From NCBI GenBank assembly GCA_009829735.1, contig CM020620.1, positions 28,304,951 through 28,368,950 of the forward strand: a stretch of 64,000 nt of DNA, written 5' to 3'. This stretch comes from Pyropia yezoensis. Lineage: Eukaryota > Rhodophyta > Bangiophyceae > Bangiales > Bangiaceae. The notes under the pieces are model-generated. The model ran no database searches. It was not told the origin of the DNA and saw only the letters and a program-made list of their open reading frames with translations. The translations under genes and the position numbers were made by a program. Shown piece after piece: positions 1 through 64,000 of the stretch. How positions within the stretch are numbered: the first letter of the stretch is position 1; the number at the start of each line of letters is the position of its first letter.

Positions 1-73
1 GGCGGTGGTGTCGGCGGAGCGGGGCCGGGCGCGCTTTCAAGACACAGCGGCCAGCAGCTGCTGTCGAGCTTGC

Positions 74-535
74 TGTAGCAAAAACCACTCGCGCACACAG
101 CACCACAGTTGGGCTGCTGTACAAGGACTGCCTCCCGTGTCGGTGGAACCGGAGGAAGTGCCAGTCGCACACACTTTATCCCTGTTGTGGGGCAATCCCC
201 CCACTGACAAACAAGAAGACGGTGTGTGGGCCAACAGTTTCTGGGTCGGGACGGGGAAGCGAGGCCAAGCCCCGCTGTCCCTCCCCTTAGCCCCCCAGGG
301 TCCTCTCAGAATCTCGCCACTTAGAATCTCCCACCCGAGCACCTGTCCACCGGGCCACACGAAAATTCAAGACGATAAAACTGCAAAAAATGCTCAAATC
401 CGTGTTGGATTTACTATCAAGCAAAGTATCCTTGACTTACGGAAAATCGAGATCAAATGAAAAGGGAGACACTGCTTAGACAAGCTGGCTCCCGACCCCG
501 TGTGGCGTGCCCCGTCCCTGCGTCGAGCGGAGTTC
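74..535 (-). repeat. C4: reverse family C LTR at left edge
   Basis: Reverse complement of a family C LTR. It begins TGTAGCAAAAACC, matching the inverted LTR 3' end (GGTTTTTGCCACA), and runs through the same blocks as the other C LTRs (the CCGGAGGAAG, GCCCCGCTGTCC and GGGCCACACGAAAAT segments). It stops where the forward C1 LTR starts, so two C LTRs lie head to head. No internal C sequence is attached within the window, so it may be a solo LTR or the end of an element lying further left. Bases 1-73 before it are unassigned. Confidence 0.75.
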
Positions 536-787
536 CGTGGCAGAACTGACCCCACGCAGGGGGGCAGGCGGTGCCATACTGAGGCGGGAGCCAACTGGTC
601 TAACCCGCTTCTCCCTTTGCAATTAAATATCGAATTCTCCTAAGTCAGAGATACTTTGCTTGATAGTAAATCCAACATGGATGTCAAGGTTTTCTGCATT
701 TTCTCGTCTTGGATATTCGTGTGGCCCGGTGGGCAGGTGCTGGGGTGGGAGATTCTGAGAGACGAGAATCTGAGAGTACCCTTGAGG
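536..787 (+). repeat. C1 5' LTR, first part
   Basis: Forward family C LTR beginning CGTGGCAGAACTG (first T of the usual TGTGGCAG changed to C). It matches the 3' LTR at 59789 through the region of 60030 and is interrupted after TGAGG by the reverse solo LTR C3. It continues at 37420. Confidence 0.8.
783..787. repeat. TSD TGAGG of solo LTR C3 (partner 37415-37419)
   Basis: TGAGG occurs immediately left of C3 (783-787) and immediately right of it (37415-37419). Removing one copy with everything between restores a contiguous C1 5' LTR. Confidence 0.8.
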
Positions 788-850
788 TGAGGCAAGAACC
801 ACTCGCACACGCGACACCAAGGTTGGGGCGGTGCGCAGAGGCTGCCTTCT
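788..850 (-). mobile_element. C3 solo LTR (reverse), left part
   Basis: Starts TGAGGCAAGAACCACTCGC, the inverted 3' end of a family C LTR with some substitutions. It breaks off at 850 where A1 begins and resumes at 37011. Only LTR sequence is present, so this is a solo LTR, usually left by recombination between the two LTRs of one element. Confidence 0.75.
846..850. repeat. TSD CTTCT of A1 (partner CTTCC 37006-37010)
   Basis: CTTCT at 846-850 and CTTCC at 37006-37010 flank the outer A LTRs, differing at one of five positions. The C3 LTR reads through from one to the other. Confidence 0.65.
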
Positions 851-944
851 TGTAGCAATATGGTTGGCCGTAATGTGACCCTAAGGTTAAGGGGGGCTAC
901 TTCTAATCCTTGGTTTTCCATTTGAGAGTCCGTACTGGTCACGG

Positions 945-954
945 TATATATAAG
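945..954 (+). promoter_or_regulatory. TATA-like sequence in the A LTR
   Basis: TATATATAAG about 95 bases into the LTR; the other A LTRs have TATCTATAAG in the same place. This is a plausible core promoter for the genomic transcript, judged only from sequence and position. Confidence 0.4.
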
Positions 955-1029
955 TTACGTATCACCAGAGGGACTTGCAACTTGGGGTGGAGGGTAGTTA
1001 GTAGTGTCTCCGAGGGTTTATAACGTGGG

Positions 1030-1055
1030 GGCCGGCGGCGAATCAACCGCCGGCC
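1030..1055 (+). repeat. Perfect 9-bp hairpin in the A LTR
   Basis: GGCCGGCGG (1030-1038) and CCGCCGGCC (1047-1055) pair perfectly around an 8-base loop. The hairpin is also perfect in the A1 right LTR, but in the A2 LTRs one side has changed to GGCCGGTGG. Confidence 0.7.
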
Positions 1056-1215
1056 AAGGAAGAACATCAAACCCCTCCCATTTGGGCTCCCATCTTGGTC
1101 CCGTGGCTTGCGCTCCAAGGACAGCAACCTTGGCCTCCCGGTGACGTTGGTGCCGATCCCCCTTGGTGAGTGTTCCCTGAGAGTGGACGTGCGACGGATT
1201 CCTATTGTGCTACAT

Positions 1216-1233
1216 TGGTGGAGCAGCAGGGGA
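1216..1233 (+). promoter_or_regulatory. Primer binding site of A1
   Basis: TGGTGGAGCAGCAGGGGA starts one base after the LTR. The leading TGG is complementary to the CCA end of a tRNA. The same site follows the LTRs of A2, A3, B and C with 0-1 mismatches. The implied primer tRNA ends CTGCTCC-A-CCA; I could not identify it. Confidence 0.7.
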
Positions 1234-1437
1234 CGGGTTTCCGTCACCCTTGTGGTGACGCCGTCTTCGGCCCTGGCACACGGATAGGGATCCGGTCCTT
1301 TTCTTGTACTCGTGGTGTTGCGACCTGATCGATTGTGTTGAGTTTTTACCTCTGACTGTGATCTACTGTTACTCTCCCAACTACCCCCTCGCTCTCTTAT
1401 TCGTGGTGATTGTTGCGTCGGTTGACTGATTGTGACT

Positions 1438-3621
1438 ATGTCTACCAAAGAGACGGGGAATGTTCAAGATGACGGATCGGCGTCGACGCCGACTCCGGAA
1501 GTGACTACGGGAACCGGGATCGGGACCCCGATCGACAACATTGAGACGCCAATGCTTTCCGGTGCCGGATCGATGTTTGGCACGGCTCGGACGGCAGGAG
1601 GCGGGGGCCCGCCTCAACTGTCGTCAACCGACCTCACTCCGCCGCCTCCCTCACCAGGGGATTCCCTGATGGCATCATTGGCCCGCATCGAGGCCCGGTT
1701 TTCCGGACTCGACGCTCGCCAGGATCGGACGGAGGACGCGATGGCAGTGCTAATGTCAACACGTCACACGACGGGACCCCGTCGTGTTCCTCCCACACCG
1801 GTACGATTCGAACCGGCCGGACTACTTTCGGAGGCCACCAGGGTCAACCCCGATGTTGCTACTTCTGGACAACCCCCGGACACGGCGGGGTATGGATCCG
1901 ACTCGTCAACCGAGTTGGAACGTAGCCATACGGAGCGCTACGCTCGGAGCACCCAGAGCGGGCTCCGCGGACATGGTCCGGCGAATACTTACGCCGGAAC
2001 AGAATCGGCGATGGGGGGAGGCGGTACCGCCTCGCATTACCCCCTTGACGACGGAAGCCAGGCAACTCGGGTACCCGACGCGCCGGCGCCGGAAGTTCCA
2101 GCGTCACTGATGCAAGCGATGACAGCGCAGGTTACTGCGAGCTTACTGAAGCGGTTGGAGTCCGATGAGTTCACTCATCAACTGGCGAAGCGACTGGATA
2201 TCCAGGACGCGGACACGGAGATTGTCAACGAAGTCTTCAGGTCGGTACTGACTCCCGAACGTTATCGTTTGGAAGACCGATCCACTGCCGTATCGGAATC
2301 GATGCGTACGACATCGCACCGAGCGATTCGCTCTATGCAGACCCTTATGAAGGGAGTCCCTATGCTCGGGGGCCCCAACGGACGCCCGTTGGCAGTCATC
2401 GGCTTCTTGACTAGCTTCAAGGCAGCCGCGGACAAGGCGCTCGTCAACGAAGGGCTGGCGCTGGAGATCCTCCCGTTCTTTGTTGATGAACGGGTGCGAG
2501 GCATCCTTCGCCAGGCATCCCCGATGCCGGGAATGAGGGTTGCGGCCACCCCCATGGATTACCGTGGGATTCTCCAGGAGCTGCTGAGCAGTTACCTCAG
2601 TGAGGACAAGTGCGAGGACCACTACCGGGCTCTGCGCACTGCCACCGCCCAGAGCTGGGAGGATGAGGAGATGTTCGGACGCCAGATCCAAGAGCTCGAC
2701 TACGAGCTGGGGAAGCCCCTCGGAGAAGGGGAGCTACGGGCCATCCTGTTCGCAGGAGTACCCAACTACGTGCGGATATCCGCACGGGGCGCCAATACGG
2801 CCCGGACCAACTTCAGTCGACTGATGCATATGTGCAAGTCCCTAGGGGACGCCTACCGGGTGCTACACCCGGAGTGCGCCTTGGCCCCGAAGCCCAAGGG
2901 TGAAGGAGGCAAGCACCATCTTACCCCGGTACCGAGGCAAGAGAAGGTGGAACGTAAGGCCGCACCAGTACTGGTGGCAACCGAACATACCCCAACGGGT
3001 GAGGATGAGCCTCTAGTCGACCAACAGGGCCACCTGTTGCTACCGGCGACGCCGGTGATTGACGAGCATGGTACGGTAGCGTACATCGCCCCGGCTGGAA
3101 CCCAGTTCCAGGTCAACGAAGGAGCGGGACGGCGCGTCCCGTATGTGCGGACTACGCGGTATGCCCCGGTTACGGGTAACCCCCACCAGCCCCTGCCTAC
3201 ATGGGCAGTACGTACGGAGGCACCTCCGCACATCGCTGGTAGAGCCAGCCGGTTGGGGGAGTCCATGTTCCGGCTGGCACCGGGACCCAAGGCCCACCAG
3301 GGAGCAGGCACTCGGGCGCCCGAGGCAGGCAACCGGAGCTACGGGGCTACCCCTATGCGAACCCAAGGGGGGGCCGGCACGTCCGGATGTATGTTGTGTG
3401 GGGATCCCCAGCACTGGGTGTCTTCCTGCCCACTCATCCCCGAGGAGTCTCGGCGGGCAGCGGCGCAACGCAAGGCATCCACCGGGGGGTATCCCGCCCG
3501 AGCACCCGGACCCGCACCGGGTAGGCAGCCAGCTCCAGGTGGAGTACTGGCCGTCGAGGAGGCACCCCCTCATCCGGATATTTCGGAGGACAGCACCCGG
3601 ACGAGCACGGGAAATGAGTAA
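1438..3621 (+). CDS. gag: A1 gag polyprotein (727 aa)
   Basis: Structural Gag of a Ty3/gypsy element, expected to form the cytoplasmic particle in which reverse transcription occurs. The first ATG after the leader gives 727 residues. Residues 1-230 are low complexity (Gly, Thr, Pro, Ser rich). A helical retrotransposon-gag-like region follows at about 250-460. A zinc knuckle C-x2-C-x4-H-x4-C (CMLCGDPQHWVSSC) starts near residue 651. The copy is uninterrupted and very similar to A2 gag. It ends GGA-AAT-GAG-TAA within a GGGAAAT heptamer, and pol begins with ATG five bases after the stop in the -1 frame. The gag identity is secure from the knuckle and from its place before pol; the particle role is inferred from the family. 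Confidence 0.9.
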   Translation: MSTKETGNVQDDGSASTPTPEVTTGTGIGTPIDNIETPMLSGAGSMFGTARTAGGGGPPQLSSTDLTPPPPSPGDSLMASLARIEARFSGLDARQDRTEDAMAVLMSTRHTTGPRRVPPTPVRFEPAGLLSEATRVNPDVATSGQPPDTAGYGSDSSTELERSHTERYARSTQSGLRGHGPANTYAGTESAMGGGGTASHYPLDDGSQATRVPDAPAPEVPASLMQAMTAQVTASLLKRLESDEFTHQLAKRLDIQDADTEIVNEVFRSVLTPERYRLEDRSTAVSESMRTTSHRAIRSMQTLMKGVPMLGGPNGRPLAVIGFLTSFKAAADKALVNEGLALEILPFFVDERVRGILRQASPMPGMRVAATPMDYRGILQELLSSYLSEDKCEDHYRALRTATAQSWEDEEMFGRQIQELDYELGKPLGEGELRAILFAGVPNYVRISARGANTARTNFSRLMHMCKSLGDAYRVLHPECALAPKPKGEGGKHHLTPVPRQEKVERKAAPVLVATEHTPTGEDEPLVDQQGHLLLPATPVIDEHGTVAYIAPAGTQFQVNEGAGRRVPYVRTTRYAPVTGNPHQPLPTWAVRTEAPPHIAGRASRLGESMFRLAPGPKAHQGAGTRAPEAGNRSYGATPMRTQGGAGTSGCMLCGDPQHWVSSCPLIPEESRRAAAQRKASTGGYPARAPGPAPGRQPAPGGVLAVEEAPPHPDISEDSTRTSTGNE
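3609..3615 (+). promoter_or_regulatory. GGGAAAT heptamer at gag end (A1)
   Basis: G-GGA-AAT in gag phase, followed by GAG TAA. It has the X-XXY-YYZ form of a -1 slippery site, but after slipping the next codon would be TGA (3615-3617), so in this copy frameshifting would not reach pol. Pol may instead use the ATG at 3627. Confidence 0.5.
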
Positions 3622-3626
3622 GAGGA

Positions 3627-6173
3627 ATGATGACTGGGGGGCGCTGGGGTAACCCAAGCAAGCCACCCCGGAGTACCGCGGGGAAGGCCCCACGGAGAGC
3701 GCGGTTGAGCCGACGCCGCATCAACCCCCGGTTACACCTTCCGGCCCCGACGACACGGCGTCTGGGGATTGATGACCAACCTCCAAGGTTGGGAGGAGAG
3801 GACGGGAAGCCCCGTCACATGGAACCAGACAAGGGCCCTGTTCAGGATGCCCGAGCTACACCGGATATCGGTGTAGGCCACGTGCTGTTCACCTTGGAGA
3901 ACTTCAAGGTATCAGCCACACTAGGGGTTGACCCCCAGTCGACACGATCGTACTACCCTGTACTGGATACAGGGGCTGGACCCAACCTTATCCGGAAGGA
4001 TACCCTCCCGGACAAGTGGCTTCCGCGAGTCAGAGTGACACGGGGACCCACCATCAAGGACGCGAATGGTCGCCTCATTCGTACGACCGCAGCGATGTCG
4101 CTGCGGGTTACCATCGGGGACCTCACCACGGAAGTCGACTTCCTGGTGTGTGAGACCCTATCGGTGCCCTGCATACTGGGGTGCACCTTCATCAACGTTC
4201 ACGTGGATGCAATCCGGCCAGGCCGGAGGACCGTCGAGCTTCAAGAAGCCGACGGGACGAAACGAGGACACACGGCTATCGTCAGGAACCTGAAGCTACA
4301 AGGGAGCCACGTTAACGTGGCGGAGGTGTACGCAAACGTCGAGCCGAAAACACTACGGTTGGCCAAGCGAACTCGCTTTGAGCCGTTGTCTGAGACAGTC
4401 CTCCCGGCTAACTGCGACCTCGCAGGCATCTGCAGAGTCCGGTCCAACCTGCGGACGTACAAGCGCCATGGGTTGACCATGGCCAACGGTCTCATAGACC
4501 TCCCAGCAGGAGGGTCGTCCCTCCTAGTGATGGCGAACTATCGCCGTAAAGCAGTCACCCTCCCGAAGGGAACTATCCTCGGGATTGCCGAGCTCTACGA
4601 AGGAGATATCCTTACCCCTGACAAGGAAGGTCAAGTGGAACCACTTGAGGTGCTGGCGGTCGCGGAGACCACCGAGCGACAGCAACCCGATGACGGGAAG
4701 CTTAACCCATCGGCGGCTTCGGCGGACATGCCGCCAAAGGACCAAGAAGCCTTGAAGGCACTGGCCGAGGCTGACCTCGACCACCTTCCCCCTTCGGTAG
4801 CCGAAGGGGTACGACGGATGCTAAGAAAGCATGACGTCATGTGGACTGGCGGAGCCTTGGGTACCATTGGGCCAACGCAACATCGTATAGACCTGGTACC
4901 AGGTGCACGACCCGCCCGCTCACAACCGCACCGAGCGGGACCTATGCAACGAGAGATCGTTGATGGAGAAGTGAAGAGGATGAGCGAAGCGAAGGTGATA
5001 CGACCTTCGATGTCGGAGTGGGGTGCCCCAGTCGTCATCGTGCCGAAGAAGGATCAAACTCCTCGGCTCTGCATCGATTTTTGACGCCTCAACTTGGTTA
5101 CCAAGAAGGACTCCTGCCCCTTACCAAGGATGGATGAATGCATCGACTCCTTGGGGGAGGCCACGGTGTTTACCACCATCGACTGCAATGCCGGTTACTG
5201 GTAGATCCCGGTGGCGGACGAGGATATCCCCAAGACGGCATTCGTCTGTCACAGTGGAGTGTACGAGTTCCTAAGGATGCCCTTCGGATTGTCCAATGCC
5301 CCCGCTACATTCCAGCGGGCTATCGACATCATACTGTCGGGGGTGAAGTGGCGTAACTGCCTAGTGTACCTCGATGACGTAATCGTCTTCTCGCGTAACA
5401 TGGATGACCATGTACAACATGTTGACGAGGTACTCACCCTCTTGCGGAACGCCGGGGTAACCCTGCGTCTGAAGAAGTGCGCCTTCTTCCAACAGACGGT
5501 CGAGTATCTGGGCCACCAGATAACGCCTGGTAAACTAGGGGTACTCGAAGCCAATACCCGGGCACTCCGGGATGCCCGGTTCCCTAACACCCAGACGCAG
5601 CTCAAGAGCTTCCTGGGAATGTGCAACGTATACCGACGGTTCGTCAAGGACTTCGCTCGGACCGCTAAACCGTTAACGGTTCTCACGATCAGTACCTTGC
5701 CCAAGGTACTCCAACCCCCTTCGCCTAGCGAGGAGGAGGCATTCGAGTCGCTGAAGCAAACCCTACTATCCCCACCCGTCCTTGCGTTACCGCACAGACG
5801 GAATACCTTCGTCATCGATGTCGATGCGTGCGACACCCAAGTGGGATGCTCCCTGCTACAGGGAGAGACGTTGATCGGTTCCGATAACGTTATCCCGGAC
5901 CTACGTCCGGTAGAGTACTTCAGCCGGACACTCAACCCGGCTGAGCGTAACTATAGTGCCACCAAGCGTGAGTGCCTCGGGGTTATATGGGCAGTGCAAC
6001 TGCTCCGTCCATACCTGGAGGGCTCCAGGTTCATCGTGACGTCCGACCACGAACCTCTACGATGGCTCCTCAACCTTGGTGACAAGGATTCCGATAGCCA
6101 TGGGAGGCTAGCCCGATGGAGGCTGAAGATGGCCGAGCACGACTACCGTACCGTGTATAAGGCTGGGTCAACC
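3627..6173 (+). pseudogene. pol: A1 pol, 5' part (protease, RT, RNase H), two nonsense codons
   Basis: The frame opens with ATG ATG at 3627, five bases after the gag stop. The aspartic protease motif DTGA lies at codons 114-117, then reverse transcriptase with YLDD (about 5369-5380), then RNase H (DVDACDTQVGC, near 5818). Against A2 there is a TGA at 5082-5084 (CGA in A2) at the start of the RT core and a TAG at 5203-5205 (CAG in A2). Element B interrupts the frame at 6173, just after the RNase H domain (codons YKAGST), and the frame resumes at 20766. The product would be protease only, so A1 pol is dead. Confidence 0.9.
6169..6173. repeat. TSD CAACC of element B (partner 20761-20765)
   Basis: CAACC directly precedes the 5' LTR of B and directly follows its 3' LTR. 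Removing B with one copy restores the A pol reading frame as seen in A2 near 31138. Confidence 0.95.
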
Positions 6174-6744
6174 TGTAGCATCCCTGGCCCCGACTTGGCG
6201 CCGACCCGGGACTACAACCAGAGGGCACCAGGTGCCAGAACACGCCCGCCGTGTGGTGATGGTTGGCGGCCGTGGCCCGTGCCCGGCACTGGGATGCGGT
6301 GGACTACGCTATCCACACGTGAGAGAGGGATTGCTGATGAGTTTTTGCATACTTGTGAGGGACTTGATTTGAGAGAATTTGAGTGTGAGATTAGTGAGTG
6401 GGAATAGAATTAGTAGTGATAGTGGCCCCCGACCTGACGAGGTTAGACTCGGGTCGGGGCCACTCGGGGTTATGGGGGGGCTACCTGGCCAACGTGCCGA
6501 GGCTCCCCCAGATGCACGTTAAGAGGGACAGCGAGGCGCCCTTGGCCCGCGCCCTCAGGAAAAAGACAACTGCGCGTTTGCTTTCCTCTTCCCCGTGTGC
6601 ACTACCGTGCGTATCTGTTTGCTCTGCGAGCAGGCACGTGAGGCAACAGGCATACCATTCTCGTAGTTCCCCTTTCTGTGTTACCTGTCCCTTTCCCCCG
6701 AGGGATATAGACACGTGTCTGAGAGGATCGAGTTTTATACCACA
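6174..6744 (+). repeat. B 5' LTR
   Basis: 571 bp, TGTAGCATCC to TTATACCACA. By eye it differs from the 3' LTR at four positions (about 99.3% identity). Confidence 0.93.
6422..6463 (+). repeat. Long hairpin in the B LTR
   Basis: GTGGCCCCCGACC (6422-6434) pairs with GGTCGGGGCCAC (6452-6463) with a single bulged base around a 17-base loop. It is identical in the 3' LTR at 20438-20479. It could be a structured untranslated-region element; function unknown. Confidence 0.6.
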
Positions 6745-6748
6745 TATT

Positions 6749-6766
6749 TGGTGGAGCAGCAGTGGA
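6749..6766 (+). promoter_or_regulatory. Primer binding site of B
   Basis: TGGTGGAGCAGCAGTGGA, four bases after the LTR, one mismatch from the family A site. The 190-base leader that follows, up to the gag ATG at 6957, shows nothing else. Confidence 0.65.
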
Positions 6767-6956
6767 TGATTGGAGTGTTTGAGAAGAGACATTTGGGCGC
6801 AGCGGTTGGGTTGTTCCTGTTCTGTCTTTTTCTGTGGTTTGGGAATTATTTGCACCCGTTCACGGGAATCCCATTCCTGGCTCTCCAACCCCTCTCTTGT
6901 GGTCTGGCGATCTTTGGACACGCAGGCAACTGGACTGTGGCTGTCAAGAGACCAAC

Positions 6957-8716
6957 ATGGCTACCCTCCCTGGCACGACGGTGCCCGAAGGGGTAGACCC
7001 CGCGTCCCTTGACGCATCCCTGGTCACCGCGGGGGACGGTGCCCAACCCGGCGTTCTCCCTACGGGTGAAGCAGACCTGGGCGTGACATCCGGTAGCGGA
7101 CGGGAGTCCACAGGCGGCCAAGTACCACCTGCTCCCGTTCCTCCGGCTGTTCCTCCTGTGGGAGCCACCCCGGGGTCAACGGCGTTTGAGTCCGCTCGCA
7201 GCAGACGTCTCCCTCCTGTCGGTTCTACTCCTCAACCTCCAGGGATAGCCCCTGGTGTGTTTACTCCTGGACCCACACATGGCAGCTGGGTGTATACACC
7301 TCTTCCTGTGGCACTAGTAGTGCCAGAGGCACCGCTACGACTGGTTCCACGGGTCTTCCTGAGACTTTGACTCCTGGGACCGGCCAAGCTTTTCCTCCCC
7401 TTGCACCCTATGGGGCGGGGAGCTCCAAGACCGGTAACCGGAGCAGCCGAAGGCGTCGGCGTCATCGCCGTCGCTCTAGCACCAGCGAGACCAGTTCCTC
7501 CAGCTCTGAGGAGGGATATGATTGTGATGCATCTCCCGGTCCCACCCGGAGCAGGCTAGTCGAGTTTGACTTCCCTGCCCACCAAGTGGGAGATGCCACC
7601 CTGAACAAGGTCACGTATTGGGGTAACTACCGGCTGGAGAACCAAGACCAAGGTTACACCCGGAAGATGGCCAAGAAGATGGCGTCCCTGAACCGGCGAA
7701 TGCAGCCGAGCTTCGGGGGACATCCTAAGTTTACCGGGAAGAGACCGGCGCTTATCTTTGCCTTCCTGCGCCGGTTTGTCAAGGCATGCAATGACAACGA
7801 TGTGTCCGAGGGCAAGGCTCTCTACCTCCTGGTTAGCTTCATGACCGGAGAAGCGGAACAGCGGGTTGCACAGGTTCTACCAGACTCTGCCGGACACATT
7901 GTCGGACGTACCGTCGCGAACTATCCGGAGGCGGTCAACTGGCTCCTGTCCAACTACGCTGACGCGGACTCTCTGCGTAAAGCAGTCGGCAGGCTGAACC
8001 GGGCAACCATGGAAAGACAAGAGACTCCAGAGGCGTTCGCCCGTCGTGTCCGGGAGATGAGCGATGCTTGTGGCAACGTTTACCCTGAGGACAGGCTCAA
8101 GATGATCTTCTCGGAAGGGCTTCCTGAATATCTTCAAGTGGATGCGGAGAACTACAACCAGGAACATCAAGAACATACCTTCCAGCAGTTGATGTCCTAC
8201 ACCCAGGGCAAGTACCGGCAAGCCAGGGCCCTCCAAGCTCCCATGGTATCAACTCCCAAGCCGTTGTCGCGAGTTCGACCCGGACCCGACAAGTATAATG
8301 GAGGCGATAGCCCTGTACCGGTACTCGCAGTTGGCGAGGCCTCACCCATGGGGTCAGGGGACAAGTGGGGCGGCTTCGTTTCCAAGGAGCAACCATCCCT
8401 GGTCGCCCCCAAGCAAGTCAAGAAGCAGCGGTTCCGGTCTTGTTGGCTGTGCCAGAAGGAGGATCACATGTCCTACCAGTGCCCGACCATTCCCAAGGAC
8501 CTCCAGGAGAAACTCAAGCGTCAAGGACTGGTGTTTGCAAAGGCGGTCAACTGGGCTGACCGGCGAGCACCCTCCAAGATGGACCAGGCACAGGTACACG
8601 CAATCCGAGTGGCAACCTTACAGAGCAACACGGAGGCTCTGGCAAGAGAAGCTCCTACGGACTTTGACCTGGAGACCGAAACCTCTAAGGACTTCTCGGA
8701 CCCGGGAAACGAGTAG
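6957..8716 (+). CDS. gag: B gag, with an apparent frameshift near 7300
   Basis: Gag of element B. The likely start ATG (MATLPGTTVPEG) is at 6957; a Pro/Gly/Thr-rich frame runs from there to about 7300, then the plausible coding frame switches and is open from about 7301 to 8716. That second frame holds an Arg/Ser-rich basic stretch, a retrotransposon gag domain (about 7720-8220) and a zinc knuckle C-x2-C-x4-H-x4-C at 8441-8482 (CWLCQKEDHMSYQC). The switch is either a real indel or a sequencing error; no second copy of this part is present to decide. The last codons GGA-AAC-GAG-TAG carry a slippery heptamer. Pol overlaps in the -1 frame. Confidence 0.85.
8704..8710 (+). promoter_or_regulatory. 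GGGAAAC slippery heptamer, gag-pol junction of B
   Basis: G-GGA-AAC lies exactly in gag codon phase, one sense codon before the TAG stop (8714-8716). The -1 frame is open from 8689 and leads without a stop into protease. GGGAAAC is an established -1 frameshift heptamer in plant luteovirid-type viruses. It is conserved in the second assembled copy at 13647-13653. Confidence 0.7.
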
Positions 8717-11700
8717 GGCAGGCGCTTTCCCCAGGCGTCTTCCCGAATCTCCAACGGCAGGGTACTTCTACCCGTTCTCCCCTTGCGTGCCGGGAGAAAG
8801 GACGGCGGTTACCTGCTCAACCGGTAGCCGCCTGGACACCCTGTGTGTTCAAGGGGACATTGCTCGTCCTGCGTAAAGAAAACCTCAAGATTAATGCTCG
8901 TATGCGTGTGGGGGATAGCCTCCCCCAAGCTGTTACGCCGGTGGTTGACACGGGAGCCGGACCAAGCGTCATCACTGAGAACCCGTTACCTCCGGGCTGG
9001 CGTCGACATGCCTGGAGAGCGCCTACCCGGACCCATATCGTCGACGCTTCGGGTCAAACCCTACGACCGCTTGGCCGTCTTCCTGTCGCCATCTATGTCA
9101 ACAATGAACCAATGCTTTTTCCCTTTCTAGTAGTCAAGACCCTATCAGTCCCCCTCATCCTTGGCTGGGACTTCCAGAAGCAGCATGTCAAGAGCATCCT
9201 ACCCGGAGAAGGGAAGGTCCAGTTCAACCATGGGTTTGTGTCACCGGTATTGGAACATCTGGACGCCAAGGTTCGTGTAGCCAAGAGCAAGAGGGAACGC
9301 ATCCCACCCTCTACCTTGACTCTCTTCACACCGGTGCTCCTACCTCCTCGCTCGGAGACCAAGGTTCAAGTAACGACCCGGATTGCAGGTCAATGCCTGA
9401 TCTACGGACGTAAGGAATTTCTGGCGAAACACCGGTTATACTTGGCCCACGGACATCACAAGAAGGTAGAAAGGCACACCCCGTTCTCGGTGCTAATCGT
9501 CAACGTGAGCCGGAAGCCAATAACCCTCGCCAAGGGCACCCGAGTTGGTACAGCAGAGCCTTACCGGGGATCCGCCCGTGCTATGAGCAAGGAAGACCTC
9601 CTGAACCTGCAACAAGAACTGGCATCCAACTTGACGGCCTTAGACGTACCTCCGAAGCAAGAGCAGGCTGGCAGCGCTACTCCGAAACCCGAACAAGCTT
9701 CACCCGGGATGCCGAAGGTCAAGCAAGAAAATGTCCCTCCCGACTTGAAGGAGGCACTGGAGAAGCTTCTCCAGAAATATCGGCACCTGTGGTCGGGAGA
9801 GCTGGGCAAGATGGACGCCACTCTACACCGGATTCAACTCAAGCCGGAAGCTAAGCCAGTGCACATGCAACCATATCGGGCTGGACCTCATCGCCGGGAT
9901 GAGATTGAGAAGCAGGTTAACAAGATGCTCAAGATGGATGTTATCGAGCCGTCTGATGGCGAGTGGGCTTTCCCGGTGGTAGTCGTCCCGAAAACCGGCG
10001 GTCACTTCCGTTTCTGCGTTGACTACCGGCGCCTGAACGAGATGACAGTCAAGGACGTATACCCGATACCCCGGGTGGATGATTGCCTCGACTTTCTTGG
10101 TGATGCCACCCTCTTCTCGACGCTGGATTGTAATGCCGGTTACTGGCAGATCCCTCTGGCTGACGAGGACAAGGACAAGACCACCTTCACGTGCCACCTG
10201 GGACTATTCCGGTGCAAGCGTCTTCCTTTTGGTCTCACCAATGCTCCGAGGACCTTCCAAAGAGCCATCGACATCATCCTGTCCGGGCTAAGGTGGAGAA
10301 CATGTTTGGTCTACCTGGATGACATTATCGTTTTCTCCAAGACCCCAGCGGAACACCTGGAGCACCTTCGGGAGGTCCTGGCCCTCCTGTCCAAGGCTGG
10401 AGTTACCCTCAAGGCCGAGAAGTGCCACCTGTTTGAGACTGAGGTGGAGTATCTGGGGCACGTGCTGAGTCCGGGGGAGCTCCGAGTCAATGAGAAGAAC
10501 ATTAAGGCCCTCCGGCATGCACGGAAACCCAAAACCCAGACGGAACTCAAGAGCTTCCTGGGTATGTGCAACGTCTATCGCCGGTTCGTACGGGACTTTG
10601 CTCTGATTGCCCGGCCACTGACCAAGCTGACCAGCAAGAAGCTTCCCGCACAACTCCCGGTGTTCGACGAGAAGCAGACCGCGGCCTTCGAAGAGCTCAA
10701 GAAGCGCCTTACCACCGCTCCAGTACTGGCGTTACCCAAGCGGGAGGGCCAGTTTGATCTGGAGACGGATGCCTGTGGCGTCCAGGTGGGGTGCTCACTA
10801 CTCCAGCAGCAACCTGATGGGCACTTCCTCCCGATAGGCTACTACAGTCGCGTCTTGACTCCAGCTGAGAAGAACTATTCCACGACCGAGCGCGAGTGCT
10901 TGGCAGTCGTCTGGGCTTGCTTCCTGTTACGGCCATATCTTGAAGGACAAGAGTTCCTCATCCGGACGGACCACGCCAGTCTAAGGTGGCTGCTATGCAT
11001 GGACAGCAGTCAAGGAAGGGTCGCCCGGTGGCGCCTACGCCTTTCGGAGTTCAAGTACAAGGTGTGCACCAGAGCAGGGAGGGAGCACCACTGCGCCGAC
11101 ACCATGTCCCGGCTGGAGACTCCTGCAGCCGATACCGGTCCTATCCCAGAGGAAGTACCTTGCTTCATCCTCCCGAATGTCGGACGTGGCTGGCACGCTC
11201 CCCTGTATGAGACACCTGAAGCTCATCAACCGGTGACCATTCACCGGATGCTGGAGGCACAACTGACGGATCCTCAATGCTTGGAGCTTCGCCACCAAAT
11301 GGACCTGAACCGTAACAGTCGTTTCTCCGAGTCTACGGACGGACTCCTAGTACGGGTGTCACCCTTCGATGGGGCCACTCAAGTCTACGTACCCGGGGCC
11401 TACGAGCTGACATCCCACGCCTGGAGCACTCGTCCCCCCAGGCCGGACATCCTGGTATCAATCGGATGTATGCTTCCATGAGACGACACTATTACTGGGA
11501 AACCATGGCCAGTGACGTCCATAAGTACCTGGAGGCTTGTGTTTCGTGTGCAAGGAACCGGTTGTCCCAGAGGAAGGAGACTTCTAAGCTACGCCTATTC
11601 CCTGCGGCGGAGCCCTTTGCAAGCTTAAGCATGGACATCCTGGGGCCCCTACCTGAAACATCCAGTGGCAACATATACCTGCTCATCATATGTGACCGGT

Positions 11701-12439
11701 TCTCCAAGCTCACTCGAGCAATCCCGCTGAGGACCATCACGGCTCTGGATGTCACGTCAGCCTTCTGCGAGTACTGGATAGCTGCCCATGGCCCTCCAGA
11801 CTCCGTCTTAACCGACAACGGTCCCCAGTTTGCATCCCTGTTCTTCCAAGGAGTCTGTGACCTGATGGGCATCAAGAACTTGTACACTACGACGTACCAC
11901 CCTCAAACGAACGGCCAGGTGGAACGATTCAACCGGACCCTAGTAGACATGCTACGGCACGACGTGGAGGAGCACCAAGAAGACTGGGACGAGCTCCTGG
12001 CTGTCCTCACTCTAGCCTACAACTCCCGAGTTCACCGGACAACGGGGGTCGCTCCACTCGACTTTGTCACCCCAAGGCGGCTGACCAACTTCTCCCTGGA
12101 AAGAATACCAGACGGTCTCCAGCCTGCACTGAAGTCAGGTCCCAAGGCAAAGGATGAGTTCCTGGAACACCTGAAGCTCCTGCTCCCAAGAGTCAAGGAG
12201 TCAATCTCGAAGACCCAGGAGCGATACAAGCGGGCTATGACAAGGGCGTTCGGGAAAAGAACAAGGAACTGGGTGGTGGCGACTGGGTTTTTGTGGACAA
12301 CCATAGCAAGACCCGGGGGAAGCTGGACTCGAAGACGGATGGACCTTATGAGATCCTGAATACGGACGGTTGGACCTTTCTTCTAGACGTGGATGGCTCC
12401 CCGTACCGCGTGAGCAGCGACCATGTCACCCGAGCTCCA
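8710..12439 (+). CDS. pol: B pol (first assembled copy; runs into the gap)
   Basis: Pol read in the -1 frame from gag. Protease motif DTGA near 8947, reverse transcriptase with YLDD at 10312-10323, RNase H with its first Asp near 10763, integrase zinc region near 11440-11560 and catalytic D, D, E around 11630, 11812 and 11921. A single missing C near 11393 (CCCCGGGG in the other copy) breaks the frame between 11394 and 11480, and a missing G near 12231 breaks it again. Both lie in the last kilobase before the gap and are absent from the second copy, so they look like contig-end sequencing errors. The merged ORF would be about 1,365 codons, close to A2 pol (1,389). Confidence 0.85.
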
Positions 12440-12939
12440 NNNNNNNNNNNNNNNNNNNNNNNNNNNNNNNNNNNNNNNNNNNNNNNNNNNNNNNNNNNNN
12501 NNNNNNNNNNNNNNNNNNNNNNNNNNNNNNNNNNNNNNNNNNNNNNNNNNNNNNNNNNNNNNNNNNNNNNNNNNNNNNNNNNNNNNNNNNNNNNNNNNNN
12601 NNNNNNNNNNNNNNNNNNNNNNNNNNNNNNNNNNNNNNNNNNNNNNNNNNNNNNNNNNNNNNNNNNNNNNNNNNNNNNNNNNNNNNNNNNNNNNNNNNNN
12701 NNNNNNNNNNNNNNNNNNNNNNNNNNNNNNNNNNNNNNNNNNNNNNNNNNNNNNNNNNNNNNNNNNNNNNNNNNNNNNNNNNNNNNNNNNNNNNNNNNNN
12801 NNNNNNNNNNNNNNNNNNNNNNNNNNNNNNNNNNNNNNNNNNNNNNNNNNNNNNNNNNNNNNNNNNNNNNNNNNNNNNNNNNNNNNNNNNNNNNNNNNNN
12901 NNNNNNNNNNNNNNNNNNNNNNNNNNNNNNNNNNNNNNN
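12440..12939. other. Assembly gap of exactly 500 N
   Basis: A run of 500 N, typical of a fixed-size placeholder. The sequence on its left ends at a point equal to 17379 and the sequence on its right begins at a point equal to 7994, so it separates overlapping contigs and not unknown sequence. Confidence 0.95.
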
Positions 12940-13659
12940 CTGAACCGGGCAACCATGGAAAGACAAGAGACTCCAGAGGCGTTCGCCCGTCGTGTCCGGA
13001 GATGAGCGATGCTTGTGGCAACGTTTACCCTGAGGACAGGCTCAAGATGATCTTCTCGGAAGGGCTTCCTGAATATCTTCAAGTGGATGCGGAGAACTAC
13101 AACCAGGAACATCAAGAACATACCTTCAGCAGTTGATGTCCTACACCCAGGGCAAGTACCGGCAAGCCAGGGCCCTCCAAGCTCCCATGGTATCAACTCC
13201 CAAGCCGTTGTCGCGAGTTCGACCCGGACCCGACAAGTATAATGGAGGCGATAGCCCTGTACCGGTACTCGCAGTTGGCGAGGCCTCACCCATGGGGTCA
13301 GGGGACAAGTGGGGCGGCTTCGTTTCCAAGGAGCAACCATCCCTGGTCGCCCCCAAGCAAGTCAAGAAGCAGCGGTTCCGGTCTTGTTGGCTGTGCCAGA
13401 AGGAGGATCACATGTCCTACCAGTGCCCGACCATTCCCAAGACCTCCAGGAGAAACTCAAGCGTCAAGGACTGGTGTTTGCAAAGGCGGTCAACTGGGCT
13501 GACCGGCGAGCACCCTCCAAGATGGACCAGGCACAGGTACACGCAATCCGAGTGGCAACCTTACAGAGCATCACGGAGGCTCTGGCAAGGGAAGCTCCTA
13601 CGGACTTTGACCTGGAGACCGAAACCTCTAAGGACTCCTCGGACCCGGGAAACGAGTAG
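12940..13659 (+). pseudogene. gag: B gag 3' half, probable false duplicate
   Basis: Repeats 7994-8716. Several one-base losses against the first copy (near 12998, 13126 and 13441) and a few substitutions break the frame. The density of indels close to the gap, compared with almost none later, points to poor consensus at a contig end. The knuckle and the GGGAAAC heptamer (13647-13653) are still present. Confidence 0.75.
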
Positions 13660-16600
13660 GGCAGGCGCTCTCCCCAAGCTTCCCGAATCTCCAACGGCAG
13701 GGTACTTCTACCGTTCTCCCCTTGCGTGCCGGGAGAAAGGACGGCGGTTACCTGCTCAACCGGTAGCCGCCTGGACACCCTGTGTGTTCAAGGGGACATT
13801 GCTCGTCCTGCGTAAAGAAAACCTCAAGATTAATGCTCGTATGCGTGTGGGGGATAGCCTCCCCCAAGCTGTTACGCCGGTGGTTGACACGGGAGCCGGA
13901 CCAAGCGTCATCACTGAGAACCTCTTACCTCCGGGCTGGCGTCGACATGCCTGGAGAGCGCCTACCCGGACCCATATCGTCGACGCTTCGGGTCAAACCC
14001 TACGACCGCTTGGCCGTCTTCCTGTCGCCATCTATGTCAACAATGAACCAATGCTTTTTCCCTTTCTAGTAGTCAAGACCCTATCAGTCCCCCTCATCCT
14101 TGGCTGGGACTTCCAGAAGCAGCATGTCAAGAGCATCCTACCCGGAGAAGGGAAGGTCCAGTTCAACCATGGGTTTGTGTCACCGGTATTGGAACATCTG
14201 GACGCCAAGGTTCGTGTAGCCAAGAGCAAGAGGGAACGCATCCCACCCTCTACCTTGACTCTCTTCACACCGGTGCTCCTACCTCCTCGCTCGGAGACCA
14301 AGGTTCAAGTAACGACCCGGATTGCAGGTCAATGCCTGATCTACGGACGTAAGGAATTTCTGGCGAAACACCGGTTATACTTGGCCACGGACATCACAAG
14401 AAGGTAGAAAGGCACACCCCGTTCTCGGTGCTAATCGTCAACGTGAGCCGGAAGCCAATAACCCTCGCCAAGGGCACCCGAGTTGGTACAGCAGAGCCTT
14501 ACCGGGGATCCGCCCGTGCTATGAGCAAGGAAGACCTCCTGAACCTGCAACAAGAAACTGGCATCCAACTTGACGGCCTTAGACGTACCTCCGAAGCAAG
14601 AGCAGGCTGGCAGCGCTACTCCGAAACCCGAACAAGCTTCACCCGGGATGCCGAAGGTCAAGCAAGAAAATGTCCCTCCGACTTGAAGGAGGCACTGGAG
14701 AAGCTTCTCCAGAAATATCGGCACCTGTGGTCGGGAGAGCTGGGCAAGATGGACGCCACTCTACACCGGATTCAACTCAAGCCGGAAGCTAAGCCAGTGC
14801 ACATGCAACCATATCGGGCTGGACCTCATCGCCGGGATGAGATTGAGAAGCAGGTTAACAAGATGCTCAAGATGGATGTTATCGAGCCGTCTGATGGCGA
14901 GTGGGCTTTCCCGGTGGTAGTCGTCCCGAAAACCGGCGGTCACTTCCGTTTCTGCGTTGACTACCGGCGCCTGAACGAGATGACAGTCAAGGACGTATAC
15001 CCGATACCCCGGGTGGATGATTGCCTCGACTTTCTTGGTGATGCCACCCTCTTCTCGACGCTGGATTGTAATGCCGGTTACTGGCAGATCCCTCTGGCTG
15101 ACGAGGACAAGGACAAGACCACCTTCACGTGCCACCTGGGACTATTCCGGTGCAAGCGTCTTCCTTTTGGTCTCACCAATGCTCCGAGGACCTTCCAAAG
15201 AGCCATCGACATCATCCTGTCCGGGCTAAGGTGGAGAACATGTTTGGTCTACCTGGATGACATTATCGTTTTCTCCAAGACCCCAGCGGAACACCTGGAG
15301 CACCTTCGGGAGGTCCTGGCCCTCCTGTCCAAGGCTGGAGTTACCCTCAAGGCCGAGAAGTGCCACCTGTTTGAGACTGAGGTGGAGTATCTGGGGCACG
15401 TGCTGAGTCCGGGGGAGCTCCGAGTCAATGAGAAGAACATTAAGGCCCTCCGGCATGCACGGAAACCCAAAACCCAGACGGAACTCAAGAGCTTCCTGGG
15501 TATGTGCAACGTCTATCGCCGGTTCGTACGGGACTTTGCTCTGATTGCCCGGCCACTGACCAAGCTGACCAGCAAGAAGCTTCCCGCACAACTCCCGGTG
15601 TTCGACGAGAAGCAGACCGCGGCCTTCGAAGAGCTCAAGAAGCGCCTTACCACCGCTCCAGTACTGGCGTTACCCAAGCGGGAGGGCCAGTTTGATCTGG
15701 AGACGGATGCCTGTGGCGTCCAGGTGGGGTGCTCACTACTCCAGCAGCAACCTGATGGGCACTTCCTCCCGATAGGCTACTACAGTCGCGTCTTGACTCC
15801 AGCTGAGAAGAACTATTCCACGACCGAGCGCGAGTGCTTGGCAGTCGTCTGGGCTTGCTTCCTGTTACGGCCATATCTTGAAGGACAAGAGTTCCTCATC
15901 CGGACGGACCACGCCAGTCTAAGGTGGCTGCTATGCATGGACAGCAGTCAAGGAAGGGTCGCCCGGTGGCGCCTACGCCTTTCGGAGTTCAAGTACAAGG
16001 TGTGCACCAGAGCAGGGAGGGAGCACCACTGCGCCGACACCATGTCCCGGCTGGAGACTCCTGCAGCCGATACCGGTCCTATCCCAGAGGAAGTACCTTG
16101 CTTCATCCTCCCGAATGTCGGACGTGGCTGGCACGCTCCCCTGTATGAGACACCTGAAGCTCATCAACCGGTGACCATTCACCGGATGCTGGAGGCACAA
16201 CTGACGGATCCTCAATGCTTGGAGCTTCGCCACCAAATGGACCTGAACCGTAACAGTCGTTTCTCCGAGTCTACGGACGGACTCCTAGTACGGGTGTCAC
16301 CCTTCGATGGGGCCACTCAAGTCTACGTACCCCGGGGCCTACGAGCTGACATCCCACGCCTGGAGCACTCGTCCCCCCAGGCCGGACATCCTGGTATCAA
16401 TCGGATGTATGCTTCCATGAGACGACACTATTACTGGGAAACCATGGCCAGTGACGTCCATAAGTACCTGGAGGCTTGTGTTTCGTGTGCAAGGAACCGG
16501 TTGTCCCAGAGGAAGGAGACTTCTAAGCTACGCCTATTCCCTGCGGCGGAGCCCTTTGCAAGCTTAAGCATGGACATCCTGGGGCCCCTACCTGAAACAT

Positions 16601-17742
16601 CCAGTGGCAACATATACCTGCTCATCATATGTGACCGGTTCTCCAAGCTCACTCGAGCAATCCCGCTGAGGACCATCACGGCTCTGGATGTCACGTCAGC
16701 CTTCTGCGAGTACTGGATAGCTGCCCATGGCCCTCCAGACTCCGTCTTAACCGACAACGGTCCCCAGTTTGCATCCCTGTTCTTCCAAGGAGTCTGTGAC
16801 CTGATGGGCATCAAGAACTTGTACACTACGACGTACCACCCTCAAACGAACGGCCAGGTGGAACGATTCAACCGGACCCTAGTAGACATGCTACGGCACG
16901 ACGTGGAGGAGCACCAAGAAGACTGGGACGAGCTCCTGGCTGTCCTCACTCTAGCCTACAACTCCCGAGTTCACCGGACAACGGGGGTCGCTCCACTCGA
17001 CTTTGTCACCCCAAGGCGGCTGACCAACTTCTCCCTGGAAAGAATACCAGACGGTCTCCAGCCTGCACTGAAGTCAGGTCCCAAGGCAAAGGATGAGTTC
17101 CTGGAACACCTGAAGCTCCTGCTCCCAAGAGTCAAGGAGTCAATCTCGAAGACCCAGGAGCGATACAAGCGGGGCTATGACAAGGGCGTTCGGGAAAAGA
17201 ACAAGGAACTGGGTGGTGGCGACTGGGTTTTTGTGGACAACCATAGCAAGACCCGGGGGAAGCTGGACTCGAAGACGGATGGACCTTATGAGATCCTGAA
17301 TACGGACGGTTGGACCTTTCTTCTAGACGTGGATGGCTCCCCGTACCGCGTGAGCAGCGACCATGTCACCCGAGCTCCACCGCCAAGCCAACGGGACTTG
17401 ACCTGGCGCAAGCGGGCCGCAGTACCCTTGCTATCCCAAGAAGAGGGTCGGGAATATGCCTACGTCAAGTTTGTGGACCATGCCTGGAGAGACGGACGCC
17501 TGTACCTGCGAGTACGCTGGTTCGGTTTTAACCCGGCAGATGCTACCTGGGAACCCTCAAACCGGCTACCCATCGCGGATGTCTGTGCCTACACGCGACG
17601 GAACGGGATAGAGGGCACTCCAGTGGCCAGAGCCGGCAAGATTCTGGAGTCGGACTCGGAGGAGGACCAAGAGGATGGGGCCAACCAAGACCCTCGGGAC
17701 GAGCCGAGTTCATCCGCAACGGATGCGGAACAAGAGGATTGA
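13653..17742 (+). CDS. pol: B pol (second assembled copy, complete 3' end with chromodomain)
   Basis: Same protein as at 8710-12439. A lost C near 14386 and two further indels before 14700 break the protease-RT linker, but from about 14690 the frame is open to 17742. It contains RT (YLDD near 15250), RNase H, integrase with the HHCC region and the DDE triad, and a C-terminal chromodomain at about 17456-17600 (YVKFVDHAW, LYLRVRWFGF, TWEPS). This copy supplies the 3' end missing from the first. Downstream, 17743-17887 separates it from the antisense ORF coming the other way; I see nothing in that spacer. Confidence 0.88.
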
Positions 17743-17887
17743 GAAGAAGGGAACGGGTATATCAAGGAGAACACGCAATACAAGCATGGAACAATCAAGG
17801 AAAACAAGCACCCGCTCGGGCAACCCTTCTCTCCGCCTCTTCCCTCCTCGCTTCTCCCAAGACCCTCACCCTCCTTGCCTCCAACTA

Positions 17888-20005
17888 CTACTCCCGGCGC
17901 GGACGCTGAGCCGCGGGAGTGTCCTCCAGCGCTGCCTCCGCGGCACGACGGGAACCGGAGGAAGACGGGATGACGTAGTGCGGTGGACGCGGTGCATCCC
18001 GGTATGACGCCATCGGAGTAGTACCGGTAGTTGCCGGGGGCACCCGCTCATCCAGATATGCCCGTCGGCGCCCCTGGAAGCCAGTGAAGGTTTCTGACCA
18101 CTGCTGGGCCAAGCCATGCCGCGTCAAGGTCGCCAGTAGTTCGCCAACCACCGGGCTGTTCGACATCTGGCCGCTGTCCGCGCAAGCAAACACCCGGTCG
18201 ACCACGTTGTTCAAGACGCTGGCGTAAGTACCCAGCACCAGGGAGGACCCAACGCCTTCAACCTGCACCGGAAGACGACCCAGCAGGTCTTCAATCATAC
18301 CGACGTCGTACTGGTCGCATGTCGGACCACCTTGGATCAGGTACCAGTCAGGCACTCGGAAGCGGGTAAGGCGCAGAGTCGGCGGCGGAATCTCGAACCG
18401 CCCCGAGGATGACACCACCGGACGGTCCACAACGGCCCCCGAAACCGAAGTACCCAACTCCAGCGGAGGCACAGCGCCGCCGGCGTTGGAAGAAGGCGTC
18501 CGAGGCGGAGCGGCCGGAGTGGTAGGCGACCGCACGGTCACCCCCAGACTCGCCGCAGACAGGCGCGGTGCCGGAGGAGCTTGAAGTACCGGCACAGCCG
18601 GAACAGGGCGTGAACGCGCCGGCGACGGCTCAGGCGAGGCCACCGGGGCGACAGGTGCAACAGGAGGAAGCGGAGCCGCCGCAGACGCCTGACCGACCGC
18701 CGCGGCCCCTCCCGACTCCTGCACCGGCGGCCCAACTGGCAGAAGATCAAGGGCGGCCGGGGCAGGAAAGCTACCTAGCTGCGGCCACGCCGGAAGCGGC
18801 GTCGCCAGCTGCACCTTGGCCGGAGAAGACTGGTAGACCACCTGCGCCCAACCGAAGCCATCCCGACGCGGGCGGTTCTGGTCGGCGATCGCGTTCAAGA
18901 AGATCCGGTCATGCACCGGCACCAGACGCCGGAAGTCAATCATCGCCTGGAAGAGCCCCTTGTACTCTTCGTCCTGGCTGCACAGGAAGTCGACGGTCAA
19001 CTTGTCGACAATCCAGACCATCAGGAGGTCAGGGAGAAACCAAAGCTGGTTGGACACCAAGACCTCGTGAAGCCAGTGGTTGGCCGCCAAGACTGTCATC
19101 TCGGACGTCTACATCATGTACGGGATCGAGTGGAAGAAGCCCTTGATCGACGCCTGAGTCAAGGCGTCCAAGAAGTACCAGGTGAAGGGGATGCTGGAAG
19201 GAGCAAACCCGACCGGGATCTCGACTTCCTGCTGCTGCGGGATGACCTTGGGGTAGTACGCCGCCCGTTTAGCCTTATCCAGCTTCCAGAACTCCTGATG
19301 GTTGCAGCTCACGAGGAATTCACGCTGGCGGCCGCGTCGCTCGCCTTGCTCCCGTGCCGGTGACAACTTGGAGTACTTCCGGGTCAGGAAAGGCGGCTCC
19401 AGAGCGACCATGCTCGGACGGGGGTCGCAGTTCAGGCTCCCCGACCCCTTGAGCGCCTCGTTCCAGACCTTGAGCGCCCGGTGGACGTACCCTTCCTCCT
19501 CCGGCCACCGGAGAACGGACGCGGACACGCGACGCTCGGTCAAGGGCAGATCCAGCAGCAGCGCGAAGGGGAGATCCTCCAGACGAGCAACCCAGGAGGA
19601 ACCCGAGAAGCTCTGGGAGCGGTCTTGTGCCAGGCGCATCTGGTCCGCCGTGTGAAGACGAGCCTTATCCATCTCTGTCAAGACCCCGCGCTGGGATTCC
19701 TTGCGCCAGAGGTCCAAGCAATCCTGCTGGCACTGGGCCGCGCCGGCGTTGCCGACCACCGTGGAGTAACGCCGGGCCGCCAGAGGGTCCTGCCCAAGAA
19801 GCATCTCCGGGAGGCCCACCGGGGGGGTCTCGACCGGGTGCATCACAGAAGCCGGGGGAACCCGATCCGTCCCCGCCGTGGCGACCGGCGCCGACATCGA
19901 CACCCGAGGAACCGGAGGCAGGAGAGGGGCGCGACTACCCGAGTTCTCCTCCGCAACACTCGCCGCCGGAACCACGGGCCCAGCTTGGATCTCGGAACTG
20001 GACAT
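17888..20005 (-). pseudogene. B antisense ORF, split by one in-frame TAG
   Basis: A long ORF opposite to gag-pol, between pol and the 3' LTR. ATG at 20005 (MSSSEIQAG) gives 298 codons, a TAG at 19109-19111, then the same frame continues three codons later for about 405 codons to 17888. The conserved core straddles the stop: before it AAYYPK and EVEIPVGF, after it VLAANHWLHEV and LWFLPDLL (LWFLP at 19031-19045). These match blocks of the C and A antisense ORFs in order. The C-terminal half is Pro/Ala/Ser rich. No known domain is recognised. The TAG may be a mutation, a sequencing error or a genuine end of the first protein. Confidence 0.65.
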
Positions 20006-20189
20006 GACGTCCAGACTCCGGGGGAACGCGAGGGCCAAGGTGAAGGAGAGAAGGGGGGCAGAGAACCGGAGCAGGTGATCGTGACCAGGGTGAAGACGCT
20101 CGACCTCGGCACCGGTGTGGACGTGCTCGAGGCTGTGCACGGTGGCACCTGGTTCGGCCCGAGGACGTGCCGGACTAGGGAGGGAGCTA

Positions 20190-20760
20190 TGTAGCATCCC
20201 TGGCCCCGACTTGGCGCCGACCCGGGACTACAACCAGAGGGCACCAGGTGCCAGAACACGCCCGCCGTGTTGTGATGGTTGGCGGCCGTGGCCCGTGCCC
20301 GGCACTGGGATGCGGTGGACTACGCTATCCACACGTGAGAGAGGGATTGCTGATGAGTTCTTGCATACTTGTGAGGGACTTGATTTGAGAGAATTTGAGT
20401 GTGAGATTAGTGAGTGGGAATAGAATTAGTAGTGATAGTGGCCCCCGACCTGACGAGGTTAGACTCGGGTCGGGGCCACTCGGGGTTATGGGGGGGCTAC
20501 CTGGCCAACGTGCCGAGGCTCCCCCAGATGCACGTTAAGAGGGACAGCGAGGCGCCCTGGGCCCGCGCCCTCAGGAAAAAGACAACTGCGCGTTTGCTTT
20601 CCTCTTCCCCGTGTGCACTACCGTGCGTATCTGTTTGCTCTGCGAGCAGGCACGTGAGGCAACAGGCATACCATTCTCGTAGTTCCCCTTTCTGTGTTAC
20701 CTGTCCCTTTCCCCCGAGGGATATAGACACGTGTCTGAGAGGATCGAGTTTTATGCCACA
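20190..20760 (+). repeat. B 3' LTR
   Basis: 571 bp, preceded by the purine-rich AGGGAGGGAG at 20179-20188 (likely polypurine tract) and followed by the TSD CAACC. Confidence 0.93.
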
Positions 20761-20765
20761 CAACC

Positions 20766-22382
20766 CACCATCTCGGAGACGCATTGTCTCGACTCGACAC
20801 CCCGAGCGGGGATACCCGCCCGGTGGACGAGGACATCCCGGTGGTACCGGTCTGCATGGTGGGTAACGCCACCCAAGGTTTGGTTGACCATACCATGGCA
20901 CACCGAGCATGCCCACTGACTCTCGCGGACTTCCACGAGGCACAAGCCAATGACGACGACTGTAGACGCCATCGCGCTAACCTCCTGGCCGGTACGGCCG
21001 GCATCCTCTCCGAGATCGAGGACGGACTCATATACCGGCGGGCACCCGCCGATGGACGACATCAAGTCGTGGTTCCCGTGTCCTTACGGCAAGCCGTCAT
21101 GGAACGAGAACACGAGAACCCTACAGCCGGACACCCGGGGGGTTCACGTATGTTCGCAGCAATGCGAAGGTTCTTCTACTGGCCAGCAATGGCCGTCGAC
21201 GTGGTCGACCACGTAAGGGGATGCCACCCCTGTGCACGCAACCGCATGAGTCTACATAGGCAGGCGTCTGCCATGAAGCTGTTCCCGTCCGATGGGCCCA
21301 ACGAGCAAGTCGCTATCGACATACTCGGGCCACTTCCGGTAACGGAAGAAGGGAACAGGTACATCCTGGTCATGTTTGACCGCTTCACTAAGCTGTCACG
21401 AGCGGCAGCCATCCCGAATGATACGGCATACACGATTATGAACGCAGTGGTTGACCACTGGATCAGTGCATACGGAGTCATGAAGCAACTCCTCTCCGAT
21501 AACGGAGCAAACCTGACGTCGGCATTCTGCACTAAGGTCATGCGCATGTTCGAACCACGTCGGGCATCCGACTACCACCCGCAGACCAACGGACAGGTGG
21601 AGCGGTTTAACCGCACCATTGTTAAGATGCTACAGTGCTACGTGGCCGAGCACACGAACACTTGGGACAGGCTCCTGTCCGTACTCACCCCGGGATACAA
21701 TGCCAGGCCACATCGAAGCACGAACATCGCCCCACTGGAGTGGGTCATGCCACTAGGCGTCGATAACCTGACGCTGCCGCCAGGCAGGTGCACTCGGTAT
21801 GATACACCGAAGGGCCGACCGGCCGAACGCATCCACCTAGCTTGGTTGGCCAAGCTATCGTGGATGATTCCTAAGCTCAAAGGTGCCCTTGACAGAACAC
21901 AACTTCGGTATAAGAAGAACTTCGACGCCCGACTACGGGTGCGCAACGCAACCCTGGTAACAGGTGACTGGGTCTATATCAGGCACCAGAAGTTCCGAGG
22001 GAACAAGCTTATGCAACCGGTCAAGGGACCGTACCAGATCCTCCACAGAGATGACCACTCTGTTATCTTACACTCCGATACGGAGATTCAACGCATCAGC
22101 ATGAATGACGTCACACCTGCTCCGATGCCGGAACAGCCTCAGCCGGTACCGGCTGGGTTGCTACATGAAGCTCTTACAACCCACCGGTCAGATGACCCGG
22201 TGGGACCGGATGGTATTCCATACCAAGTAGAGAGCGTGGTCGGACACACCGACCCGGACCTACCAGGGCCCTGGTACGTCAAGGTCATGTGGGTCGGATA
22301 CGACTCACCCACCTGGGAACAGGCGGCAAATATACCCCGCCAACTCCTCATGCCTTACATGAGGCGAAGACGCCTACTGTAA
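20766..22382 (+). pseudogene. pol: A1 pol, 3' part (integrase and C-terminus)
   Basis: Continuation of A1 pol after element B, in frame from the TSD onward (SRLDTPSGDT) to the TAA at 22380. It holds the integrase zinc region near 21120-21245, the catalytic core (AIDILGPLPV near 21310, SDNGANLTS near 21497, then the QTNGQVERFNR glutamate) and a chromodomain-like C-terminus near 22225-22330 (WYVKVMWVGY, TWEQAANIP). A 6-bp in-frame deletion near 21548 removes Gly-Ile present in A2, and LAYN has become PGYN. It is cut off from the RT part by B and by two upstream stops. Confidence 0.88.
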
Positions 22383-22860
22383 CAACCCAACCGACACCGA
22401 CTTCGGCTGTTGGGGGGTGAGGCTTATACCTACTAAGTAGGGTGTGACATGGTTACGGCAGACTTAGGTTTCTAAGTCAAATCAGACTTAGGTTTCTAAG
22501 TCGAACCAAGCTTAGGCAACTAAGTAGAGTCAAGCTTGAATAACAAAGTAAAACCTGAACCTCAATAAGTTATTTTAAAGGTAGAGGCTAACTCTGATAA
22601 TATCGAAGTAACTAGGGGGCTTACAAGGGAGCATGACCTCCCCAAGCCAAGACACAAAGTGAGGGAGGATGACCTCCCCAAGCGTGAACCAACCGGAAGA
22701 AGTTGGACGGGAGGCAAGGCACCACTGAGCCAGAAGGGACACTCCCCAAGGCAGCAAACAGAGGCAAGGAATGGCCCCGAAGGGGATGAGTTTAGACTCA
22801 CTACTACCCGGCTACCATAAGGGTTACCGAAAACCTCTCCCTCACAAACAATAGCACTCC
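22383..22860. other. Convergent intergenic region with a hairpin array (A1)
   Basis: 478 bases between the end of pol (+) and the end of the antisense reading frame (-). It holds a CCCAAC...GTTGGG stem at about 22387-22415, the palindrome CCTACTAAGTAGG (22429-22441), two identical GACTTAG-GTTT-CTAAGTC hairpins (22461-22478, 22485-22502) and CTTAG-GCAA-CTAAG (22511-22524). A 15-bp direct repeat ATGACCTCCCCAAGC lies at 22633-22647 and 22669-22683. It is AT-richer than its surroundings. The position suits termination or polyadenylation for both transcripts, which is inference. Confidence 0.6.
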
Positions 22861-23286
22861 TCAGTGGGTAGACCCACTGCCCGAGGGAGGCCACTCACGC
22901 GTAAGCGCGTATACCTCCGTGCTCCACCGGTCGGCAATCTCACGACGGTCAATCACCCGCGTTACCTCGGTGCATAGCTGGACGAGGGTGCTGCGGCCAG
23001 CCTCCACGTCCTCCAGAGCGTTCTGGAGACGGTCAAGCACGCCACCGAAGCAACGCGCTGACCCAACCAGCGCAGCACCTGGGGGGATATCACCCCAGCT
23101 AACAGAGAGACCCTCCCGCATTGCGCGGGCAACAAGGGCGTCAACGCCCTCATACCAGAGACGGGGACCCCCGTCATGCATGACAGGGGCGGGAGGTGAC
23201 CCTGGCGCAGCCAGAGGAGCCACAGGAGCCGACACGGCTACCACCGGAGCCGGTGGCGCCTGATATGAGGCCCGGTAGGACCCCAC
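22861..23286 (-). other. Conserved antisense frame past the A1 antisense ORF (no shared ATG)
   Basis: About 140 codons open in the -1 frame relative to the end of the antisense ORF at 23238 and overlapping it. The protein text is almost the same in A2 (33242-33667) with conservative changes, for example MHDGG/LHDGG and RAMREGL/RAMRGGL. No ATG is shared at its start, so it is more likely a C-terminal extension reached by frameshift or splicing than a separate gene. No domain is recognised. Confidence 0.45.
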
Positions 23287-25229
23287 CAAAGGGGCTCCAC
23301 CGTAACACCGGCGGGGCTCCGCCCGACGACGGGCACCTCACGCTCCCCACCCACAGAGCCCCACTCTCGGGGACGACGGCCAACCGCCGCCGGCATCGGG
23401 TTACCGAACCACGGAGCAAGGACCTGAAGAGGGTCATGGATAACCATGGGAATACCCAGGTCAGCAACAGCCTCGGTGGACGCCCACCCGTGGCAATTGG
23501 GCTCACCCGGCTGAGTACGCCGGATACGCAACGAATGACGAGGCAAGTGGGAAGCCCCAGCCTGCGGGTCCCGGTACGGGGGAAGGGCCAACACCCCAGC
23601 CCAGTTCACGGCATCGTGAACAGCCAGCAGGGCCTCGAACTCCCGGGCCAACCCGGTCTTGGCGGCTATCAGGTCCACGCCCAACTGCGCGATGTGCCGA
23701 CGGACACCCGTCGGAAGATGAAACAGGCGCCCCTGCCGGCGGACGGACAGCAAAAAGGAGGAAGCCTGCCCGAGGGTAACCTCAAGGGTGAAGGTACCCT
23801 GCAACGGGTGGACCGACCGGAAGGCCAACACACTCCCGAAGTATCGGAGGCACGAGCCGGTGTCAAACCGGAAAGCAGGGGCGGGTTCCCACCCCTCCTG
23901 CCACAGAGGCGGGCGCACGGGAGTGTATACCGGCGCACGACCGTTGCCGGTCTGCAACGCACACGTTATATCGGTGCGGAACGCATCCGCCATGACACCA
24001 TGGTTACGTCGCCAGCTTGACGCCGACTTCAACCCCGCCATGGGCGGGTAGGGAGCCGTCAACGACAGAAACGGGGATACCCCCGGGAAGTACTCAAAGC
24101 CGGGATACCGGCCGGTATCGCCCACCGTCTCCCCAAACGCCACCGGCTCCGCCGCCGCCGCAACCCCCCGAGCACTAGCCAGGTATTCAACCTCCCGCGG
24201 CAACGCGGGGGCAATCAGGTCGCATACCCCGAAGGCGGGGACGAGGTAGACCTCACCCCGTCCCACCCGAGTGCGCCAGAGCTGCGCATGCCGGTCGTCC
24301 GGCTGACTCAGGATCCAATGGTGTTCCACCCGGACCGCGTTCGGCTGGTTGACCAGCCGCATCAACTCCCGCTCCCAATTCAGGTCCACCCTGACGCGCC
24401 GTGAGGTGCCTCCAGAGAGTCGCGGCTGGTGGAAGTCCACCCACATCCGCCTATCGGACTCCATTGACTCTTGCACAGTCAGGCCTCGAACTCGAGCCAC
24501 CAAGTCGGACATCGACATGGCGGGTTGACCCGCCGCCACGGCGACGCCGCCACCCAACGGGGCAACCCGGGCAGGACCAGGAAGAATCGGGGGCGCCGGG
24601 GGATGCCCCACCGGCACATGGGCCGTTGACGGAGGTGCACGGGGCCGAGGAGGAAGAAGAAGGGCGGGCGCCCGCCCGGAGTCGCTCCCGGAGTCCACTG
24701 CCATCGGGGTAGATAAGTCTTGACCATCACGCGTCCGCGGCACCGCGGGCAGAGCATCGCCGCCACCCGGGCCCGACGTGGGTACCACGGGGGCAGCACG
24801 GGTAGACCCGCTACCCGCCGCAGCGGACACACCAACCGCGCGGGCACCCGCGCTGTCTTGACCCGCCGTACCGGCCGGGGTGCCGCCACTACCATCCGCC
24901 ACGCCGGCGACACCGTCTCGAGGCAGAGCCGCGCCGGCACCGGCGACAGAAGCCATCCGGGCCACCAGAGGAGTAGCGGTAGAGGCCACCGCTGCACGCG
25001 GTTGTCCGCCACCCGACGGAGCCATCGTGCCGCTACACACGGACGACAACCCGCCCGGCGCGCCTTCCGGGGCCACACGAACGGTCACCCGGTTGTCCTC
25101 GTCCTCCGACGAGCTCGCTAAGAAGCACTCGGCGGCGGTGGCAGAGACGGAAACGTCGTCCACCATCACCTCTTCCTCCTCCTCAAGCAGGAGGTCGTCC
25201 TCGCCCCCGGGTACCTGGGGGTCCGACAT
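23238..25229 (-). CDS. A1 antisense ORF (663 aa), unknown function
   Basis: Opposite strand to gag-pol. The ATG at 25229 (MSDPQVPGGEDD) is chosen because A2 (35688) and A3 (43376) have an ATG at the same place. Residues 1-60 are strongly acidic (EEEEE, SSSEDED), 60-260 are low complexity (Gly, Ala, Pro), and the C-terminal 400 residues look globular and are highly conserved in A2 (MRLVNQPNAVRVEHHWI, PVYTPVRPPLWQEGW, LRYFGSV, LFHLPTGVRRHI). LFHLP maps to 23712-23726. Blocks shared with the C and B antisense ORFs mark a common core. No signal peptide, membrane segment or known domain is seen. Antisense ORFs 3' of pol are known in some plant gypsy elements; this protein itself is not recognised. 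Confidence 0.7.
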   Translation of the reverse strand: MSDPQVPGGEDDLLLEEEEEVMVDDVSVSATAAECFLASSSEDEDNRVTVRVAPEGAPGGLSSVCSGTMAPSGGGQPRAAVASTATPLVARMASVAGAGAALPRDGVAGVADGSGGTPAGTAGQDSAGARAVGVSAAAGSGSTRAAPVVPTSGPGGGDALPAVPRTRDGQDLSTPMAVDSGSDSGRAPALLLPPRPRAPPSTAHVPVGHPPAPPILPGPARVAPLGGGVAVAAGQPAMSMSDLVARVRGLTVQESMESDRRMWVDFHQPRLSGGTSRRVRVDLNWERELMRLVNQPNAVRVEHHWILSQPDDRHAQLWRTRVGRGEVYLVPAFGVCDLIAPALPREVEYLASARGVAAAAEPVAFGETVGDTGRYPGFEYFPGVSPFLSLTAPYPPMAGLKSASSWRRNHGVMADAFRTDITCALQTGNGRAPVYTPVRPPLWQEGWEPAPAFRFDTGSCLRYFGSVLAFRSVHPLQGTFTLEVTLGQASSFLLSVRRQGRLFHLPTGVRRHIAQLGVDLIAAKTGLAREFEALLAVHDAVNWAGVLALPPYRDPQAGASHLPRHSLRIRRTQPGEPNCHGWASTEAVADLGIPMVIHDPLQVLAPWFGNPMPAAVGRRPREWGSVGGEREVPVVGRSPAGVTVEPLWWGPTGPHIRRHRLRW

Positions 25230-25813
25230 GGTGAAACCGGGGTAGCAGGGGCACCCCGTGCGGAAAAAGCCGAGGCCGGCTCGACCCGGTACGAGGAACG
25301 CTCGCGCGGACGAGCCAGGGAAGCGCGAGTACCCGTGCTTATAACCACACAGCTCAGCACGAGCGAAAAGCAGCGCGGGACGACCCGCGCCAGCCGAGCT
25401 ACGAGGGCGCTCCACCCAGGCACCTGGACCGGAGCCACGCCCCCCCCACACACTGGGTAAGTAAGGGGGGTCACCCCCAACCGCCCCCCCCGCAACGCGG
25501 GCAGCCCCCGCCCCCCACTCAATCGTCCACACGAGAGGGGCCCCCCTGCCACCAGACACCTGGTGGCGGATCCGCTTGCACCACCCCTCGGAAAGGGGGG
25601 TCGTGAAGAGAAACCCGCATCGGGAATTCAACGGTCCGGAAAACGGATCGTGTGTGTACCACACAAAGGGGAGCACCCCCCTCAGACACCCCCGAAAAGC
25701 GGTGTCTGCCGCGACAGGGCGCAAAGCCCGACCCGACTGGTCAACGGTCGCGCGACCCACTTACATCCGGAAAGCCGAATGCAACTCGACCCGAGGACGG
25801 GCCGAGTCTAAGG
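25230..25813 (-). other. Region upstream of the A1 antisense ORF
   Basis: About 580 GC-rich bases between the antisense ATG and the polypurine tract. A promoter and leader for the antisense transcript would have to lie here or in the LTR. The whole stretch is conserved in A2 (35689-36261) and A3 (42803-43375). I see no conserved TATA-like motif. Confidence 0.4.
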
Positions 25814-25818
25814 GGGGG
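25814..25818. repeat. TSD GGGGG of A2 (partner 36635-36639), within the A1 polypurine tract
   Basis: Five G before the A2 5' LTR and five G after its 3' LTR. Joining them with the following ATA rebuilds an A-type polypurine tract (AAGGGGGGGATA) in front of the A1 right LTR, as A2 itself has at 36262-36273. Confidence 0.75.
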
Positions 25819-26179
25819 TGTAGCAATATGGTTGTCCGTATTGTGACCCTAATATCAGGGGGGCTACTTCTAATCCTTAACTTCAATTTGAGAGTCCGAG
25901 CTGGTCACGGTATCTATAAGTTACGTATGACCAGAGGGACTTGCATCTTGGGGTGAAGGGTAGTTAGTAGTGTCTCCGAGGGTTTATAACGAGGGGGCCG
26001 GTGGCGAATCCACCGCCGGCCAAGGAGAACAACAAACCCCTCCCATTTGGGCTCCCATCTTGGTCCCGTGGCTTGCGCTCCAAGGACAGCAACCTTGGCC
26101 TCCCGGTGACAATGGTGCCGATCCCCCTTGGTGAGTGTTCCCTGAGAGTGGACGTGCGACGGATTCCTATTGTGCTACA
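25819..26179 (+). repeat. A2 5' LTR
   Basis: 361 bp, TGTAGCA to TGCTACA, with TATCTATAAG near 25909. The hairpin side GGCCGGTGG differs from A1. Primer site TGGTGGAGCAGCAGGGGA follows at 26181-26198. Confidence 0.92.
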
Positions 26180-26404
26180 TTGGTGGAGCAGCAGGGGACG
26201 GGTTTCCGTCACCCTTGTGGTGACGCCGTCTTCGGCCCTGGCACACGGATAGGGATCCGGTCCTTTTCTTGTACTCGTGGTGTTGCGACCTGATCGATTG
26301 TGTTGAGCTTTTACCTGTGACTGTGACATACTGTTACTCTCCCCAATCTACCCCCTCGCTCTCTTATTCGTGGTGATCGTTGCTTCGGTGGACTGATTGT
26401 GACT

Positions 26405-28588
26405 ATGTCTACCCAAGAGACGGGGAACGTTCAAGATGACGGATCGGCGTCGACGCCGACCCCGGAGGTGACTACGGGAACCGGGATCGGGAACCCGATC
26501 GATAACATTGAGACGCCAATGCTCTCCGGTGCCGGATCGACGTTTGGCACGGCTCGGACGGCAGGAGGCGGGGGCCCGCCTCAACTGTCGTCGACCGACC
26601 TCACTCCGCCGCCTCCTTCACCAGGGGATTCCCTGATGGCATCATTGGCCCGCATCGAGGCCCGGTTTTCCGGGCTCGACGCCCGTCAAGATCGGACGGA
26701 GGACGCAATGGCAGTGTTGATGTCAACACGGCACACGACGGGACCCCGTCGTGTTCCTCCCACACCGGTACGGTTCGAACCGGCCGGACTACTTTCGGAG
26801 TCCACCAGGGTCAATCCCGGGGTTGCTACTCCTGGACAACCCCCGGACACAATGGGGTATGGGTCCGACTCGTCGGCAGAGTTGGAACGGAGTCACACGG
26901 AGCGATACGCTCGGAGCACCCGAAGCGGACTCCGCGGACACGACCCGGCGGATACGTACGCCGGGGGAGAGTCGGTTATTGGGGGAGGGGGTACCCTCTC
27001 GCAGTACCCCCACGACGAAGGAGGCCAGGCAACTCGGGTTCCCGAGGTGCCGACGCCTGAAGTACCATCTTCAGTGGTGGAAGCTATGACCGCGCAGGTA
27101 ACTGCGAGCCTACTGAAGCGGATGGAATCCGATGAGTTCGCTCATCAACTGGCTAAGCGACTGGATATCCAGGACGCTGACACGGAGATCGTCAACGAGG
27201 TCTTCCGGTCGGTTCTTACTCCGGAACGTTATCGTTTGGAGGACCGCTCTACCACCGTATCGGAATCGATGCGTAATACGTCGCATCGGGCGATCCGCTC
27301 TATGCAGACCCTTATGAAGGGAGTCCCTATGTTCGGGGGGCCGAACGGACGCCCGTTGGCAGTCATCGGCTTCTTGACTAGCTTCAAGGCAGCCGCAGAC
27401 AAGGCGCTCGTTAACGAGGGGCTGGCCCTGGAGATCCTCCCGTTCTTTGTTGATGAACGGGTGCGAGGCATTCTTCGCCAGGCATCCCCGATGCCGGGAA
27501 TGAGGGTCGCGGCCACCCCCATGGATTACCGTGGGATATTGAAGGAGCTGCTGAGCAGCTACCTCAGTGAGGACAAGTGCGAGGACCACTATCGGGCCCT
27601 TCGCACTGCCACCGCCCAGTCCTGGGAGGATGAGGAGATGTTTGGACGCCGGATCCCAGAGCTCGACTACGAGCTGGGGAAGCTCCTCGGAGAAGGGGAG
27701 CTACGGGCCATCCTGTTCTCAGGAGTACCCAACTACGTGCGGATATCCGCACGGGGCGCCAACACGGCACGGACGAACTTCAGTCGACTGATGCATATGT
27801 GCAAGTCCCTAGGGGACGCCTACCGGGTTCTACACCCGGAGTGTGCCTTGGCCCCGAAGCCCAAGGGTGAGGGAGGCAAGCCCAGTCTTACCCCGGTACC
27901 GAGGCAAGAGAAGGTGGAACGTAAGGCCGCACCAGTACTGGTGGCAACCGAACATACCCCTATTGGTGAGGATGAGCCTCTAGTCGACCAACAGGGCCAC
28001 CTGTTGCTACCGGCGACGCCGGTGATTGATGAACATGGTACGGTAGCGTACATCGCCCCGGCTGGAACCCAGTTCCAGGTCAACGAAGGAACGGGACGGC
28101 GCGTCCCTTATGTGCGGACTACGGGGTACTCCCCGGTGACGGGTAACCCTCACCAACCCTTGCCAACATGGGCGGTGCGCACGGAGGCACCCCCGCAGAT
28201 TGCGGGCCGACCAAACCGGTTGGGGGAGTCCATGTTCCGGTTGACCCAAGGACCCAGTGCCTACCAGGGAGCAGGCACTCGGGCGCCCGAGGGAGGCAAC
28301 CGTAGCTACGGGGCTACCCCGATGCGATCTCAAGGGGGGACCGGCACGTCCGGGTGTATGTTGTGTGGGGATCCCCAGCACTGGGTGTCTTCCTGCCCAC
28401 TCAACCCCGAGGAGTCTCGGCGGGCAGCGGCGCAACGCAAGGCATCCACCGGGGGGTATCCCGCCCGAGCACCCGGACCCGCACCGGGTAGGCAGCCAGC
28501 TCCAGGTGGAGTACTGGCCGTCGAGGAGGCACCCCCTTATCCGGATATTTCGGAGGACAGCACCCGGACGAGCACGGGAAATGAGTAA
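26405..28588 (+). CDS. gag: A2 gag polyprotein (727 aa)
   Basis: Intact Gag, same length as A1. The ATG at 26405 (MSTQETGNVQ) is the first after a leader of about 200 bases. Low-complexity N-terminus, conserved helical gag region (around TPERYRLEDRSTTVSESM and ALEILPFFVDERVRGIL) and a CCHC knuckle from residue 651 (CMLCGDPQHWVSSC). Basic, Pro-rich C-terminus. It ends with GGGAAAT at 28576-28582 overlapping GAG TAA. Pol starts five bases later. Differences from A1 are mostly scattered substitutions in the low-complexity part, with no stop or frameshift. Confidence 0.92.
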   Translation: MSTQETGNVQDDGSASTPTPEVTTGTGIGNPIDNIETPMLSGAGSTFGTARTAGGGGPPQLSSTDLTPPPPSPGDSLMASLARIEARFSGLDARQDRTEDAMAVLMSTRHTTGPRRVPPTPVRFEPAGLLSESTRVNPGVATPGQPPDTMGYGSDSSAELERSHTERYARSTRSGLRGHDPADTYAGGESVIGGGGTLSQYPHDEGGQATRVPEVPTPEVPSSVVEAMTAQVTASLLKRMESDEFAHQLAKRLDIQDADTEIVNEVFRSVLTPERYRLEDRSTTVSESMRNTSHRAIRSMQTLMKGVPMFGGPNGRPLAVIGFLTSFKAAADKALVNEGLALEILPFFVDERVRGILRQASPMPGMRVAATPMDYRGILKELLSSYLSEDKCEDHYRALRTATAQSWEDEEMFGRRIPELDYELGKLLGEGELRAILFSGVPNYVRISARGANTARTNFSRLMHMCKSLGDAYRVLHPECALAPKPKGEGGKPSLTPVPRQEKVERKAAPVLVATEHTPIGEDEPLVDQQGHLLLPATPVIDEHGTVAYIAPAGTQFQVNEGTGRRVPYVRTTGYSPVTGNPHQPLPTWAVRTEAPPQIAGRPNRLGESMFRLTQGPSAYQGAGTRAPEGGNRSYGATPMRSQGGTGTSGCMLCGDPQHWVSSCPLNPEESRRAAAQRKASTGGYPARAPGPAPGRQPAPGGVLAVEEAPPYPDISEDSTRTSTGNE
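28576..28582 (+). promoter_or_regulatory. GGGAAAT heptamer at gag end (A2)
   Basis: Same as A1: gag phase G-GGA-AAT, with TGA next in the -1 frame. The reverse copy A3 has GGGAAAC here (55061-55067 on the plus strand as GTTTCCC), with the -1 frame open into pol. Confidence 0.5.
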
Positions 28589-28593
28589 GAGGA

Positions 28594-31500
28594 ATGATGA
28601 CTGGGGGGCGCTGGGGTTACCCAAGCAAGCCACCCCGGAGTACCGCGGGGAAGGCCCCACGAAGAGCGCGGTTGAGCCGACGCCGCATCAACCCCCGGTT
28701 ACACCTTCCGGCCCCGACGACACGGCGTCTGGGGATTGATGACCAACCTCCAAGGTTGGGAGGAGAGGACGGGAAGCCCCGTCACATGGAACCAGACAAG
28801 GGCCCTGTTCAGGATGCCCGAGCTACACCGGATATCGGTGTAGGCCACGTGCTGTTCACCTTGGAGAACTTCAAGGTATCAGCCACACTAGGGGTTGACC
28901 CCCAGTCGACACGATCGTACTACCCTGTACTGGATACAGGGGCTGGACCCAACCTTATCCGGAAGGATACCCTCCCGGACAAGTGGCTTCCGCGAGTCAG
29001 AGTGACACGGGGACCCACCATCAAGGACGCGAATGGTCGCCTCATTCGTACGACCGCAGCGATGTCGCTGCGGGTTACCATCGGGGACCTCACCACGGAA
29101 GTCGACTTCCTGGTGTGTGAGACCCTATCGGTGCCCTGCATACTGGGGTGCACCTTCATCAACGTTCACGTTGATGCAATCCGGCCAGGCCGGAGGACCG
29201 TCGAGCTTCAAGAAGCCGACGGGACGAAACGAGGACACACGGCTATCGTCAGGGACCTGACGCTACAAGGAAGCCACGTTAACGTGGCTGAGGTGTACGC
29301 AAGCGTCGAGCCGAAGACACTTCGGTTGGCCAAGCGAACTCGCTTTGAGCCGTTGTCGGAGACAGTCCTCCCGGTTAACTGCGACCTCGCAGGCATCTGC
29401 AGAGTACAGTCCAACCTACGGACGTACAAGCGCCATGGGTTGACCATGGCCAACGGTCTCATAGACCTCCCAGCAGGAGGGTCGTCCCTCCTAGTGATGG
29501 CGAACTATCGCCGTAAGGCAGTCACCCTCCCGAAGGGAACTATCCTCGGGATTGCCGAGCTCTACGAAGGAGATATCCTTACCCCTGACAAGGAAGGTCA
29601 AGTGGAACCACTTGAGGTGCTGGCGGTCGCGGAGACCACCGAGCGACAGCAACCCGATGACGGGAAGCCTAACCCATCGGCGGCTACGGCGGACCTGCCG
29701 CCAAAGGACCAAGAAGCCTTGAAGGCACTGGCCGAGGCTGACCTCGACCACCTTCCCCCTTCGGTAGCCGAAGGGGTACGACGGATGCTAAGAAAGCACG
29801 ACGTTATGTGGACAGGCGGAGCCTTGGGGACCATTGGGGCAACCCAACATCGTATAGATTTGGTACCAGGCGCACGACCCGCCCGCTCACAACCGCACCG
29901 AGCGGGACCTATGCAACGAGAGATCGTCGATGGAGAAGTGAAGAGGATGAGTGAAGCTAAGGTGATCCGACCTTCGATGTCGGAATGGGGTGCCCCAGTC
30001 GTTATTGTGCCGAAGAAGGATCAAACCCCTCGGTTTTGCATCGATTATCGACGCCTCAACTTGGTTACCAAGAAGGACTCATACCCTTTACCAAGGACGG
30101 ATGAATGCATCGACTCCCTGGGGGAGGCTACGGTGTTTACCACCATCGACTGCAATGCCGGATACTGGCAGATCCCGGTGGCGGACGAGGATATCCCCAA
30201 GACGGCATTCGTCTGTCACAGTGGAGTGTACGAGTTCCTAAGGATGCCCTTCGGATTGTCCAATGCCCCCGCTACATTCCAGCGGGCTATCGACATCATA
30301 CTGTCGGGGGTGAAGTGGCGTAACTGCCTAGTGTACCTCGATGACGTAATCGTCTTCTCGCGTAACATGGATGACCATGTACAACATGTTGACGAGGTAC
30401 TCACCCTCTTGAGGAACGCCGGGGTAACCCTGCGTCTGAAGAAGTGCGCCTTCTTCCAACAGACGGTCGAGTATCTGGGCCACCAGATAACCCCTGGTAA
30501 ACTAGGGGTACTCGAAGGCAATACCGGGGCACCTCGGGATGCCCGGTTCCCTAACACCCAGACGCAGCTCAAGAGCTTCCTGGGAATGTGCAATGTATAC
30601 CGACGGTTCGTCAAGGACATCGCTCGGATAGCTAAACCGTTAACGGTTCTTACGAGCAGTACCTTACCCAAGGTACTCCAACCCCCTTCGCCTAGCAAAG
30701 AGGAGGCATTCGAGTCGCTGAAGCGAGCCCTACTAGCCCCACCCGTCCTTGCGTTACCGCATAGACGGGGTACCTTCGTCATCGATGTCGATGCGTGTGA
30801 TACACAAGTGGGATGCACCCTGTTACAGGGAGAGACGTTGATAGGTACCGACAACGATATCCCGGACCTACGTCCGGTAGGGTACTTCAGCCGGACACTC
30901 AACCCGGCTGAGCGGAACTATAGTGCCACCGAGCGTGAATGCCTCGGAGCTATATGGGCAGTGCAACTGCTCCGTCCATACCTGGAGGGCTCCAGGTTCA
31001 TCGTGAGGTCCGACCACGAACCCCTACGATGGCTCCTCAACCTTGGTGACAAGGATTCCGATAGCCATGGGAGGCTAGCCCGATGGAGGCTGAAGATGGC
31101 CGAGCACGACTACCGCACGGTGTATAAGGCTGGGTCAACCCACCACCTCGGAGACGCGTTGTCTCGCCTCGACACTCCGAGCGGGGATACCCGCCCGGTG
31201 GACGAGGACATCCCGGTGGTACCGGTCTGCATGGTGGGTAATGCTACCCAGGGTATGGCTGACCATACCATGGCACACCGAGCATGCCCACTGACTCTCG
31301 CGGACTTCCACGAGGCACAAGCCAATGACGACGACTGTAGACGCCATCGTGCTAACCTCCTGGCCGGTACGGCCGGCATCTTCTCCGAGAACGAAGACGG
31401 ACTCATATACCGGCGGGCACCCGCCGATGGACGACATCAAGTCGTGGTTCCCGTGTCCTTACGGCAAGCCGTCATGGAACGAGAACACGAGAACCCTACA

Positions 31501-32763
31501 GCCGGACACCCGGGGGGTTCACGTATGTTCGCAGCAATGCGAAGGTTCTTCTACTGGCCAGCAATGGCCGTCGACGTGGTCGACCACGTAAGGGGATGCC
31601 ACCCCTGTGCACGCAACCGCATGAGTCTACATAGGCGGGCGTCTGCCATGAAGCTATTCCCACCTGATGGGCCCAACGAGCAAGTCGCTATCGACATACT
31701 CGGGCCACTTCCGATAACGGAAGAAGGGAACAGTTACATCCTGGTCATGTCTGACCGCTTCACTAAGCTGTCAAGAGCGGCAGCCATCCCGAATGATACG
31801 GCATACACGATTATGAACGCAGTGGTTGACCACTGGATCAGTGCATACGGAGTCATGAAGCAACTCCTCTCCGATAACGGAGCAAACCTTACGTCGGCAT
31901 TCTGCACTAAGGTCCTGGGCATGTTCGGTATCGAACCACGTCGGGCATCCGACTACCACCCGCAGTCCAACGGGCAGGTGGAGCGGTTTAACCGCACCAT
32001 CGTAAAGATGCTACAGTGCTACGTGGCCGAGCACACGAACACTTGGGACAGGCTTCTGTCCGTACTCACCCTGGCATACAATGCCAGGCCACATCGGAGC
32101 ACAAACATTGCTCCGCTGGAGTGGGTCATGCCACTAGGCGTCGATAACCTGACGCTGCCACCCGGCAGGTGCACTCGGTATGATACACCGAAGGGCCGAC
32201 CGGCCGAACGCATCCACCTAGCTTGGTTGGCCAAGCTATCGTGGATGATTCCTAAGCTCAAGGGTGCCCTTGACAGAACACAACTTCGGTATAAGAAGAA
32301 CTTCGACGCCCGACTACGGGTGCGCAACGCAACCCTGGTAACAGGTGACTGGGTCTATATCAGACACCAGAAGTTCCGAGGGAACAAGCTTATGCAACCG
32401 GTCAAGGGACCGTACCAGATCCTCCACAGAGATGACCACTCTGTTATCTTACACTCCGATACGGAGATTCAACGCATCAGCATGAATGACGTCACACCTG
32501 CTCCGATGCCGGAACAGCCTCAGCCGGTACCGGCTGGGTTGCTACATGAAGCTCTTACAACCCACCGGTCAGATGACCCGGTGGGACCGGATGGTATTCC
32601 ATACCAAGTAGAGAGCGTGGTCGGACACACCGACCCGGACCTACCAGGACCCTGGTACGTCAAGGTTATGTGGGTCGGATACGACTCACCCACCTGGGAA
32701 CAGGCGGCAAATATACCCCGCCAACTCCTCATGCCGTACACGAGGCGACGACGCCTACTGTAA
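28594..32763 (+). CDS. pol: A2 pol polyprotein (1,389 aa), intact
   Basis: Complete Ty3/gypsy Pol. It starts ATG ATG, five bases after gag. Aspartic protease DTGA at residues 114-117; reverse transcriptase with RFCIDYRRLN near 479 and YLDD near 580; RNase H with DVDACDTQVGC near 730 and SDHEPLRWLL near 807; integrase with HHCC zinc region near 965-1010 and core residues D (AIDILGPLP, about 1032), D (LSDNGANLTS, about 1092) and E (QSNGQVERFNR, about 1123); C-terminal chromodomain-like segment near 1340-1375 (WYVKVMWVGY, TWEQAANIP). The order PR-RT-RH-IN identifies Ty3/gypsy. No nonsense codon or frameshift. It would copy the element RNA to DNA and integrate it. Confidence 0.95.
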   Translation: MMTGGRWGYPSKPPRSTAGKAPRRARLSRRRINPRLHLPAPTTRRLGIDDQPPRLGGEDGKPRHMEPDKGPVQDARATPDIGVGHVLFTLENFKVSATLGVDPQSTRSYYPVLDTGAGPNLIRKDTLPDKWLPRVRVTRGPTIKDANGRLIRTTAAMSLRVTIGDLTTEVDFLVCETLSVPCILGCTFINVHVDAIRPGRRTVELQEADGTKRGHTAIVRDLTLQGSHVNVAEVYASVEPKTLRLAKRTRFEPLSETVLPVNCDLAGICRVQSNLRTYKRHGLTMANGLIDLPAGGSSLLVMANYRRKAVTLPKGTILGIAELYEGDILTPDKEGQVEPLEVLAVAETTERQQPDDGKPNPSAATADLPPKDQEALKALAEADLDHLPPSVAEGVRRMLRKHDVMWTGGALGTIGATQHRIDLVPGARPARSQPHRAGPMQREIVDGEVKRMSEAKVIRPSMSEWGAPVVIVPKKDQTPRFCIDYRRLNLVTKKDSYPLPRTDECIDSLGEATVFTTIDCNAGYWQIPVADEDIPKTAFVCHSGVYEFLRMPFGLSNAPATFQRAIDIILSGVKWRNCLVYLDDVIVFSRNMDDHVQHVDEVLTLLRNAGVTLRLKKCAFFQQTVEYLGHQITPGKLGVLEGNTGAPRDARFPNTQTQLKSFLGMCNVYRRFVKDIARIAKPLTVLTSSTLPKVLQPPSPSKEEAFESLKRALLAPPVLALPHRRGTFVIDVDACDTQVGCTLLQGETLIGTDNDIPDLRPVGYFSRTLNPAERNYSATERECLGAIWAVQLLRPYLEGSRFIVRSDHEPLRWLLNLGDKDSDSHGRLARWRLKMAEHDYRTVYKAGSTHHLGDALSRLDTPSGDTRPVDEDIPVVPVCMVGNATQGMADHTMAHRACPLTLADFHEAQANDDDCRRHRANLLAGTAGIFSENEDGLIYRRAPADGRHQVVVPVSLRQAVMEREHENPTAGHPGGSRMFAAMRRFFYWPAMAVDVVDHVRGCHPCARNRMSLHRRASAMKLFPPDGPNEQVAIDILGPLPITEEGNSYILVMSDRFTKLSRAAAIPNDTAYTIMNAVVDHWISAYGVMKQLLSDNGANLTSAFCTKVLGMFGIEPRRASDYHPQSNGQVERFNRTIVKMLQCYVAEHTNTWDRLLSVLTLAYNARPHRSTNIAPLEWVMPLGVDNLTLPPGRCTRYDTPKGRPAERIHLAWLAKLSWMIPKLKGALDRTQLRYKKNFDARLRVRNATLVTGDWVYIRHQKFRGNKLMQPVKGPYQILHRDDHSVILHSDTEIQRISMNDVTPAPMPEQPQPVPAGLLHEALTTHRSDDPVGPDGIPYQVESVVGHTDPDLPGPWYVKVMWVGYDSPTWEQAANIPRQLLMPYTRRRRLL

Positions 32764-33241
32764 CAACCCAACCGACACCGACTTCGGCTGTTGGGGGGTG
32801 AGGCTTATACCTACTAAGTAGGGTGTGACATGGTTACGGCAGACTTAGGTTTCTAAGTCAAATCAGACTTAGGTTTCTAAGTCGAACCAAGCTTAGGCAA
32901 CTAAGTAGAGTCAAGCTTAGGTAACAAAGTAAAACCTGAACCTTAATAAGTTAACTTCAAGGTAAAGGCTAACTCCGATAATATCGAAGTAACTAGGGAG
33001 CTTACACGGGAGGATGACCTCCCCAAGCCAAGACACCAAGTGAGGGAGGATGACCTCCCCAAGCGTGAACCAACCGGAAGAAGTTGGACGGGAGGCAAGG
33101 CACCACTGAGCCAGAAGGGGTACTCCCCAGGGCAGCAAACAGAGGCAAGCAATGCCCCCAAAGAAGATGAGTTTAGACTCACTACTACCCGGCTACCATA
33201 AGGGTTACCGAAAACCTCTCCCTCACAAACAATAGCACTCC
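32764..33241. other. Convergent intergenic region with a hairpin array (A2)
   Basis: Same length and same hairpins as in A1: palindrome at 32810-32822, two GACTTAG-GTTT-CTAAGTC hairpins at 32842-32859 and 32866-32883, and CTTAG-GCAA-CTAAG at 32892-32905. The stems are unchanged while nearby bases differ from A1. Confidence 0.6.
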
Positions 33242-33667
33242 TCAGTGGGTAGACCCACTGCCCGAGGGAGGCCACTCACGCGTAAGCGCGTATACCTCCG
33301 TGCTCCACCGGTCGGCAATCTCACGACGGTCAATCACCCGCGTTACCTCGGTGCATAGCTGGACGAGGGTGCTGCGGCCAGCCTCCACGTCCTCCAGAGC
33401 GTTCTGGAGACGGTCAAGCACGCCACCGAAGCAACGCGCTGACCCAACCAGCGCAGCACCTGGGGGGATATCCCCCCAGCTAACAGAGAGCCCCCCACGC
33501 ATTGCGCGGGTAACAAGGGCGTCAACGCCCTCATACCAGAGACGGGGACCCCCGTCATGTAGGACAGGGGCGGGAGGTGACACTGGCGCAGCCAGAGGAG
33601 CCACAGGAGCCGACACGGCTACCACCGGAGCCGGTGGCACCTGATACGAGGCCCGGTAGGACCCTAC
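33242..33667 (-). other. Conserved antisense frame past the A2 antisense ORF
   Basis: Counterpart of 22861-23286, ending in the same residues (WPPSGSGSTH). The preceding antisense ORF stops with TAG at 33664-33666 where A1 has TGG, so the overlap differs while this frame is kept. Confidence 0.45.
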
Positions 33668-35688
33668 CGAAGGGGCTCCACCGTAACCACGGCGGTACTC
33701 CGCCCGACGACGGGCACCTCACGCTCCCCACCCACAGAGCCCCACTCTCGGGGACGACGGCCAACCGCCGCCGGCATCGGGTTACCGAACCACGGAGCAA
33801 GGACCTGAAGAGGGTCATGGATAACCATGGGAATACCCAGGTCAGCAACAGCCTCGGTGGATGCCCACCCATGGCAACTGGGCTCACCCGGCTGAGTACG
33901 CCGGACACGCAACGAGTGACGAGGCAAGGGGGAAGCCCCAGCCTGCGGGTCCCGGTACGGGGGAAGGGCCAACACCCCAGCCCAGTTCACGGCATCGTGA
34001 ACAGCCAGCAGGGCCTCGAACTCCCGGGCCAACCCGGTCTTGGCGGCTATCAGATCCACGCCCAACTGCGCGATGTGCCGGCGGACACCCGTCGGAAGAT
34101 GAAACAGACGACCCTGCCGGCGGACGGACAGCAAGAAGGATGAAGCCTGCCCGAGGGTAACCTCAAGGGTGAAGGTACCCTGCAACGGGTGGACCGGTCG
34201 CGAGGCCAACACACTCCCGAAGTAGCGAAGACAGGAGCCGGTGTCAAACCGGAAAGCAGGGGCGGGTTCCCACCCCTCCTGCCACAGAGGCGGGCGCACG
34301 GGAGTGTATACCGGCGCACGACCGTTGCCGGTCTGCAACGCACACGTTATATCCGTGCGGAACGCATCCGCCATGACACCATGGTTACGTCGCCAGCTTG
34401 ACGCCGACTTCAACCCCGCCATGGGCGGGTAGGGAGCCGTCAACGACAGATACGGGGGTACCCCCGGGTAGTAGTCAAAGTCGGCATACCGACCGGTACT
34501 GCCCACCGTCTCCCCAAACGCAACCGGCTCCGCCGCCGCCGCAATCCCCCGAGCACTAGCCGGGTAGTCAATCTCCCGCGGCAACGCGGGGGCAATCAGG
34601 TCGCATACCCCGAAGGCGGGGACGAGGTAGACCTCACCCCGTCCCACCCGGGTGCGCCAGAGCTGCGCATGCCGGTCGTCCGGCTGACTCAGGATCCAAT
34701 GATGTTCCACCCGGACCGCGTTCGGCTGGTTGACCAGCCGCATCAACTCCCGCTCCCAGCTCGGGTCCACCTTAACGCGGCGGGAGGACTCTCCACGGGG
34801 ATGCACCAGGTGGAAGTCCACCCGCATACGCCCATCGGACTCCATCGACTCTTGCACCGTGAGGCCTCGAACCCGAGCCACCAAGTCGCACGCCGACATG
34901 GCGGGTTGACCCGCCGCCACGGCGACGCCGCCACCCAACGGGGCAACCCGGGCAGGACCAGGAAGAATCGGGGGCGCCGGGGGACGCACCACCGGCAGAG
35001 GGGCCGACGTCGGAGATGGACGAGGCCGAGGAGGAAGAAGAAAGGCGGGCGCCCGCCCGGAGTAACTCCCGGTGTCAACCGCCATGGGAGAAGGAGCGTC
35101 TTGACCGCTCGACACCCGCGGCACCGCAGGTATGGTACCGGCGCCGGCACCACCCGTCGGCGTAGCCCCCGCCTCGCAAGGGGAAGGCACTTGGACAGCC
35201 TCCGGAGCCGGAGCCCCGGCCGTGCGAACACCCGCACCGTCTTGACCCGCCGCACCGGGTGTCGCACCGCCACCACCACCCGCGTCAACGTCGGGACTGC
35301 CTCGAGGGGTCACCGCCCGGACACCCGGACCACCTTGACCCGCCGGAGTCGGCTGCGGGTCGCCACCTCCGCCGCAGGGCGGACCATCTTGAGGTAGCGG
35401 CGGTGAGCCGGCACCGGCACCAGGCTCCATCCGGGCAGCCGGCAGAGAGGGGGTAGAAGCCGCCACGCGCGGTTGACCGCCGGGTTGACCTCCGGCCGAC
35501 GGCACCGTCGTGCCGCTGCACACGGACGACAGTCCTCCGGCCGACAGACGGACGGACACCGCAGGCTCGTCGTCGTCAGACGAGCTCACCCCGTAACGCG
35601 CGGCGTCGGGACCGACAGGCGCGTCGTCCTCCATCTCCTCCCCGATCAGGAGGTCTTCCTCCTCTTCAAGCACCTGGGGATAGGACAT
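33664..35688 (-). CDS. A2 antisense ORF (674 aa), unknown function
   Basis: Starts at ATG 35688 (MSYPQVLEEEEDLL). The acidic N-terminus and low-complexity linker differ from A1 by many substitutions and in-frame insertions and deletions, while the C-terminal 400 residues are nearly the same. Frame preservation through this variation argues for coding. LFHLP is at 34093-34107. It ends TVEPL-R-stop. Context: convergent with pol, behind the 3' LTR. Function unknown. Confidence 0.72.
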   Translation of the reverse strand: MSYPQVLEEEEDLLIGEEMEDDAPVGPDAARYGVSSSDDDEPAVSVRLSAGGLSSVCSGTTVPSAGGQPGGQPRVAASTPSLPAARMEPGAGAGSPPLPQDGPPCGGGGDPQPTPAGQGGPGVRAVTPRGSPDVDAGGGGGATPGAAGQDGAGVRTAGAPAPEAVQVPSPCEAGATPTGGAGAGTIPAVPRVSSGQDAPSPMAVDTGSYSGRAPAFLLPPRPRPSPTSAPLPVVRPPAPPILPGPARVAPLGGGVAVAAGQPAMSACDLVARVRGLTVQESMESDGRMRVDFHLVHPRGESSRRVKVDPSWERELMRLVNQPNAVRVEHHWILSQPDDRHAQLWRTRVGRGEVYLVPAFGVCDLIAPALPREIDYPASARGIAAAAEPVAFGETVGSTGRYADFDYYPGVPPYLSLTAPYPPMAGLKSASSWRRNHGVMADAFRTDITCALQTGNGRAPVYTPVRPPLWQEGWEPAPAFRFDTGSCLRYFGSVLASRPVHPLQGTFTLEVTLGQASSFLLSVRRQGRLFHLPTGVRRHIAQLGVDLIAAKTGLAREFEALLAVHDAVNWAGVLALPPYRDPQAGASPLPRHSLRVRRTQPGEPSCHGWASTEAVADLGIPMVIHDPLQVLAPWFGNPMPAAVGRRPREWGSVGGEREVPVVGRSTAVVTVEPLR

Positions 35689-36261
35689 GTTAACGGGTGC
35701 AGAGTCCCCCGCGCCCACAAGCCGTCGACGGCTACGACCCGGTACGGTGGGATAACCGGGACGAGCCAGGGAAGCGCGGGCACCCGCGCTTATGACCACA
35801 AACGGCCACGAGCAGCGCCACAAACACGCGGGTCGACCCACGCCGCACGGGGCTACGAACGCGCCCCACCCAGGCACCTGGGCGGGACGGGGCCACCCCC
35901 ACACACGGGGTAAGCAAGGGGGGTCACCCCCAACCGCCCCCACGCAACGCGGGCAGCCCCCGCCCCCCATTGAATCGTCCACACGAGAGGGACCCCCCTA
36001 CCACCAGGCACCTGGTGGCGGATCCGCTTGCACCACCCCTCGGAAAGGGGGGTCGTGAACAAAAACCCGCATCGGGAAATTAACGGTCCGGAAAACGGAT
36101 CGTGTGTGTACCACACAAAGGGGGGCACCCCCCTCGGACAACCTCGAAAAGGGGTGTCTGTCGTGACGGGGCGCAAAGCCCCACCCGACGGGTAAACAGT
36201 CACGCGATCCACTTACATTCGGTAACCCGAATGCAACGCGACCCGAGGACGGGCCGAATCT
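35689..36261 (-). other. Region upstream of the A2 antisense ORF
   Basis: GC-rich leader or promoter candidate, collinear with 25230-25813 in A1. No gene or clear motif seen. Confidence 0.35.
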
Positions 36262-36273
36262 AAGGGGGGGATA
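36262..36273 (+). promoter_or_regulatory. Polypurine tract of A2
   Basis: AAGGGGGGGATA immediately before the 3' LTR, the expected start of plus-strand DNA synthesis. Confidence 0.7.
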
Positions 36274-36634
36274 TGTAGCAATATGGTTGTCCGTATTGTG
36301 ACCCTAATATCAGGGGGGCTACTTCTAATCCTTAACTTCAATTTGAGAGTCCGAGCTGGTCACGGTATCTATAAGTTACGTATGACCAGAGGGACTTGCA
36401 TCTTGGGGTGAAGGGTAGTTAGCAGTGTCTCCGAGGGTTTATAACGAGGGGGCCGGTGGCGAATCCACCGCCGGCCAAGGAGAACAACAAACCCCTCCCA
36501 TTTGGGCTCCCATCTTGGTCCCGTGGCTTGCGCTCCAAGGACAGCAACCTTGGCCTCCCGGTGACGTTGGTGCCGATCCCCCTTGGTGAGTGTTCCCTGA
36601 GAGTGGACGTGCGACGGATTCCTCTTGTGCTACA
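36274..36634 (+). repeat. A2 3' LTR
   Basis: 361 bp, TGTAGCA to TGCTACA, followed by the TSD GGGGG and three bases (ATA) of A1 before the next LTR. Confidence 0.92.
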
Positions 36635-36642
36635 GGGGGATA

Positions 36643-37005
36643 TGTAGCAATATGGATGACCGTATTGTGACCCTTTAATAGGGGGACTACTTCTAACCCT
36701 TAACTTTCAATATGAGAGTCCGTATTGATGACGGTATCTATAAGTTACGTATGACCAGAGGGACTTGCAACTTGGGGTGGAGGGTAGATAGTAACGTCTC
36801 CGAGGGTTTATAACGTGGGGGCCGGCGGCGAATCCACCGCCGGCCAAGGAAGAACAACAAAATTCCTCCCATTTGGGCTTCCATCTTGGTCCCGTGGCTT
36901 GCGCTCCAAGGACAGCAACCTTGGCCTCCCGGTGACGTTGGTGCCGATCCCTCTTGGTGAGTGTTCCCTGAGAGTGGACGTGCGACAGATTCCTATTGTG
37001 CTACA
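36643..37005 (+). repeat. A1 3' (outer right) LTR
   Basis: 363 bp, TGTAGCA to TGCTACA. Its left third (GGATGACCGTATTGTGACCC, GTATTGATGACGG) matches the A3 LTRs and not the A1 5' LTR, while its right two thirds resemble all A LTRs. It is followed by CTTCC, the near-copy of the A1 left TSD. Confidence 0.85.
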
Positions 37006-37010
37006 CTTCC

Positions 37011-37414
37011 TTGTCGGGGGAACCGGAAGAAGTGGAAGTCGCACACACTCTGTCTCTGTTGTGGGGCAATCCCCCCACTGACAAACAAGAAGATGGTGTG
37101 TGGGCCGACAGTTTCTTGGTCGGGACGGGGAAGCAAGGCCAAGCCCCGCTGTCCCTGCCCTTATTCCCGCAAGGTCGCCTCAGAATCTCGCCACTCAGAA
37201 TTTCACACCCCAGCACCTGCCCACCGGGCCACACGAAAATGCAGGACGATAAATGCAGAAAACCCTCAAATCCGTGTTGGATTTACTACTAAGCTAACTA
37301 TCCCAGACTTAAGGAATATGAACCCAAATGCAGGGGGAGAAGCGGGCAGGCTAGTGGCCTGCCGCCCCTTCCATGGCACGTGTGGCCCCTTACCTGAGAG
37401 TCAATACTGCCACA
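37011..37414 (-). mobile_element. C3 solo LTR (reverse), right part
   Basis: Continues 788-850 after A1: TGTCGGGGGAACCGGAAG through CAATACTGCCACA, the inverted start of a C LTR. With the left part it makes about 467 bp, full LTR length. TGAGG follows at 37415-37419. Confidence 0.8.
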
Positions 37415-37419
37415 TGAGG

Positions 37420-37639
37420 GATAAGAAGAGGGACAGCGGGGCTTGGCATCGCTTCCCCGTCCCGATCAAGAGACTGTTGGCCCACACACCATCTATATGT
37501 TTACTAGTGCGGGAATCGCCCCACAACAGGGATAGCGTGTGTGCGACTTGCACTTTTTCTGGTTCCCCCGACACGGGAGGCAGCCTTTGTGCAGCAACCC
37601 AACTTGGGTGCTGCGTGCGCGAGTGGTTTTTTTGCGACA
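37420..37639 (+). repeat. C1 5' LTR, second part
   Basis: Resumes the forward C LTR (GATAAGAAGAGGGACAGCGG) to TTTGCGACA. It shares C1-type positions with the 3' LTR at 59789 (CGCTTCCCC, GTTGGCCCACACACC, TTACTAGTG) that differ from C2. The primer site CGGTGGAGCAGCAGGGGA follows at 37642-37659. Confidence 0.8.
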
Positions 37640-37758
37640 ATCGGTGGAGCAGCAGGGGACAGCGGTAGACTGTACCTCCGGGTGCACCCGAGTGTAGGGG
37701 GCCCTCTGTCTCAGTGGAACGGCGGTCTTGGACGGTGTCGTACGGATCATTAGCCATC

Positions 37759-39678
37759 ATGGCAGGATCGGACCCCCCGCCGTCCGGGGAGTACACGGGT
37801 GACGCACGTGGTCTAGTGCGTTTGCAAAATGGTGAGACACAGGTAGGTGTACCGGGGGTCGCAGAGGGACTGGAGGTCCCTCAAGCCCGCAGGACTGGGA
37901 GTAAGGGCGGGCAACTGGCCACCCCGACTCAGTCGGGAGTTGCTCCGGTGACACCCCTGATGATGGTGGGCCGAAGTCCGGCCACCGGGTGGTACACTCA
38001 ACGGGAACGTCCCAAGGTGAGGGGACTGTCCCCGTGGGATCCACACGGGTTGGAGCCAACTTTGGCATGGAGCTATCGTCAGCTAGGCTTTCGGAGGACG
38101 GCAGACCCGCGTTGGTCGGTGATGGGCTCGCGCCCTTGCCCCCGGTTGACACCTCTGAGGATCGTGACCTCCCCTCAGGTGGACTCCCGGAGGCTGACCA
38201 AGACTTAACTGGAGTCGGATACCTTCTCCTGGCAAAAACTGTCCGTCGGGAGGCGACTGACGTGTTGCGACAGGCTTTGCCGGAACTGGTGGTCACGATG
38301 ACGAATACCATCTTAAATCAGATTGTGGCGAGTTTGCCAGATGATCTTAATGTCCAGACTGGAGTGGGGCGTTGCAGCCCGCAGACGCAGGGAACACTTC
38401 CCCCTACGCCTGCACCAGGGCGTCCCGAGCAGGGATCGACCCCCGACCTTTCCAACTTGGGGGCCACAATGACTTCGGCAGGGCGAGCGCCTTCTACGAG
38501 GGGGCTCCCTGCAGAGCGACCGGGGGCTACACTCAGCCCGCCGGTGCAGACAGCAGAGACGTCGGGTCAGTAAATTCCTCTGCCTCAGCGGCTGTTCTCT
38601 CAACGTGAGGTGCCGCCCAAAATTCAGGTGGCCAACCCGGTCTACCAGGGGGTCTTTGACTGTGAGATTTACGGCCTCCACAACAAGCTGGTGGCGTACG
38701 GTCCTGACCAGGCCCGAGCTATGGGCCGTGCCAAGAAGAATGCACTTCACTCTTTTGGGCACAAAGCGGAGTGGGATGGAACTCCCCCCCTCCGTGTGTT
38801 CCTGTGACGGCAATGCTATAAGAACAGGCATGGCTTTCTACATGCTACAGGAATTCACCAAGGGCGATATAATGAGGGAAATTATGTCCGTTATGCCCAG
38901 TTCCTCAAGTGGAGGGGCTGGTGAGGTGACGTCCTACTGTGAGCTCATCAACTGGTTGTTGAAGGCTATGGTTGACAAAGCCGCGCTGGCTTCTCAAGTC
39001 GAAGAGTTCACGCAGGCGCACCAGGAGGAGAATGAGGCCGAGTTGTCCTTCGCGGTCCGAGTCCGTAAGCTTAACAATCTCTGCGGCTTTCTTCACACAC
39101 AAGCTGTGGTGGGGAGTCCCTTTCTGGAAGGTCTCCATTGGTCGGTCCGTATGGAGACCCGGGAACATAAACCCTCCCTGGCGACACTCGCCGAGTTGGC
39201 CAGGTTTGCCCAACGCAGAGGGAAGGCCTATCGCAAGCAGCGAGATGAGCAACGCCAGGAACGGCATGCCGAGTTGGCCAAGTAGAGAGTGAAGGCTCGC
39301 AAAGCCATAGAGCTAAGGAAGGCACGCGGGATCCGTAAGGATAAGGTGGTAGCCGCCGTGGGATCTTCCCAAGGCAGCCTCTCGAGTTCCCAAGTCGGAA
39401 AGACCCTCCCGGGAGCGGAGATTCGATGTTGGAACTGCAACGCTGCTGGACACTGGGCGTACGACTGCCCTATGTTGAGTAAACGCATTCAACAACTTGT
39501 TAAAAATGCAAGCAAAAAGACGGCAACAAGCGAAGTACGCTTGCGCCGCGAGGAGAGTACGTGGCCGTTGGCGGCTTTGGCCAAACCCTCGGCGGAAGAG
39601 GCGGACACGTCGTCCTCGGACTCGTCGTCCTCCCCTTCGCCTTCTGACTCTGACGCCAAGTCGGCGGGAAGCGAGTAA
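37759..39678 (+). pseudogene. gag: C1 gag, decayed
   Basis: ATG at 37759 (MAGSDPPPSGEYTGDAR). A frameshift near 37950 moves the frame. TAA at 38571 replaces a Leu codon of C2. About 26 bases are lost near 38803 (the EFLRRFTKAC region in C2), with another frameshift, and TAG at 39283 interrupts the basic region. The CCHC knuckle (CWNCNAAGHWAYDC, near 39430) is intact, unlike C2. A Ser/Asp-rich tail ends with GGA-AGC-GAG-TAA, a degenerate form of the GGGAAAC heptamer (39666-39672). The product cannot be made as one protein. Confidence 0.85.
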
Positions 39679-42427
39679 CCGCTGGAGCTGGTTGTCCGAA
39701 GCTCACAGCAGCAGCCTCGGCCAAGTGGGTCCAGAGGACGAATCAACCCGGTCGCGTACTGCGCCGACCCGAAGGGGTCCGCCCTACTGGGGTAGGACTG
39801 CCTGAGAGCGTTAACCCACCTCGGGTCATCGCTGTGCTGACACGAGAGAACTTCCAGGTGGCCGGCCGGGTGCAACTAGCCCAAGGCCGTTGGTGTTGCG
39901 CCCGTATAGTACAGGAACCTGTCTTAGGCGCATCTCTGATTCACAAGTCGCTGATACCCAAGGTAGTAGATCTCCAACGTTGGAGGTCCGGGGCTAACTA
40001 TATGAGCGACATCAATGGCTGAATACTGCCCATCGTTGGTGCTGTAACCCTGCCAACTAGGCTGGGGGCCCATGAGGTCGGCGTGACCTATGGTGTGGTT
40101 GAGAGCATGTCGGTGCCCCTGCTTCTGGGCAGCCCGTATGTGGTGACTCAGGTGCCTTTGATTTGTGGCCCTGAATACTGGGTTAAGTTGATGAATTGGG
40201 AAACTATCCCCGTCCTTGGTAAGGGGAAGTCTGTGGCACCTGTGACAGTATCACAGTGAAAGCCTGTCTTTTCTGTGAGAGAAGGGTTTACTGCTACCTT
40301 GCGTCTGGCCCGCGAGGTCACGTTGCCTCGCAACTAGGTGGCACACGTTGACGTGGTAACTGATTACACGGGGAATGGGTTGGTGCACCCTAACCCCCGT
40401 ATTTCTCGTAAGCACCAAGTGCACATTGCCCTTGGGACGATGGACTCCTCAGCAGGGGTCCGGTGGAAGGTCCAGGTGATGAATCTGAGCTCTTCACCCA
40501 AGTACTTCAAGTCGGGAGCCAAGTTTGGCTATGTCGACGAGTACCAGGGTTCGGTGATTGCGGCCAACCTAAACTCGTGAGTGACCGGCGGCAAAAAGCC
40601 CGCGAAGGAGAAGGACAAAGCGAAGTCGGCACCCCTTCCTCGACCCCATGTGGATATGGAAAATGTTCCGCCCAAGCTGCGGGTTCAAGCTGAACGCCTC
40701 TTGGACCAATATCACAAGTTGTGGGATGGTCAATTGGGACTCATAAAGGCCACAGAACACCGGACCAAGTTGAAGCCCGGTGCACCCCCTAAGCGCCAAC
40801 AACCGTACAGGGGAGGGCCCCGTTCAAGGGCCCTCGTTCAGGAGCAAGTCGCCGCATGGAGGCCCTCGGTGTGATCGAGGCCAGCAACGCCGAGTGGGCG
40901 AGCCCAGTCGTGATCGTTCCCAAACCGGATGGGACATTACGGTTCTGTATTGACTACCGTAAGCTCAACAAGAGCACGGTGAAGGATATTCATCCTCTTC
41001 CCAGGATGGATGACTGTCTGGACTCACTGGGGGAGGCAAAAGTGTTCTCCGCCCTAGACTGCAACGCGGGGTATTGGCAAATTTCCATTGCCCGAGGGGA
41101 CAGGCATAAAACTACCTTTATTTGTCACTGTGGTACCTACCAGTGCAAGCGGTTCCCGTTTGGGCTGTGCAACGCGCCGGCAACTTTCCAGCGCGCCATG
41201 GACATGACTCTGGCCAGAGTACGGTGGCAGATCTGTCTTGTATACCTAGACGATATCATCGTGTTCTCCCGAAATGCGGAAGAGCACATTGACTATCTTG
41301 GTCAGGTGCTCACGCTACTTGCTGACGGCGGTGTGTCGCTGAAGGCAAGCAAGTGCCACTTCTTCACTCAAGAGGTGGAGTACTTGGGACTTGTTGTCCG
41401 TCCGCGGCGCCTCAGTGTCAACGAGAATAATCTGAGGGCTAATCGTAAGGCGCAGTACCCGCGGACACAAACCCAGATCAGGAGCTTCCTCGGGATGTTT
41501 AACGTGTACCGACGTTTCACCAAGGGCTTCGACAAGGTGGCGCAGCCGCTGAACGAGCTAGACAGCTCGACGCCTCAAAAGAATCTGCCTCCATCATGTC
41601 GGGTGAAGCAGCAGTCCTTCGAGACCCTTCGGGACCAGTTGCTGAACCCTCCCATTTTGGCTATTCCCAGGTTGGTAGGCCACTATGTCCTCAGCGTGGA
41701 TGCTAGTTACGACCTACTTGGTTGTGCGCTGCTACAGCAACAGCCGGACAATGATTACGTGCCGGTAGGATACTTCAGCAAGGGGCTGAACTCGGCCGAG
41801 CGAAACTATGGAGTCACCGAGTTGGAGGGACTCGCAGTGGTGTGGGCGGTGACGTCACTTCGTCACAACTTTAAGGGTGAGAAGTTCCTCATCCGTTGTC
41901 ACCACCGCGCGTTGGAGTTCATCTTCAAGACGGATTGCACGAACACACGCCTCAACAGGTGGAGGGTGCGACTGGCACCCTTCAACTTTGAAATTGAGTA
42001 CCGCCCCGGCCGGCAACATGCCTTGGCCGAAGGTCTGTCTCGGGTACCTACCGAGGGGCTAGACACTCACCCAATCGATGAGGACATCCCCATCGTGGGA
42101 GTAGTCACGCGCTTGGTTCAGGCGTTGGACCCCGAGGCGCCAGGGAGCAAGAACTACTTGCCTCTGTCGGTGGACATAGTCGTGAACGCCCAGGCCGAAG
42201 ATCCCTTCTGCAAATCGCAGAGGGATGCGCTTGATGTAGCGGCGAAGACACAGTTTTTCTTGGGAGACGATGGCCTCCTCTTGAAGCGGGGGGCAATCCA
42301 GGGGACTGAACAACTTGTTGTCCCCGCATCCCTCAAGGATAATATCCTTGAGCGGGAGCACAAGGCTCCCACAGGTGGACATCTGGGGTCTAGTAAACTC
42401 TACATGACCCTGAGGACCCGGTATTAC
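39679..42427 (+). pseudogene. pol: C1 pol, protease to start of integrase, decayed
   Basis: Collinear with C2 pol. The protease active site, LDTGSGASLI in C2, reads VQEPVLGASLI here (about 39908-39940), so the catalytic Asp is lost. Stops follow at about 40020 and 40258, among others. RT and RNase H lie in one open stretch from 40856 (MEALGVIEASN), with YLDD at 41243-41254 intact, RNase H near 41690-41900 and the start of the integrase zinc region (GGHLGSSKLYMTLRTRYY). Reverse element A3 interrupts after codons Tyr-Tyr at 42427. RT is better preserved than in C2 although the rest is worse. Confidence 0.85.
42423..42427. repeat. TSD ATTAC of A3 (partner 57820-57824)
   Basis: ATTAC on both sides of A3. 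Rejoining gives R-Y-Y-W-P-S-M, exactly the C integrase reading frame. Confidence 0.92.
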
Positions 42428-42789
42428 TGTAGCACAATAGGGATCCGGTGCACGCCCACTCTCAGGGAACACTCACCAAGGGGGATCGGCACCAACGTTA
42501 CCGGGAGGCCAAGGTTGCTGTTCTTAAAGCGCAAGCCACGGGACCAAGATGGGAGCCCAAATGGGAGGGGTTTGTTGTTCTACCATGGCCCGCGGTGGAT
42601 TCGCCGCCGGCCCCCCCGTTATAAACCCTCGGAGACACTACTAACTACCCTCAACCCCAAGTTGCAAGTCCCTCTGGTCATACGTAACTTATAGATACCG
42701 TCATCAATACGGACTCTCATATTGAAAGTTAAGGGTTAGAAGTAGTCCCCCTATTAAAGGGTCACAATACGGTCATCCATATTGCTACA
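42428..42789 (-). repeat. A3 3' LTR (reverse)
   Basis: 362 bp, TGTAGCACAATAGG to CATATTGCTACA on the plus strand. Same length as the LTR at 57458. Confidence 0.92.
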
Positions 42790-43375
42790 TATCCCCCCCT
42801 TAGACTCGGCCCGTCCTCGGGTCGAGTTGCATTCGGCTTTCCGGATGTAAGTGGGTCGCGCGACCGTTGACCAGTCGGGTGGGGCTTTGCGCCCTGTCGC
42901 GGCAGACACCGCTTTTCGGGGGTGTCTGAGGGGGGTGCTCCCCTTTGTGTGGTACACACACGATCCGTTTTCCGGACCGTTGAATTTCCGATGCGGGTTT
43001 TCGTGTCACGACCCCCTTCTCCGGGGGGTGGTGCGAGCGGATCCGCCACCAGGCATCTAGCGGTAGAAGGGGCCCCTCCAGTGTGGACGAGTGAGTGGGG
43101 GCGGGGGCTGCCCGCGTTGCGCGGGGGCGGTTGTGGGGTGACCCCCCTTGATTACCCCGTGTGAGGGCGTGGCCCTGAACCAGGTGCCTGGGTGCAGCGA
43201 CCTAGTACCTCGGTTGGCGCGGGTCGTCCCGCGTTGCCGTATCGCTCGTGCTGAGCTGTGTGGTTGTAAGTGCGGGTGCCCGCGCTTCCCTAGCTCGTCC
43301 CTGAGCATTCCCCGTACCGGGTCGAGCCGGCTGCGGCTTCTTGGCAAGGGGAACCCCTGCTACCTCTGATCCACC
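42790..43375 (+). other. A3 polypurine tract and antisense leader
   Basis: Inverted polypurine tract (TATCCCCCCCTTA, 42790-42802), then the region upstream of the antisense ORF, collinear with 25230-25813 but more diverged. Confidence 0.5.
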
Positions 43376-44853
43376 ATGTCGGACCCCCAGGTGCCCGGGG
43401 GCACGTACGACCTCCTGCTCGAGGAAAGGAGGTGATGCAGGACGACGTCCCCGTCGCTGCCACCGCTGCCGAGTGCTTCCTCGCCAGCTCTTCTGAGGAC
43501 GACGAGGATCGGGTGACCGTCCGCGTGTCGGCAGCGGGCCCGCCGGGCGGACTGTTGTCCGTCTGCAGCGACACGACGGCGCCGTCGGGGGGCGGTCAAC
43601 CGCGTGTGGCGGTTCCTGTTCCTACTCCTCCGGCGGCCCGGATGGCTCCTGTCGCCGGTGCCGGCGCGGCGCTACCTCGAGAACGTGCAGCCGCTGCTCC
43701 TGATGGTCGTGGCGGCGCCCCGGCCGGGACGGCGGGTCAACTTGGTGCGAATACCCGCCCGGTTGGTGGTCCGTCTACGGGGACCATTCAAGGGTCTTCC
43801 CCATCCGTCCCCGTTGCGCCCTCGTCGGGCCGGGGTGGTGACGACGAACGTCCCGCGGTGTCGCGGGCGACTGTCGATCAAGACGTGTCTTCCCCGATGG
43901 CGGTGGACTCCGGGAGTTATTCCGGGCGGGCGCCCGCCGTTCTTCTTCCTCCCCGCCCGCGTGCGCCTGCGGCGCCGGCCCATTTGCCGGTGGGGCTCTT
44001 CCCGGCGCCGCCGATTCTTCCTGGGCTCGCCCGGGTTGCCCCGCTGGGTGGCGGCGTCGCCTTGGTGGTGGGACACCCCCCTGTGTCGGTGTCCGACTTG
44101 GTGGCTCGGGTTCGAGGCCTCACCGTGCATGAGCCCATGGACTCCGCTGGCCGGATGCGAGTGGACTTCGACTCGCCGGGCAACCGTGGAGGTTCCTCCC
44201 GTCGTATCAAGTTGGACCCGAGTTGGGAGCGGGAGTTGGCGCGGCTGGTGAACCAGCCGAATGCGGTCCGTGTGGAGCATCATTGGATACTGAGTCAGCC
44301 GGACGACCGGGATGCCCAGCTCTGGCGCATCCGGGTCGGGCGGGGTGACGTATTCCTCAACGCCGCGTTCGGGGTATGCGCATTTCGTTGCTCCCGCGAT
44401 GCCGCGGGACATTGACTACCCGGCTAATGCTCGAGGGGTTGCGGCCACTGTGACATCTGTTGCCTTTGGGCACACCGTGCCCGATACCGGCCGGTATCCC
44501 GGGTTTGAGTACTTCCCGGGGGTATCCCCGTATCTGACGTTGACGGCGCCCTTCCCGCCCATGGCGGGGCAGAAGTCGGCGTCGAGCTGGCGACCCAACC
44601 ATGGTGTCATGGCGGATGCGTTCTGCACCGATATAACGTGTGCGTTGCAGACCGGTAACGGTCGCGCGCCGGTGTACACGCCAGTGCGCCCGCCTCTATG
44701 GCAGGAGGGGTGAAAACCCGCACCAGCTTTCCGGTTTGACACCGGCTCGTGCCTCCGATACTTCGGGAGTGTGTTGGCCTCTCGGCCTGTCCACCCGTTG
44801 CAGGGGACCTTCACTCTCGAGGGTACCCTCGAGCAGGCTTTCTCCTTCCTGTT
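43376..44853 (+). pseudogene. A3 antisense ORF, truncated and frameshifted
   Basis: Same protein as the A1 and A2 antisense ORFs, here on the plus strand because A3 is inverted. ATG at 43376 (MSDPQVPGG) agrees with the chosen start. A small deletion near 43427 shifts the frame within the acidic stretch; an open frame resumes at 43432 and runs to 44415, then another frameshift, and TGA replaces TGG at about 44711. C2 cuts it at 44853, 40 to 50 codons before the LFHLP block. Confidence 0.75.
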
Positions 44854-45322
44854 TGTGGCAGTATTGACCCCCAGGTAGGGGGGCAACACGTGCCATGCAA
44901 GGGGCGGCAGGCCACTAGCATGATCCGATCCTCCCCCTGCTTTTGGGTCCATATTCCCTAAGTTTGGAATAGTTAGCTTAGTAGTAAATCCAACACGGAT
45001 TTGAGGGTTTTCTGCATTTATCGTCTTGAATTTTCGTGTGGCCCGGTGGGCAGGTGCTGGGGTGGGAGATTCTGAGTGGCGAGATTCTGAGAGGACCCTG
45101 GGGGGATAAGGGGAGGGACAGCGGGGCTTAGCCCTGCGTCCCCGTCCCGACCAAGAAACTGTTGGACCACACACCATCCTCTTGCTTGTCCGTGGGGGGT
45201 TTGCCCCACAACAGGGACAGAGTGTGTGCGACTTGCACTTCTTCCGGTTCCCCCGACACGGGAGGCAGCCCTTGCACACCGCCCCAACTTGGGTGCCGTG
45301 TGTGCATGTGGTTTTTGCCACA
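44854..45322 (+). repeat. C2 5' LTR
   Basis: 469 bp, TGTGGCAGTATTG to TTTTTGCCACA (7-bp inverted ends). Primer site TGGTGGAGCAGCAAGGGA at 45325-45342. Confidence 0.92.
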
Positions 45323-45441
45323 TTTGGTGGAGCAGCAAGGGACAAAGGTAAACTTTACCTTCGGGTGCACCCGGGTGTAGGGGGCCCTCTGTCTCAGAGG
45401 AACGGTGGACTTGGACCGTGTAATACGGATCGTTAGCCAAC

Positions 45442-47388
45442 ATGGCTAGCTCGGACCCCCCGTCGTCCGGGGAGTACACGGGTGACGCACGTACTTCAGT
45501 GCCTTTGAATACTGGTGAGACACAGGTAGGTGTACCTGGGGTCGCAGAGGGACTGGAGGTCCCTCAAGCCAGCAGGACTGGAAGTACGGGCGGGCAACAG
45601 GTCACCCCGACTCAGTCGGGAGTTCATTCGGGTGACACTTCTGATGTGGGTGGGCCGAAGTCTGGCCACCGTGTGGTATACTCAACGGGAACGTCCCAAG
45701 GGGTGAGGACTGTCCCCGCGGGTTCCACTCGGGTTGGAGCCAACTTTGGCTTGGAGCCGTCGCCAAATAGGCTTTCGGAGGGCGGCGGACCTCCGTTGGT
45801 CGGCGATGGGCTCGCGCCCATGCCCCCGGTTGAGACCCCTGAGGAATGTGGTTACCCCTCAGGTGGACTCCCGGAGGCGGACCGAGACTCAACTGGAGTC
45901 GTCAATCCACTCCTCGCGGAAACTGTCCGTCGGGAGGCGACCAATGTGATGCGGCAGACTTTGCCGGACCTGGTGGTCACGATGATGAATACTATTCTGA
46001 ATCAAATTGTGGCGAGCTTGCCAGATGGCCTTAATGTCCAGACCGGACTGGGGCTTTCGACCCCGCAGGCGCAGAGGGAATCTCCCTTGACGCCTATTCC
46101 GGGTCGCCCCGAACACGGGGGGACCCTTGCGACTCCCAACGGGGGAGCCACACCATTCTCGGTGGGGCGTCCTCCCTTCACGGGGGAGTTCCCCTCGGAA
46201 ACGCCGGCGGCTACACCAAGCTCGCCGTACCAGACTACAGGCGCTGAGGGTCAACTTACCCCAGTGCCACAGCAGCTGTTCCCTCAACGTGAGGTGCCGC
46301 CCAAGATCCAGGTAGCCAACCCGGTCTACCAGAGGATCTTTGACTGTGAGACCTACGCCCTCCACAACAAGTCGGTGGCGTACGGTCCTGACCAGGCCCG
46401 AGCCATGGGCCGTGCCAAGAAGAATGCACTTCATTCTCTTAGGCACAAAGCGGAGTGGGATGGAACTCCCCCCCTCCGTGTCTTTGAGTTTCTACGTCGC
46501 TTCACAAAAGCCTGTGACGACAGTGCCGTAAGTGAAGGCATGGCTTTTTACATGCTAAATGAGTTTACGAAGGGCGACCTACGGACAGAACTTATGTCCG
46601 TCATGCCCAGCTCCTCAAGTGGAGGCGCTGGGGAGGTGACGTTCCATTTGGAGCTCGTCAACTGGTTGTTGAGGGCCATGGTTGATGAAGCGGCGTTGGA
46701 TTCTCAAGTCGAGGAGTTTACGCAAGCCCATCAGGAATAGACTGAGGACGAGTTGTCCTTTGCGGAGCGCGTCCGTAAGCTCAACAATCTTTGTGGGTTT
46801 CTTCATCCACAAGCTGTGGTGAAGAGTCGGTTTGTGGAGGGACTCCACTGGTCAGTCCGGATGGAGACCCGGGAGCATAACACTGCCCGGGCGACCCTGG
46901 CCGAGTTGGCTAGATTCGCCTACCGCAGAGGTGAGGCCTACCGCAAGTTGCGGGAGGAACAACGCCAGGAGCGTCAGGCCGAGTTGGCCAAAGAACGTGC
47001 GGAGGCGCGCCAGGCCAGAGAGTCGCGAAAGGCACGCCGAGTCCGCAAGGAGAGGGTGGTAGCTGCCGTGGAAACTTCCCAGGGTATCTCTTCGTCTTCC
47101 GCAGTCGGGAAGACCCCTCCCGGAACTGACAATCGGTGTTGGAACTGCAACTCCGATGGACACTGGGCATGTGATTGGCCTATGTTGAGTAAACGCATCC
47201 AACAACTTGTTAGGAATGCGAGTAAGAAGTCGGCTACGAACGAAGTACATTCCCGCCGCGAGGGTGGGTCTTGACAGGTCGTCGCGGTCGCCACACCCTC
47301 GGCGGAGGAGGCGGACACGTCGTCCTCGGACTCGTCGTCTTCCTCCCCGCCCTCAGATTCGGACGCCAAGTCGGCGGGAAACGAATGA
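45442..47388 (+). pseudogene. gag: C2 gag with two nonsense codons
   Basis: One frame of about 649 codons from ATG 45442 (MASSDPPSSGEYTGDAR) to TGA 47386-47388, broken only by TAG at 46738 (GAG in C1) and TGA at 47272 (near a Trp codon in C1). It contains a Pro/Gly/Thr-rich N-terminus, a gag domain around 46300-46900 and a charged coiled-coil-like basic stretch (AELAKERAEARQARESRKARR). In the knuckle CWNCNSDGHWACDW the fourth ligand Cys has become Trp, with a new Cys two residues earlier. It ends GGA-AAC-GAA-TGA with pol ATG overlapping the stop (ATGA, 47385-47388). Confidence 0.88.
47376..47382 (+). promoter_or_regulatory. GGGAAAC slippery heptamer, gag-pol junction of C2
   Basis: G-GGA-AAC in gag phase, one sense codon before the stop; the -1 frame is open before and after and leads into protease. 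Reinitiation at the overlapping ATGA is the alternative. Confidence 0.65.
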
Positions 47389-50300
47389 CCGTTGGAGCTG
47401 GTCGTCCTAAGCTCACAACGGCAGCCTCGGCCAAGTGGGCCAAGAGGACGAACCAACCGTGCCGGATTCTGCGGCGACCTAAGGGAGTCCGCCCACCTCG
47501 TGTAGGACTCCCCAAGAACGTAAACCCACGTCGGGTCATCGCGGTGCTGACGGGTGAGAACTTCCAGGTGGCTGGACGGGTGCAACTTGCCCCCGGCCGC
47601 GCCTGTTGCGCCCGTATCGTACTTGATACCGGGTCGGGAGCCTCCTTGATACGCAAGTCGCTATTACCAAAGGAGGTGAAGCTCCAACGCTGGAGGTCCA
47701 AAGCTGACCATGTGATCGATATCAATGGTGGGGTACTTCCCAACGTTGGTGCCGTGACCCTACCAACTAGGTTGGGGACCCATGAGGTCGACGTGACCAA
47801 TGGTGTAGTTGAGAACATATCGGTACCCCTGCTTCTGGGTACCCCTTATGTTGTTACACAAGTGCCTTTGATTTGTGGCCCGGAGTACTGGGTCAAGTTG
47901 ATGAATGGGGAAACTATCCCCATCCTTGGTAAGGGAAAGTCTGTGGCTCCTGTGACAGTCTCACACTCGAAGCCTGTTTGTTCTGTGAGATAAGGGTTTA
48001 CTGCTACACTGCGTTTAGCCCGTAAAGTCACGTGGCCCCCCAACTCGGTGGCGCACGTTGACGTTGTAACTGATTATACGGGGAACGGGTTGGTGCACCC
48101 TTACCCCCGTCTTGCTCGCAAGCACCAAGTGCATGTTGCCCGTGGCACGATGGACTCCAAAGCCGGAGTCCCGTGGAGGATACAGGTGATGATCCTGAGC
48201 TCGTCGCCCTCAACGCCGGCGCAAGTAGCGACCCGAAGTCCGGAACAGAGAAGCATCAAGCCAAGTCGGCCGCCTCTCCTCGGCCCCATGTGAACATGAA
48301 GGGTGTCCCCCCCAGGTTGAGGGTTCAAGTTGAACGCCTCTTGGACCAATATCACAAGTTGTGGTATGGTCAATTGGGACTCATGAGAGCCACCCAACAC
48401 CAGATCGAGTTGAAGCCCGGTGCACCCCCTATACGCACACAACCGTATAGGGGAGGGCCCCGTTCAAGGGCCCTCGTCAAGGAGCAAGTTGCTCGCATGG
48501 AGGCCCTCGATGTGATCGAGGCCAGCAACGCCGAGTGGGCGAGTCCGGTGGTTATCGTCCCCAAAGTTGATGGGACCCCCCGGTTCTGTATCGACTACCG
48601 TAAGCTCAACGAGAGCACGGTGAAGGACAGTTATCCCCTACCTAGGATGGACGACTGTCTGGACTCTCTGGGGGAGGCGAACGTGTTCTCTACCCTGGAC
48701 TGTAACGCGGGGTACTGGCAAATTCCCATTGCCCCGGAGGACAGGCATAAAACTACCTTTACCTGTCACTGTGGTACCTACCAGTGCAAGCGTCTACCGT
48801 TTGGTCTGTGTAACGCGCAGGCAACTTTCCAGCGCGCTATGGGCATGATTCTGGGCGGAGTACGGTGGCAGATCTGTCTTGTGTTGTCCGTCCGGGGCGT
48901 CTCAGTGTCAACGAGAAAAGTTGAGGGCCATCCGCAAGGCTCAGTACCCCCGGACCCAGACCCAGATGAGGAGCTTCCTCGGGATGTGTAACGTGTACCG
49001 ACGTTTCACCAAGGGCTTCGCCAAGGTGGCGAAGCCGTTGAATGAGCTAGTGAGCTCAACGCTACCGAAGAACCTGCCTCCCCCAAGTCGGGTGGAGCAG
49101 GAATCCTTCGAGACTCTTCGGGACCTTCTGCTGACGCCCCCCATCTTGGCTATTCCCAGGATGGGAGGCCACTACATCCTGGATGTGGACGCTAGCTACG
49201 ACCAACTTGGTTGTGTGTTGCTTCACCAGCAGCCGGACAAGGAGTACTTGCCGGTGGGATACTTCAGTATGGGGCTGAACTCGGCCGAGAAGAACTACGG
49301 AGTCACCGAGTTGGAAGGACTCGCAGTGGTGTGGGCGGTGACGTCACTTCGTCACTACCTGGAGCGTGAGAAGTTCCTCATCCGCTGTGACCACCGCGCG
49401 TTGCAGTTCATCTTCAAGACGGACTGTACGAACACTCGCCTCAACCGGTGGAGGGTGCGACTGGCACCCTTCAACTTTGATATTGACTACCGACCTGGCA
49501 GGCAACAAGCCCTTGCCGACGGCCTCTCTCGGGTACCTACCGAGGGGCTGGACACTAACCCAGTCGATGAGGACATCCCCATCGTGGGGGTAGTCACGCG
49601 CTCGGGTCAGGCGTTGAACCCCGAGGCGCCAGGGAACAAGAAGTACTTGCCCCTGTCCCTGGACGAGGTGGTGAAGGCCCAGGCCGAGGATCCCTTCTGC
49701 AAGTCGCAGAGGGATACACTGGATACGGTGGCGGAGACGCGGTTCTTCATCGGAGACGATGGCCTTCTCTTGAGGAGGGCGGTGATTCAGGGGACTGAAC
49801 AACTTGTCGTCCCCGCATCCCTCAAGGACAGTAGTCTTGAGAGGGAGCACAACGCTCTCTCGGGAGGACACCTGGGGTCTAGTAAACTGTACCAGACCCT
49901 GAGGACCAGGTGCTACTGGCCATCCATGGTGGTGGACATCTACAGTTGGGTGGCTGCCTGCACAAGTTGTGCGCAGAATCGTCTGATTGAACGGCGGCCT
50001 AGTACGGCTATGCTATTGTTCTCGGCGAAGGAGCCCTTCGCCGCGTTGGCGATGGACATCCTTGGGCCACTGCCAGTGACCGAGGAGTGCAACCAGTGCC
50101 TCCTGGTCATCTGTGACCGCTTCACGAAACTTACGCGAGCGATCCCACTGGCAGAGATCACGGCCATGTCGGTCGTGTCAGCCTTCCTAGATCACTGGGT
50201 TGCCGCGTATGGCATCCCAGATAGTACACTATCGGACAATGGACCGCAACTTGCGTCTGTACTGTATCAGGGAGTGCTGGATATGTTGGGGGTGCGGGCA

Positions 50301-51146
50301 AACTATGCCACCCCCTACCACCCACAAACCAATGGGCAGGTGGAGCGCTTCAACAAAACTATTGTTAGGCAGCTGCGCCACTATGTGAGTGAGCACGCGA
50401 AAACGTGGGACCGATACATTTCTATCCTTACTACTGCCTACAATTCGCAGGTTCACTCATCTACCGGGGAAGTACCCCTCGCTTTTGTGACCCCCCGTCG
50501 TGTGCGGTCTATTGCCGTGCGGCGGTCACTCCCAACTAGGGAGGATAGTGGCAGGACGCCTACTCCTACTGAGAGTAAGGCGGAGTTCGCTGCTAGGCTG
50601 GAACACCTCATCCCTAAAGTCAGCGCTGAGATGGACAAAGCACAAAAGCGCTACAAGGGTACCTTTGACAAGCAGGTGCGCAATGCCAAGCATGTCCCCG
50701 AACAGGGTGACTGGGTGCTGGTTCACTCACACACCCCAACTGGGGGTAAGTTGGTATTCCAGACGAAGGGGCCGTACCAGGTCCTTCGTACTGATGGGCG
50801 GCGCTTCACCATCGAAAGTGACGATGGGGTCCGCACAGTGAACGGACAGGACGTGGTCAAAGTTGCACCACCGCCTGCAGGCGACCCAGCTTGGGCGCGT
50901 TCTTTGGAAGCGTGGCGCCTCCCCTCACTGCCTGCGGCCAAACAGGGCCCGCAGGAGTACGTGTTCGATAAGTTCATCGACCACGGCTGGGATGAGGACA
51001 CTGACCGCCTCATATTGAGGGTGCGTTGGTTTGGCTACAAAGCCAAGGATGATACGTGGGAGTATGTGGAGGACCTTCCCGCTGAGAAGGTCCGGGCGTA
51101 CTGTGCCCGGAATGAGATAGACCCTAACAGCCCTCCCTCAACGTGA
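47385..51146 (+). pseudogene. pol: C2 pol, RT active site deleted
   Basis: Protease with intact LDTGSGASLI near 47622. TAA at 47991 (GAA in C1), then a deletion and frameshift near 48205. RT is open from 48173 (RFCIDYRKLN, CNAGYWQIPI) but just after WQICLV about 151 bases are missing relative to C1, removing YLDD and shifting the frame at about 48883. The next frame is open from there to 51146: RNase H (DVDASYDQLGC), integrase with HHCC region and DDE (AMDILGPLPV, LSDNGPQLAS, QTNGQVERFNK) and a C-terminal chromodomain (YVFDKFIDHGW, LILRVRWFGY, TWEYVEDLP). The deletion ends share CTTGT, suggesting slippage or end joining. The following 111 bases to the antisense ORF show nothing. Confidence 0.88.
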
Positions 51147-51257
51147 GGGAAGGCCGAGCAACAGTGCCAAGAGAGTGCTTCAAGTCGAAGTGGTACGCAG
51201 AGTGGCTTTTAACTACAGCCCTAACCCTCACACTCTCACAACAAAGGCAGCTGCCAA

Positions 51258-53201
51258 CTAGGCACGCATGCTAGACTCCCCCACTCCACGGCCCTCGCCC
51301 TCACGTGGAGGCGAGCGGCGAGACCCACGCCGATAACGGTCTCCACTCGTTGGAAGGGGCGGCGGCTCCAAGCCGGAACCGTCGCGCCCTTCACGGTCGC
51401 GCAAGTGGCGCCGACCGTGGCTACTCTTCTGCCTGGTGTTGCGCGCAAGCTTGCGACGCAGACGCTGGACAGACTCCGTCTCCGACGGGGTAGAGGACTC
51501 CGAGACGGAGTAAGACAACTCGTCTTCCGACACGGAGGGAGAGCGCCGCGAGCGTCGGCGACGACGGCGAGGAGGCGAGTATGCCCGGCTCGCACGACGT
51601 TTGCCACGCCCAAGTGGGGCTGGATGGGGCATAATAGCCCCAATGCGAGCCAACTCGGCTGTCATAAACTCCGCCACCGACTCGCAACTCGCGGTCGCCA
51701 CTGCAGTACGAACGCGCTCCTCACGTTGAGGAGTCTCGGAAGTTTGAAGGGTTGTGGTCGACGCGGCCAACCAGGAAAAGGTGCGCGCCAACGTGGTGAT
51801 CATCATCTCTGAGGTTAGAGGCGTGGGCAATAACACCAACTTGGGGTATACCGTCAGGAGGGTGGCCCCCAAGTTGGGGGACACCGGGGTGGATGACTCC
51901 ACGGCCACGCTGATCGGGATGTCCCCGTGAGGCTGGTAGGGGACAGGAGGAAGCGGAGGGGCACGCCGAGGTGGCGGTACCCGGGTGTAACTGCGACCCC
52001 GACTTGGGGCTCCCGCAGTGGGTTGAGTCATATGGTCATCATGTGAGGGCACGGCCATAACTATGGGCTTGTCCGGGGGTGGCGCAGTGTGGCGATCCAC
52101 CCCCGGGGCATACGGGTAGTCCCCGATGCCCAACCCCTCTCGTAGGACCACACGGCCGTCGTGAAGTTCACGAGCGACCCACACGAACTGGCGAAGTGCG
52201 CCATCGTCCTTGGGCCCACGAGTGGGGCGGCGCAACTTGTGCTCAATGCTCTCCCACTCGATGAACTTGTGGAGGCGGAGCATCTCCTCCAGCAGAGTGA
52301 GTTGTCCTGATGAGCACCCCTCACCAACTAGCTGAGGGGTGAGCTGTTCCAAACCTTGGATGAGCCGGAGGGGGAGATGCCAGAGCATCCTCCGCCGCTG
52401 AACACAAGACACCCAGGTCGACATGACCTCGAGGAGCCACTGGGTGGCCAACATGGCCCACACCAGGTGATCAGGGCCAGCCGTCAACATGACGGAGCCG
52501 AAGTGGTCAAGCAACCGTGGCAGCAACGCCAGGAACCCGTAGGGGACCTCAACTTGAGGCCACCACTCGGGCTTCTTCGGATAGTACTGCTCCTTCCTGG
52601 CAGCAGACTGTTGAGGAAACTCAAGTTGAGCCGAGATCACCAAGTAGGGACCTCGCCGGAAGTCCTTCTCCATCCGCACATCAAAGTGATGAGTGTGCGG
52701 ATCGGCATCGTGCAGGTACGGGGGGCGAGTTGCCACAGCGTCCCACGTGAAGGTCGGCAAGTCGCCGGGACCCGGGATAGTTCCCCCGCGGTCCACCATG
52801 GCCTTGGCACGCTGGACGTCTTCAACCTCCTCGTCGTCCAGGAAGGCAAACTGGTCCGTCCTGAAGCCGGCAGGGAACCCGACCCTACGGGGATACTTCT
52901 CCCGTAGGCGGTCCCATACCCGACCCATCGCTGCGCCAAGTCGGCCACAGCGAAGGACAGTCAACCCCTCCTCATAGAGAGGCCAAGCGGGGTAAAACCA
53001 CCGCCCCAAGGCCTCACGCGGGACAACTTGTCCCGCCTCCGGGGGACATCCCGCCGTCAACCCAAAGCCGGGTGACGCGGGAGTCCCATCCCCCGGAGCG
53101 ATCGCGGAGCCCCCGCCGGAAGTCCCGGCGGGCGCTGCACCGTAGGGGGTGTCCTCCATACGTTCGTCGAGAGAGTCCGTCTCCACCCCCGGGGTCACCA
53201 T
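51258..53201 (-). CDS. C2 antisense ORF (647 aa), unknown function
   Basis: Opposite to gag-pol, ATG at 53201 (MVTPGVETDSLDERMEDTP); C1 has an ATG at the same place (MVYSGVEFDSLDERMEDTP), which decides the start. The frame is also open upstream, with some conserved text (GRPPVYPRS), so a longer form is possible. A globular middle region carries QYYPKKPEWWPQVEVPYGF, LLDHFGSVM, LLEVMSTWVSCVQRR and MLWHLPLRLIQGLEQL (LWHLP at 52371-52385), in the same order as in the A and B antisense ORFs. The C-terminus is Arg/Ser-rich (RRRRRRSRRSPS), possibly nuclear or nucleic-acid binding. It is open throughout while gag and pol of the same element are broken. Confidence 0.75.
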   Translation of the reverse strand: MVTPGVETDSLDERMEDTPYGAAPAGTSGGGSAIAPGDGTPASPGFGLTAGCPPEAGQVVPREALGRWFYPAWPLYEEGLTVLRCGRLGAAMGRVWDRLREKYPRRVGFPAGFRTDQFAFLDDEEVEDVQRAKAMVDRGGTIPGPGDLPTFTWDAVATRPPYLHDADPHTHHFDVRMEKDFRRGPYLVISAQLEFPQQSAARKEQYYPKKPEWWPQVEVPYGFLALLPRLLDHFGSVMLTAGPDHLVWAMLATQWLLEVMSTWVSCVQRRRMLWHLPLRLIQGLEQLTPQLVGEGCSSGQLTLLEEMLRLHKFIEWESIEHKLRRPTRGPKDDGALRQFVWVARELHDGRVVLREGLGIGDYPYAPGVDRHTAPPPDKPIVMAVPSHDDHMTQPTAGAPSRGRSYTRVPPPRRAPPLPPVPYQPHGDIPISVAVESSTPVSPNLGATLLTVYPKLVLLPTPLTSEMMITTLARTFSWLAASTTTLQTSETPQREERVRTAVATASCESVAEFMTAELARIGAIMPHPAPLGRGKRRASRAYSPPRRRRRRSRRSPSVSEDELSYSVSESSTPSETESVQRLRRKLARNTRQKSSHGRRHLRDREGRDGSGLEPPPLPTSGDRYRRGSRRSPPREGEGRGVGESSMRA

Positions 53202-53527
53202 GGCTCTCTCCAAGTTGGAGAGAGACGCCCTGGCTACAGCGGCACGAGACCCGCCTCGAGTTGAGGGGGACTCGGATCGTGGGTAGACGGGTGGCCTCCC
53301 CAGCGTGGGGCGGCCCAGTGGAAGGTGAAGGGGAGGTGGTGGTGATGGTGAAGTGAGAACCGGGGAGAGCAAGCTGCCGAGTGGGCAAGCTTGGGGAGAG
53401 GGGCGGTCAACGTGACCGCCTCCACATCCGCGTTACGTACTCAATGGGGGACAGCAAGTCGCGCCCCCAACGCCGAGACGTGCGTTTACGCACCCCCTCA
53501 CAGGGCCGACCGGGTCGGTCGGAACTG
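53202..53527 (-). other. Region upstream of the C2 antisense ORF
   Basis: 326 bases between the antisense ATG and the polypurine tract; open in the antisense frame for part of its length. No clear promoter motif seen. Confidence 0.35.
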
Positions 53528-53539
53528 AGAAGAGGGGAG
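53528..53539 (+). promoter_or_regulatory. Polypurine tract of C2
   Basis: Purine run ending GAAGAGGGGAG directly before the 3' LTR; C1 has GGAGAGGGGAG in the same place. Confidence 0.65.
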
Positions 53540-54008
53540 TGTGGCAGTAATGACCCCCAGGTACGGGGGCAACACGTGCCATGCAAGGGGCGGCAGGCCA
53601 CTAGCCTGATCCGTTCCTCCCCCTGCATTCGGGTCCGTATTCCTTAAGTTTGGGATAGTTAGCTTAGTAGTAAATCCAACACGGATTTGAGGGTTTTCCG
53701 CATTTATCGTCTTGAATTTTCGTGTGGCCCGGTGGGCAGGTGCTGGGGTGGGAAATTCTGAGTGGCGAGATTCTGAGAGGACCCTGGGGGGATAAGGGGA
53801 GGGACAGCGGGGCTTGGCCCTGCGTCCCCGTCCCGACCAAGAAACTGTTGGACCACACACCATCCTCTTGTTTGTCAGTGGGGGGTTTGCCCCACAACAG
53901 GGACAGAGTGTGTGCGACTTGCACTTCTTCCGGTTCCCCCGACACGGGAGGCAGCCCTTGTACACCGCCCCAACTTGGGTGCCGTGTGTGTAAGTGGTTT
54001 TTGCCACA
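53540..54008 (+). repeat. C2 3' LTR
   Basis: 469 bp, TGTGGCAGTAATG to TTTTTGCCACA, followed directly by inverted A3 pol sequence. Confidence 0.92.
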
Positions 54009-55050
54009 CCGGCGACCGCTAGTCCCTCAAGTGGTTCCACTTAACCTTCCTTGTCAGGGGTAAGGATGTCTCCTTCGTAGAGCTCGGCGATCCCAAGGGT
54101 AGTCCCTTTCGGAAGGGTGACTGCCTTACGGCGACAGTTCGCCCTCTCGAGCATTGATGACCCCCCCGGCTGGGAGGTCTACGCTACCGTTGGCCATGGT
54201 CAACCCATGGCGCTTGTAGGTTCGTAGGTTGGACTGGACTCTGCAGATGCCTGCTAAGTCACAGTTAACAGGGAGGACTGTCTCCAATAACGGCTCGAAG
54301 CGAGTCCGCTTGGCCAGCCGGAGTTCCTTCGGCTCTACGCTTGCGTATACCTGAGCCACGTTAACGTGGCTCCCTTGTAGCGTCAGGTCCCTGACGATAG
54401 CTGTCTGTTCTCTCTTCGACCCGTCGGCCTCTTGTAGCTCAACGGTCCTCCGGGCCGGCCGGACTGCATCCACGTGAACGTTGATGAAGGTGCACCCCAG
54501 TATGCAGGGCACCGATAGGGTCTCACATACCAGGAAGTCGACTTCCGTGGTGAGTTCCCCGATGGGGACCCGCAGCGACATCGCTGCGATCGTACGAATG
54601 AGACGACCACTCGCATCCTTGATCGTGGGTCCCCGAGTCACTCTGACTCGCGGGATCCACTTGTCCGGGAGGACATCCTTCCAGACAAAGTTCGGCCCAG
54701 CCCCTGTGTCCAGTACAGGGTAATACGATCGGGTTGATTGGGGGTCAACCCCCAGTGTGGCTGAGACCTTGAAGTTCTCCAAGGTGAACAGTACGTGGCC
54801 TACAACGATATCCAGTGCAGCTCGGGCGTCCTGGACAGGGCCCTTGTCTGGTTAAACGTGACGGGGCCTCCCGTCCTCGCCTCCCTTTCTTGGAGGATGG
54901 TCATCATTCCCCTGAAGCCGTGTCGTCGGGGCCGGAAGGTGTACCCGGGGATTGATGCGGCGTCGGCTCAACCGCACTCTCCGTAGGGCTTTCCCCGCTG
55001 CAGTCCGGGGTGGCTTGCTAGGATTGCCCCAGCGACGCCGTGTCGTCCTT
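54009..55050 (-). pseudogene. pol: A3 pol, N-terminal part with protease
   Basis: Reverse of the A pol start up to about codon 345; ends at the C2 junction. Protease DTGA (YYPVLDTGAGPNF) is intact, and an open stretch from 54782 to 54126 corresponds to A2 codons 90-305. The -1 frame from the gag heptamer (GGG AAA CGA GTA AGA) is open here, unlike A1 and A2, and reaches the RWGNPSK codons of pol. Other frameshifts lie near 54950 and 54150. No RT remains. Confidence 0.8.
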
Positions 55051-55054
55051 CCTC

Positions 55055-57231
55055 TTACTCGTTTCCCGCGCTTGGCCGGGTACTGTCTTCCGGGATATCC
55101 GGGAAAGGAGGTGCCTCCTCGACTGCCAGTACTCCTCCTGGAGCTCGCTGCCTACCCGGTGCCGGTTATCTGGCGGGATACTCCCCAATGGATGCCTTGC
55201 GTAGCGCTGCTGCTCGTCGAGACTCCTCCGGGATGAGTGGGCATGAGGACACCCAGTGTTGGGGGTCTCCGCACAGCGTATATCCGGAACTACCGGCCGT
55301 CCCGGGCGTCCGCGTCGGGTTGGCCCCATAGGTCCGGTTGCCTGCCTCGGGCGCACGAGTGCCTGCCCTTTGGTACGCCTTGCGTCCAGGTGCCAAACGG
55401 CACATGGACTCCCCCAGCCTGTTGGTCCTACCCGCGATGTGCGGGGGTGCCTCCGTACGCCCCGCACATGTCGGCAGGGGTTGGTGGGGGTTACTCGTAA
55501 CCGGCGCATACCCCGTAGTCCGTACATACGGGACACGACGTCCCGCCCCCTCGCTGACCTGGAACTAGGTCCCAGCCGGGGCGATGTACGCTTCCGTACC
55601 TTGCTCATCAATCACCGGCGTCGCCGGTAGCAGCAGGTGGCCGTGCTGGTCGACTAGAGGTTCATCCACACCCGTAGGGGCATACTCGGTCGCCACCAGT
55701 ACTGGTGCGGCCTTACGTTCCACCTTTCTTGCCTCGGTACCGGGGCAAGATTGGGCTTGCTCCCCCCATCCTTGGGCGTCGGGGCCGAGGCACACTCCGG
55801 GTGTAGCACCCGGTAGGCGTCCCCCAGGGACTTGCACATGCGCATCAGTCGACTGAAGTTTGTCCGAGCCGTATTGGCTCCCCGTGCGGATATCCGCACG
55901 TAGTTGGGTACTCATGCGAACAGGATGGCCCGTAGCTCCCCTTCTCCGAGGGGCTTCCTCAGCTCGTAGTCGAGCTCTTGGATCTGGCGTCCGAACATCT
56001 CCTCATCCTCTCAGGACTGGGCGGTGGCGGTGCGAAGAGCCCTGTAGTGGTCTTCGCACTCGTCCTCACTGAGGTAGCTGCTCAGCAGCTCCTTCAGAAT
56101 ACCACGGTAATCCATGGCGGTGGCTGCGACCCTCATTCCCGGCATCGGGGATGCCTTGCGGAGGATGCCTCGTACCCGTTCATCAACAAAGAACTGGAGG
56201 ATCTTCAGGGCTAGCCCCTCGTTAACGCGTGCCTTGTCTGCGGCTGCCTTGAAGCTATTCAGGAAGCCAATGACTGCCAACAGGCGTTGGTTCGGGCCCC
56301 CGAACAAAAAGGCTCCCTTCATAAGGGTCTACATAGAGCGGATCGTTCGATGCGAGGTAGTGCGCATCGATTCCGAGACGGTAGTGGATCGGTCTTCTAA
56401 CCGACAACGTTAAGGAGTCAGTAGGAACCGATAGACTTTGTTGACGATCTCCGTGTCAGCGTCCTGGCTGTCCAGTCGCTTAGCCAGTTGATGAGTAAAC
56501 TCATCGGACTCCATCCGCTTCAGCAAGCTCGCAGTAACCTGCGCTGTCATAGCTTGCACCAGTGGCGCAGGAGCTTCCGGCGTCGGCGCCTAGGGCACCC
56601 GATTTGCTTGGCTTCCGTCGTCGGGGGGGTACGGCGATAGGGCACCTCCCCCCTCCATCGCCGACTCTGTTCCAGCGTAAGTATCCGCCGGACCATGTCC
56701 GCGGAGTCCGCTCTGGGTGCTCCGAGCGTAGCGCTCCGTGTGGCTACGTTCCAACTCGGCTGACGAGTCGGATCCATTACCCGCCTTATCTGGAAGTTGT
56801 CCAGGAGTAGCCACACCGGGGTCGACCCTGGTGGACTCCGAAAGTAGTCCGGCCGGTTCGAACCGTACCGGTGTGGGAGGAACACGACGGGGTACGGTCG
56901 TGTGCCGTGTTGACATCATCACAGCCATTGCGTCCTCCGTACGATCTTGACGGGCGTCGAGTCCGGTGAACCGGGCCTCGATGCGGGCCAACGATGCCAT
57001 CAGGGAGTCCTCTGGTGAAGGTGGCGGCGGAGTGAGGTCGGCAGATGACGGTTGAGGCGGTCCGCCGCCCCCGGCCGTCCGCGCCGTACCAACCGTCGAT
57101 CCGGCACCGGAGAGCATCGGCGTCTCAAGGTTGTCGATCGGGTTACCGATCCCGGTTCCCGGGTTCAACTAAGGGGTCGGCGTCGACGCCGATCCGTCAT
57201 CTTGAATGTTCCCTGTCTCTTGGGTAGACAT
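55055..57231 (-). pseudogene. gag: A3 gag, decayed
   Basis: Full-length reverse copy of A gag, start ATG at 57231 (MSTQETGNIQ) and stop at 55055-55057. It is broken by TAG at 57169, stops near 56588 and 56330, and several frameshifts. The first Cys of the knuckle is Tyr (YTLCGDPQHWVSSC). It retains GGGAAAC at 55061-55067 (inverted). Confidence 0.85.
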
Positions 57232-57438
57232 AGTCACAATCAGTCAACCGACGTAACGGTCACCACGAATAAGAGAGCGAGGGGGTGGGTTGGGAAAGAG
57301 AAAAAGTAGATCGCAGTCAAACGTAACCACTCAACACAATCAACCAGATCACAACACCCCAAGTACAAGAGAAGGACAGGATCCCTATCCGCGTGCCAGG
57401 GCCGAAGACGGCGTCACCACAAGGGTGACGGAAGCCCG

Positions 57439-57456
57439 TCCCCTGCTGCTCCACCA
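57439..57456 (-). promoter_or_regulatory. Primer binding site of A3
   Basis: Inverted TGGTGGAGCAGCAGGGGA, one base from the LTR, identical to A1 and A2. Confidence 0.7.
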
Positions 57457-57457
57457 A

Positions 57458-57819
57458 TGTAGCACAATAGGAATCTGCTGCACGCCCACTCTCAGAGAGC
57501 ACTCACCAAGGGGGATCGGCACCATTGTCACCGGGAGGCCAAGGTTGCTGCCCTTGGAGCGCAAGCCACGGGACCAAGATGGGAGCCCAAGTGGGAGGGG
57601 TTTGTTGTTCTACCATGGCCGACGGTGGATTCGCCGTCGGCCCCCTCGTTATGAACCCTCGGAGACACTACTAACTACTCTCCACCCCAAGATGCAAGTC
57701 CCTCTAGTCATACGTGACTTATAGATACCGTGACCAATACGGACTCCTAAATTGAAAGTTAAGGGTTAGAAGTAGTCCCCCTATATAAAGGTCACAATAC
57801 GGTCATCCATATTGCTACA
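57458..57819 (-). repeat. A3 5' LTR (reverse)
   Basis: 362 bp, TGTAGCACAATAGG to CATATTGCTACA on the plus strand, followed by the TSD ATTAC. Confidence 0.92.
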
Positions 57820-57824
57820 ATTAC

Positions 57825-57930
57825 TGGCCCTCGATGGAGGTGGACATCTACAGCTGGATGGCTGCATGCACAAGTTGTGCGCATAACCGCCTGCTGGAAG
57901 GGCGGCCCAAAAGGCCATGTTGCTTTTCCA
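57825..57930 (+). pseudogene. pol: C1 integrase fragment after A3
   Basis: Codons WPSMEVDIYSWMAACTSC and AHNRLLEGRP continue C1 integrase from 42427 and hold the two Cys of the zinc region. Near 57930 the sequence jumps to antisense-ORF sequence, losing what corresponds to about 1.6 kb in C2 (50020-51670): the rest of integrase, the chromodomain and the end of the antisense ORF. Confidence 0.85.
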
Positions 57931-59463
57931 CTCCGCAACCGACTCGCAACTTGCTGTCAAAACGACAGTGCGAACGCGCTCCTCAAGTTGAGGGGTCTCC
58001 GAAGTCTGGAGAGTCGCTGCCGACGCGGCCATCCACGAAATGGTGCGCACCAACGAGGTGATAAGCATCTCAGAAGACAGTGGCGCGGACGGCAACACCA
58101 ACTTGGAGTAGACCGTAAGAAGAGTGGCCCCCAAGTTGGGGGACACAGGCGTGGATGACTCAACCGCAATGCCAATGGGGATGTCCCCGTGCGGCTGTAA
58201 CGGAACAGGAGGAAGAGGAGGGGCTCGCCGACTTCGCGGAGCCCTAGGGTAGCCGCGACTTCGAGTTGAGGCCGCCGCGGCACCTTGCGCCCGAAGCTCC
58301 TCAGGGTCGGCGACCGCAACCACAAGGTTCTTCTCCGGGGGCGGCGCAGTGTGGCGCTCGACCCATGGGGCATACGGGTAGTCCCCGATGCCCAACCCCT
58401 CCTTGAGTACCACGCGGCCGCCGTGAAGCTCACGGCCGACCAAGACAAACTGTCGAAGCGAGCCGTCGTGTTTGGGCCCACGGGAAGGTCGGCGCAACTT
58501 GCGCTCGATGCTCTCCCACTCGATGAGCTTGTGGAGCTTCCAAATCTCCTCGAGTAGATGAAGTTGACCCGACGAGCACCCCTCAGCAGCTTGCCGAGGG
58601 GTAAGCTGCTCTAAACCTTGGATCAGGCGGGGCAGGAGGCGCCAGAACATACCTCGCCTCTGGACGAAGGCCACCCAGGTCGACATGACCTCGAGGAGCC
58701 AGAGTGTTTCCAACATGGCAAACACTATGTGGTCCGGGCTAGCCGCCATCATGAAGGAGCCAAAGTGGTCCACCAACCGCGGCAGTAGCGCGGGGAGCCC
58801 ATAGGGGACCTCAACATGAGGCCACCTCTCGGGCTTCTTGGGGAAGAGTAACTCCTTGTTCGCCGGCACTTGTTGCGCAAACTCAAGTTGAGCCGAGGTC
58901 ACCAAGTAGGGACCTCGTCGGATGTCCTTCTCCATCCGCACGTCGAAGTGATGGACGTGCGGATCGGAGGCACTGAGAAACGGGAGCCAAGTGGACACCA
59001 CGTCGCACGGAACGGTCGGCACGTCGCCGGGGCCCTCGGTGGTACCCCCGCGGGTCAACAAGTTCTTGACGCGCTGCACGTCTTCGACTTCTTCATCGTC
59101 AAGGAAGGCGAACTGGTCCGTCTTGAAATCGGGAGGGAATCCTACTCTACGGGGATATTTCTCCCGTAGGCGCCCCCAGACGCGATCCATCGCTGTGCCA
59201 TGTCGGCCACAGCGGATAATCGTCAAGCCCTCCTCGTACAGGGGCCAGGGTGGGTAGTACCACCTCCCCAGGGCCTCCCGTGGAGTGACGGGGCCTACCT
59301 CTGGGGGTGAGCCCGCCGCCAACCCAGAGTCGGGTGGCGCAGGCATCCCATTTCCCGGGGCAACCGCGGAGCTCCCGCCGGAAGTCCCGACGGGTGCTGC
59401 AACGCGAGGCGTGTCCTCCATACGCTCGTCCAGGGAGTCAAACTCCACCCCGGAGTACACCAT
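57931..59463 (-). pseudogene. C1 antisense ORF, C-terminus deleted
   Basis: ATG at 59463 (MVYSGVEFDSLDERM). It aligns with the C2 antisense ORF for about 510 residues without a stop, then breaks after TASCESVAE at the deletion and would read on into inverted integrase to 57781. The Arg/Ser tail is lost. It keeps the conserved core (YGLPALLPRLVDHFGS and the LPRLIQGLEQLTP block). The ORF stayed open although gag and pol of C1 are full of stops. Confidence 0.75.
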
Positions 59464-59788
59464 GTCTCTCCCCAAGTTAGGGAGAGGCAACTCGGTCGCA
59501 ACTGCCCGAGGCCCACCTCGAGTTGAGGTGGACTTTGATCGTGGATATACCGGGGGCCTCCCCGACGTGGGGTGGCCCACGGTGAGGTGAGTGGTTGGGG
59601 AAGGTGGTGGTAAGGTGTGTGCAAGCTGCCAAGTAGGCGAGCTTGAGGAGGAGGACAGTCGACGTGACTGCCTCCACGTCGAGGTGACGTACCGGGGGAC
59701 AGCGAGTTGCGCCCCCGGCGAGTGCAGCACGCGCTTTTATACCCCTTCTCAGGACCGACCGGGTCGGTCGGAACTGAGGAGAGGGGAG

Positions 59789-60260
59789 TGTGGCAGAACT
59801 GGCCCCACGCAGGGGGGCAGAGCGCGCCATACTGGGACGGGGGACAACTGGTCTGACCCGTTCCTCCCTTTGCATTGATCCCGAATTTCCCGAAGTCAGG
59901 GATACTTTGCTTGATAGTAAATCCAACATGGATTTGAGGGTTTTTTGCATTTTTATCGTCTTGAATTTTCGTGTGGCCCGGTGGACAGGTGCTGGGGTGG
60001 GAGATTCTGAGTGGCGAGATTCTGAGAGGACCCTGGGGGGCTAAGGGGAGGGACAGCGGGGCTTGGCCTCGCTTCCCCATCCCGACCAAGAAACTGTTGG
60101 CCCACACACCATCTTCTTGCTTACTAGTGGGGGGATTGCCCCACATCAGAGACAGCGTGTGTGCGACTTGCACTTCTTCCGGTTCCCCCGACACGGGAGG
60201 CAGCCCTTGTGCACCACCCGAACTTGGTTGCTGAGTGCAGGAGTGGGTTTTTGCCATACA
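59789..60260 (+). repeat. C1 3' LTR
   Basis: 472 bp from TGTGGCAGAACTGG, after the purine run GGAGAGGGGAG, to TTTGCCATACA. Equal in length to the rejoined 5' LTR. It is the right edge of the whole nest. Confidence 0.85.
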
Positions 60261-62002
60261 TGAGATGCCGTTGGGGAGGGCGAGCGGCTCCCCAAGCTCC
60301 GCGCCCATGCCGGAAAAACGCCACCCGCACGTCTCTCGTCAGAGCGCGCCGACGTGACACAGCGGCGGGCCTTTTTCTGGTCTACCCCCGTCAAAGCCGG
60401 ATCCGCCGCCCGCTTCGCGTTGTTCAGCACCCGTTCAGGGACGTCACCACGCGGCGAAGACAAAACGTAGCGCACAGGGCAGCGCTTCCGACCCATCACG
60501 GGGGCGCGGGAAGTCAGTACCGGTCACGTGCCTTGAGCGACCCACGCTTCGACGGCCGACCCGCGTGCGCCCTTCCCCCACACCACTGCACAGTCGATAT
60601 CCCACCCCTCCATTAAAGGAACGTTCCAGTAGTTGGCGCGCCCACACCAGGGGCCAGTCTAGTGGCCATCCACACGGTGCCGCCGACGAGGAAGCGCGGT
60701 AGGTAGGGGGGGGAGGGGGCGGGGGGGGATGGGAGCCGTTACGTGGCCTAGCGAGCAGCATCCAGCGAAAGTGGCCAACCGGCCGGGGTTGCATTCATAC
60801 AAGGTGGAGAAACAGGACGGCAGAGGCTTGCGAACAGCCTTACTGAGCTTGCACATTGGAACTGAGGACTTGCAACTGCGCGGTCCTGTTTAAGTCAATT
60901 TTGCGTCACGAAGGGAACATTATCTGCTGTACAGGCTCTCGGCAACTGGCTTGGCGAGGGAGCGTTCCGGGTGGTGACCTTTTTGATCTCCTGCACTTTG
61001 CCGCCCCGCTCCCCCGCGCGGCCCGCGGCGGCCGTCGCGGCGGATGGATGCACTTGGGGAACGATGGCGGGCGGCTGCACCCCCTCCTAGGCCGCGCGCA
61101 TCACTCACGTAGCAGCCCGCACAGCTGCCGCTGTCGGAGAGCAGGAGACATGCGCACTCGCCACCTGCCCCCCCCCCCCCCCCCGCCCCTCTTCCTGTTG
61201 GTCCCTCCCGCGTGGCGGTTGCAAATGCGCACTCCACCCCCCGCCTCTCCGCTTGCCCCAGCGGGGGCGGCCGCCGCGGCGCGGCCGCGGCGGCTTGCCT
61301 TGGGACCGCCGCCACCCCCTCCACCTTGGCCGCCGCTTCCACTTGCTTCATTTGCATGACCCCGCGGCGGCGGCGGCGGCGGCGGCGTCGGCGGCAGCGC
61401 CGGCGGCAGCGTCGGCAGCACCGGCGGCAGGGGTAGCGTCGAGATGCAGCCGTTTCCGCCCCACCCCCCTCCTGGTGCTGATCCTCTCTCTCCCTGTCAC
61501 CCCTTTTGGAGGGGGCAGTGGGGCGAGTGCAGCCCGGCAGGCAGCCACACGGGCCGCCGCCACCCCCACTGGGGGGGCCCCCGCGGCCTGCTACGTCCCC
61601 AGGCATGAGGCCTCCGCCGCCGCCGCGGTCGCCTCGTGTCGTCCAGGCAGCGTCCACGGGCTGAGCGGCTCGCCCCCCCGCCCCTCCCGGCTCCGACCCC
61701 CCCCCCCCACAACCGCGGTGGCCGATAGCTGGTACAAAACACCCTCGTGGCGGCGCCAACGGCAGCGGCGGCGGCTGACGTGGCAGGCCAACATCCCCCG
61801 CCGGTCGTCTTGCTCCCCATTTTTCTTTGTTTCCGCTCGCGGGAGCGAGAGCCGCCACCCCTGCTCCACGGCCTTGTCATCCCTGTCGTCGTCGTCGGCC
61901 GCAGGCGCACTGCAGGGTCCACCGGTGGCGCGGGTGTTGACATTGTTATTGGTGGGAGGTGTGGCGCGTCGGGTAGCGGCGTCGACGCAGGCGGCAGCAG
62001 CC
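60261..62002. other. Host DNA upstream of the peroxidase gene, no gene recognised
   Basis: Very GC-rich, with no similarity to the elements on its left. It holds a run of 17 C at 61168-61184 and a CGG/CAG-type trinucleotide stretch at about 61364-61433, plus short C runs near 61701. Long reading frames here are low-complexity Arg/Gly/Ala text on both strands and are not credible genes. The right end presumably includes the promoter and leader of the downstream gene. Confidence 0.55.
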
Positions 62003-64000
62003 ATGAAGGTGTCGGCTAGGCGCGCCGCTTCGCCGCCACGGGTGGCGGCCGCGGCGGCAGCGGTGGCGGTGGCAGTGGCGGCAGTGGGGGTGGTGGTGGT
62101 CGTCAGTGCAACAGCGGCGGCGGGGGCCTCGTCGGTAGCGGCGGCAGCGGCAGCAAAGGCGGCGCCAGGTGGGCTGTCTGGATGGCCGTCAACGGGCATG
62201 GTCGCCAACACCACGCGTGCGCTGCTCGTGCGCGCCCCCCCCGTGTCCATTGCTGACGGCAGCCGGCAGGCGGCGACCCCGCGGCGCCGCGGCAACCCCC
62301 TGTTGGTCGCGTCTGCGACGCTCGGCACGCCCTTTGCCGCCGTGGCCGCCGACTTGGCGGACCCCTCGTCGTTTGTGGAAGCGGCGTTCCCCCTCCTTGC
62401 CGCCGACGCGGCGCTGGTGGCGTCGCCGGTGGCGGCCGGCGGCCGGCCGGCGGCGCCCATCTACGTACTGACCAACGTCAAGGGGGAGACGTCCCTGGTG
62501 GGGGTATGGCGGGTGCGCCGCAGTCGCTCCGCGGTGGCCGTGACGCTGCGGGTGGTGGCCCCCGGCTGGGCGGGTGCCGGCGGTGGCGCCGCCACCGACG
62601 GGGAGCCCGCCGCGGTCGCCGCGGCGGCGCGCGCGGCGGTGGGGAGGCGGGGCTCGACGGTGCGGGTGGTGGCGTGGCGGCCGCGGCGGCTGTCGCCCGG
62701 CCGCCGCGGGTGGCGGTACGGGGCGTCTTCGGCGGCCAGCGGGCGCCGCCCCATCTGCCACGTGCGTGTCCAGGCGGTGCCCCAGCCGGGGGGCCGCGAC
62801 GGCGGCGGTGCCGACGAGGCGGCCGCAGCCGCCCACTTTCTCGCCGTCACGGTGGAGGGGGTGGTGACGGCGCTTGGCCGCCGCTTCCACCGCGCCGACT
62901 GTGGGCGGCTGTACCGGTCGCTCGACGGGGGGTGCAACAACCTGGTCACTGGCACCATGGGCGCCACCGCCACGGAAATGCGGCAGCTGCCGTCGCGGGG
63001 GCAGGCGGGGCGTGCCTCCGCCGCCGCCGCCGACAATGACGACGACGACGACGTCGTGGACGACGACGACGGGCCGACGGGAGCGGGCCGCCCGTCGGCG
63101 CGGGCGATTTCCAGCGCCCTCTCTTTGGGGCCCGCCGGCGCCGCGATGGAGCCGCCCCGCAACGCGCGGCGGCTCAATGACCTCACCTGGGCGTTTGCGC
63201 AGGCGCTGGACCACGACCTTTCCCACTCGGGCGCCCCCTCCGCGGGCCCCTACGCAGAGGCCATGCCCATCGCCGTGCCCGCCGACGACCCGGTATTTGA
63301 GGGCGGCGCCACCCTCCGCTTCTTCCGCACCTACCGCGCGCGCCGGCCGAGGGCGTCGCCGGCAGGCCGAGCTGGCCGCGGCGGCCGGCCGGTTGGTTGG
63401 GTCGCCGCCCCGTCGGGGGTGGTGCCCAACGAGCTGACCTCATGGATTGACGCGTCGCACGTGTACGGGGGCGACCGCGTCCGCGCGGCGGCGCTGCGGA
63501 CGGGCAGGGGCGGGCGGCTGGCGGCGTCGGGGGCGGGCGGGCGGTACCTGCCACTCAACGGCGCGGGCCCAGGCGGGGTGGGGGTCACTCTCGACGCGGC
63601 GTCGTTGGCCCCTTCCCCGGCGGGGGGGCAGGTGGTGGCGGGCGACGGGCGGGCGGGGGAGAATGTGCTCCTCACCGCCCTCCACACCGTCTGGCTCCGC
63701 GCCCACAACCGGTGGGCCGCCGCTATTGCCGCGGCGCTGCCGGCGGCGGACGACGAGGCCGTATACCAGCTGGCCCGCAAGGCGGTGGGCGCGGCTCAAG
63801 CCAAAATCACGTACGAGGAGTGGCTGCCGGCGGTGCTCGGCCCCGCCGCCACCCCGTGTGCGGGCGGCGCCTACAACGCGTCGGTGGACGCGCGGGTGGA
63901 CGTCTTCTTCTCCACCGCCGCCTTCCGCCTCGGCCACACGCTCGTCAGCGACCGCCTGGCCCGCCGCGACGCTGCGGGCCGGCCGTTGCCGGCGCTGCCC
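62003..64000 (+). CDS. Animal haem peroxidase-family protein (partial, runs off the window)
   Basis: 666 codons visible, no stop, no intron needed. ATG at 62003 (MKVSARRAASPPR) is followed by a hydrophobic Ala/Val stretch (residues 14-34), a likely signal peptide or anchor, suggesting a secreted or membrane location. The frame is open for a further stretch upstream, so an earlier start is possible. A diverged Ala/Arg-rich N-terminal region of about 300 residues precedes the domain. Family marks: YRSLDGGCNNL, the distal-site motif FAQALDHDLSHS (D403-H404-D405), NELTSWIDASHVYGG (from 476), RAGENVLLTALHTVWLRAHN (R566), QAKITYEEWLPAVLG, and FRLGHT with the probable proximal His645. The usual Glu of the R-E-H-N motif is Ala. 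An Asp-rich insert (DNDDDDDVVDDDDG) lies between the first two motifs. Members oxidise halides or phenols with peroxide; the substrate is unknown. Confidence 0.85.
   Translation, partial: MKVSARRAASPPRVAAAAAAVAVAVAAVGVVVVVSATAAAGASSVAAAAAAKAAPGGLSGWPSTGMVANTTRALLVRAPPVSIADGSRQAATPRRRGNPLLVASATLGTPFAAVAADLADPSSFVEAAFPLLAADAALVASPVAAGGRPAAPIYVLTNVKGETSLVGVWRVRRSRSAVAVTLRVVAPGWAGAGGGAATDGEPAAVAAAARAAVGRRGSTVRVVAWRPRRLSPGRRGWRYGASSAASGRRPICHVRVQAVPQPGGRDGGGADEAAAAAHFLAVTVEGVVTALGRRFHRADCGRLYRSLDGGCNNLVTGTMGATATEMRQLPSRGQAGRASAAAADNDDDDDVVDDDDGPTGAGRPSARAISSALSLGPAGAAMEPPRNARRLNDLTWAFAQALDHDLSHSGAPSAGPYAEAMPIAVPADDPVFEGGATLRFFRTYRARRPRASPAGRAGRGGRPVGWVAAPSGVVPNELTSWIDASHVYGGDRVRAAALRTGRGGRLAASGAGGRYLPLNGAGPGGVGVTLDAASLAPSPAGGQVVAGDGRAGENVLLTALHTVWLRAHNRWAAAIAAALPAADDEAVYQLARKAVGAAQAKITYEEWLPAVLGPAATPCAGGAYNASVDARVDVFFSTAAFRLGHTLVSDRLARRDAAGRPLPALP

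What the first reader, a model, noticed from the sequence alone, without database searches (positions are those of the whole stretch)
17888..53201. One antisense-encoded protein family shared by three gypsy families
Elements of families A (23238-25229, 33664-35688), B (17888-20005) and C (51258-53201, 57931-59463) all carry a 650-700 codon ORF opposite to gag-pol between pol and the 3' LTR. The families differ in LTRs, gag and most of pol, yet the antisense proteins share ordered blocks: Y-x-P then P-x-x-F (YTPVRPPLWQEGWEPAPAF in A, YYPKKPEWWPQVEVPYGF in C, YYPKVIPQQQEVEIPVGF in B); FGSV in A and C; then LFHLPTGV (A), LWHLPLRL (C), LWFLPDLL (B), followed 9-11 residues later by [QK]-L-[TG]. Antisense ORFs are known in some plant gypsy elements, but a protein conserved across families here would be a module that moves or is inherited with the element and may act as an antisense regulator, capsid inhibitor or targeting factor.
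Basis: partly seen in the sequence, partly recalled or inferred. Interest (0 to 1): 0.9.

Follow-up and report, generated by a model that had tools for sequence, protein, structure and literature searches.

The report
Antisense accessory gene in seaweed retrotransposons
Three related families of jumping genes in a nori-type red seaweed carry an extra gene on the opposite strand, between pol and the 3' repeat, whose protein is preserved by selection while the elements spread, so it probably helps them do so, although its exact job is unknown.

Summary
Three related Gypsy families (A, B, C) carry a long reverse-strand gene between pol and the 3' LTR. C's protein matches A's (BLASTP 2e-6) and B's (4e-5); profiles put A-C and C-B above all 60 shuffles, A-B only via C. 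The host is a Pyropia-type red alga, probably P. yezoensis (inferred). The frame is free of stops in 55 of 63 (C), 144 of 150 (B piece) and 118 of 119 (A core) scored copies, a best-match sample. Variants shared between copies have pN/pS 0.07-0.18 against 0.38-0.93 for private ones; C pol gives 0.11 and 0.41. So the protein is selected while elements propagate. Corrections: gag and pol are related too, so inheritance with the element suffices; the B copy has one stop; A1 and A2 change frame near the C-terminus. No useful Pfam, NCBIfam, PHROGs or PDB-sequence match. Plant Retand and Grande elements share the layout, but Retand's TRP28 domain was not found. Best reading: a lineage-specific accessory protein that helps propagation, perhaps in the nucleus; expression and function untested.

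The parts
51258..53201 (-). Family C antisense gene, copy C1 (647 codons from the ATG at 53201; frame open upstream to 53372)
   Evidence: 55 of 63 scored genomic copies lack stops; an ATG at this start is seen in the plus-strand copies listed
57931..59463 (-). Family C antisense gene, copy C2 (3' end not matched); dN/dS to C1 0.24
33664..35688 (-). Family A antisense gene, copy A2 (Pro-rich N-terminal part and core)
33245..33730 (-). A2: C-terminal part continued in another frame (continuous in relatives P0003 and P0004)
23238..25229 (-). Family A antisense gene, copy A1
22864..23349 (-). A1: C-terminal part in another frame, as in A2
43432..44854 (+). Remnant of a third A antisense gene (element on the minus strand), in two frames, ending at the C element
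17888..20005 (-). Family B antisense gene, interrupted by one stop at 19109-19111; genomic copies without this stop exist (705 aa)
33820..34833 (-). A2 conserved core compared across families
52119..53021 (-). C1 conserved core compared across families
18830..19756 (-). B conserved core (two pieces either side of the stop)
17888..18340 (-). B C-terminal part; marginal match to the A C-terminal part, none to C
26399..32763 (+). Family A element A2: gag (26399-28588) and pol (28594-32763)
7367..17742 (+). Family B gag and pol, with a duplicated 4.45-kb stretch around a 500-N gap
45442..51146 (+). Family C gag and pol (several frames)
25819..26179 (+). Family A LTR (between A1 and A2); 98.9% identical to 36274-36634
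36274..36634 (+). Family A 3' LTR of A2
6174..6744 (+). Family B 5' LTR, 99.3% identical to 20190-20760
20190..20760 (+). Family B 3' LTR
44854..45322 (+). Family C 5' LTR, 96.4% identical to 53540-54008
53540..54008 (+). Family C 3' LTR

Best explanation
A family of element-encoded accessory proteins of Gypsy retrotransposons in bangiophyte red algae. The gene is inherited with the elements and lies tail-to-tail with gag-pol. It is probably read from an antisense RNA that starts in or just inside the 3' LTR (inferred). Its protein (about 650-700 aa in C and B: Pro-rich variable N-terminus, a conserved core of roughly 200-340 aa, Pro-rich linker, variable C-terminal part) is a positive factor in the element's own cycle, acting preferentially for the copy that encodes it (inferred from selection). 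Most likely it works in the nucleus, on element transcription, RNA handling, entry of the integration complex or escape from silencing, by analogy with maize Grande GENE23. Shown: protein homology, open copies, selection. Inferred: expression, place of action, molecular job. I put about 0.9 on a selected helper protein and about 0.4 on the nuclear part.
For: Homology across families. Relatives in Pyropia vietnamensis, 59% identical in the best case. Scored copies free of stops: C 55 of 63, B piece 144 of 150, A core 118 of 119. dN/dS between window copies, not chosen by similarity: C1/C2 0.24; A core pairs 0.43, 0.35 and 0.29; the other two frames on that strand 0.91 or more for these pairs. 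Variants shared by two or more copies: C pN/pS 0.07 (30 copies), B 0.13 (20 copies); C pol in the same loci 0.11 (26 of 29). In parts of the gene not used to pick the copies: B 0.18 (19 of 20) and C-like 0.17 (18 of 20), while private variants give 0.85 and 0.63. That contrast means selection acts during propagation and is much weaker after insertion. No Gag match in nine comparisons; no stretch of membrane-spanning hydrophobicity in four proteins. Family C has an Arg-rich, NLS-like stretch near its end.
Against: No transcript or protein evidence was available. No structure could be predicted (tool busy, then switched off). No informative known domain. Only C has an obvious basic stretch; A and B show none, which weakens the nuclear reading. 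A-B homology is indirect, and the C-terminal part is not shared with C. In family A the gene is held less strictly than gag and pol (core 0.29-0.43, whole frame 0.67, against 0.15-0.18). Private B variants do not distinguish the antisense frame from the other two (0.85 against 0.68 and 0.86). Scored genomic copies are the best matches, so stop-free rates are inflated.
Confidence: 0.6

Rival explanations
1. The protein is a structural or assembly partner of Gag (a second particle protein or chaperone) made from the antisense strand and needed in the cytoplasm.
For: Conserved in propagating copies; Pro-rich with a conserved core; no basic nuclear signal in A or B.
Against: No match of any antisense profile to the three Gag proteins (nine comparisons, best E 0.14). 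A particle protein made from a separate antisense RNA would be unusual (own judgement).
Confidence: 0.15
2. The protein is a copy-number control factor that inhibits its own element (capsid inhibitor or repressor), as HBZ represses HTLV-1, or p22 limits Ty1 (p22 recalled, from no call).
For: Position and orientation like hbz, whose product lowers HTLV-1 expression (PMC10186651, passages).
Against: Shared variants in C and B are purged about as strongly as in C pol (0.07-0.18 against 0.11). Copies that lose an inhibitor should gain, so strict keeping argues for a helper.
Confidence: 0.12
3. The RNA, not the protein, matters: convergent antisense transcription makes double-stranded RNA or blocks sense reading.
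For: Convergent arrangement close to pol (gaps of about 110-145 bp between the two stops in C and B); a dsRNA role is discussed for plant antisense ORFs (PMC7264820).
Against: An RNA role does not explain change concentrated at third positions of one frame pair, with stop changes avoided in the antisense frame only.
Confidence: 0.05
4. A host gene was captured once and is carried as cargo without use to the element.
For: No relation found to known retroelement proteins.
Against: Cargo would drift; shared variants show purifying selection. The hits form high-copy sets; I did not check the flanks of each, and no single-copy host homologue was seen.
Confidence: 0.04
5. Env-like protein for leaving the cell.
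For: [quoted passage not shown]
Against: Opposite strand; in four proteins no stretch reaches membrane-spanning hydrophobicity (maximum 19-residue mean 1.23-1.54).
Confidence: 0.02

Closest known systems
Retand-lineage plant Gypsy elements with antisense TRP28 (PF04195) ORFs (PMC11963269, 2025; abstract and passages seen)
   Same: Antisense ORF between pol and 3' LTR, present in nearly all recently active clusters (97% with TRP28), unknown function, regulatory role proposed
   Different: Retand are non-chromovirus elements of flowering plants; the TRP28 model finds nothing in the A and C proteins scanned or in this genome; red algal host; here selection is measured copy by copy
Maize Grande gene23 (review PMC7264820, 2020; parts 1 and 2 of 3 read)
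   Same: Antisense gene between pol and 3' LTR, retained in copies; in Grande it has its own promoter and makes a nuclear protein
HTLV-1 hbz and HIV-1 asp (review PMC10186651; passages seen)
   Same: Antisense gene near the 3' LTR
   Different: HBZ is a bZIP protein and represses the virus; no Pfam match here, and the selection pattern suggests a helper
Boty of Botrytis cinerea (named in PMC7264820)
   Same: Non-plant element with an antisense ORF between pol and 3' LTR
   Different: Not compared by sequence here

Membership tests
Antisense additional ORF class (aORF-3R) of LTR retrotransposons | Long ORF antisense to gag-pol between pol and 3' LTR | tested here: met
Antisense additional ORF class (aORF-3R) of LTR retrotransposons | Kept in most copies, with conservation like other element genes | tested here: met
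   stop-free in 55 of 63, 144 of 150, 118 of 119 scored best matches, not all copies; conservation like pol in C, weaker than gag and pol in A
Retand with TRP28 | TRP28 domain (PF04195) in the antisense protein | tested here: not met
   no PF04195 match at E up to 10 in 8 C-type and 23 A-type proteins; B pieces scanned at E up to 1 only: none; 0 matches in the whole genome at E up to 10. HMMER's filters drop most very weak matches.
Retand with TRP28 | RT of the non-chromovirus Retand lineage | not tested
   no RT tree was built; B and C pol end in weak chromodomain matches
Chromoviruses (carrier elements) | Chromodomain at the C-terminus of integrase | tested here: inconclusive
   PF00385 E 0.0011 (B) and 0.0044 (C), 19.2 and 17.3 bits, below Pfam's cut-off of 25.1; not listed for A at E up to 0.1
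Grande GENE23-like | Own promoter and nuclear protein | not testable with these tools
   no RNA or localisation data
HBZ-like antisense regulator | bZIP domain | tested here: not met
   no Pfam family in 6 proteins at E up to 1
Env-like ORF | Sense strand and transmembrane segments | tested here: not met
   antisense; maximum KD19 1.54 or less in 4 proteins

The most novel reading that the evidence does not exclude
This red algal protein and the antisense proteins of plant Retand and Grande elements descend from one ancient antisense gene, too diverged for sequence search, so that Ty3 elements have carried a reverse-strand helper gene since before red algae and plants split.
Probability: 0.08. 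Interest if true: 0.85.

Novelty: new variant of a known kind. Interest (0 to 1): 0.6.

Why it matters
In the papers seen here, antisense genes of LTR retrotransposons are described mainly in flowering plants, plus a fungal example, and their role is open. Here is a separate protein family in red algae, in several high-copy element families, with a copy-by-copy signature (shared variants purged, private ones much freer) showing that the protein matters while elements propagate. That makes a system in which the role of antisense element genes could be tested. It also warns that such genes are deposited as host 'hypothetical proteins' (P. vietnamensis MMPV entries).

Tried and rejected
Gag duplication as origin: nine antisense-versus-Gag profile comparisons, best E 0.14. 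TRP28 homology: none. Known domains: Pfam, NCBIfam, PHROGs and PDB sequences gave nothing of use (in one search three unrelated Pfam families each touch one of 23 proteins, best E 0.014). Viral contigs: no relative of the A or C protein (B not tried). Shared C-terminal part in all three families: A-B only marginal (E 0.012, score 19.8 against at most 19.3 in 60 shuffles; 6 A and 11 B sequences), A-C and B-C no better than shuffles with 4 C sequences or with 28 of 39. Promoter scan of the C leader and LTR: nothing, and it looks for bacterial promoters. Other Gypsy families in the genome: some pol copies repeat in tandem every 6.4-6.8 kb, which looks too short for such a gene; 1.5 kb beside one (L071) shows no relative recognisable by eye; inconclusive. 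Literature: nine searches ran; no report of antisense ORFs in red algal elements was seen in these listings, in a library that lacks most subscription journals.
Full report
What is there. The window holds three related Gypsy families. Family A has 361-bp LTRs (25819-26179 and 36274-36634, 98.9% identical), B 571-bp LTRs (6174-6744 and 20190-20760, 99.3%), C 469-bp LTRs (44854-45322 and 53540-54008, 96.4%). Gag and pol are on the + strand in the main elements; Pfam recognises reverse transcriptase, RNase H and integrase in A and B, and RNase H and integrase in the one C pol frame scanned. Between pol and the 3' LTR each has a long frame on the opposite strand.

Host. The window lies in a 107.5-Mb genome of 11 contigs, three of them 29-44 Mb. 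The A protein is 59% identical to a hypothetical protein of Pyropia vietnamensis over 90% of the region searched (further P. vietnamensis relatives). Residues 2-195 of a EukProt protein (P0012) are identical to a stretch of this genome. The P. yezoensis genome paper (PMC7423979, passages only) gives 48% repeats, mostly LTR retrotransposons. I infer P. yezoensis or a very close relative; no call names the genome.

One protein family. BLASTP links A and C (2e-6) and B and C (4e-5) but not A and B. Multiple alignments show ordered blocks through the core. With enlarged profiles (23 A-type rows, 20 C-type rows, 16 of 20 B copies) A-C (45.9) and C-B (43.2) exceed all 60 shuffles and A-B (20.8) does not, 5 of 60 reaching it; an earlier run with 40 shuffles agreed, A-B being reached by 8. 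The family statement is therefore firm for A-C and B-C and indirect for A-B.

It is a gene. In window pairs, which were not picked by similarity, dN/dS in the antisense frame is 0.24 (C1/C2, 511 codons; 0.21 in the core) and 0.43, 0.35 and 0.29 for core parts of A pairs, against 0.91-2.1 in the two other frames on that strand. The whole A frame gives 0.67 (others 0.99 and 0.92) and one N-terminal A pair 0.58 (others 0.88 and 1.66), so the N-terminal part is loosely held. Gag and pol of A1/A2 give 0.15-0.18, stricter than the A antisense core. In genomic copies, variants shared by at least two copies have pN/pS 0.07 (C, 30 of 63 scored copies, one being the window's own) and 0.13 (B, 20 of 150, one being the window's own); private variants 0.38 and 0.68. 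Pol in the same C loci (26 of 29, 3 dropped as short) gives 0.11 and 0.41. Read on the sense strand, one frame of the C region also shows low values (0.14 shared, 0.41 private) because its third positions coincide with those of the antisense frame, but it holds 8 shared and 16 private stop changes against 0 and 2 in the antisense frame; this sense-strand control was run for C only. Since copies were picked by protein similarity, I repeated the test on parts not used in the choice: B 0.18 shared against 0.85 private (19 of 20 copies), B C-terminal part 0.12 against 0.93, C-like 0.17 against 0.63 (18 of 20). Shared variants in the other two frames there give 1.56-2.57, 2.04-3.2 and 1.72-2.6; private B variants do not separate the frames (0.68 and 0.86 in the others). 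Selection thus acts while elements propagate and is much weaker afterwards.

Copies. Scored copies without stops: C 55 of 63, of 14,245 candidates; B 144 of 150, of 1,657, within a 215-residue piece, and by my count 128 of these 150 frames run to 700 codons or more; A 118 of 119, of 2,468, within the 338-residue core. These are the best matches and so overstate how many copies are intact. The commonest A open frame is 909 codons (45 of 119 by my count), longer than the 777 of the window's A2, consistent with the frame change seen in A1 and A2.

What it is not. No informative Pfam, NCBIfam, PHROGs or PDB-sequence match, no match to Gag, no membrane-spanning stretch in four proteins, no TRP28 in the A and C proteins scanned or in the genome.

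Inherited or moved? Pol is 41-45% identical between families, gag is related by profile (A-B 1.4e-13, B-C 1.5e-14, A-C 4.8e-5), and the stretches just inside the 5' LTRs and the LTR ends are nearly the same. The antisense protein, about 23% identical between A and C, changes faster than pol of a common element, so inheritance with the element is enough. Three families cannot exclude exchange.

How it probably works. A self-inhibitor should be lost by successful lineages; instead the gene is kept about as strictly as pol in family C. That argues for a helper, acting mainly for its own copy. Published parallels are Grande GENE23, a nuclear protein with its own promoter (PMC7264820), and Retand TRP28 proteins, for which a DNA-binding regulatory role is proposed (PMC11963269). 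I therefore favour a nuclear helper (about 40%) over a Gag partner (15%) or inhibitor (12%); the rest is a helper of another kind or none of these. Expression, place and biochemical job are not shown.

Novelty. The layout is known; the protein family, the red algal setting and the shared-versus-private selection evidence appear new within the searches made.

Noticed in passing
7994-12439 and 12940-17379: Two 99.6% identical 4.45-kb stretches of the B element flank a run of 500 N (12440-12939), probably an assembly duplication at a gap, not biology.
   Followed up: partly
851-37005: A1 and A2 share one LTR (25819-26179), giving LTR-gag-pol-antisense-LTR-gag-pol-antisense-LTR, and a further A LTR copy follows at 36643-37005.
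   Followed up: partly
6169-6173 and 20761-20765: Element B sits in the pol of A1 with a 5-bp target duplication, CAACC.
   Followed up: yes
44854-54008: The C element, though with 96% identical LTRs, shows no target duplication and lies in a minus-strand A element whose middle is missing.
   Followed up: partly
26180-26199, 6745-6764, 45323-45342: All three families have almost the same sequence just inside the 5' LTR, suggesting one tRNA primer; the tRNA was not identified.
   Followed up: no
G000: Other Gypsy-type pol frames of about 1186 or 1255 codons occur, some in tandem with periods of about 6.4-6.8 kb, apparently without room for an antisense gene.
   Followed up: partly
51258-51610: The family C protein has an Arg/Ser-rich stretch near its end, resembling splicing-factor tails or a nuclear signal; none was found in the A and B proteins examined.
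   Followed up: no
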